From: a virus
Length of the DNA stretch: 24,095 nucleotides
IMG/VR virus record: IMGVR_UViG_3300036832_000257
Location: 1 to 24,095 of that record
Direction: 5' to 3' (one strand)
Each line of letters begins with the position of its first letter. Positions within the stretch are counted from its first letter, which is position 1. The position numbers were made by a program, and so were the translations under genes. The notes below the pieces were generated by a model. That model searched no databases and had not been told where the DNA came from. It saw nothing but the letters and a program-made list of their open reading frames with translations. Positions 1 to 24,095 of this stretch are shown here, piece by piece.

Positions 1-1266
1 GTCCTCCCGCCGCCCGTCCAGGCCTGGTCGGGCTGGCCGGTGGAGTGGTCGACGCCCAACTGGGGCTCCGCGGCTGGAGGCATGGCGGGCATCGTAGAGA
101 AGGTCTCGATCGTCTTCGGCTGCATCGACCTCAACGCCTCCATCGTTTCCACCATGCCGCCCTACCGCATGGTCCAGACCCCCGGCCTGCCCCTGCTGCC
201 CGGCATCGGCCCGGCTGAGGGCGGGGCTGAGGTGGTGAGCCCTCTGCCCTGGATGAGCAACCCGCAACCCGAGGTCTACACCGGTTGGATCGAGGCCATG
301 AAGCAGATCGTCATGGCCTACTTCAACGGTGAGGTCTTCCTGTGGGCCACCTCGAGGTATGCCGACGGCACCGTCAAGAAGTTCGTCATGCTCAATCCGG
401 CCTGGGTCGACATCGAGATGGAAGGCCAGATCCGCCACTACGAGATGGCCGGGCTCGACATCACCGACGATGTCCTCCATATCCGCTATGCCTCCTGGCC
501 CGGGGTCCCCCACGGCACCGGTCCACTGGAGGCGTTGGCCACCACCCTGTTCGGAGTGGAGGCCATGGAGCAGTACCAGGCCAACCTGGCTCTGCGTGGA
601 GGCATCCCCTGGGGCATCCTGACCGCTCCCGGCAACCTGAGCAAGCAACAGGCCCAGGATATGCGGGACAACTTCGTGGCCTCACGCCTCAGCGCCCTGG
701 GCGCTCCCGCCATCATGTCTGGCGGGGTCACGCTCCAGCCTTTCACGCTCAGCCCCAAGGACCTCTCGCTGCTCGAGCTGCGCCAGTTCGACGAAGCCCG
801 CATCTCCACCCTCCTCAGCGTTCCTCCCATGCTCATGGCTCTGCCCTCGGGCGACCACTCCATGACCTACCGCAACGCCGAGAACATCTACGACTTCCAC
901 TGGCGGGCTTACCTGAGGCCCAAGGCCTCGGCCGTCGTCCAGGCCATCAGCAACTGGGCGCTGCCCTCCACCCAATCCCTCGAGATCAACCGCGACGAGT
1001 ACGTCCGGCCCACCATGCAGGAACGGGCCGTGATCTATCAGACCCTGTTCAACATCGTCGATCCCGCCACCGGGCAACGAGCCATCACCGTCAACGAGAT
1101 CCGCACGGCTGAGCGCTTGCAGGCCTGGGACGAGCCCGACGACGCCGCCGACACCATGATCCCTCCAGCGTTGCCCCCGACCACCGCAGCCATCACTCCA
1201 ACCCAGGCGGGCGGGCCGGTGGTGGAGAGCAGCGGAGGCGACAGCGGCAACGGAGGCGTCCCGTGA
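1..1266 (+). CDS. Portal protein, HK97-type (5' end cut by window edge)
   Basis: The portal forms the dodecameric ring at the capsid vertex through which DNA is packaged and to which the tail attaches. The frame is open from base 1 (reading VLPPPVQAWSGWPV before the first GTG at 40), and this PPPVQAWSGWP type of N-terminus is common in actinophage portals, so the true start lies upstream. The body has the usual features: a helical segment around IVFGCIDLNASIVSTMPPYR, the YFNGEVFLWA strand region, a D-x-x-H-I-R-x-x-S segment near the middle, and LLSVPPMLMALPSGDHSMTY, typical of the HK97 portal stem/clip region. A flexible Pro/Thr/Gly-rich tail follows. The terminase would be expected just upstream. 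The stop overlaps the next gene by four bases (GTGA), so the two are probably translationally coupled. Confidence 0.9.
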   Translation, partial: VLPPPVQAWSGWPVEWSTPNWGSAAGGMAGIVEKVSIVFGCIDLNASIVSTMPPYRMVQTPGLPLLPGIGPAEGGAEVVSPLPWMSNPQPEVYTGWIEAMKQIVMAYFNGEVFLWATSRYADGTVKKFVMLNPAWVDIEMEGQIRHYEMAGLDITDDVLHIRYASWPGVPHGTGPLEALATTLFGVEAMEQYQANLALRGGIPWGILTAPGNLSKQQAQDMRDNFVASRLSALGAPAIMSGGVTLQPFTLSPKDLSLLELRQFDEARISTLLSVPPMLMALPSGDHSMTYRNAENIYDFHWRAYLRPKASAVVQAISNWALPSTQSLEINRDEYVRPTMQERAVIYQTLFNIVDPATGQRAITVNEIRTAERLQAWDEPDDAADTMIPPALPPTTAAITPTQAGGPVVESSGGDSGNGGVP

Positions 1267-1451
1267 GCACTGAGGATGAGGCCTGGGCTGCTCTGGCTCA
1301 AGTGGTCAACCTGGGCGATGTCCCCACCCAGCAGGAGCTGGCTCTCGGCGACGCCGTCATGGCTCACATCAACGACCGCCCCAACTTGATCACTCGCCCC
1401 TGTCCGACCTGTGGCGGCACCGGCCGCATCCATCAACCAAAGGAGGATTGA
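1263..1451 (+). CDS. Small CxxC-motif protein
   Basis: This 62-residue protein starts at GTG within the GTGA overlap with the portal stop. Its N-terminal two thirds is acidic and probably helical. The C-terminus holds CPTCGGTG, a DnaJ-like CxxCxGxG knuckle that could bind half of a zinc site. It lies between portal and prohead protease, a position where small proteins of unknown role are common in actinophages. No function can be assigned. The same CxxCxGTG pattern recurs in the small gene at 15279-15449. Confidence 0.75.
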   Translation: MSTEDEAWAALAQVVNLGDVPTQQELALGDAVMAHINDRPNLITRPCPTCGGTGRIHQPKED

Positions 1452-2225
1452 ATGCCCAAACCGCCCCAGTTCGTCCACGTCCGGGCCGTACCCACCATGA
1501 TCAGTCAACTCGGACCGCGCCTGAGCAACGGAGCCCGCCAACTCACCGGTCGACTGGTGCCCTACAACGAAGCCGCCGATGTCCTCGACATCCTCGAAGG
1601 CGACGACATGGACCTCTACCGTGAAGGCTTCCGACCCGGTGCCTTCTCCCTCCAGGTCAACGCCGAAGCCAAGAACACCCGAACCCGCATCGGGCTGATC
1701 CATCGCCACGATGGCGGACTGGGCTATCTCGGCCCGTTCATCGCTTTGAGGGAAGCCCCCGACGGCCTCTACGGCGATGTCCGCATCCTGCCCACCAAGG
1801 GCGACGACGTGGCCGCATTGCTGGAGGACGGGGTCGATGAGCTGTCCATCGAGTTCCGGCTACCCCGCAGCGGCGACCACACCGTGGTCGACAACGAAGG
1901 CGTGCGCTGGAGGACTCGAGCCCACCTCGATGCCGTGGCCCTCGAGCCCAAGGGCGCATACCGCAGCGCTCAAGTGATGGCCTACCGGGCCGAAGTGGAC
2001 GAGCTCGAGGCCGAAGCCGCCAAGCTGGCTGCCGAAGCCGGGCAGAAGACCTCCGAGGAGGAGAAGCTGGAGGCCGAGGCAGCCGAAGCCCTCAAGGTCC
2101 GTGAGCGCTGGGACGCCATGACCGCACGCCTGGACGTGGAGCTCGAGCGCCAGCGTCATCTCCTGCACGACTACGGGATTACTCAAACCGATCGCGGCTA
2201 CCGCCGTGAGAAAGGGAACGTCTGA
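1452..2225 (+). CDS. Prohead maturation protease, HK97 gp4 (U35/S78) family
   Basis: This serine protease cleaves scaffold and capsid N-terminal sequences during head maturation. It contains the family signatures LTGRLVPYNE (residues 31-40), YREGFRPGAF (57-65), the catalytic histidine region IGLIHRHDGG (80-89, H84 or H86) and the catalytic serine region DELSIEFR (S132). The length of 257 residues fits the family with an extension. Residues 175-245 are a highly charged Ala/Glu-rich predicted coiled coil, which could act in assembly; this is inference. The start at 1452 follows AAAGGAGG with good spacing. The stop overlaps the next ATG by one base (TGATG). Confidence 0.9.
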   Translation: MPKPPQFVHVRAVPTMISQLGPRLSNGARQLTGRLVPYNEAADVLDILEGDDMDLYREGFRPGAFSLQVNAEAKNTRTRIGLIHRHDGGLGYLGPFIALREAPDGLYGDVRILPTKGDDVAALLEDGVDELSIEFRLPRSGDHTVVDNEGVRWRTRAHLDAVALEPKGAYRSAQVMAYRAEVDELEAEAAKLAAEAGQKTSEEEKLEAEAAEALKVRERWDAMTARLDVELERQRHLLHDYGITQTDRGYRREKGNV

Positions 2226-2452
2226 TGGCTCCACTGACCAGCACTCAGCGCAACAAGCTCCCACCTTCGGCTTTCGTCTACCCGGGTCAGCGCAAGTACC
2301 CGGTGCCAACCAAGGCTCAAGCCAGGAAGGCAGGCATCTCCGAGTCCCAACGACTGGCCATCCATCGCAACGCTCTATCCCGCTCGGCCCAGCGCAACAC
2401 CTCCGGTTCCTACCGCACCGTTGCTGCCAAGGTGAATGCCCGCAAGCGTTGA
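2225..2452 (+). CDS. Small basic head-module protein
   Basis: This 75-residue basic protein is coupled to the protease by a one-base TGATG overlap. It contains LPPSAFVYPGQRKYPVPTKAQARKAG-like sequence (not quoted in full), a motif that occurs in small actinophage proteins beside the capsid gene and at the termini of some capsid-module proteins. The C-terminus is rich in Arg, Lys and Ser. Its function is not known; the location suggests a head or scaffold accessory. Its TGA stop is the first three bases of a TGATAG...CTATCA palindrome. Confidence 0.75.
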   Translation: MAPLTSTQRNKLPPSAFVYPGQRKYPVPTKAQARKAGISESQRLAIHRNALSRSAQRNTSGSYRTVAAKVNARKR

Positions 2453-2465
2453 TAGTTGACTATCA
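2450..2465. promoter_or_regulatory. 16-bp palindrome, copy 1 (TTGA core)
   Basis: TGATAGTTGACTATCA. It supplies the TGA stop of the preceding gene and opens the intergenic gap before the major capsid gene. It has 6-bp arms and a 4-base centre. Confidence 0.75.
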
Positions 2466-2618
2466 GCTTTGAGGGTGGTTACATGACCACCTAGCAAGCG
2501 GTGACGAGATCCCGCCCCGCTGATCCCTCAAGATCAGTGCGCGGCCTGCCCGAACTGCCCAACCCATTTGGGCTCAGAAGCAAAGGCAACTGGGTCCGCC
2601 GTCATCGGAGGCTGAACA
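2466..2618. other. Intergenic region upstream of capsid gene with two small dyads
   Basis: No gene is seen here. There are two dyads: GGTGGT-TACATG-ACCACC (2474-2491) and CTGATC-CCTCAA-GATCAG (2520-2537). Neither has a U-run, so they are not classical terminators. They could be processing sites, attenuators or operators upstream of the capsid gene. A GGAGG Shine-Dalgarno (2607-2611) precedes the capsid ATG. Confidence 0.5.
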
Positions 2619-3893
2619 ATGCCCCACGCTCTGGTCGAGAACGCTCTAGGCGAGCGTGATCGACTCCTCAACACCGTCCAAGTCCTCAAGAACGCGGCCC
2701 TGGACCGGGGCGCGGACCCGAGCTCAGCAGACCTCGAGCTCATGGAGAAGTCCTACAAGCGCATCGACGAGATCGACGCCATGATCAAGATCATCGGCGA
2801 GGATCGCTCGATGGATCAGGACACCCGAGACAAGCTCCTGGCTCCGACGCCCTCCACCCCCGATGGAGGGGTCAAGTACCGCACGGGCGGCGACATGGTG
2901 TGGGACTGCCTCCACGCCAACTTCGGCAGCCAGCACTCCCACGACGACGCCGACGCCAAGCGCCGCTGGGATGGAGTGATGAAGCGGGCAGCCCAGCACA
3001 TGGGCACCGACCCCGCCGCCACCACCCCCGTAGCCGGTGGCATCGGAGGCCTCTACGTCGTCCCTGTGGTCGGCCCGGTCATCGACCTCTATCCCTCGGG
3101 CCAGCCCTTTCTGTCGGGGATCGGTCGGAGGCCCGCGCCGAATGCGATGACCTTCGTGAGGCCTCGCATCGTCGACCCCGACTTCTACGACGGGGCAGGA
3201 CCGCAGACCCTCCAGAAGGCCGAGCTGACCTCCAAGAAGTTCGACATCAAGATCGACAACCTGACCCTCACCACGGTGGGTGGATACCTCAACGTATCCC
3301 AGCAGCTCATGTCCCTCATGCCCTCGGGCTGGGACATCATCGTGAGTCAGCTCCAGAAGCGCACGGCCTGGGCCGGGGAAGCCGCCGCCATCACCGAGCT
3401 GGCCAAGACGACCGCTCATATCCCCTTGGCTGCGGGAGCCGACAGCGCAGCGACCATCACTGCTCTGTTCGATGCCGCCAGCCTGGTCTTCACCAACACT
3501 CAAGAGCTGCCCACCTGGATCGCCTATGGGCCGTCGGGCTGGGCCATGCTGGGCTCACTGGTCGATGCTGCCGGGAGGCCTCTGTTCCCGTTCCTGGGTG
3601 CGACCAATGCCATGGGCCAGGCCTCACTGGGCGACTTCAACATGGGGCCTCTCGGCCTCCAGCAGATCGTCACCCCGGGCATCTCGACCACCGACATCTA
3701 CGTGGGCAACAGCAGCGCTCTGGAGGCCTACGTCTATTCCTTCCCGCTGCTCGAGGCCATCGAGCCCGCACTCCTCGGCCGTCAGGTGGCGGTGGCGGAG
3801 GCCATGAGCTTCTACCGGCCAACGACCAAGGAGGCCGGTCCCAGCGACACCCCTCCAGCCGAAGGCAACGGCGCGGTCCGCGTCGGCGTGTAG
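2619..3893 (+). CDS. Major capsid protein, HK97 fold
   Basis: This is the main shell subunit, 424 residues. The first ~75 residues form a charged helical segment resembling the HK97 delta (scaffold) domain that the upstream protease removes. A linker follows, then a capsid core including GGLYVVPVVGPVIDLYPSG, a segment typical of the N-arm/E-loop region of actinophage capsids, and a late P-domain segment with YVGNSSALEAYVYSFPLLEAIEP. The ATG at 2619 is preceded by GGAGG at suitable spacing. The C-terminus is a short disordered Pro/Gly-rich tail. The gene is flanked by hairpins on both sides, which suggests separate expression control as expected for the most abundant virion protein. Confidence 0.92.
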   Translation: MPHALVENALGERDRLLNTVQVLKNAALDRGADPSSADLELMEKSYKRIDEIDAMIKIIGEDRSMDQDTRDKLLAPTPSTPDGGVKYRTGGDMVWDCLHANFGSQHSHDDADAKRRWDGVMKRAAQHMGTDPAATTPVAGGIGGLYVVPVVGPVIDLYPSGQPFLSGIGRRPAPNAMTFVRPRIVDPDFYDGAGPQTLQKAELTSKKFDIKIDNLTLTTVGGYLNVSQQLMSLMPSGWDIIVSQLQKRTAWAGEAAAITELAKTTAHIPLAAGADSAATITALFDAASLVFTNTQELPTWIAYGPSGWAMLGSLVDAAGRPLFPFLGATNAMGQASLGDFNMGPLGLQQIVTPGISTTDIYVGNSSALEAYVYSFPLLEAIEPALLGRQVAVAEAMSFYRPTTKEAGPSDTPPAEGNGAVRVGV

Positions 3894-3900
3894 CAACGGG

Positions 3901-3936
3901 CTTGGGGCGTCGATCGCCACGGATCGACGCCTCAGG
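3901..3936 (+). terminator. Strong hairpin after major capsid gene
   Basis: GGCGTCGATC (3906-3915) pairs perfectly with GATCGACGCC (3922-3931) around a 6-base loop. The stem extends outward to 3901/3936 with G-U wobbles to about 15 bp. There is no U-tract, so this could be a terminator of the type common in GC-rich actinobacteria or an mRNA-stabilising 3' end. Confidence 0.65.
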
Positions 3937-3946
3937 CCTCAACCAT

Positions 3947-3962
3947 TGATAGTCAACTATCA
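3947..3962. promoter_or_regulatory. 16-bp palindrome, copy 2 (TCAA core)
   Basis: TGATAGTCAACTATCA lies between the capsid-gene hairpin and the AGGAG Shine-Dalgarno of the next gene, ending 12 bases before its ATG. Confidence 0.75.
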
Positions 3963-3974
3963 AGGAGTAGGTGA

Positions 3975-4421
3975 ATGAGCGACATGATGGGCAGACTGCG
4001 AGTCGCAGCCAGGTACTACGACGAGAGCTATCCGCCCGACCTCTATGACCCGACCGAGCTGCAACCCTCCATCGCGTCGATCGCCCCGACCTCGATCGTG
4101 GTCGCCACCCCCACCACGGTCACTGTCACCGGCACCAATTTTGATGCCTCCCGGTCGATCGTATGGGTCGATGGCGTCGCCCAAGCCACCACCTACATCA
4201 GCGCGACCAGCGTGAGCTATCAAGCCGAAGGCGACCAAGTAGGCAGTCAGACCGTCGTCGTCCACAACGGCAGCCGAATCTCCAACCCGGTGGAGCTGAC
4301 CGTTACCGCCACGGCTGGCGAGCTCGAGACCGCAACCACCCCGCCGCCCGTCGATCCTCCGCCACCAGTCGAGCCTCCGCCGCCTGATCCTCCGCCCGTC
4401 GAGGAACCTCCACCGGCATGA
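3975..4421 (+). CDS. IPT/TIG Ig-like protein with proline-rich tail (candidate head decoration)
   Basis: This 148-residue protein has a ~35-residue head, then an Ig-like IPT/TIG domain at about residues 32-115 (IASIAPTSI start, VTVTGTNF core strand, SQTVVVHNG, and NPVELTVT closing strand). It ends in a Pro/Glu/Asp tail of repeated PPPVxPPPP units. Ig-like domains next to the capsid gene are commonly surface decorations of the head that bind weakly to host or environmental glycans. That role is inferred from position and fold only. It could also be a neck or fibre accessory. Its stop overlaps the next start (ATGA). Confidence 0.72.
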   Translation: MSDMMGRLRVAARYYDESYPPDLYDPTELQPSIASIAPTSIVVATPTTVTVTGTNFDASRSIVWVDGVAQATTYISATSVSYQAEGDQVGSQTVVVHNGSRISNPVELTVTATAGELETATTPPPVDPPPPVEPPPPDPPPVEEPPPA

Positions 4422-4762
4422 GCTACGCCACCACCGCCGATCTGGCCGACGCCCTCAACGTGGTGCAGGTCAGCACCGACATGGAGATCGTCCTCCAGGC
4501 CTGCCTGGATGCCGCCACCCTCGAGATCGACCACTTCTTGGAGGATTGCCTCCTCGTCAATCCTCTGACCACCGAAGTCTCAGCCCTCCTCAATCGGACC
4601 AACGTCAACCGGGCGGTGGAGTGGTACAAGGCTCCAGCCACCTACAACGGGGGCGTAGGCATGGCCGAGACCGGGACCATCAAGGCTCCAACGTCGGGCT
4701 TCGAGCGTCATTGGGCCGCTCTGATCCCTCTACGCACCGGCTCGCCCAGCGGGATCGCATGA
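4418..4762 (+). CDS. Head-tail connector (adaptor, gp6/gp15-like)
   Basis: This 114-residue, mostly helical protein begins MSYATTADLADAL, a start typical of phage connector proteins that cap the portal. The middle holds ACLDAATLEIDHFLE, matching the recurrent helix of that family. The position after the capsid gene and before the gp10-like gene fits the neck module. It overlaps both neighbours by four bases (ATGA). The fold is inferred from pattern; the precise connector class is less certain. Confidence 0.72.
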   Translation: MSYATTADLADALNVVQVSTDMEIVLQACLDAATLEIDHFLEDCLLVNPLTTEVSALLNRTNVNRAVEWYKAPATYNGGVGMAETGTIKAPTSGFERHWAALIPLRTGSPSGIA

Positions 4763-5133
4763 ACATCCTCGAGGCCAGAAGCAAGCTGGCTGCGGTGCTG
4801 GCCCCTGTCCTCGAGGGCGATCCCACCGTCCTCACCGATCTGGTCGACTCGATCACCCCTCCAGCCCTCATGATCAGTTGGGGCGAACCCTGGATGACCT
4901 TCCAGACCCCGTGCTTCAACAACGCTCAACTGGTGGTGACAGCGGTGGGTTCACGACTGGTCCCCGGCGCTGGTCAGGCTCAGGTTGAGGCCTTGGTCGA
5001 CTTCGTCATCACCCGAGTCCGCCTGGACAGCCCCAACTGGTCGCTGACCACGGTGAGCGGGATGAGGGTTTTCCCCATCGCTCAGACCAACTACCTGGCT
5101 TCCCGCATAACCCTCCAAGTGACGATCGACTGA
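4759..5133 (+). CDS. Neck protein, probably tail terminator or head closure
   Basis: The start is ATG 4759 in the ATGA overlap with the connector; a longer in-frame reading from 4546 would overlap that gene and is not supported. The 124-residue product has an N-terminal helix (NILEARSKLAAVLAPVL) followed by beta-rich sequence ending YLASRITLQVTID. That alternation of helix and strands, with a terminal strand, resembles tail terminator proteins that stop tube polymerisation. The assignment rests on size, order and pattern. Confidence 0.62.
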   Translation: MNILEARSKLAAVLAPVLEGDPTVLTDLVDSITPPALMISWGEPWMTFQTPCFNNAQLVVTAVGSRLVPGAGQAQVEALVDFVITRVRLDSPNWSLTTVSGMRVFPIAQTNYLASRITLQVTID

Positions 5134-5522
5134 TGGCCGACGAAGTCACCTCCAACCTCCCCCAGGTCCAGCGCGAGCTGGCCAACTGGACGGCTCAGGT
5201 CGGCCCGGTCATCGAAGACCACGCCCACTCCTTCGGCGAGGCCCTGAGGGCTCAGATCGCCGGACGGGTGCCGTACCTGACCGGCACCCTGTCCCGTTCG
5301 GTCGTCGAGCAGCCCGCCCCGGTCGGAGTGGCCGTGGGCATGGGCGAAGGCGTGCCCTACGCTCAATGGATCGAGTTCGGCGGTTCGAGGGGTCGGCCCT
5401 ATGTGAGCGAAGGCCGCTACGTGTACCCGACCGCGCTCGACGCCGTCGACGAGTTTGCCAAGATGGCCGAGGATGCGATCACCACCTCGATCAATACCTA
5501 CCCGTGGTCAAAGCCAACCTGA
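5133..5522 (+). CDS. HK97 gp10-like neck/tail-completion protein
   Basis: This 129-residue protein starts at an ATG sharing one base with the upstream stop (TGATG). Residues 30-58 (HSFGEALRAQIAGRVPYLTGTLSRS) and 75-90 (PYAQWIEFGGSRGRPY) match the gp10-like pattern, in which a helix and an R-x-x-P-x-x-T-G-x-L-x-x-S segment precede a Y-A-x-x-x-E-x-G motif. This family joins the connector to the tail in siphoviruses. Its TGA stop opens palindrome copy 3. Confidence 0.8.
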   Translation: MADEVTSNLPQVQRELANWTAQVGPVIEDHAHSFGEALRAQIAGRVPYLTGTLSRSVVEQPAPVGVAVGMGEGVPYAQWIEFGGSRGRPYVSEGRYVYPTALDAVDEFAKMAEDAITTSINTYPWSKPT

Positions 5523-5535
5523 TAGTCAACTATCA
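5520..5535. promoter_or_regulatory. 16-bp palindrome, copy 3 (TCAA core)
   Basis: TGATAGTCAACTATCA. The first three bases are the stop of the gp10-like gene. The palindrome ends 15 bases before the major tail gene ATG, just upstream of its TGGAGG Shine-Dalgarno. Confidence 0.75.
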
Positions 5536-5550
5536 ACTGGAGGATGAGTA

Positions 5551-6225
5551 ATGAGCGATACGATGGTTCAGCCCCTGGCAGCGGGCGATCCCACTCCGCC
5601 AGTGGGCACCCCCGTCATCCTCAATGACGGTTACGTTGAGGTCAACGGAGCGAACCTTCGTTGCTTTGGCCTCCATTTCGAGGTCAACCCAGAGAACAAG
5701 CCGGTCACAGTGACCACGTTCTGCGCCGAGACCGACTACCCGGCATTGATCAAATGGCACTTCGTGGCCAAGTTCGCTCAATCCTTCGCGCCCGGGGCAA
5801 CCGACGCCACCCTGCGGGCGGCCGTGGCTGCCTATACCGCCAGCCAGCAGGTGGCAGCCTTCAAAGTCCGGGCCTACGCCAGCCAGCCGGTGAGCGCCAC
5901 CAACCCGCAATTCTCGGGCTTCATGGTCCCTCAGCCCTACCGCTACATCGGAGGCGACGCGGGCACATTGAGCGAAGTCGACATCGACTGGATCATGACC
6001 GGGCCTCCATCGGTCGACACCGGAGCGGTGGCAGCCACTGGTGCGACCGCAGGGAGCCCCGGCTTCTTCACTCCTTCGGGGGCCAACCCTCCGGCCAACC
6101 TGGCAGCCCTCACCGGCATCACGGCCACGCCGGTCGCCGCCTGGGCCGTAGGCCAGTACGTCCGCACGGCCGACCAACTCGGCTCGCACTGGAGCGGTTC
6201 GGCCTGGGTCGCTGGCGTAGCCTGA
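5551..6225 (+). CDS. Major tail (tube) protein with C-terminal accessory domain
   Basis: This is the tail tube subunit, 224 residues. The N-terminal ~150 residues carry the tube domain (VEVNGANLRCFGLHFEVNPE, then a segment of alternating strands ending SEVDIDWIMTGPPS). Residues ~165-224 form a separate small domain with the pattern PGFFTPSGANPPANLAALTG and AWAVGQYV...HWSGSAWVAGVA, a repeated module on actinophage tail tube proteins thought to be surface exposed. A strong TGGAGG Shine-Dalgarno precedes ATG 5551. Its place directly before the chaperone genes and tape measure is canonical. Confidence 0.88.
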   Translation: MSDTMVQPLAAGDPTPPVGTPVILNDGYVEVNGANLRCFGLHFEVNPENKPVTVTTFCAETDYPALIKWHFVAKFAQSFAPGATDATLRAAVAAYTASQQVAAFKVRAYASQPVSATNPQFSGFMVPQPYRYIGGDAGTLSEVDIDWIMTGPPSVDTGAVAATGATAGSPGFFTPSGANPPANLAALTGITATPVAAWAVGQYVRTADQLGSHWSGSAWVAGVA

Positions 6226-6232
6226 TAGCGCC

Positions 6233-6535
6233 ATGACAACCGAACCCCCCGTGAGGATTGACGCCTCTGGACTACGCATGCGTCCCAACGACATGCGGCA
6301 GTTGACCAAGGCCACCGGCCGAACCCTCGAGCAGTTGCTGGCCTCGGAGGAGTCAGCCGACAAGTTCCAGGCCATGGCCTTCATCGAGCTCCGTCGGAGG
6401 CATCCAGATTACGACTCGGGGATGCTGTGGGAACTGGCCGGGGATACCGAAGTGGAGGTCAGCGAGGAAGCGGCGGACCCTACCGACAGAGAGCCGCCGA
6501 CAACATCGCTGCCCTCTGTCGTTTCTGGCGAATGA
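6233..6535 (+). CDS. Tail assembly chaperone, upstream (gpG-like) frame
   Basis: This 100-residue protein lies between the tail tube and tape measure genes, the canonical position of tail assembly chaperones. The N-terminus has MRPNDMRQLTKATGRTLEQLL and FQAMAFIELRRRHPDYD, which resembles actinophage chaperones. The C-terminus is low-complexity acidic. The gene probably supplies two products: this one, and a fusion made by -1 frameshifting into the frame that ends at 6633 (see next entry). The chaperone pair binds the tape measure protein during tail assembly. Confidence 0.82.
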   Translation: MTTEPPVRIDASGLRMRPNDMRQLTKATGRTLEQLLASEESADKFQAMAFIELRRRHPDYDSGMLWELAGDTEVEVSEEAADPTDREPPTTSLPSVVSGE

Positions 6536-6633
6536 CTCCAGACGAAATTTACGCCCTCGACGACGACACCCTCCTGGCCTTTGTCCGCTTGATGGAGCGA
6601 GAAGCAGCCGAGATCAAAGCAAGAAGTAGGTAG
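6478..6633 (+). CDS. Tail assembly chaperone, downstream (gpGT-like) frame reached by -1 frameshift
   Basis: The -1 frame encodes NIAALCRFWRMTPDEIYAL followed by a helical LLAFVRLMEREAAEIKA tail, which resembles the second chaperone frame of actinophages (an ALC-aromatic...TPxE-hydrophobic pattern). The similarity begins upstream of the only in-frame ATG (6532), so it is best explained as part of a fusion with the upstream gene. The exact slip site is uncertain. One candidate is the CCCT at 6478-6481, where a Pro-tRNA on CCT could re-pair with CCC; the GGGG at 6440-6443 is another. Alternatively ATG 6532, in an ATGA overlap with the first stop, could give a 33-residue separate protein. The start given here is the earliest plausible shift point favoured. 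Confidence 0.62.
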   Translation, partial: PYRQRAADNIAALCRFWRMTPDEIYALDDDTLLAFVRLMEREAAEIKARSR

Positions 6634-6635
6634 CG

Positions 6636-8843
6636 ATGGCCGGACCGACCATCCTGGTAACGATTGCGGGCACCGTCGCCGGGCTCGAGACCGCAGTCGC
6701 CAAGGTCACCTCAGGCGTCCAGTCCAGCGTCGGCAAGATTCACGACGCCTTCGGCGGGCTGCTCTCGACCCTCAACGCCACCGGGGTTCTCGGTCCCTTC
6801 GGGGCAGCCCTCGACGGCGTCGATCGAGGGTTGGCTGCCATCGCCGAACACGGCAAAGGCCTCAGCACCGTCGGCCTGGCCGTGGGTGGAGCAGTGGCCG
6901 GGATCGGGGCCGGGCTGCAATCTCTCGGCTCCAAGGAGCAGGCCTCCAAGCAGCAACTGCAAGCCGCCATTGAGGCCACGGGCAAGAGCTGGGACGACTA
7001 CAGCGACCAGATCGATGGAGCCATCAAGAAGCAGGAGCACTTCGGCAACTCCTCGGCCGACACCCAGCGAGCTCTCCAGATCCTGACCCAGGCCACGGGC
7101 GACCCGGCCAAAGCCCTCGAGTACCTGGGCACGGCCTCCGACCTGGCCGCGGCCAAGCACGAATCGCTGGATGCCGCCGCCTCCCAGTTGGGCAAGACCT
7201 ACAACGGGGCGACCCGAATGCTCAAGGAGTTCGGCCTGGAGGCTGCTCCCAAGGCAGCGTCGGCCAGCAAGGAGCTCGAAGCAGCCACCAAAGGGGTCAC
7301 CACCGCGGCCGACGCCGCCACCAAGGCTCACCAGCACCTCCAAGATGTCGAAGATTCCCTCAAGGGCAAGACGACTCTCACCGCCGCCGAACAGGTCAAA
7401 TTGCGGGATGCCCAACACGGGGTCGTTGACGCCGACGCCAAGGCCCAAGCCGCCCACGAGAAGCTCATCATCGCTCAGAAGAACTCCAAGGACGCCGCCC
7501 AGGGCCAGACCGACACCATGCAGGCCCTCAGCGACAAGCTCAAGGGCCAGGCCTCAGCCGCCGCCGACACCTTCGGAGGGCGACTCAATGCCCTGAAAGC
7601 CAAGATCGAGGACTCCACCGCTCAATTCGGGCAGAAGTACGGGCCAGCCATCACAGGCGTGGGCAGCGCCCTGGCCGGGGTATCGGCCACCCTCAAGATC
7701 ATGGAAGCCCTCCACGCCGCCGAAGCCGCTGGTTGGCTGGCCGACGCCGTCGCCGCTGGTGTCGCCGCCGTGGCCGAGAACCTCGCCCTCCTAGGCATCC
7801 CGATCCTCATCGCTGCCGTGGTGGCGGGAATCGTCTGGATGGTGACCCACTGGAACAAGGTCAAGGACGCCATCATGAACGTGTGGAACTGGATCAAGAA
7901 CAACTGGCCATTGCTCCTGCCAATCCTCCTGGGTCCGATCGGCATCGTGGTCGCCCTCGTCATCAAGAACTTCGCAACCATCAAGCAAGTCATCAAGGAC
8001 GTAATCGACTGGCTCTCGGGGGCCTGGAACGACATCTACGCTGCCCTCGAGCCCGTCGTGGCCGAGATCGTCGGCGTCTTTGAGTTCTTGGGCAAGACCC
8101 TCGCTGCCATCGGGTATGTCCTGTCCATTCCCTTTATCATTGCCTGGCAATTGATCTACTGGGGAGCGCAACAGGTAGCGAACCTCATCGTGACTGCCTG
8201 GAACTGGCTCATGGGAGTCCTCAAGGCCGTGGCCAACGCCCTGGCTGGACCGTTCCAAGCCGCCTTCAACGCCATACGAGCTGCGGCCGACGCTGTCATC
8301 AATTGGCTCTATGGCGTCTGGAACGGAATCATCAACTTCCTCAGCGGAGTAGCAGGGACCATCGGCCGGGTGCTGTCCGGTCCCTGGCATACCGCCAGCG
8401 ATGCCGCAGGCACAACCTCCGACACCATCAAGCGCATCTGGAACGAGCTCATCGGCTTCTTCGGTGGAGTGATCAATCAGTTGGGTCGCATGTTTGGCGG
8501 CATGTGGAACGGCATCACCGAGGCCTTCCGAGCCGCCATCAACGCCCTCATCGACATCTGGAACAGCCTCCACTTCCCCGGTATCGACATCGGCCCGGTC
8601 CACGTCGCCGGGGTGGGCGCACCTCACATCAACCACCTGGCCTCTGGAGGGATCGTCAACGTGCCCACCCTGGCCCTCATCGGTGAAGCCGGACCGGAGG
8701 CCGTCGTACCCCTCAACAAGGCCAACGGCTTCGGCCGCAGTGGTCCGGCTGTGGTCGTCCAGAACGCTCACTTCAACACCGAGCTGGACATTGAGGCCTT
8801 CATGCGCCGCGCCGCCTGGGTGGCACAGACTCAGAGGATTTGA
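6636..8843 (+). CDS. Tape measure protein
   Basis: At 735 residues this is the longest gene in the window. It sets tail length and is ejected with DNA. The N-terminal part is Ala-rich and helical, with a charged coiled coil around residues 200-310. Hydrophobic segments lie at about 382-403 (LLGIPILIAAVVAGIVWMV) and 424-443 (PLLLPILLGPIGIVVALVI), with others around 490-520. Trp-rich amphipathic repeats of the AWNxxxxxLxx type fill residues 450-660. The C-terminus has LASGGIVNVPTLALIGEAG then PEAVVPLNK, a very common tape measure ending. The tail length that 735 residues would give is roughly 110 nm by the usual 0.15 nm per residue rule. TGA TCG TGA tandem in-frame stops lead into palindrome copy 4. 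Confidence 0.93.
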   Translation: MAGPTILVTIAGTVAGLETAVAKVTSGVQSSVGKIHDAFGGLLSTLNATGVLGPFGAALDGVDRGLAAIAEHGKGLSTVGLAVGGAVAGIGAGLQSLGSKEQASKQQLQAAIEATGKSWDDYSDQIDGAIKKQEHFGNSSADTQRALQILTQATGDPAKALEYLGTASDLAAAKHESLDAAASQLGKTYNGATRMLKEFGLEAAPKAASASKELEAATKGVTTAADAATKAHQHLQDVEDSLKGKTTLTAAEQVKLRDAQHGVVDADAKAQAAHEKLIIAQKNSKDAAQGQTDTMQALSDKLKGQASAAADTFGGRLNALKAKIEDSTAQFGQKYGPAITGVGSALAGVSATLKIMEALHAAEAAGWLADAVAAGVAAVAENLALLGIPILIAAVVAGIVWMVTHWNKVKDAIMNVWNWIKNNWPLLLPILLGPIGIVVALVIKNFATIKQVIKDVIDWLSGAWNDIYAALEPVVAEIVGVFEFLGKTLAAIGYVLSIPFIIAWQLIYWGAQQVANLIVTAWNWLMGVLKAVANALAGPFQAAFNAIRAAADAVINWLYGVWNGIINFLSGVAGTIGRVLSGPWHTASDAAGTTSDTIKRIWNELIGFFGGVINQLGRMFGGMWNGITEAFRAAINALIDIWNSLHFPGIDIGPVHVAGVGAPHINHLASGGIVNVPTLALIGEAGPEAVVPLNKANGFGRSGPAVVVQNAHFNTELDIEAFMRRAAWVAQTQRI

Positions 8844-8846
8844 TCG

Positions 8847-8862
8847 TGATAGTTGACTATCA
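8847..8862. promoter_or_regulatory. 16-bp palindrome, copy 4 (TTGA core), abutting a start codon
   Basis: TGATAGTTGACTATCA ends at 8862 and the ATG of the next gene begins at 8863. Its TGA lies in frame, two codons after the tape measure stop. No Shine-Dalgarno lies between it and the ATG. Confidence 0.75.
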
Positions 8863-9768
8863 ATGACCACTTGCACCCGCCAGGCCTGGCTCGACCTCTA
8901 CGGCGACGGCACTGTCACCATCCAGTTGCAGAACGAAGCCCTCGGCTACTTCTGCTCATCCCTCGACCTCGGCTATCCGAGCCCTCGAGAGGTCACCTCC
9001 AACAACCCCGACCGCAACGGGATCAGCGACCGCACCAGGCTCCTGGGCGGTCGAGTGGTCACCGCCAACATCACCGCCCTGGTCGGAGCTGGAGCCCGCA
9101 TCGACGACGTGGCCGACAACTTCGCCCCTTTCATGGTGCCCGCCGCCCGACCAATCCTCCACTACATCCTGGATCGCCCCGGGGCAGTCGAGCGGATCAT
9201 GACCTTGAGGGCATCGGGCTATTCCTGGCCCATCGCCGGACCCTACCAGCGGGACATACAGCTCCAATGGATGGCAGCCGACCCGGTGGCCTACGACCCA
9301 GTCCTCCGAACAGCCATAGCCTGGTCGGGCTCGACTACTCCACCCGGGCGCACCTACAACCTGACCTTCCCTCGAACCTACCCGGCCGGATCGGGAGCGG
9401 CCATGACGGCCATATTGAACAACGCGGGCGACCTGACCGCTTGGCCCCTCATCCGCATCTATGGGCCGATCACCGCTCCACGCCTCAACCTCCAGTACCA
9501 GCCCAACGGCATCAGCTACACGCTGGGCTTCAACACCAGCTTTGTGCTGAGCACCAATGAATGGGTCGACATCGACTGCGCTGCCCACACCATCAACAAA
9601 ATGAGCGATCCCAACCAATCGGTCATTTCATCGGTCAACTGGGTCACCAGCTCGCGCTGGCCGAGCCTCCCTCCACTTCCGACCTCAATCCTCTTATCCC
9701 TCTACGGAACGTCGACCACCACGTCCTCCCAGGCCGTGGTCACCTGGCACGACGGCTACCTGACGTGA
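8863..9768 (+). CDS. Minor tail protein (distal tail/Dit-like)
   Basis: This 301-residue protein directly follows the tape measure gene, where the distal tail protein that starts the baseplate is encoded. It begins TTCTRQAWLDLYGDGTVTIQLQ and contains strand-rich sequence with a middle PGRTYNLTFPRTYP and a late WVDIDCAAHTI segment, patterns usual in actinophage first minor tail proteins. The start ATG 8863 is immediately preceded by palindrome copy 4. The nearest purine-rich stretch (AGAGGA, 8833-8838) is about 25 bases upstream, too far for a normal Shine-Dalgarno. The stop overlaps the next start (GTGA). Confidence 0.8.
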   Translation: MTTCTRQAWLDLYGDGTVTIQLQNEALGYFCSSLDLGYPSPREVTSNNPDRNGISDRTRLLGGRVVTANITALVGAGARIDDVADNFAPFMVPAARPILHYILDRPGAVERIMTLRASGYSWPIAGPYQRDIQLQWMAADPVAYDPVLRTAIAWSGSTTPPGRTYNLTFPRTYPAGSGAAMTAILNNAGDLTAWPLIRIYGPITAPRLNLQYQPNGISYTLGFNTSFVLSTNEWVDIDCAAHTINKMSDPNQSVISSVNWVTSSRWPSLPPLPTSILLSLYGTSTTTSSQAVVTWHDGYLT

Positions 9769-11294
9769 CCACTCCACGCCTCGACCTGATCCGCCCGACC
9801 GTCATACCCCTCCTGGGCGGCGTCACCATCACCGGGTATGGAGCCGGGTTCAGCGGCCTCACCCAGGTCTCCCTCCGATCGGGCAACTCGGAACACAGCA
9901 CCGGGCAGCTCGTCATCATCGACGACGCCACCATGAGCTTTCAATCCTCATGGAACCTGGCCGCTGGCCAATACCAGGTCATCCTTTATGCCTCAAGCAC
10001 CAGAGTCGCCACCGGTATCAACATCACCTATCAGAACCCGATCCCGTTCGACTCCAACGCCATCCCTCCAGGCCGGGGCCGCTGGCGGCTGACATTGCAC
10101 AATCGCCAGTTCACGGGCGTCGACTGGAAAACAACGATCATTGCCGAACTGACCAACGCTCGAGGTCGACGCCTGGAGCAGAAGTGGAACGCTCCAGCCC
10201 AATTGACCTTCACCCTCGACGGCCACGACCCGGTGGCTCCGCTGGTGCTGGAGCTCGCCACCGACGTGATCGCCTGGCGATGGGACGAGACTCTGGCCGA
10301 GGACTGCGCCATGTTCCGAGGGATCATCGACCATTCCGAAGACCAGATCACCGAACAGTCCGCAACCGTCACCTTCACCGCTCACGACTACCTGGCCATG
10401 CTCCAGCGGCGACTGGTGACCACCACCTACTCCTTCAGTCAATATGATCAGGACACCATTGCCAACTACCTCATCTCAATGGCCAAAACCATCGCCAGTT
10501 CGTCAGGCACACTCCTCAGCCCCGGCAACTACCTACCCCTCACCCTGCAACTGTGCAACCCCGACGGCACCAATCGTTCCGCTGCCAGCGGACAATTGAG
10601 GGATCGCACCTACTACCCCTCAACCAACCTGGGCACGGCCTTCGACGACCTATCCAAAGTGATCAATGGCTTCGATTACGACGTTTACCCCGGTGCTGGC
10701 ATCGGCAACGGAGCCGCACAGGACGAAGTCCGCCTCTTCTATCCGAACCAGGGCATCAGCCGCCCGGACGTACCCCTCATGTACGGGGCCACCATCTCGA
10801 CCCTCACCCGAACGGTCAACAGCGGGGATTACGCCAACTACACCAGGGTGGTGGGCAACAACGGATCGAGCGATCCCAACGCCCCCCAGCTCTACTCGGA
10901 GCAATGGAACAACGACGCCACGGCGGTAACGGTCAACCCGGTGGGCCTGTGGATGTACGCCGACAATGCCGCCGACGTGACCATTCAATCCACCCTCGAC
11001 CAGAAAGCGGCAGGAGACCTCAACTTCATGGGTATCCTAGTTCCCTCCTACACGGTGACGATGACGCCAGGGGCCTACCACTACACCTACCCGGACATGG
11101 GCGACATCTGCCCTCTCATCGTCATTGCTGGACGCCTCAACGTCAATACCACCGTGCGGGTACTGGGCATCAGCTACGACGTGAGCGACGACGGGGACGA
11201 GATCGTCAGCCTCACTCTCGGACGACCAGCCAGCACCCTGGTCGATTTGTTCACTCAAGCCGACAGGGATGTCGACGCCCTCACTAGGAGATAG
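9765..11294 (+). CDS. Minor tail protein with N-terminal IPT/TIG-like domain (Tal/baseplate hub type)
   Basis: The start is GTG 9765 in a GTGA overlap; the longer in-frame reading from 9561 overlaps the previous gene and is rejected. The product is 509 residues. Residues ~1-88 resemble an IPT/TIG Ig-like domain (RPTVIPLLGGVTITGYGAGF). The remainder resembles the second minor tail protein of actinophages, a hub/tail-associated protein, with WRLTLHNRQFTGVDW, LTFTLDGHDPVAPLV, FTAHDYLAMLQRRL and a C-terminal domain ending VSDDGDEIVSLTLGRP. It likely forms the baseplate hub. Enzymatic activity is not evident. Confidence 0.8.
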   Translation: MTTPRLDLIRPTVIPLLGGVTITGYGAGFSGLTQVSLRSGNSEHSTGQLVIIDDATMSFQSSWNLAAGQYQVILYASSTRVATGINITYQNPIPFDSNAIPPGRGRWRLTLHNRQFTGVDWKTTIIAELTNARGRRLEQKWNAPAQLTFTLDGHDPVAPLVLELATDVIAWRWDETLAEDCAMFRGIIDHSEDQITEQSATVTFTAHDYLAMLQRRLVTTTYSFSQYDQDTIANYLISMAKTIASSSGTLLSPGNYLPLTLQLCNPDGTNRSAASGQLRDRTYYPSTNLGTAFDDLSKVINGFDYDVYPGAGIGNGAAQDEVRLFYPNQGISRPDVPLMYGATISTLTRTVNSGDYANYTRVVGNNGSSDPNAPQLYSEQWNNDATAVTVNPVGLWMYADNAADVTIQSTLDQKAAGDLNFMGILVPSYTVTMTPGAYHYTYPDMGDICPLIVIAGRLNVNTTVRVLGISYDVSDDGDEIVSLTLGRPASTLVDLFTQADRDVDALTRR

Positions 11295-11296
11295 CG

Positions 11297-12313
11297 ATGA
11301 CCCGTTACACCCCTCAATGGCTCCAGCAGGGCAGCTATCCGGCATCGGTTGATCGCCGCCTGATCGGAGCCCTCTGGCCGTCCCCGGCCTCCAGTGGACT
11401 GGCCGTAACGGTGGCCAGCGGAATGACCGTGAACATCGCCCCCGGCCAGGTGGCTGTCCCCAGCTCCAACAACACCGGGACGATGCTCTGCTCCTCCGAC
11501 GCCGTCGAGCAACCTCCAGCCCTCAGCGCCGCCCCAGCCTCGCCCAACAACCGCATCGACCTCATCATCTGTCAGGTTCGAGGCAACGACCTCGACGCTG
11601 GAGCCAACAACGATTTCCTGTTCACCACGGTGACCGGTGTCGCCGCCACCACCCCCGTCGCTCCCGCCGTGCCCGCCAACGCCGTCGCCCTCGCTCAAAT
11701 CTACGTACCAGGCAACTCGGCCTCAATCGTTGCAGGCAACATCACCGACCTGCGGCCCTGGGGCTTGAGCATTCGAGGCCCGAACGCACTGCCGCCACCC
11801 AACGCCGCATCGAGCGTCGCCAGCTTCACCGACGCCAACGGCGAAGTGTGGGTGTCGAAGGCAGGCGTCAACGGCGGAGCATGGCGCAAGGCAAAGGACG
11901 TCCTCCATTGCAAAGCTGCCCGGACGGGAGCATGGTCCACAGGAGGAGGAACCGTCCCGTGGGATACCACCTATGAGGACTCGTACGGAATGTACAATAC
12001 GGGCCTATCTGCCTTTGTGGCGCCGACTGGAGGCATCTACCAAGTCTCGACCCGGATGCAGTTTAGTCCTACCGCATACCCACCGAGCGTGTGGTACATG
12101 AACTGCACCATTGCCCTGAACGGAAACCTCCAAGCCTCCGGTGTACCCGCCCTAGCCAGCACGAACGGAAGCTGGTCCGCCACTTCGGCGCTGACTACCG
12201 TTCGGCTGGCGGTAGGCGACAAAATCTCCATCACTGCCTCAGGAGCGGCCTCTTCAGCCTTGGTGCCTGGATTCAGCGAAGCGTTTGCAACTTTCGATTA
12301 CATAGGCATTTGA
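11297..12313 (+). CDS. Tail tip/receptor-binding protein with C1q-like domain
   Basis: This 338-residue protein has an N-terminal baseplate-attachment part (~1-160, including ASGMTVNIAPGQVAVP and NNRIDLIICQVR, common in actinophage upper-baseplate or minor tail proteins). A linker follows, then a C-terminal ~130-residue beta-sandwich of C1q/TNF type: FVAPTGGIYQVSTRMQF, WYMNCTIALNGN and LAVGDKISITASG, with a final aromatic FATFDYIGI strand. C1q-like heads are frequent phage receptor-binding domains that trimerise. Codon choice in the C-terminal part shifts toward AT-ending codons (CTA, TCT, TTT, AGT, AAT), unlike neighbours, which suggests domain acquisition. The RBS is AGGAG (11286-11290). 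Confidence 0.75.
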   Translation: MTRYTPQWLQQGSYPASVDRRLIGALWPSPASSGLAVTVASGMTVNIAPGQVAVPSSNNTGTMLCSSDAVEQPPALSAAPASPNNRIDLIICQVRGNDLDAGANNDFLFTTVTGVAATTPVAPAVPANAVALAQIYVPGNSASIVAGNITDLRPWGLSIRGPNALPPPNAASSVASFTDANGEVWVSKAGVNGGAWRKAKDVLHCKAARTGAWSTGGGTVPWDTTYEDSYGMYNTGLSAFVAPTGGIYQVSTRMQFSPTAYPPSVWYMNCTIALNGNLQASGVPALASTNGSWSATSALTTVRLAVGDKISITASGAASSALVPGFSEAFATFDYIGI

Positions 12314-12328
12314 GGAAGGCGGGAAGCG

Positions 12329-12676
12329 ATGACCTATCAAACCCAATGGACACTCACCTACGATGACGATTTCAACAGCCGCCAGCGAGCAGCCTTAACC
12401 GGACAAGCCACCATCTACAAGGACGATACCCGGCCCGACATCTCAGCCTTGGCCGGAGCAGTCCTTATCTCGGACCCGCCTGGAGTATTCGTCACCTTCC
12501 AGCAACTGCTGGGCGCTGCCCCTGGCTTCGCCGACGAAGCCGACAACGGGGACGGCACGATTGACTCCTCCAAGATCACCGACGAGGAAATCCTCGCGGC
12601 CGTGCAAGCAGGGTGGCCAACAGTAACTGCCTTGTATTTCGACAGCACCGGTAGCCCGATCACACCGACCGTCTGA
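12329..12676 (+). CDS. Tail-associated protein of unknown function
   Basis: This 115-residue acidic protein follows the tip protein after 15 bases with a GGAAGCG Shine-Dalgarno. There is no recognised domain. The central part is acidic (EADNGDGTID, loosely EF-hand-like in composition but without a full 12-residue loop) and is followed by a helix and a hydrophobic C-terminal strand. It shares the AT-shifted codon use of the adjacent C1q domain, so the two may have moved as a unit. It could be a small tail protein or fibre chaperone. Its TGA stop begins palindrome copy 5. Confidence 0.65.
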   Translation: MTYQTQWTLTYDDDFNSRQRAALTGQATIYKDDTRPDISALAGAVLISDPPGVFVTFQQLLGAAPGFADEADNGDGTIDSSKITDEEILAAVQAGWPTVTALYFDSTGSPITPTV

Positions 12677-12689
12677 TAGGCGTCTATCA
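12674..12689. promoter_or_regulatory. 16-bp palindrome, copy 5 (GCGT core)
   Basis: TGATAGGCGTCTATCA. The arms match the other copies exactly while the four central bases differ. It includes the stop of the upstream gene and ends 10 bases before ATG 12700, at the entry to the lysis cassette. Confidence 0.65.
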
Positions 12690-12699
12690 AGGAGCGACG

Positions 12700-12792
12700 A
12701 TGAGCGACATGGAATGGCCCGAGCCCGCTGAGGACCCCGATGAGGAGCCGCAAGAAGAGTGGGACAAGGACGAGCCGGGAGACGACGAATGA
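12700..12792 (+). CDS. Tiny, highly acidic protein (30 aa)
   Basis: The ORF reads MSDMEWPEPAEDPDEEPQEE then W, D/K/E/G/P residues and a stop. Sixteen of 30 residues are Asp or Glu, with two Trp. It has an AAGGAG Shine-Dalgarno and its stop overlaps the endolysin start (ATGA), so it looks genuinely translated and coupled to the endolysin. Its role is not known. It may simply keep endolysin translation coupled, or it may be a small charged partner protein. Confidence 0.65.
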   Translation: MSDMEWPEPAEDPDEEPQEEWDKDEPGDDE

Positions 12793-13562
12793 CCCTGCAA
12801 CGTGTCGCCATCCCCTCGCCCAACTATTCCAGCCGAAGCGGTAGCAAGGTCCGTTTGATCGTTGTCCACACAGCCGAGGGCGCCCTGACCTATCAGGCCC
12901 TGGGCTCGTTCTTCGCCAACCCGGCCAGCGGCGTGAGCAGCCACACCGGCATCGACGACACTCCCAACACGGTGGGCGAGTACGTGCGCCGGGACTACAA
13001 GGCATGGACTGCGGCCAACGCCAATCCCTACAGCGTCCAGACCGAGCTCTGCGCCTTCGCCGCCTGGACGCCAGCAGACTGGAGCGCTCACCCCACCATG
13101 CTGGCCAACTGCGCAGCCTGGATCGCCGAAGAAGCCGCCACCTACGGCATCCCTCTGACCAAGCTGGACGCGGTCTCAGCCCAGGGCGGGGCGTCGGGCG
13201 TTTGCGGGCATGTCGACCTGGGCGTGGCTGGAGGCAACCACTGGGACCCAGGACCGAGCTTCCCCTGGGTCGATGTAATGGCCATGGCTGGAGGCCAGGC
13301 CCCGACCCCTCCGACCCCGACACCACCCGGACAAGCCCCACCTTGGCCAGGCGTCTATTTACGGGACTTCACCTCTGATCCCTCAGCCGCCACCTGGCAA
13401 ACGCAGATGAGCGCTCGAGGCTGGACAATCACGGTCGATGGCATGTACGGACCGGCCAGCGCTCAAATCTGTACCCAGTTCCAGCGAGAGAAAGACCTCG
13501 CCGTTGACGGCGTGGTCGGTCCCGATACCTGGACTGCGACTTGGAACGCTCCTATCACCTAG
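12789..13562 (+). CDS. Endolysin: N-acetylmuramoyl-L-alanine amidase with peptidoglycan-binding domain
   Basis: This 257-residue lysin cuts the amide bond between MurNAc and the stem peptide. The amidase_2 domain spans about residues 20-165: the first zinc-ligand region VRLIVVHTAEG (H27), SSHTGID, and the late GHVDLGVAGGNHWDPG segment with H141 and H151. A Pro/Thr linker (PTPPTPTPPGQAPP) leads to a C-terminal PG_binding_1 domain (about 200-255: WQTQMSARGW, VDGMYGPASA, LAVDGVVGPDTW). No signal peptide is present, so holins should release it. The start ATG 12789 overlaps the acidic ORF stop; an upstream in-frame GTG at 12759 is less likely. Confidence 0.92.
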   Translation: MTLQRVAIPSPNYSSRSGSKVRLIVVHTAEGALTYQALGSFFANPASGVSSHTGIDDTPNTVGEYVRRDYKAWTAANANPYSVQTELCAFAAWTPADWSAHPTMLANCAAWIAEEAATYGIPLTKLDAVSAQGGASGVCGHVDLGVAGGNHWDPGPSFPWVDVMAMAGGQAPTPPTPTPPGQAPPWPGVYLRDFTSDPSAATWQTQMSARGWTITVDGMYGPASAQICTQFQREKDLAVDGVVGPDTWTATWNAPIT

Positions 13563-13750
13563 TGACCCGAACCCGCCAGCTCGCTCTCCTCATCCTGCTC
13601 GGCGTCGCCGTCTTGGTCATCGCCATCATCGTGTTCATCCTCAACCGCAGCGGTGTCTCCGACCTCCTGGCCGTGATCGGACTGCTTGGAGGCCTGGCCA
13701 TCATCGTCACCACCCTGCCCGTCCACAACGGCAACAACAAGCACGACTAG
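13562..13750 (+). CDS. Putative holin 1 (two transmembrane helices)
   Basis: It starts at GTG 13562, sharing one base with the endolysin TAG; an in-frame ATG at 13541 would overlap the endolysin. The 62-residue product has a short basic N-terminus (TRTRQ), TM1 at about residues 6-27 (LALLILLGVAVLVIAIIVFIL), and TM2 at about 35-54 (LLAVIGLLGGLAIIVTTL). The tail is polar and ends in KHD. Size, topology and position directly after the amidase are typical of holins, which form the membrane lesions that release endolysin. Confidence 0.75.
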   Translation: MTRTRQLALLILLGVAVLVIAIIVFILNRSGVSDLLAVIGLLGGLAIIVTTLPVHNGNNKHD

Positions 13751-13759
13751 GAGACCTCA

Positions 13760-13948
13760 ATGCTCGCCGCCGTCATACAACCCAGCTCGAGCGCCGTCCA
13801 CACCCTGGCCATCATCGCCGCCGCCTTCTTCACCGTCGCCGCCCTCATCGAAGTAGTGAGAGTGCCATTGAGCCCTCACACCCTGGCCGTGATCCTGACC
13901 ATGGCCGGGCTGTGTCTGTTGTCCCTGGCCGTCATCTTCCTCGTCTAG
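13760..13948 (+). CDS. Putative holin 2 / antiholin (two transmembrane helices)
   Basis: This 62-residue membrane protein follows the first holin candidate after nine bases, with an AGGAG Shine-Dalgarno. TM1 is about residues 14-33 (HTLAIIAAAFFTVAALIEVV) and TM2 about 42-62 (LAVILTMAGLCLLSLAVIFLV). It has few charges. Pairs of adjacent small membrane proteins after endolysin genes are common in actinophages, with one often acting as regulator. Which of the two is the pore former cannot be told from sequence. Confidence 0.72.
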   Translation: MLAAVIQPSSSAVHTLAIIAAAFFTVAALIEVVRVPLSPHTLAVILTMAGLCLLSLAVIFLV

Positions 13949-13962
13949 AAGTCCCCACAGGC

Positions 13963-13996
13963 CGATCGCTCCGGTTGGCGCTTACTGGAGCGATCG
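13963..13996 (+). promoter_or_regulatory. Perfect 10-bp hairpin that masks a Shine-Dalgarno
   Basis: CGATCGCTCC (13963-13972) pairs perfectly with GGAGCGATCG (13987-13996) around a 14-base loop. The GGAG at 13987-13990 is the only Shine-Dalgarno for ATG 14001, so the stem would hide it. There is no U-run, which argues against a simple terminator. Confidence 0.6.
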
Positions 13997-14000
13997 ACCC

Positions 14001-14117
14001 ATGGGCAATGTGCGGCGTGACCGGCTGACCATGATCCTGGCCTTCATTGGAGTCTTCGCCCTGGCCGTGACCGTGGGCGTGGCTATGGCCGCTCTGATCC
14101 TCTGGAGTATTGGCTGA
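14001..14117 (+). CDS. 38-residue single-pass membrane peptide
   Basis: The ORF encodes MGNVRRDRLTMILAFIGVFA followed by a hydrophobic stretch and WSIG. It has a basic N-terminus (RRDR) and one transmembrane helix (about residues 11-35). It sits at the end of the lysis cassette, with its GGAG Shine-Dalgarno inside a perfect hairpin. Its TGA stop is the first three bases of palindrome copy 6. It could be a third holin-like or lysis-timing protein. The evidence is context, composition and the Shine-Dalgarno. Confidence 0.6.
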   Translation: MGNVRRDRLTMILAFIGVFALAVTVGVAMAALILWSIG

Positions 14118-14130
14118 TAGTCGACTATCA
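14115..14130. promoter_or_regulatory. 16-bp palindrome, copy 6 (TCGA core, fully symmetric)
   Basis: TGATAGTCGACTATCA is the only copy that is palindromic across all 16 bases. It contains the stop of the 38-residue ORF and lies 24 bases upstream of the -35 of the early promoter, a fitting place for an operator. Confidence 0.75.
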
Positions 14131-14134
14131 CGGC

Positions 14135-14148
14135 TTTGAGCGCTCAAA
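14135..14148. promoter_or_regulatory. 14-bp perfect palindrome upstream of early promoter
   Basis: TTTGAGCGCTCAAA ends five bases before the TTGACA -35 box. The GCGCTCAAA half also occurs one base before the -35 of the leftward promoter near 23916, which suggests a shared operator or activator site. Confidence 0.55.
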
Positions 14149-14153
14149 TGGAT

Positions 14154-14181
14154 TTGACAGGTTATCGATCCCTGTGATACC
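14154..14181 (+). promoter_or_regulatory. Rightward early promoter
   Basis: There is a perfect -35 TTGACA (14154-14159), a 16-base spacer, and a -10 GATACC (14176-14181) preceded by an extended TG (14173-14174). The predicted transcription start falls at about 14188-14191, on or next to ATG 14191, implying a leaderless mRNA. It would drive the replication operon. Confidence 0.7.
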
Positions 14182-14190
14182 ATGGGGACC

Positions 14191-14379
14191 ATGAAACCTC
14201 AAGCCAAGCCTCAAAGGAGCGCTCGCCGTAGGAGCGCCGACGTATGGGCACCCAAGATGGCCACAGCAGCCAAATACCGCAAGGCTGCCGCCAGGCTCGT
14301 CCTCAAGTCCCATGAATACGTTCTCATGGCCGAAGCCCTCGAGACCGAGGCCAACGAGATCCGCGAGCAATCAGCATGA
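14191..14379 (+). CDS. Small basic early protein, probably leaderless
   Basis: This is the first gene of the early operon. ATG 14191 is chosen over ATG 14182 because 14182 touches the -10 box and would lie upstream of the transcript start. The 62-residue product has a very basic N-terminus (KPQAKPQRSARRR) and a helical, Ala/Glu-rich remainder (ATAAKYRKAAARLVLKSHEY then EALETEANEIRE). It may bind nucleic acid or act on host functions early in infection; no family is recognised. The stop overlaps the next start by ATGA. Confidence 0.68.
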   Translation: MKPQAKPQRSARRRSADVWAPKMATAAKYRKAAARLVLKSHEYVLMAEALETEANEIREQSA

Positions 14380-14567
14380 ACTTCGACCCGTGTGATGCCT
14401 ACATTATCGATGCCGAGGTTCGCAGGGATCGAGGGGTCGGCAGCATCGACCGCAAATCGATAGACGAAGTCATCGACGACATGTACCGCCCGACCACTCT
14501 GATCATGATCTTCCCTCCAGACGAGCGGGAACGACTGATTCGACTGCTCAACGGAGCAGTCGAGTGA
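14376..14567 (+). CDS. Hypothetical protein (63 aa)
   Basis: This acidic 63-residue early protein overlaps both neighbours (ATGA and GTGA) in a tightly coupled chain. It contains DAYIIDAEVRRDRGVGSIDR and a C-terminal FPPDERERLIRLLNG segment likely to be a helix after a strand. No family is recognised and no metal or catalytic motif is visible. Confidence 0.65.
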   Translation: MNFDPCDAYIIDAEVRRDRGVGSIDRKSIDEVIDDMYRPTTLIMIFPPDERERLIRLLNGAVE

Positions 14568-14845
14568 GCGCTCCGAACGCCGATTATGTTTCCCCGAACG
14601 CCGAGTCATGGACACTTATCCCTGGCGACCGTGTGCTGTTCAACGGCCAAGAATGGGAGGTATTCATCACGCCCATGGAGGAGCGGAATGACTCCGCTAT
14701 CTGGATCTTTCGATATTCGACGCCCGGTCAGGCTGGTCCCGTTTACGACTTGATGCGACAGCGGCGGGAGCTAACCCTCATTCCACGGGTAGCCCCTAGC
14801 GACAGGTTGGGGATACAGATCGACCGATCTGGAGCGGTCGAATGA
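14564..14845 (+). CDS. Hypothetical small beta-rich protein (93 aa)
   Basis: It starts at GTG 14564 within a GTGA overlap. The core reads LIPGDRVLFNGQEWEVFITP and SAIWIFRYSTPG, alternating hydrophobic strands that suggest a small SH3- or KOW-like barrel around residues 18-70. That is a pattern impression, not a match. The C-terminus is polar. Base composition is less GC-rich than neighbours. It is coupled to the RusA gene by an ATGA overlap. Confidence 0.65.
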   Translation: MSAPNADYVSPNAESWTLIPGDRVLFNGQEWEVFITPMEERNDSAIWIFRYSTPGQAGPVYDLMRQRRELTLIPRVAPSDRLGIQIDRSGAVE

Positions 14846-15282
14846 TCAAGATCAGGGTGCTGGGCATGCCCAGGCCGCAAGGCTCCATGCAGCTCCGCAA
14901 GCTGCCCAACGGCGGAGCCACCGGCACCTACCCGCCAGCGGTGTGGGACTGGAGGCACAAGGTCCAGCAAGCGGTAGCCGAAGCCATGCTCGACCACGAA
15001 CAGATCATGGGACCCCTCGAACTCAAACTCGGCTTCGACCTGCCCCGACCCTCCAACCACTGGCTACCGGCCAACTCCCGGCGCAGAGAGCCAGTCCTCC
15101 ATCCCAACGCTCCAGCCTGGCCGTCGGTCATGCCCGACCTCGACAAGCTCATTCGCTGCATCGGCGACGCCATCACCGATGCGGGCTTGTGGAAGGACGA
15201 CGCCCAGGTCTGCTCGATCATTGCCGCCAAGCGCTACGTCACCAACCAGCCCGGAGTCCTCATCACCATCACCGAACTGTGA
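14842..15282 (+). CDS. rusA: RusA-like Holliday junction resolvase
   Basis: This is a 146-residue endodeoxyribonuclease of the RusA family, which resolves branched recombination and replication DNA. Family landmarks include the N-terminal VLGMPRPQGSMQ, the catalytic-core PDLDKLIRCIGDAITDAG (D99, D101, D109) and LWKDDAQV (D119/D120), followed by the basic AAKRYV strand. These acidic residues match the known metal-binding aspartates of RusA by order and spacing. Length fits the family. It is the first clearly enzymatic gene of the early operon and overlaps the next start by GTGA. Confidence 0.9.
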   Translation: MIKIRVLGMPRPQGSMQLRKLPNGGATGTYPPAVWDWRHKVQQAVAEAMLDHEQIMGPLELKLGFDLPRPSNHWLPANSRRREPVLHPNAPAWPSVMPDLDKLIRCIGDAITDAGLWKDDAQVCSIIAAKRYVTNQPGVLITITEL

Positions 15283-15449
15283 AACCGTCAGATCACGTCA
15301 AAGCCGGGGAATGCCCCATGTGCCACGGCACCGGGCAGCGACCTGCTCTCACCCTCCAGATCACCAACCCAACCCTCGAAGACCGATTGGACATCTGCCC
15401 TCTATGCCACGGCTCCAAAGATTGGCCACCACCTGACAACCCAGCCTGA
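15279..15449 (+). CDS. Small zinc-knuckle protein with two CxxC motifs (56 aa)
   Basis: It starts at GTG 15279 in the GTGA overlap with the RusA stop; a longer in-frame reading from 14943 lies wholly inside the RusA gene and is rejected. The product has CPMCHGTG (~12-19) and CPLCHGS (~40-46), two DnaJ-like knuckles that together could form one four-cysteine zinc site. Its role is unknown; possibly protein or DNA binding. It resembles the CPTCGGTG protein at 1263-1451. Its TGA stop begins palindrome copy 7. Confidence 0.68.
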   Translation: MKPSDHVKAGECPMCHGTGQRPALTLQITNPTLEDRLDICPLCHGSKDWPPPDNPA

Positions 15450-15462
15450 TAGTCAACTATCA
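15447..15462. promoter_or_regulatory. 16-bp palindrome, copy 7 (TCAA core)
   Basis: TGATAGTCAACTATCA. It includes the preceding stop codon and ends 29 bases before the winged-helix gene start, with an AAAGGA Shine-Dalgarno between. This placement would suit autoregulation of that gene. Confidence 0.75.
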
Positions 15463-15491
15463 ACTACCACCACCAACAAAGGAACAACCAA

Positions 15492-16085
15492 ATGCCCGAA
15501 TACACCCACAACCAACTGCTCGTCCTCCATCACCTCAAGCGCTACGGACCGATCACCCGAGCACCGGGAACAAGCATCCTCCAGTCCATGAGCGCCGAGC
15601 TGGGCATGAAAGTCTCAGCCCTCACCTACCAGCTTCGCACCCTGGAAGCCAAGTGCCTGGTCCTGCGCACCTACGAACGACCGGCAACCCGCAAGTTCGG
15701 GGCAGGCGCAAGCAACAACCCATTGGTCAAGGTCGAGCTGGTCGATCCCAACATGAGCCTGCCCCCGATCCCTCAGGTCTACGTAGCCACCCCACCCGAT
15801 CGCCAGCGCAAGCCCACCCCTCTCGGCATCGTCATAGCCGAAGAGAACGAAGACCTCGAAGAGCGCATCGAACACAACGAGCCCACCGTCGAGGCCATCG
15901 TAGAAGCCCTCATCGACCGAGCCCTCGAACTCCAGAAGCAGGTCGACAAGCTCCAAGACGTGATCGCCGGGTTGAACGCCGAGAACACCCGATTGCGCCA
16001 GCCCAAGCCTCAAGCCCACGTCACCTCCCGTGTCCGTGACGTGCTGACCGCCGACCAGTGGGACACCCTCAGGAGAAAACCATGA
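15492..16085 (+). CDS. Winged-helix DNA-binding protein with coiled coil (candidate regulator)
   Basis: Residues ~5-62 look like a winged helix: NQLLVLHHLKRYGPIT, MSAELGMKVSALTYQLRTLEAKCLV and a wing LRTYERPATRKFG. The pattern resembles MarR/ArsR-type or phage replication-initiator wHTH domains. Residues ~110-165 are an acidic then leucine-rich coiled coil (VDKLQDVIAGLNAENTRLR), likely for dimerisation. It is 197 residues long and begins 29 bases after a palindrome copy. A dimeric wHTH is a reasonable candidate to bind the dispersed palindromes; this is inference only. The stop overlaps the next start by ATGA. Confidence 0.7.
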   Translation: MPEYTHNQLLVLHHLKRYGPITRAPGTSILQSMSAELGMKVSALTYQLRTLEAKCLVLRTYERPATRKFGAGASNNPLVKVELVDPNMSLPPIPQVYVATPPDRQRKPTPLGIVIAEENEDLEERIEHNEPTVEAIVEALIDRALELQKQVDKLQDVIAGLNAENTRLRQPKPQAHVTSRVRDVLTADQWDTLRRKP

Positions 16086-16213
16086 AGCAAATGCTCAAAT
16101 GGATGGTGCTGGGCGGCTTCTGGTGCGGCCTGGGACTGCTCGCCCTCATCTGGTGGGCCATTCGCACCATGGAACCCCCCACCCCTCCATACCAAAGGAT
16201 GGACCGCTGGTGA
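16082..16213 (+). CDS. Small single-pass membrane protein (43 aa)
   Basis: The ORF starts at ATG 16082 in the ATGA overlap and ends at TGA 16211-16213, again overlapping the next GTG start. It encodes a basic start (MKQMLKW), one transmembrane helix at about residues 7-28 (LGGFWCGLGLLALIWWAI) and a Pro-rich cytoplasmic or external tail (EPPTPPYQRMDRW). Function is unknown. Its position in an early operon rather than the lysis cassette suggests a membrane-directed early role such as exclusion, but there is no direct support. Confidence 0.62.
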   Translation: MKQMLKWMVLGGFWCGLGLLALIWWAIRTMEPPTPPYQRMDRW

Positions 16214-16518
16214 GCGACGAGCAGCAAACCAACTACAGCTTCTTCGCCTTCATGGTCGAGACCGGCGTGACCTCCAGCGTCGATGACGACGGCAACTTTG
16301 AGGCCTTCGTCATCGTCCAAGCCGTGGGCGAGGATGGATCGGCTCACGTCACCGGCCAGATGCCGCCCGACGCTTTGAGGGATATGGCATTCCACTTCCT
16401 GGCCGGGGCCGAAACCGCCGACCGCGCTGCCCTGGCCATGACCCTGCTGGTCTCCGACCTGGGCATGGACCCCGACGCCGCCCAAGAGATCATCCGAGCC
16501 CGCCAAAGCGATGGATGA
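16210..16518 (+). CDS. Hypothetical protein, paralogue of the 17295 gene (102 aa)
   Basis: The start is GTG 16210 in the GTGA overlap; an upstream in-frame ATG at 16099 lies in the membrane-protein gene and is rejected. The protein has an N-terminal beta sheet (FFAFMVETGVTSSVDDDGNF, FVIVQAVG, HVTGQMPPDALRDMA) and C-terminal helices rich in Ala, Leu and Asp. The order V-x-S/T-G-V, D/A-G-N, G-Q-M/L-x-P-x-x-x-R-x-M-A is shared with the protein at 17295-17579, so the two are duplicates. No function is known. Confidence 0.68.
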   Translation: MSDEQQTNYSFFAFMVETGVTSSVDDDGNFEAFVIVQAVGEDGSAHVTGQMPPDALRDMAFHFLAGAETADRAALAMTLLVSDLGMDPDAAQEIIRARQSDG

Positions 16519-16702
16519 CGCCGAGCTGGAGGCCTGGGCCACCGAGGTTCGCGACCGCCACGATCCCGCCAATCAAGAACACAACTATGAACGTTGCCAG
16601 ATTTGCGGCTTCACCCGCTTCCCTTGCGATACCTACGAGCTGGCCTCCGAAGTGTTGAGACTCCTCAAAGAGAAAGGAACCACCAACGATGAGCAGTCCT
16701 GA
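16511..16702 (+). CDS. Small zinc-finger-like protein (63 aa)
   Basis: This 63-residue protein overlaps the previous gene by eight bases. It has an acidic helix, then HNYERCQICGFTRFPCDTYE, in which C-x2-C, a third Cys and the His could form a compact zinc site. A helix (ASEVLRLLKEK) follows. It may be a nucleic-acid or protein-binding module; no family is recognised. Confidence 0.62.
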   Translation: MDDAELEAWATEVRDRHDPANQEHNYERCQICGFTRFPCDTYELASEVLRLLKEKGTTNDEQS

Positions 16703-17075
16703 CGGAGCCCACCTGGGCTACGACGCCGAGCAGGCCTTGAGGGCAGTGTTGAGCGGAGAACAGACCGACCCGGCCGACACCATGACGGCGGGCGAGATGA
16801 GGGTTTGGTTGCTCTCGGCCAACGCCGACCACGCCATGGACGACTATGGCGAGTGCGCTCGCTTTGCGGGCAAGCTGGTCCTCAACTGGTTCTTGACCTA
16901 CCCCGAGCAGACTCAAACCGATCCTTACCAGGCCATGAAGGACAGCGGTATCCCCTTGAGCAATCTCGGCCTCACCGGGTTCCAGTGGGGGTGGGCCGTC
17001 AATGCCGCCCGACGCTGCCTGGAGCTCGAGCCCATCCCCAACCCGGCCATCCTCACGATCGAAGTGGAGGACTGA
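16689..17075 (+). CDS. Hypothetical protein (128 aa)
   Basis: It starts at ATG 16689, overlapping the previous gene by 14 bases, with AAAGGA about 12 bases upstream. The sequence is largely helical with a mid-protein AGKLVLNWFLTYP and a Trp-containing FQWGWAVNAARRCLELEP segment. Residues 17-50 are acidic and include TMTAGEMRVWLLSAN. No family is recognised. The stop shares one base with the next ATG (TGATG). Confidence 0.66.
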   Translation: MSSPDGAHLGYDAEQALRAVLSGEQTDPADTMTAGEMRVWLLSANADHAMDDYGECARFAGKLVLNWFLTYPEQTQTDPYQAMKDSGIPLSNLGLTGFQWGWAVNAARRCLELEPIPNPAILTIEVED

Positions 17076-17302
17076 TGGCAACCCTCCTGTACTGCGGACG
17101 CTGCCCCATGTGCGAGCAGCCCTCACTGCTCCTGGTTGACGACCCCGAGACCGCCCGCAAGGTGACGGCCTGGATGAAGATGCCGCCAGGAGAACGTCCC
17201 TTCATCCAGGACGTGTTCCCGCAAATGAGCCCCGGCGACCGCGAAATGATCCTGACCGGCAGTCATGAGGCCTGCTTCGACGAGGCCTTCCCCGATGAGT
17301 AG
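17075..17302 (+). CDS. Small CxxC protein (75 aa)
   Basis: The start is ATG 17075, coupled by TGATG; the longer in-frame reading from 16805 overlaps the previous gene and is rejected. The N-terminus CGRCPMC contains a double CxxC spacing (C-x2-C-x2-C), suited to zinc or iron-sulfur chemistry. It is followed by a strand (SLLLVDD) and helices with GERPFIQDVFPQMSPGDREM. No family is recognised. Confidence 0.65.
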   Translation: MATLLYCGRCPMCEQPSLLLVDDPETARKVTAWMKMPPGERPFIQDVFPQMSPGDREMILTGSHEACFDEAFPDE

Positions 17303-17579
17303 ACCCGACGAACTGGAGGGTATCGAAGTGCGTTCCGGGGTCAACGATGCGGGAAACGGCTTTTGCACCATCGTGGTCACGGCAGGTGGAGGCCGGATGC
17401 TTCTCGGTCAACTTGATCCCACCGAAGTCCGCAAGATGGCCCTCGCTTGGTTGGAAACCGCCGAAGCAGCCGAACAGGACGCAGCGGTGCTACGCCTAAT
17501 CCGCAAACTTGAACTGCCTGACCAGATCGCCGGGTTGATCATCACCGAATTGCGGGATAGCCGGAATCAAGATGAATGA
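17295..17579 (+). CDS. Hypothetical protein, paralogue of the 16210 gene (94 aa)
   Basis: The start is ATG 17295, overlapping the previous gene by eight bases. The sequence IEVRSGVNDAGNGFCTIVVT then MLLGQLDPTEVRKMALAWLE parallels the protein at 16210-16518 in motif order and likely fold (beta sheet then helices). The C-terminus ends in charged helices (LIRKLELPDQIAGLIITELRD). No function is known. Two divergent copies separated by three genes suggest an old tandem duplication later interrupted. Confidence 0.68.
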   Translation: MSRPDELEGIEVRSGVNDAGNGFCTIVVTAGGGRMLLGQLDPTEVRKMALAWLETAEAAEQDAAVLRLIRKLELPDQIAGLIITELRDSRNQDE

Positions 17580-17814
17580 TCCCGAACAGCGCAAGCTCTA
17601 CTACGTCCGCACCCCTCACGGCATGCGCTGGGAGGGCGAGCCCAAACCGGGGCAGGCTCGATCCTTGATCATTCACAACTGCGACCCCGACACCTACAAG
17701 CAAACCCTCAAGGCCATAGCCGAACAGGGCATGTTCACCACCAACCGAGCGACACGCCGCAAGTCTCAGCGTGTCGGGGACAAGGCTCGCCGCAAGAAAG
17801 CTAGGGAACAATGA
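17572..17814 (+). CDS. Small basic protein (80 aa)
   Basis: This 80-residue protein overlaps both neighbours (8 bases upstream, ATGA downstream). The N-terminal half (KLYYVRTPHGMRWEGEPKPG) looks like a small beta hairpin module. The C-terminus is strongly basic (NRATRRKSQRVGDKARRKKARE), which suggests DNA or RNA contact. Its position just before the nuclease and SSB-like genes hints at a replication or recombination accessory role, but this is inference. Confidence 0.65.
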   Translation: MNDPEQRKLYYVRTPHGMRWEGEPKPGQARSLIIHNCDPDTYKQTLKAIAEQGMFTTNRATRRKSQRVGDKARRKKAREQ

Positions 17815-19202
17815 CCAAATCCATCCCCGTCAACAACCTGAGCGATCCGACCCGCCGTGACCAATGGGGTCGCTATCTGGTCGTCCCACCCATTGGCGGC
17901 AAGCCCATCGGCTACACACGGGTCACCACCGTGGCCAAGGTCCTCGACCCCGGTGGAGGCCTCATCCCCTGGAAGGCGACCATGACAGCGTGCGGGATGA
18001 TCCTGCGCCGGGGCCTGCGCTCCCAGTGGGAAAGCCTCATCGCCCAGTACGACGATCCCTGGTACGCCAGCGAGGCCACCAAGGAGGCCTGCAAGGCTCT
18101 GGTGGAGGAGTGCGCAGCGGTGGGCGGGGCCAACGACCGGGCCGAGATGGGCACCAGCCTCCATGACATCACGGCCATGGTCGATCGGGGCCGCATGCCG
18201 CAACACCTGACCCCGGAGACCGAGGCCGACATCGCCGCCTACGTCGAAGGCCTCCAAGCGGCCGGGATCAGCTTCGACCCGAGCCTCATCGAAGTGACCG
18301 TGGTCCTCGACGAGTGGCAGACCGCAGGCAAGTTCGACCGGGTGGCCCATGTCCCCGGCTTCGAGCTGCCCCTGGTAGCAGACCTCAAGACCGGGGCCAA
18401 TCTGGACTACTCCTGGCAGAGCTTCGCCGTCCAGTTGGCGGGCTACAGCCGGGGCAACGCCATCTACGAACAGGGACCAGCCCTCGACGGCACGGCTGAC
18501 AAACGCCACCCGATGATCCCCGTCGACCAGAACAACGGCCTCATCATGTGGCTCAACGCCGGGACCGGAACCCTCGAGCTCTATCTGGTCGACCTCGAGC
18601 GGGGGTGGCACGCCTTCAAGCAGTCCATGTGGACTCGAGGGTGGCGCAAGGAGGTGGTCAGCCAGCCCTACGGCAACGCTCAGCTCAAGCTGCCGACCGC
18701 CACCGAGCCCGATAGCCTCGTTCCCGTGCTGCAAGCCTCCATCGACGCCATCGAGGCAGCCAAGCCCAAGCGCGGTCGACCCAGGAAGACACCGAGCCCT
18801 CCAGCCGCCATCGAAGCAGCAGCCACCGAAGCGCCCAAAATGACCAAACCCGCCATAGTCCCCGAACCGGTGATAGTTGACTATCAAGCGGGGGAGCACT
18901 ATATCGACAAGGTGCGAGAATGGCTGCAAGACCGCATCAACCTCATCGGTGCCCACGACACCGCCAGGGCCGACCTGATCCGGTCGTGGCCTCCAGACAT
19001 GCCGACGTTGATGGGCTCGACCGCTCACACGCCGGACCAGCTCGCCGCCATCGAGAAGCTCCTCGTTGGCGTCGAGGCGAGGGCTCAACTCCCCTTCGGG
19101 GAACCCAAGCCCGAGCCGACAAACGAACAAATGGGGCGATTGCTCCAAATGTTCCCTCAATCAACCCTGATCACCAACAACGACAAGGAGCATCCAGCAT
19201 GA
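17811..19202 (+). CDS. PD-(D/E)XK exonuclease, RecB/Cas4-like
   Basis: This 463-residue protein has a nuclease core with the family motifs in order: LIEVTVVLDEW (~160-168), AGKFDRV (D176), LVADLKTG (D191, K193) and WQSFAVQLAGY (Q~208), matching motifs II, III and QxxxY of RecB/Cas4-like nucleases. The N-terminus GYTRVTTVAKVLDPGGGLIPW is typical of actinophage Cas4-like exonucleases. No four-cysteine iron-sulfur cluster is seen, so Cas4 proper is unlikely. Palindrome copy 8 lies in the coding sequence (residues 354-359, VIVDYQ) in a Pro/Ala-rich linker before a helical C-terminal domain. It likely processes DNA ends in recombination with the adjacent SSB-like protein. Confidence 0.85.
   Translation: MTKSIPVNNLSDPTRRDQWGRYLVVPPIGGKPIGYTRVTTVAKVLDPGGGLIPWKATMTACGMILRRGLRSQWESLIAQYDDPWYASEATKEACKALVEECAAVGGANDRAEMGTSLHDITAMVDRGRMPQHLTPETEADIAAYVEGLQAAGISFDPSLIEVTVVLDEWQTAGKFDRVAHVPGFELPLVADLKTGANLDYSWQSFAVQLAGYSRGNAIYEQGPALDGTADKRHPMIPVDQNNGLIMWLNAGTGTLELYLVDLERGWHAFKQSMWTRGWRKEVVSQPYGNAQLKLPTATEPDSLVPVLQASIDAIEAAKPKRGRPRKTPSPPAAIEAAATEAPKMTKPAIVPEPVIVDYQAGEHYIDKVREWLQDRINLIGAHDTARADLIRSWPPDMPTLMGSTAHTPDQLAAIEKLLVGVEARAQLPFGEPKPEPTNEQMGRLLQMFPQSTLITNNDKEHPA
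18871..18886. promoter_or_regulatory. 16-bp palindrome, copy 8 (TTGA core), inside exonuclease gene
   Basis: TGATAGTTGACTATCA is read in the frame as VIVDYQ, avoiding its own stop codons. It sits in the linker between nuclease and C-terminal domains. Confidence 0.72.
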
Positions 19203-19648
19203 CCGAATCCATCCCTCTCGGAGACCTCGAGTCCTCCCCGTCCGCCAAGTTCACCGACCTGGGCGACACCCACTCCGGCATCATCACGGCCATGAACGAA
19301 CGCCAGCAGACCGACCTCAACGGACGCCTCCTGGCCTTCGACGACGGGACCCCTCGTATGCAGTGGGTCATCTCTCTGCGTAAGGCTGACGGCGACACCG
19401 TGGCCATCTACGCCAAGGGCGGGAAGTTCAAGCCCGCCAAGGGCTCAGGCGAGAGCATGCTGAGCGCCATCGGGGCAGCAGTGAGGGCTGCCGGGGCGAC
19501 CAGCGTCGACGTGGGCGGCACCTTGGCCGTAGCCTACACCGGGGAATCGGAGGCTCAGCCCGGGAGGTCTCCGGCCAAGCTCTACACCGCCCAGTACAAG
19601 GCTCCCAACGCCACCGTGCCGGTGGACCTGTTCGCTTCACCTTCGTAG
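19199..19648 (+). CDS. Candidate single-stranded DNA-binding / OB-fold protein
   Basis: The start is ATG 19199 in the ATGA overlap; upstream in-frame sequence overlaps the nuclease gene. The 149-residue product reads KFTDLGDTHSGIITAMNERQ, MQWVISLRKADGDTVAIYAKG and SVDVGGTLAVAYTGESE, an alternating-strand pattern of the OB-fold type. Proteins of this look sit next to primase-helicase genes in actinophages and are usually called SSB or DNA-binding. Function is inferred from fold pattern and position between nuclease and replicase. It is followed by a strong terminator. Confidence 0.6.
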   Translation: MTESIPLGDLESSPSAKFTDLGDTHSGIITAMNERQQTDLNGRLLAFDDGTPRMQWVISLRKADGDTVAIYAKGGKFKPAKGSGESMLSAIGAAVRAAGATSVDVGGTLAVAYTGESEAQPGRSPAKLYTAQYKAPNATVPVDLFASPS

Positions 19649-19676
19649 CCCTCAACGCAACCATCCAAGACGCCAG

Positions 19677-19709
19677 GACGCCCGGCCTCCTCCACAGAGG
19701 CCGGGCGTC
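19677..19709 (+). terminator. Strong intrinsic-type terminator hairpin
   Basis: GACGCCCGGCCTC (19677-19689) pairs perfectly with GAGGCCGGGCGTC (19697-19709) over 13 bp with a 7-base loop. It is the most stable simple hairpin in the window. The U-tract is absent, as is common in GC-rich actinobacteria. It separates the SSB-like gene from the PrimPol-helicase gene. Confidence 0.75.
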
Positions 19710-19740
19710 TGGGGTCCATAGCGGATTGTGAACACTCACC

Positions 19741-21852
19741 TTGGACAACCCTCAACATACCCCACAGACCAAGACCGCAGCCGCCGCCTACTTCGTGGCA
19801 GGATGGCACCCGCTCGAGCTCCCAGCGGGAGCCAAGGCTCCACCCCCCGACGGCCGCACCGGCTACGAGGGTTCCGACATGACCAGAGAGCAGATCGAAG
19901 CCTCCGACTGGGGCGGCAACATCGGCCTGAGGGTTCCCCCCGATGTCATCGGCCTGGATGTCGACGCCTACAAGGGAGGGCTCGACACCCTGAACGCCCT
20001 CATCAACCAACTCGGCCCCCTGCCCTCAACCCGCATCTCCCACTCCGGCCGCAACGACGGCAGCGGGATCAGGTTCTACCGGGTGCCAATCCTCACCTGG
20101 GTCACCAGCCTGCCCGGTATCGAGATCATCCAGAGGGTTCACCGCTATGCCGCCGTATGGCCCTCCATGCACCCTGACGGGCGGCAGTACGGGTGGTGGG
20201 ACCAGGCTGAGGCTGGACCCCTGGAGGCCTCCGAAGTGCCGCTGGTGGAGGACCTGCCCGAGATGCCCTGGAGCTGGATCGGGGAACTCTCCCGAGCCAG
20301 CCAGGCCGACACCTCCAGCCGGTCGACGGCAGCCGACCGCATCGGGACCATGGCCTTCATCACCACTCACGACAGCGCTGAGGCCTCCAGCTACCTGTCC
20401 ACCATCCTCGGCCACTTCGTCGACCGCCACCAGCAGGGCTACTCGAGGCACGACACCATGCAGCACTGCCTCATATGGGCCATGGAGATGGCCCGGGCCA
20501 TGGTCATCGCCGCCCAGCCCGCCATCGACCAGTTGGGCCAGGAATGGGTAGCAGCCCTCCAGGGCGACCCCCGCCGCCAGGCCCTCCACGACGACCGCCG
20601 TGTCACCGAGTTCGAGGCCATGCTCCGACATGCCGTGGGCAAGGCCACGGCCAAGCCGCAAGCCGTGATCGACAAGCTCCATGACGACTATGCCGGGATC
20701 AAGATGAACCCCTCCAGCCCCCCAGTTGATAGTCAACTATCAGTCGATGATGCGCTCTCCTGGCTCACCCCGCTAAGCACTCAAAACACCGGACTGCGGA
20801 TCACGGCGGACCTCGGGCTCATGACCGACGGCCGTGGACTCCTCCACCTGGCTCGTTTCAACCTCCTGCACGGCGACTCGGGAGCGGGCAAATCCTTCAT
20901 GGAGGCCTTCATGGTGGCCGAGTGCATCAAGACACAAAGACGGGTGGCGGTATTCGACCTGGAAGACGGCCCGGAAGTATTGGGCCAACGCCTCATGCAG
21001 CTCGGCATCCCCTGGCCCCAACAGGAGGAATGGCTGCTGTTCTTTCATCCCGACGAAGCCACCACCCCAGCCCTCATGCGTGCCGTGGTCGAGCTCCTGA
21101 TCGAGCGCGATGTTTGCCATGCTTTCATCGACTCCATGGGTGAGGCCTTCGGCGTGGATGGGGTCGACGAGAACTCCGACTTTGAGGTCACGGCCTGGAT
21201 CACCCGGGTCGTGAGACCTCTGTGCAACGCCGGGATCGGGGTGACATCGCTCGATCACGTCACCAAGGCCGGGGACAACCTGCTCTACCCCTCAGGGTCC
21301 AAGCGCAAGCGGGCGGCGGTGACGGGGACCAACTTCCTCATGTACGCCACCGAGCCTTACTCGCTCGAAGGCGGCGGGCGAGCAACCCTCCGCTGCGCCA
21401 AGGATCGACACGGCCAGTACCGCCGAGGCGACGACGTGGCCGAGCTGACCATGCAACCCCTCGATCCCATATTCGGGCAAACCGCCATGGAGCTCGCCCC
21501 GGTCGTTTCGATCCCTCCACCGTCGAGACCAGACCTCTTGATCATCGCCGTGAACACCTGCCAGAAGTTCCCGGGGCAAACCCTCACCAAGACCCAGGTC
21601 ATCGCGGATGTGCGGACCACGGCCGGGACAACCCTCAAGTTTGCCGACAAGGCCATGGGCGAAGCCCTCGAGGCGGCTGCTCTCCGAGGCTTCCTGACCC
21701 CCGGCAAGGGCTACAACGGACACGACGGATACGCCTTCGCCCGACCGATTCCTCCTAACTCACCTGGGTTAATGACCCCTCCAGCCCAAATGCCATCCAG
21801 CGACCATCCAGCGGAATCATCCAGCGTCACCCAGCGAGAGGACGAAGTGTAA
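19741..21852 (+). CDS. Bifunctional PrimPol primase-polymerase / AAA+ helicase
   Basis: This 703-residue protein is the main replication enzyme seen. The N-terminal prim-pol domain (about residues 10-190) has the active-site acidic pair in IGLDVDAYKGG (D73, D75), SGRNDGSGIRFYRV (102-115) and RVHRYAAVWPSMHPDG (H134). A linker with palindrome copy 9 leads to a RepA/RecA-type helicase domain with Walker A GDSGAGKS (~378-385) and Walker B HAFIDS (~460-465). A C-terminal winged-helix-like part contains FPGQTLTKTQV. Start TTG 19741 is the only usable start (an in-frame stop lies at 19729-19731) and has no clear Shine-Dalgarno. No separate DNA polymerase is seen in the window. Confidence 0.9.
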   Translation: MDNPQHTPQTKTAAAAYFVAGWHPLELPAGAKAPPPDGRTGYEGSDMTREQIEASDWGGNIGLRVPPDVIGLDVDAYKGGLDTLNALINQLGPLPSTRISHSGRNDGSGIRFYRVPILTWVTSLPGIEIIQRVHRYAAVWPSMHPDGRQYGWWDQAEAGPLEASEVPLVEDLPEMPWSWIGELSRASQADTSSRSTAADRIGTMAFITTHDSAEASSYLSTILGHFVDRHQQGYSRHDTMQHCLIWAMEMARAMVIAAQPAIDQLGQEWVAALQGDPRRQALHDDRRVTEFEAMLRHAVGKATAKPQAVIDKLHDDYAGIKMNPSSPPVDSQLSVDDALSWLTPLSTQNTGLRITADLGLMTDGRGLLHLARFNLLHGDSGAGKSFMEAFMVAECIKTQRRVAVFDLEDGPEVLGQRLMQLGIPWPQQEEWLLFFHPDEATTPALMRAVVELLIERDVCHAFIDSMGEAFGVDGVDENSDFEVTAWITRVVRPLCNAGIGVTSLDHVTKAGDNLLYPSGSKRKRAAVTGTNFLMYATEPYSLEGGGRATLRCAKDRHGQYRRGDDVAELTMQPLDPIFGQTAMELAPVVSIPPPSRPDLLIIAVNTCQKFPGQTLTKTQVIADVRTTAGTTLKFADKAMGEALEAAALRGFLTPGKGYNGHDGYAFARPIPPNSPGLMTPPAQMPSSDHPAESSSVTQREDEV
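20727..20742. promoter_or_regulatory. 16-bp palindrome, copy 9 (TCAA core), inside PrimPol-helicase gene
   Basis: TGATAGTCAACTATCA is read in frame as VDSQLS, in the Ser/Pro-rich linker (SSPPVDSQLSVDD) between primase and helicase domains. Confidence 0.72.
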
Positions 21853-21978
21853 AAGTGCTGGTCAGAAAATCATCCAGCGCATCCAGCGCATCCAGCGCGC
21901 ACCCCGCCAATCATCCAGCGCATCCAGCGGGGGCCTATAGGGCCCCGCACGCTGGATGGCTGAGCCGCTGGCTGGATG
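21794..21978. repeat. Iteron array (CATCCAGCG) with terminal hairpin: candidate replication origin
   Basis: Eight exact direct copies of CATCCAGCG start at 21794, 21805, 21818, 21871, 21880, 21889, 21912 and 21921, with a one-mismatch copy at 21828. Several are in strict 9-base tandem. An exact inverted copy lies at 21950-21958 and a one-mismatch inverted copy at 21970-21978. The first four lie in the last codons of the PrimPol-helicase gene, the rest in the following gap. Iterons beside an initiator/helicase gene are the classical layout of a replication origin. Confidence 0.75.
21921..21958. other. Large hairpin at end of iteron array
   Basis: The last forward iteron (21921-21929) and the inverted copy (21950-21958) form a 9-bp outer stem. 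GGGGCC (21930-21935) and GGCCCC (21941-21946) form a 6-bp inner stem around loop TATAG. Only a three-base bulge (GCA, 21947-21949) interrupts it. The total is 15 bp over 38 bases. Confidence 0.7.
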
Positions 21979-22036
21979 AGCATGAGGCCTCAAAATCAAC
22001 TAAGCTGGCTAAGGCCAATAAATCAAGGGAGGACCA

Positions 22037-22702
22037 GTGCTCGCTGCCATTCGGAACGGACGCCTCACCGCTGCCTGGCAGATCGGTGACGACGACCCTC
22101 ACGGCACCTGCCCGCATTGCCTGGCCCCGGTCTTCCTCAAGCGGGGGATCGAGGTCGTGTGGCACTTCGCCCACTACGCCAACAGCACCTGCCCCTGGTC
22201 AGAGGAGTCCGACGAGCACGCCGGGGCCAAGATGACCCTGGCCCGGTTGTTCACCGATGAGGGCTACCGGGTCGAGCCTGAGGTCTCGGTGGGCTCGAGG
22301 AAGGTTGACCTGAGGGTCGAAGGCGGGACGCGCTGGTGCGCCGTCGAAGTCCAGCGCTCCAACATCCAGACCTCCACCATGTTCGAGCGGGAGCGGGCTC
22401 ATGCCGCCCATGGAGCCCTGGCCACCGTGTGGGTGTGGGTTGACCGCTCCGAGATTGGGCCGGACATGCGCTTCTGCTGGTATCGGGATTGGGTCAGCCT
22501 CAACCTGCTCGACCGGGGCAAGCCCGCCCTCGCCCTATTCCGCCATAGCGGCGACGGCCAGGTGGCGGCTTCCGAGCAAGTGGCCGCGACCCCTCAACTG
22601 GTCGTCTGCCGAGCTCGTGGCGGGCGCCCGGGCGTGCGCTTCGGCGTGGAGCTGGAGCGTTCTTCGAGCGCTGCCTGGCCGATCCCGCTGGATCAGTTCT
22701 GA
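22037..22702 (+). CDS. CoiA-like nuclease
   Basis: It starts at GTG 22037 with AAGGGAGGA just upstream. The 221-residue protein has CPHC (25-28) and HFAHYANSTC (43-52), the zinc-binding arrangement and HFAH motif of competence protein CoiA. A nuclease core follows: VEPEVSVGSRKVDLRV (E80/E82, D91) and WCAVEVQRS (E104, Q106), fitting a PD-(D/E)XK-type active site. In bacteria CoiA works in natural transformation; phage versions probably process recombination or replication DNA. Its place directly downstream of the iteron array and PrimPol-helicase supports a DNA-replication role here. The stop is coupled to the next gene by TGATG. Confidence 0.82.
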   Translation: MLAAIRNGRLTAAWQIGDDDPHGTCPHCLAPVFLKRGIEVVWHFAHYANSTCPWSEESDEHAGAKMTLARLFTDEGYRVEPEVSVGSRKVDLRVEGGTRWCAVEVQRSNIQTSTMFERERAHAAHGALATVWVWVDRSEIGPDMRFCWYRDWVSLNLLDRGKPALALFRHSGDGQVAASEQVAATPQLVVCRARGGRPGVRFGVELERSSSAAWPIPLDQF

Positions 22703-22893
22703 TGGGCAAGCGAAGCGGTGGCGACGAACCCTCCGTGTTCGACCCGCTGACCATCGCCCGGCAATGGGCCGTGGAGGCCTCCAGACCCGGCCGTCACAAG
22801 AACGCTCAGGTCGCCATGGCCTGGGCTCTCATCGCCATAGCCGAGCAGGTCCGAACCCTCATCGAAGTCACCGCTCCGCCCGATGACCACTGA
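22702..22893 (+). CDS. Hypothetical small helical protein (63 aa)
   Basis: This 63-residue protein starts at ATG 22702, sharing a base with the previous stop. It contains PLTIARQWAVEASRPGRHKN then a hydrophobic helix VAMAWALIAIAEQVRTLIEV, amphipathic rather than clearly transmembrane. No family is recognised. It overlaps the next gene by 11 bases. Confidence 0.66.
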   Translation: MGKRSGGDEPSVFDPLTIARQWAVEASRPGRHKNAQVAMAWALIAIAEQVRTLIEVTAPPDDH

Positions 22894-23344
22894 GCCCTCG
22901 ATCGAGGCATACTGGGTCGAGGCGAGCAGACTGGGCAGGCTGAGCGGTCACGTCGTGTGTCGTTGCCCCGACTGCGGTGAGCGCTGCCTGATGAGCTATC
23001 GCCCGCCGAGCCAGCCCTGGCCCCGCTGCCGGGTCTGCCTGCCGCCCTCGATCGAGATTCCCGTCCGATGGGGCCAGCCCCGCCAGGTCGTGAGGGCTCC
23101 AGCCGCTCGAGTCGTCCCGGTGAGCGATCCCGCTGCTGTCGTCCACAAGCGACCCGGGCAGCCCAGGACGGCTCGAGCCCTCAAGGCCGATGGCTGCGTG
23201 GTGGTGCGCTCAGCCGCCTCCGTGCCGCCAGGAGGGCCGGAAACCCCTCCGGGTGGGTTCCCGGAGGGCTCCGGCCCTCCAGCGGGCTCTACGGGCCTTG
23301 GAGGGATTACACGTCGCATCATCAAAACCAACGGCCCACCATGA
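22883..23344 (+). CDS. Zinc-ribbon protein with low-complexity tail (153 aa)
   Basis: ATG 22883 lies within the previous gene's 3' end. Residues ~24-52 hold CRCPDCGERC and a second CRVC, a four-cysteine zinc ribbon (C-x2-C ... C-x2-C). The rest is basic and Pro/Gly-rich. Residues ~117-133 are encoded within a very stable nested hairpin (23231-23280), which makes the true end of the coding function uncertain: the C-terminal third may be constrained by RNA structure rather than protein. Possibly a DNA-binding accessory; no family is recognised. Confidence 0.6.
   Translation: MTTEPSIEAYWVEASRLGRLSGHVVCRCPDCGERCLMSYRPPSQPWPRCRVCLPPSIEIPVRWGQPRQVVRAPAARVVPVSDPAAVVHKRPGQPRTARALKADGCVVVRSAASVPPGGPETPPGGFPEGSGPPAGSTGLGGITRRIIKTNGPP
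23231..23280 (+). terminator. Nested double-stem hairpin (19 bp)
   Basis: The outer stem GGAGGGCCGG (23231-23240) / CCGGCCCTCC (23271-23280) and the inner stem CCCTCCGGG (23245-23253) / CCCGGAGGG (23260-23268) are both perfect, with loop TGGGTT and a small internal loop. It probably terminates or strongly pauses the early operon, or marks a structured RNA. It lies inside the annotated coding frame. Confidence 0.6.
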
Positions 23345-23382
23345 GGGACGCTACCAAGTGGTAGAGGCCGAGCGCTTGCTTC

Positions 23383-23400
23383 GCGAAACATATGTTTCGC
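23383..23400. repeat. 18-bp perfect palindrome
   Basis: GCGAAACATATGTTTCGC has no mismatch. It is AT-rich at the centre and lies between convergent genes. Possible roles are an operator for a dimeric protein, a terminator stem or a recombination site. Confidence 0.65.
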
Positions 23401-23435
23401 CTACCCTCATGATAGACCGATGATCATTGGATCAT

Positions 23436-23451
23436 TGATAGTTGACTATCC
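23436..23451. promoter_or_regulatory. 16-bp palindrome, copy 10 (TTGA core, last base differs)
   Basis: TGATAGTTGACTATCC matches 15 of 16 bases of the other copies. It lies next to the dyad ATGATC...GATCAT and is the only copy not at a rightward gene boundary or inside a gene. Confidence 0.65.
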
Positions 23452-23497
23452 CGACCGCGGGTGCGGCCTGGGGATATCCCTGGGGACAACCTGTGGA

Positions 23498-23887
23498 TTA
23501 CCGCCAGGGGCGAGCTCCCTGTTCGTGGAACAGATGGGCGGCGGCAGCGATGTTGCATGAGGGGTTGGCCCACTGCCTCCAAGAGCACCCGACAGCGGCA
23601 AACTGGCGGGCATGCAACGGAACCATCATCTGGAAAATCCCTCGAGCCTGGGACCGGCGATTTGCGGCATTGGCCTGGCAGCGAGATTCCCGCCAGGCGA
23701 TGCCCACCGCCCATGCGGCATTGCGGCCAAAGTCGCGCTGGATGATACGGACAATGGCAGCCGGGCAACCGCTCGAGCCCGTGGCTGCCGAAGCCGTCAC
23801 CGCCGATCCCGTGAGGACTCCAGCCATGATGATCAGAGCCACGCCGATATGCCTCATATACTTTGTGGTGTTCCTGATTGTTCTCAT
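23498..23887 (-). CDS. Secreted lytic transglycosylase (SLT/lysozyme-like)
   Basis: This is the only leftward gene recognised. It has a signal peptide (basic start, hydrophobic GVALIIMAGVLTGSAVTA, cleavage probably after ASA). The mature domain reads AAWAVGIAWRESRC (catalytic Glu in RES), NRRSQARGIFQMM and NIAAAAHLFHEQGARPW, the order seen in transglycosylase SLT domains, with three Cys. It should cleave the glycan of peptidoglycan outside the membrane. Start: ATG at 23887 is preferred because the longer ATG at 23902 lies upstream of the -10 box, and 23887 matches the predicted transcript start (leaderless). The ATG at 23857 is an alternative. With its own promoter and opposite strand it behaves like a moron or an independently expressed cell-wall gene. 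Confidence 0.75.
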   Translation of the reverse strand: MRTIRNTTKYMRHIGVALIIMAGVLTGSAVTASAATGSSGCPAAIVRIIQRDFGRNAAWAVGIAWRESRCQANAANRRSQARGIFQMMVPLHARQFAAVGCSWRQWANPSCNIAAAAHLFHEQGARPWR

Positions 23888-23892
23888 GCCAT

Positions 23893-23921
23893 ATAGTAGC
23901 ATGAGCCCTCTAAGCCGTCAA
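23893..23921 (-). promoter_or_regulatory. Leftward promoter of the transglycosylase gene
   Basis: On the minus strand the -35 is TTGACG (23921-23916), the spacer is 17 bases, and the -10 is TACTAT (23898-23893). The transcript start is predicted at about 23887, on the ATG. GCGCTCAAA lies one base upstream of the -35, as it does near the early promoter. Confidence 0.62.
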
Positions 23922-23982
23922 GTTTGAGCGCTTAGTCGGTTAGGGCGGATTAGACGCGGCCTTGGGGGTTGCGCTATCATGT

Positions 23983-24034
23983 CGGCACCCCGGGTACATG
24001 GCCGAGGGTGCCGGTCGAGCGGCGAATGCTCGAC
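23983..24034 (+). other. Structured 5' leader (two adjacent hairpins)
   Basis: Hairpin A is CGGCACCC (23983-23990) with GGGTGCCG (24006-24013), with possible extra pairing CGG/CCG in its loop. Hairpin B is GTCGAGC (24014-24020) with GCTCGAC (24028-24034). They abut exactly and could stack. A GAGGG Shine-Dalgarno (24036-24040) follows. It may be a regulatory leader; no known riboswitch class is recognised. Confidence 0.5.
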
Positions 24035-24050
24035 AGAGGGAAACTAGACC

Positions 24051-24095
24051 ATGAGCATTCCGAAGTCGGTCATCGAGACCGACCACAAGCTGGAG
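24051..24095 (+). CDS. Start of a rightward gene (cut by window edge)
   Basis: ATG 24051 opens MSIPKSVIETDHKLE and runs off the window. It has a GAGGG Shine-Dalgarno 10 bases upstream and a structured leader before it. The product cannot be identified from 15 residues. Confidence 0.6.
   Translation, partial: MSIPKSVIETDHKLE

Follow-up and report, generated by a model that had tools for sequence, protein, structure and literature searches.

Regularly spaced 16-bp palindromes in GC-rich phages and a candidate RHH protein partner

Introduction

What are ten copies of one 16-bp palindrome doing along 24 kb of phage DNA? The nearest phage precedent is the 17-bp repeat of the cluster O phages Corndog and Firecracker, present at more than 30 copies per genome, the function of which is unknown and for which dimer binding was predicted by the authors (PMC4351075). 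When these dispersed palindromes were described in 2015, it was without a function or a partner. Like the sites studied here they have invariant arms and a variable core, and they occur in phages with related portal and capsid proteins. They differ in their arms (TGTTCGG-N3-CCGAACA) and in their irregular spacing (CV 1.02), with copies crowded at one end. The 21-nt repeats of the T1-like phage TLS (PMC11447400) are also dispersed, intergenic and of unknown function but are direct, oriented, non-palindromic and located upstream of starts. The phages described below form a separate and broader group, in which one specific protein is a candidate partner, specificity varies naturally and spacing provides evidence.

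Results

The palindromes of the window

The window, the whole stretch of DNA analysed, is an entire IMG/VR record of 24,095 bases and a linear fragment. Its genes include those for a portal, a weak capsid match, an amidase, RusA and a primase-polymerase. No annotated phage resembling it was found by megablast, and the nearest portals, ~41% identical, are in mycobacteriophages including those of cluster O. An earlier note on this DNA listed ten copies of TGATAG-N4-CTATCA, and its coordinates, its count of nine copies with exact arms and its tally of cores (TTGA and TCAA four times each, TCGA and GCGT once) were all reproduced. The TTGA and TCAA cores are the same site on opposite strands, and the fuller motif is TGATAG-N-YR-N-CTATCA. 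The note's expectation that such a sequence would be rare by chance was borne out: 0.0003 exact copies are predicted from the composition of the window alone and, with up to two mismatches allowed, the ten copies found lie far above the mean of 0.27 in shuffles of the window. No extra copies appeared in the window at two mismatches, and those at three were at chance level.

Site 1 (2450–2465, TGATAGTTGACTATCA) gives the TGA of a small ORF (2225–2452) conserved in relatives and precedes the capsid gene, which is separated from ORF 3975–4421 by site 2 (3947–3962, TGATAGTCAACTATCA). Site 3 (5520–5535, TGATAGTCAACTATCA) gives the TGA of 5133–5522, and the homologue of this gene in the relative G001 (IMGVR_UViG_3300047160_001130; rc 17898–18299) likewise ends in a site (rc 18297). 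Site 4 (8847–8862, TGATAGTTGACTATCA) is directly past the tape measure gene (6636–8843), where it adds the in-frame stop that had been claimed; in G001 a site lies ~35 bp beyond the end of the homologue. Site 5 (12674–12689, TGATAGGCGTCTATCA) gives the TGA of 12329–12676, a junction at which G001 also has a site, and site 6 (14115–14130, TGATAGTCGACTATCA) is at the end of ORF 14001–14117. Site 7 (15447–15462, TGATAGTCAACTATCA) closes a small ORF after RusA and precedes a winged-helix gene (15492–16085). Of five stop codons previously ascribed to the palindromes, those at 5520, 12674 and 14115 match gene calls, that at 2450 ends the small conserved ORF and that at 15447 is plausible. The description of the copies as lying mostly at gene junctions needs correction for two: site 8 (18871–18886, TGATAGTTGACTATCA) is within an exonuclease-like gene (17811–19202, + strand), the homologue of a G001 protein matching phrog_466, and site 9 (20727–20742, TGATAGTCAACTATCA) is within the primase-polymerase/AAA gene (19741–21852, + strand). 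Site 10 (23436–23451, TGATAGTTGACTATCC), the copy with one terminal mismatch, is outside predicted genes.

Two further features were seen in the window. A CoiA-like nuclease gene (CoiA_N and CoiA_nuc) is at 22037–22702. A promoter-like TTGACA-18-TACCAT (14154–14183), 24 bp past site 6 in the space separating the lysis region from that of RusA, is the best sigma-70-like match in window 1–16000. A promoter function of the palindromes themselves was rejected; the two matches in window 1–16000 were not above shuffles and neither overlaps a site.

Distribution and variation

Relatives were found by pattern scans of viral contigs (IMG/VR), and the array phages are uncultured soil and sediment bacteriophages. 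Contigs with at least two copies are nearly all GC-rich (62–73%), the one exception being L086 (56% GC), whose cores are mostly non-YR; AT-rich contigs have a single copy each. The capsid of G001 is 71% identical to that of the window, and its 19 copies are identical, with core ACGT, whereas G004 (3300038441_000972) has 12 copies with varied cores. Thus, the arms are constant and the cores lineage-specific. The ACGT-core site contains AGACGTCT, which we take to be the MetJ met box and regard only as a lead. When sites were identified from their arms only, all 223 had a YR central dinucleotide; they come from ~25 GC-rich IMG/VR contigs, some of which were retrieved with YR-containing patterns that left their remaining sites free to vary; the ten sites of the window and those of G019 (3300036828_000346) were not picked by such patterns. 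C and G are favoured immediately outside the arms.

Close relatives shift together to new arm versions (TGACAG, TGATCG), and intermediate arm forms are found in G008 (3300036828_000227) and G015 (3300042827_000020). In G008 the uncompensated combination TGACAG..CTATCA occurs five times. G019, retrieved via a MoxR search blind to the sites, has ~20 copies of TGACAT-TYRA-ATGTCA, which is multi-copy in G019 only (IMG/VR), and no TGATAG sites. Terminase relatives of at least 47% identity have 31 sites in 164 kb and more distant ones have 1 in 518 kb. The sites are conserved in relatives and their number far exceeds that in shuffled sequence, so that neither of the two outcomes by which the earlier note would have been refuted was seen. 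About half of the close terminase relatives, mostly short fragments, are without a recognisable array, and a search of these for other palindromes yielded, apart from GC-rich words, no convincing excess over shuffles. A full-text literature search, with most subscription papers outside its reach, found no description of the motif.

A scan of 84,980 genomes for exact TGATAGACGTCTATCA gave single copies only, with no prophage array. It is single-copy in 34 bacterial genomes, about half of them Rhodobacteraceae, and often near promoters; these singletons look like cellular operators. Some adjoin similar imperfect copies (TGATTGACGYCTATCA). The bacterial copies of the same 16-mer would fit a reading in which the phages make use of a DNA-binding protein of the host and the array consists of its sites. 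We consider this improbable, given that the specificity changes as a set between phages, that the RHH gene described below is phage-encoded and that the GC-rich array phages have no known common host.

Placement, spacing and orientation

In 12 records with simple gene calls, 19 of 159 sites are deep in genes (farther than 50 nt into a predicted gene) compared with 115 expected, the pooled counts being slightly inflated by identical stretches that C28587 (3300028587_000031) and G004 have in common. The stop codon is given by 54 sites. Sites occur at a density of about one per 2 kb along the whole genome, and their mean spacing CV is 0.44. Sites placed uniformly gave 0.89 and sites put at random gene junctions 0.84; neither model reached 0.44 in simulation. 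The CV is 0.19 in C20016 (3300020016_000048) and 0.26 in C0376 (3300010376_000087), and the regularity is not significant individually in G008, G015 and G019. We have here evidence that the spacing itself is under selection.

Two of the sites inside genes also hold their place. In the primase-polymerase, alignment columns 339–345 take in the sites of the window, C37119_1742, G001, G008 and C28587, that of the window being in a different reading frame. In the exonuclease, those of the window, C0376, G001, C37119_1742 and G009/G015 (G009, 3300042825_000002) fall at columns 508–534, in more than one frame; the G019 exonuclease site is at a different position. That these two intragenic sites stay in position in homologues from several lineages, although the reading frame through them differs, indicates selection on the DNA. 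In G019 (10:1) and G008 (6:0), departures from symmetry follow the direction of transcription, and the cores of the window are unoriented (4:4). Asymmetric sites tend to one orientation per lineage, the altered arm is not the same in sister lineages, and stop-codon use could be behind part of the bias.

These data bear on a reading of the palindromes as RNA hairpins, an option given in the earlier note. In mRNA such hairpins at gene ends could be terminators or could serve processing or stability. Every palindrome does fold into a stem-loop (−5 to −11.5 kcal/mol) and many are at gene ends. However, a T-run is near only 1 of 150 sites, so that the GC-rich stem and T-run of an intrinsic terminator are not seen, no terminator-scan match falls at a site and there is no Rfam match. 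The invariant YR pair would fall in the loop, uncompensated arm changes recur, as in the five G008 copies, and sites are kept within coding regions. We regard the hairpin as the least probable of the readings considered.

A small RHH protein as candidate partner

A gene for a small ribbon-helix-helix (RHH) protein is present in 11 lineages: G001, C0376, C16117 (3300047160_016117), C36846_408, G004/C28587/C28812, C3675 (3300047160_003675), C13308 (= G021; 3300013308_000745), G008, C37070_6302, G015 and G019. The window fragment has none. In the relatives the gene sits in a module between the terminase and a divergent MoxR/VWA operon, and in 7 of the 11 lineages a site lies no more than ~130 bp upstream of it. 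The proteins are 53–90 aa long and have the strand–helix–helix core, the LP..H..L pattern and the kinship to known members expected of the RHH superfamily. Against the PDB, their profile matches SvtR (2kel, E 9.5e-9), ParG (2e-4) and omega (6e-4). Of 10 members, 8 match Pfam 56B_RHH and 7 match RHH_10, with weak E-values, and an AlphaFold model (mean pLDDT 72.7) matches CopG, Arc, ParG, MatP and AmrZ with probabilities of 0.3–1.0 and E above 0.05. No match was obtained by tblastn of the RHH protein against phages, nor was there an RHH match in Firecracker.

The strongest test of the pairing, and an unplanned one, is G019, in which the TGACAT array is accompanied by an RHH gene. N-[VI]-P is found in the RHH strand of both G008 and G019, which share TGAC arms; with n = 2 this is a lead only. 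In G007 (3300037392_000017) an RHH gene was not found despite the array and the neighbouring gene P27804, and the C20016/C11443 (3300011443_000089) group is too fragmentary for presence or absence to be judged. In our reading, the phage RHH protein very probably binds the palindromes.

Other candidates were rejected as partners: the winged-helix gene of the window (15492–16085) has no relatives in other site-bearing contigs, a HicA-like gene is missing from some of the lineages, an HTH_17-like protein was found in G001 and C0376 only, plus a weak match, and the AlphaFold model of P27804 is of moderate confidence, with no convincing PDB match. The HicA-like gene, with a conserved His, follows the RHH gene in about half of the lineages in a toxin–antitoxin-like arrangement (G001 2803–3257; also G004, C28587, C36846_408 and C37070_6302). 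Divergent from the RHH gene, at G001 4739–7630, is a pair encoding a MoxR/CobS-like ATPase and a VWA/CobT-like protein, with distant relatives in Gordonia phages that are annotated CobT-like.

The presence of ParG and omega among the RHH relatives raises the reading that the palindromes are partition or centromere-like sites for a centromere-binding protein of that style, keeping a plasmid-like prophage. This seems to us very improbable, with a ParA-type ATPase (PF13614) in 0 of 20 site-bearing records (either fragments or records whose completeness is unknown), sites that are genome-wide rather than clustered and tyrosine integrases in three lineages (G008, G009/G015 and G021). No integrase was seen in G001, C0376 or G019 (34–40 kb), and no serine resolvase in the site-bearing records searched.

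Discussion

Computation shows that the array exists, that it is regular, that its sites are conserved in position and change in concert from lineage to lineage, and that an RHH gene is present; RHH binding, autoregulation and a roadblock role are what we infer. The palindromes would be DNA sites for a dimeric RHH protein of the phage itself, the gene for which would lie outside this fragment. The two protein halves would read the two arms, and the YR step would allow the centre to deform. Autorepression through the site next to its gene is probable and, bound to the array, the protein most likely forms stoperator-like roadblocks that damp transcription genome-wide, either during lysogeny or ahead of the late phase. 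To this reading as a whole we assign a probability of roughly 0.48. The idea in the earlier note of dimer-bound sites, analogous to yet unlike cluster A stoperators, is supported and can be extended: the motif recurs in relatives, the sites of an array drift in specificity together, and the phages encode an RHH protein that accompanies them.

Cluster A and CA stoperators, which are bound by the immunity repressor of the prophage (PMC13313380, PMC4351075), are likewise dispersed at or between gene ends at about one per 2 kb; here, the sites occur throughout the genome, with 140 of 159 not deep inside genes. Support for the roadblock role comes from this placement at gene ends together with the coverage of both divergent operons, and from a density like that of cluster CA, in which a phage has 25 stoperator sites and genomes are 46.3–47.0 kb (PMC13313380, PMC5721134). 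It comes also from the integrases and from the oriented asymmetric departures in G019 and G008, each seen in some of the array lineages. Stoperators are, however, 13–14 bp, asymmetric and oriented, whereas the sites here are symmetric 16-bp palindromes with an RHH candidate partner. The symmetry and the unoriented cores of the window count against the roadblock reading, as do the G007 array and the window, each without an RHH gene found, the lack of an integrase in G001, C0376 and G019 and the lack of a TGATAGACGTCTATCA prophage in the 84,980 genomes. It is also not obvious that roadblocks need an even, fixed-pitch spacing.

A second reading is a genome organiser like MatP/matS of the enterobacteria, in which an RHH protein acts on a dispersed 13-bp motif (PMC3330122). 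Regularly spaced RHH dimers would bridge or fold the phage DNA, for compaction of replicated DNA, segregation or hand-over to packaging, with no direct control of transcription and with a specificity that would switch by lineage from TGATAG to TGACAG, TGATCG and TGACAT. The spacing CV, the retention of sites even within long genes, their symmetry and the predicted MatP fold of the RHH model speak for it. In both systems a short palindromic motif is repeated over a region and paired with an RHH protein, here a candidate found in relatives rather than in the window. But matS has 23 copies in 800 kb, and the motif found here occurs every ~2 kb in phage fragments of 24–40 kb. The matS consensus is GTGACRNYGTCAC (PMC6907758), different from the 16-bp motif of the phages. 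The phage proteins are much smaller than MatP and without its extra domains, the departures in some lineages are oriented, and a site directly ahead of the RHH gene resembles a repressor operator. The repressors MetJ, Arc, omega and ParG have the same fold but act at one operator region, not on a genome-wide array. We consider the organiser less likely, though a serious alternative, and slightly favour the stoperator-like role.

Either way this would be a system of control or folding across the whole genome, of a kind so far undescribed in phages. Should the pairing of RHH protein and sites be true, the role of genome-wide phage repeats becomes directly testable in vitro, and the system would be either an RHH-based silencing of the whole phage or, for the first time in a phage, an equivalent of the site systems that organise chromosomes.

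A second palindrome family, CGTTAGT-N4-ACTAACG, was observed in G007, where four copies (92, 959, 1481 and 2032) lie near the contig end.

Follow-up and report, generated by a model that had tools for sequence, protein, structure and literature searches.

An array of 9-bp iterons with an iteron-closed hairpin, located at and just behind the 3′ end of the PrimPol-helicase (replicase) gene of a tailed phage, is very probably the start of phage replication, as judged from its sequence and that of its relatives. The preferred reading, given a probability of roughly three in four, is that this element serves as a replication origin and that the replicase, the product of the adjacent gene, recognises it via the predicted winged helix at the C-terminus of that protein. 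The window is the whole stretch of DNA analysed, i.e. the complete IMG/VR record IMGVR_UViG_3300036832_000257 (24,095 bases); this record is a fragment. The window carries tailed-phage genes (portal, head, tape measure, tail, endolysin), and the gene order after the structural genes is RusA, exonuclease, phrog_1911 protein, PrimPol-helicase. No similarity of the window to deposited phages was found at the DNA level. The exonuclease–phrog_1911–PrimPol operon found upstream of the array is conserved across relatives, which are designated below by locus (L004, etc.).

Table 1. Features of the replication region, in window positions
Feature	Positions	Strand	Remarks
Exonuclease gene, replication operon	17811-19202	+	phrog_466 (5e-65); kept upstream in relatives
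phrog_1911 gene, replication operon	19199-19648	+	phrog_1911 (5e-26); kept upstream in relatives; start 19199 chosen by the analysts
Replicase gene, 703 aa	19741-21852	+	PrimPol domain, SF4 helicase domain, C-terminal winged helix (predicted)
Part encoding the predicted winged helix (residues 597-666)	21529-21738	+	Proposed iteron reader; AlphaFold, Foldseek
Iteron 1, CATCCAGCG	21794-21802	+	Inside CDS
Iteron 2, CATCCAGCG	21805-21813	+	Inside CDS
Iteron 3, CATCCAGCG	21818-21826	+	Inside CDS
Iteron 4, CACCCAGCG	21828-21836	+	One mismatch; inside CDS
Iterons 5-7, CATCCAGCG	21871-21897	+	Strict 9-bp tandem (starts 21871, 21880, 21889)
Iterons 8-9, CATCCAGCG	21912-21929	+	Strict 9-bp tandem (starts 21912, 21921); iteron 9 is the hairpin left arm
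Iteron-closed hairpin, 38 nt	21921-21958	.	Central CCTATAGG; -17 kcal/mol, z -6
Inverted iteron, exact	21950-21958	-	Hairpin right arm
Inverted iteron, CAGCCAGCG	21966-21974	-	One mismatch; overlaps CATCCAGCC
Inverted iteron, CATCCAGCC	21970-21978	-	One mismatch; overlaps CAGCCAGCG
Weakly AT-rich stretch next to the array	21981-22030	.	56% AT in a 62-66% GC genome; weak

Eight exact direct copies of CATCCAGCG, one CACCCAGCG and inverted copies are found at 21794-21978 (Table 1). The iterons are 9 bp in size, with spacings of 9-43, and the array extends from the final 20 or so codons of the replicase into the gap downstream. The earlier note had described eight exact and one near-exact direct 9-mers, some in strict tandem, with two inverted copies, running from the 3′ end of the replicase gene into the gap before the CoiA-like gene: positions and shuffles bear this out. 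Elsewhere in the 24 kb, exact CATCCAGCG occurs only twice (at 7165 and 23736). When one mismatch is allowed, the whole window holds 31 matches vs 11.8 expected, a number that no shuffle attains. The array has a 300-bp score of 11 copies (300 dinucleotide shuffles: mean 2.65, maximum 4); no other 300-bp window of the record exceeds 6. Of the copies, four fall within the gene and occupy three different reading frames, so that selection acts on the DNA and not on a peptide repeat.

As far as the sequences of relatives tell, the array is a positionally conserved element. All loci were scanned by an identical rule: 9-mers with no more than one mismatch were counted on both strands in windows of 300 bp, and a locus was scored as positive if its highest-scoring window overall fell within -200 to +350 relative to the replicase stop. 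The densest repeat cluster is found at the 3′ end of the PrimPol-helicase gene in 49 of the 94 non-redundant relatives vs about 5.6 expected: 21/47 non-redundant clusters in the first set (expected 2.85, p=7e-14) and 28/47 clusters, plus 9 ties, in the test set (expected 2.79, p=1e-22). The test set is independent of the first one and consists of loci fetched after the hypothesis had been formed. At the sensitivity of the scan, the top-scoring array was not found at this place in about 40% of relatives. The earlier note, which had proposed a probable origin and named absence of the array from this place in relatives as evidence against it, is thus strongly supported by the comparison. When PrimPol and helicase are encoded by separate genes (L047, L055, L081, L075), the array begins 9-86 bases after the helicase gene, not after the PrimPol gene. 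The helicase half of the window replicase is akin to that of L019, L057, L134, L136 and others, and its PrimPol half is nearer to L011-L020; by this sequence comparison, PrimPol and helicase modules are exchanged among relatives, the array still being located behind the combined gene.

The iteron word differs nearly everywhere (CGGGGACAG, GGTGAGTCC, ACCTCGTCC, GGGAACCGC, AAGGTAGGT, CTAGAGACG and others): nearly every phage has a private 9-mer. In the first relative found (L004, 44% identical), the corresponding gene is followed by boxes of GTCCAGTCGGACCA type, some direct and some inverted. In Gordonia phages TinyDot (L005) and Hibiscus (L008), ACCGTGGACAC and TGTCCACGC arrays flank an AT-rich block, which is clear by eye in these two phages and weak in the window. 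Some words are shared: GGGG(A)CAG in L011/L016/L128, GTCCAC in L005/L008, GTT.CTCCC/GCTCCTCCC-type in L123/L132. No relative carrying the iteron of the window was found by a search of IMG/VR for exact tandem CATCCAGCGCATCCAGCG; this tandem, found in 40 IMG/VR contigs, was rejected as a shared iteron, the dense cases (L167, L181) having spacings in multiples of 9 and looking like coding repeats.

Several other arrangements were observed. Annotated hypothetical genes overlie the iteron arrays of TinyDot (gene 58, L005:5298-5648) and Hibiscus (gene 55, L008:6256-6528) and may not be real genes. Sixteen loci (L043, L045, L049, L056, L058, L059, L060, L065, L066, L073, L074, L076, L079, L083, L087, L088) harbour a single ORF of about 1550-1700 aa encoding, in this order, PrimPol, a D5-type helicase, a Pro/Ser/Gly-rich linker, a 3′-5′ exonuclease and a family A DNA polymerase (the last two checked with Pfam in L058). 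The linker contains, in frame, an array of ACCCGTCAC or ACCCTCCAC iterons (e.g. array 4549-4824 in L058:2055-6734), an arrangement resembling the lambda origin inside O. In L035 (8027-8354), a palindrome, GTGAGGCTCAC, is present 13 times, about 460-760 bases behind the PrimPol gene.

The hairpin lies about 69-106 nt past the replicase stop codon. Its stem of 9+6 bp carries a 3-nt bulge (GCA) and ends in a 5-nt loop, CCTATAGG being at the tip; the energy was computed for folding as DNA. The 15-bp hairpin closed by a direct and an inverted iteron, as previously claimed, is real and 38 nt long, but its 15 bp are discontinuous. Strong hairpins are enriched about 4-fold at replicase 3′ ends in both data sets (per kb, 0.39 vs 0.10 elsewhere, p=3e-4, in the first set; 0.43 vs 0.09, p=3e-5, in the test set). 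The 61 kb of such 3′ ends contain the octamer CCTATAGG 5 times and 867 kb of other sequence just once, and the hairpin arms are themselves iterons in many relatives (L020, L022, L026, L095, L097, L123, L134, L158). GC hairpins with a TA apex were rejected as a general feature: their enrichment in the first set (p.008-.016) is absent from the test set, and they are put forward only as recurrent in some AAA_25-type relatives. In relatives with an AAA_25 helicase and a long C-terminal tail (L019, L096, L122, L136, L140, L146), the array or hairpin can be part of the coding sequence. It then lies after the winged helix and before a short C-terminal motif that is conserved and resembles TGEV(I/V)D.

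A hairpin at this distance from a stop codon could belong, with the repeats, to a transcription terminator or another RNA element of the replication operon, and the RNA 21853-22036 does fold better than shuffles (z -3.2). However, the hairpin has no T-tract, so an ordinary terminator is unlikely; an intrinsic terminator was discarded, the GC hairpin lacking a following T-tract. No Rfam family was found above threshold (sub-threshold chance matches only), the array and hairpin lie within the coding sequence in L019 and L136, and repeats without hairpin would stay unexplained. In pRN1, the terminator hairpin is dispensable and another stem-loop is essential (PMC4234260). A terminator or other RNA element is considered very unlikely.

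Short repeats in both orientations, adjoining a gene start and with their first copies overlapping the replicase 3′ end, could also be an operator or autoregulatory site through which the replicase or a repressor controls the replication operon or the downstream CoiA-like gene. Yet operators normally precede a conserved gene and do not follow it, no sigma70-type promoter was found in 21600-22200, and the array is conserved whereas the downstream gene is not; this explanation is highly improbable. Neither the CoiA-like gene nor any other conserved gene was found downstream of the array in relatives, and an operator of the CoiA-like gene was ruled out on this ground. The CoiA-like protein (22037-22702), encoded behind the putative origin, has CoiA_N and CoiA nuclease-like domains. 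Farther downstream, an AT-rich stretch (23380-23460) with palindrome TTCGCGAAACATATGTTTCGCC lies shortly after the gene at 22883-23344, and the minus-strand SLT-lysozyme gene (23498-23902) ends near it. Another palindrome, TTGATAGTCAACTATCAG, with variants GATAGTCGTCTATC, is found in the window (20728-20745, 23437-23452), in L004 (9485-9503) and in L020 (about +180 past the PrimPol stop). This palindrome, recurring in the window and two relatives, may be a conserved operator.

The PrimPol domain of the replicase covers residues 14-161 (Pfam PF09250, 1.7e-16) and its RecA-like helicase domain, AAA_25, residues ~366-512 (Pfam PF13481, 2.5e-08). Profile matches of the latter include RSF1010 RepA (1g8y, 8e-11), Twinkle, DnaB, RecA and KaiC; by these matches, the helicase belongs to the SF4/RecA-like class and not to SF3. 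For the C-terminus, a winged helix is predicted. An AlphaFold model of residues 597-666, built with homologous C-termini, has the order H-H-H-E-E (pLDDT 75, pTM 0.64), which is that of winged helices; many of its neighbours in Foldseek have this fold (Fur, histone H1, RTP, PadR; weak E-values, probability ~1). The full-length model is poor (pTM 0.38) and was used at domain level only: the same residues also form three helices and two strands, with low confidence, and RecA/KaiC folds dominate its fold search. Where the replicase has relatives in bacterial genomes, these belong nearly always to Actinomycetota.

Which protein reads the iterons was addressed by covariation (partial Mantel test of iteron-matrix similarity vs protein similarity, 47 arrays, permutation p). 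With PrimPol controlled for, iteron similarity correlates with how alike the last 160 residues are (rho 0.096, p=0.003), and it does so too with both PrimPol and helicase controlled for (p=0.007). Among the same 47 arrays, no correlation was found with PrimPol similarity (p=0.34), nor with the helicase core when the C-terminus is controlled for (p=0.36). The effect is small because most C-termini are unalignable. Binding of the iterons by the PrimPol-helicase itself is thus supported, in a specific but statistical way, by covariation of C-terminus and iteron and by the predicted winged helix.

SF4 helicases normally depend on a separate loader or initiator, and we know of none that also binds its own origin; a separate initiator could therefore exist. 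The array would then still be an origin, but its reader would be another protein that loads the helicase, either DnaA of the host or an unlinked initiator of the phage, an alternative regarded as unlikely. Its model is RSF1010, where RepC is the iteron reader and RepA does the unwinding (PMC4234260). A gene annotated as RepA-like replication initiator directly follows the PrimPol gene of Rhodococcus phage Jflix2, and an initiator could be encoded outside the record, which is a fragment; no separate RepC-like iteron-binding initiator gene was found among the window proteins scanned. Seventeen per cent of iterons vs 3% of shuffled ones match in 6 or more places the sequence TTGTCCACA, the actinobacterial DnaA box. 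Near the window array, however, no DnaA box was found within 2 mismatches. Moreover, the iterons of relatives diverge much too widely to be read by a host protein, their similarity follows the replicase C-terminus specifically, and no gene is conserved downstream of the array. The iteron core TGTCCAC of the L005, L008, L053, L055 and L105 arrays resembles the same box.

Recognition by the adjacent replicase, the preferred reading, has counterparts in known systems. In SaPI Rep and SCCmec Cch2, a C-terminal domain binds iterons located just downstream of their own genes (PMC7581432). Several short iterons lie directly behind the helicase gene in the window likewise, and the primase is encoded in the same module; the DNA-binding domain has as its counterpart a winged helix that is only predicted, and the helicases are SF3/AAA+ (Rep, Cch2) instead of RecA-like SF4 (AAA_25, RepA-like). 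SaPI iterons flank an AT-rich block: such a block between iteron sets is clear in L005/L008, whereas the window has only 56% AT at 21981-22030. The archaeal plasmid pRN1 has its origin within the 166 bp that follow its PrimPol-helicase gene; this stretch, with its essential stem-loop, is needed (PMC4234260). Its ORF904 combines an N-terminal archaeo-eukaryotic PrimPol, a helicase and a C-terminal winged helix in one protein, in the same order as in the window, and a stem-loop lies shortly behind the replicase gene in both. The pRN1 stem-loop is larger (~100 nt), its helicase is SF3, and its origin is devoid of iterons, whereas those of the window close the hairpin. The alpha protein of satellite phage P4 also unites primase, helicase and a winged-helix origin-binding domain that reads repeats (PMC4234260). 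It shares with the window protein this one-protein architecture (the winged helix being predicted here), but its primase is of TOPRIM/bacterial type, unlike the window PrimPol. The location of the P4 origin and its second site, crr, differ from the window layout.

RSF1010 (IncQ) resembles the window by its hexameric helicase RepA, matched by the window helicase among solved structures, by its AEP-type primase and by iterons at the origin; it differs by its three separate proteins RepA/RepB′/RepC, RepC being the iteron reader. Its oriV also has hairpins, and its iterons are of 20 bp. Classical iteron plasmid origins have iterons of 17-22 bp with helical spacing and DnaA boxes; the window differs by its 9-bp iterons, by spacings of 9-43 and by having no DnaA box within 2 mismatches near the array. 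Since the helicase is SF4, not SF3, and iterons are present unlike in pRN1, the element is not a strict member of the SaPI, P4 or pRN1 systems. The best explanation, by analogy, is that it would work like the origins of SaPI Rep, P4 alpha and pRN1 ORF904, but with an SF4 (RSF1010 RepA-like) helicase.

Among actinophages, the origin is thought to lie in or beside the initiator gene in the RepA prophage replicons of Miko and Jeeves (PMC7157519); their RepA-like initiators (320-350 aa) have neither PrimPol nor helicase and serve prophage maintenance. In Miko and Rachaly, direct repeats located immediately downstream of repA are parS (PMC7157519), and the window array could likewise be a parS-like centromere, as in extrachromosomal cluster A mycobacteriophages. 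No ParA/ParB-like protein was found among the window proteins scanned (the record being a fragment), and in relatives the array is tied to the helicase gene; a centromere is barely credible.

If the array is an origin read by the replicase, the C-terminal winged helix of the PrimPol-helicase would bind CATCCAGCG iterons on either side of the dyad. The RecA-like (SF4) helicase domains would then form rings and open the duplex. Opening would be aided either by the iteron-closed hairpin, extruded as a cruciform, or by the short AT-rich segment 21981-22030, a possible unwinding element. The PrimPol domain would finally lay the first primers on the exposed strands; that the hairpin helps primase loading is a conjecture. 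Binding, melting, priming and actual initiation at the array are what we infer from these parts. GC skew, put forward earlier as a check, was dropped as support for an origin: in the window it does change at the array (21.9-22.0 kb, from -0.12 to about 0), but no consistent change was found at the arrays of 21 array-bearing relatives (p=0.47), and the outcome is neutral overall.

To our knowledge, most actinobacteriophage origins are unmapped, and no description of iterons behind actinophage PrimPol genes was found in a search of openly available full-text literature. Chances are about even that a widespread class of actinobacterial phage replicons exists, in which PrimPol fused to an SF4 (RepA/DnaB-like) helicase would be its own origin-binding initiator and the C-terminal winged helix would co-evolve with the 9-bp iteron word proper to each phage and placed directly behind the gene; dozens of separate origin specificities would result. 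By a simple rule, the origin would lie directly behind the helicase of the PrimPol replicase; for about half of the loci sampled, this rule predicts where the origin lies and what its sequence is. A table matching iteron words with C-terminal domains could be tested. If the replicase reads its own iterons, it would be the first SF4 helicase known to us as its own origin-binding initiator, and the gene together with its array would offer actinobacterial vectors a compact replicon that is complete in itself.
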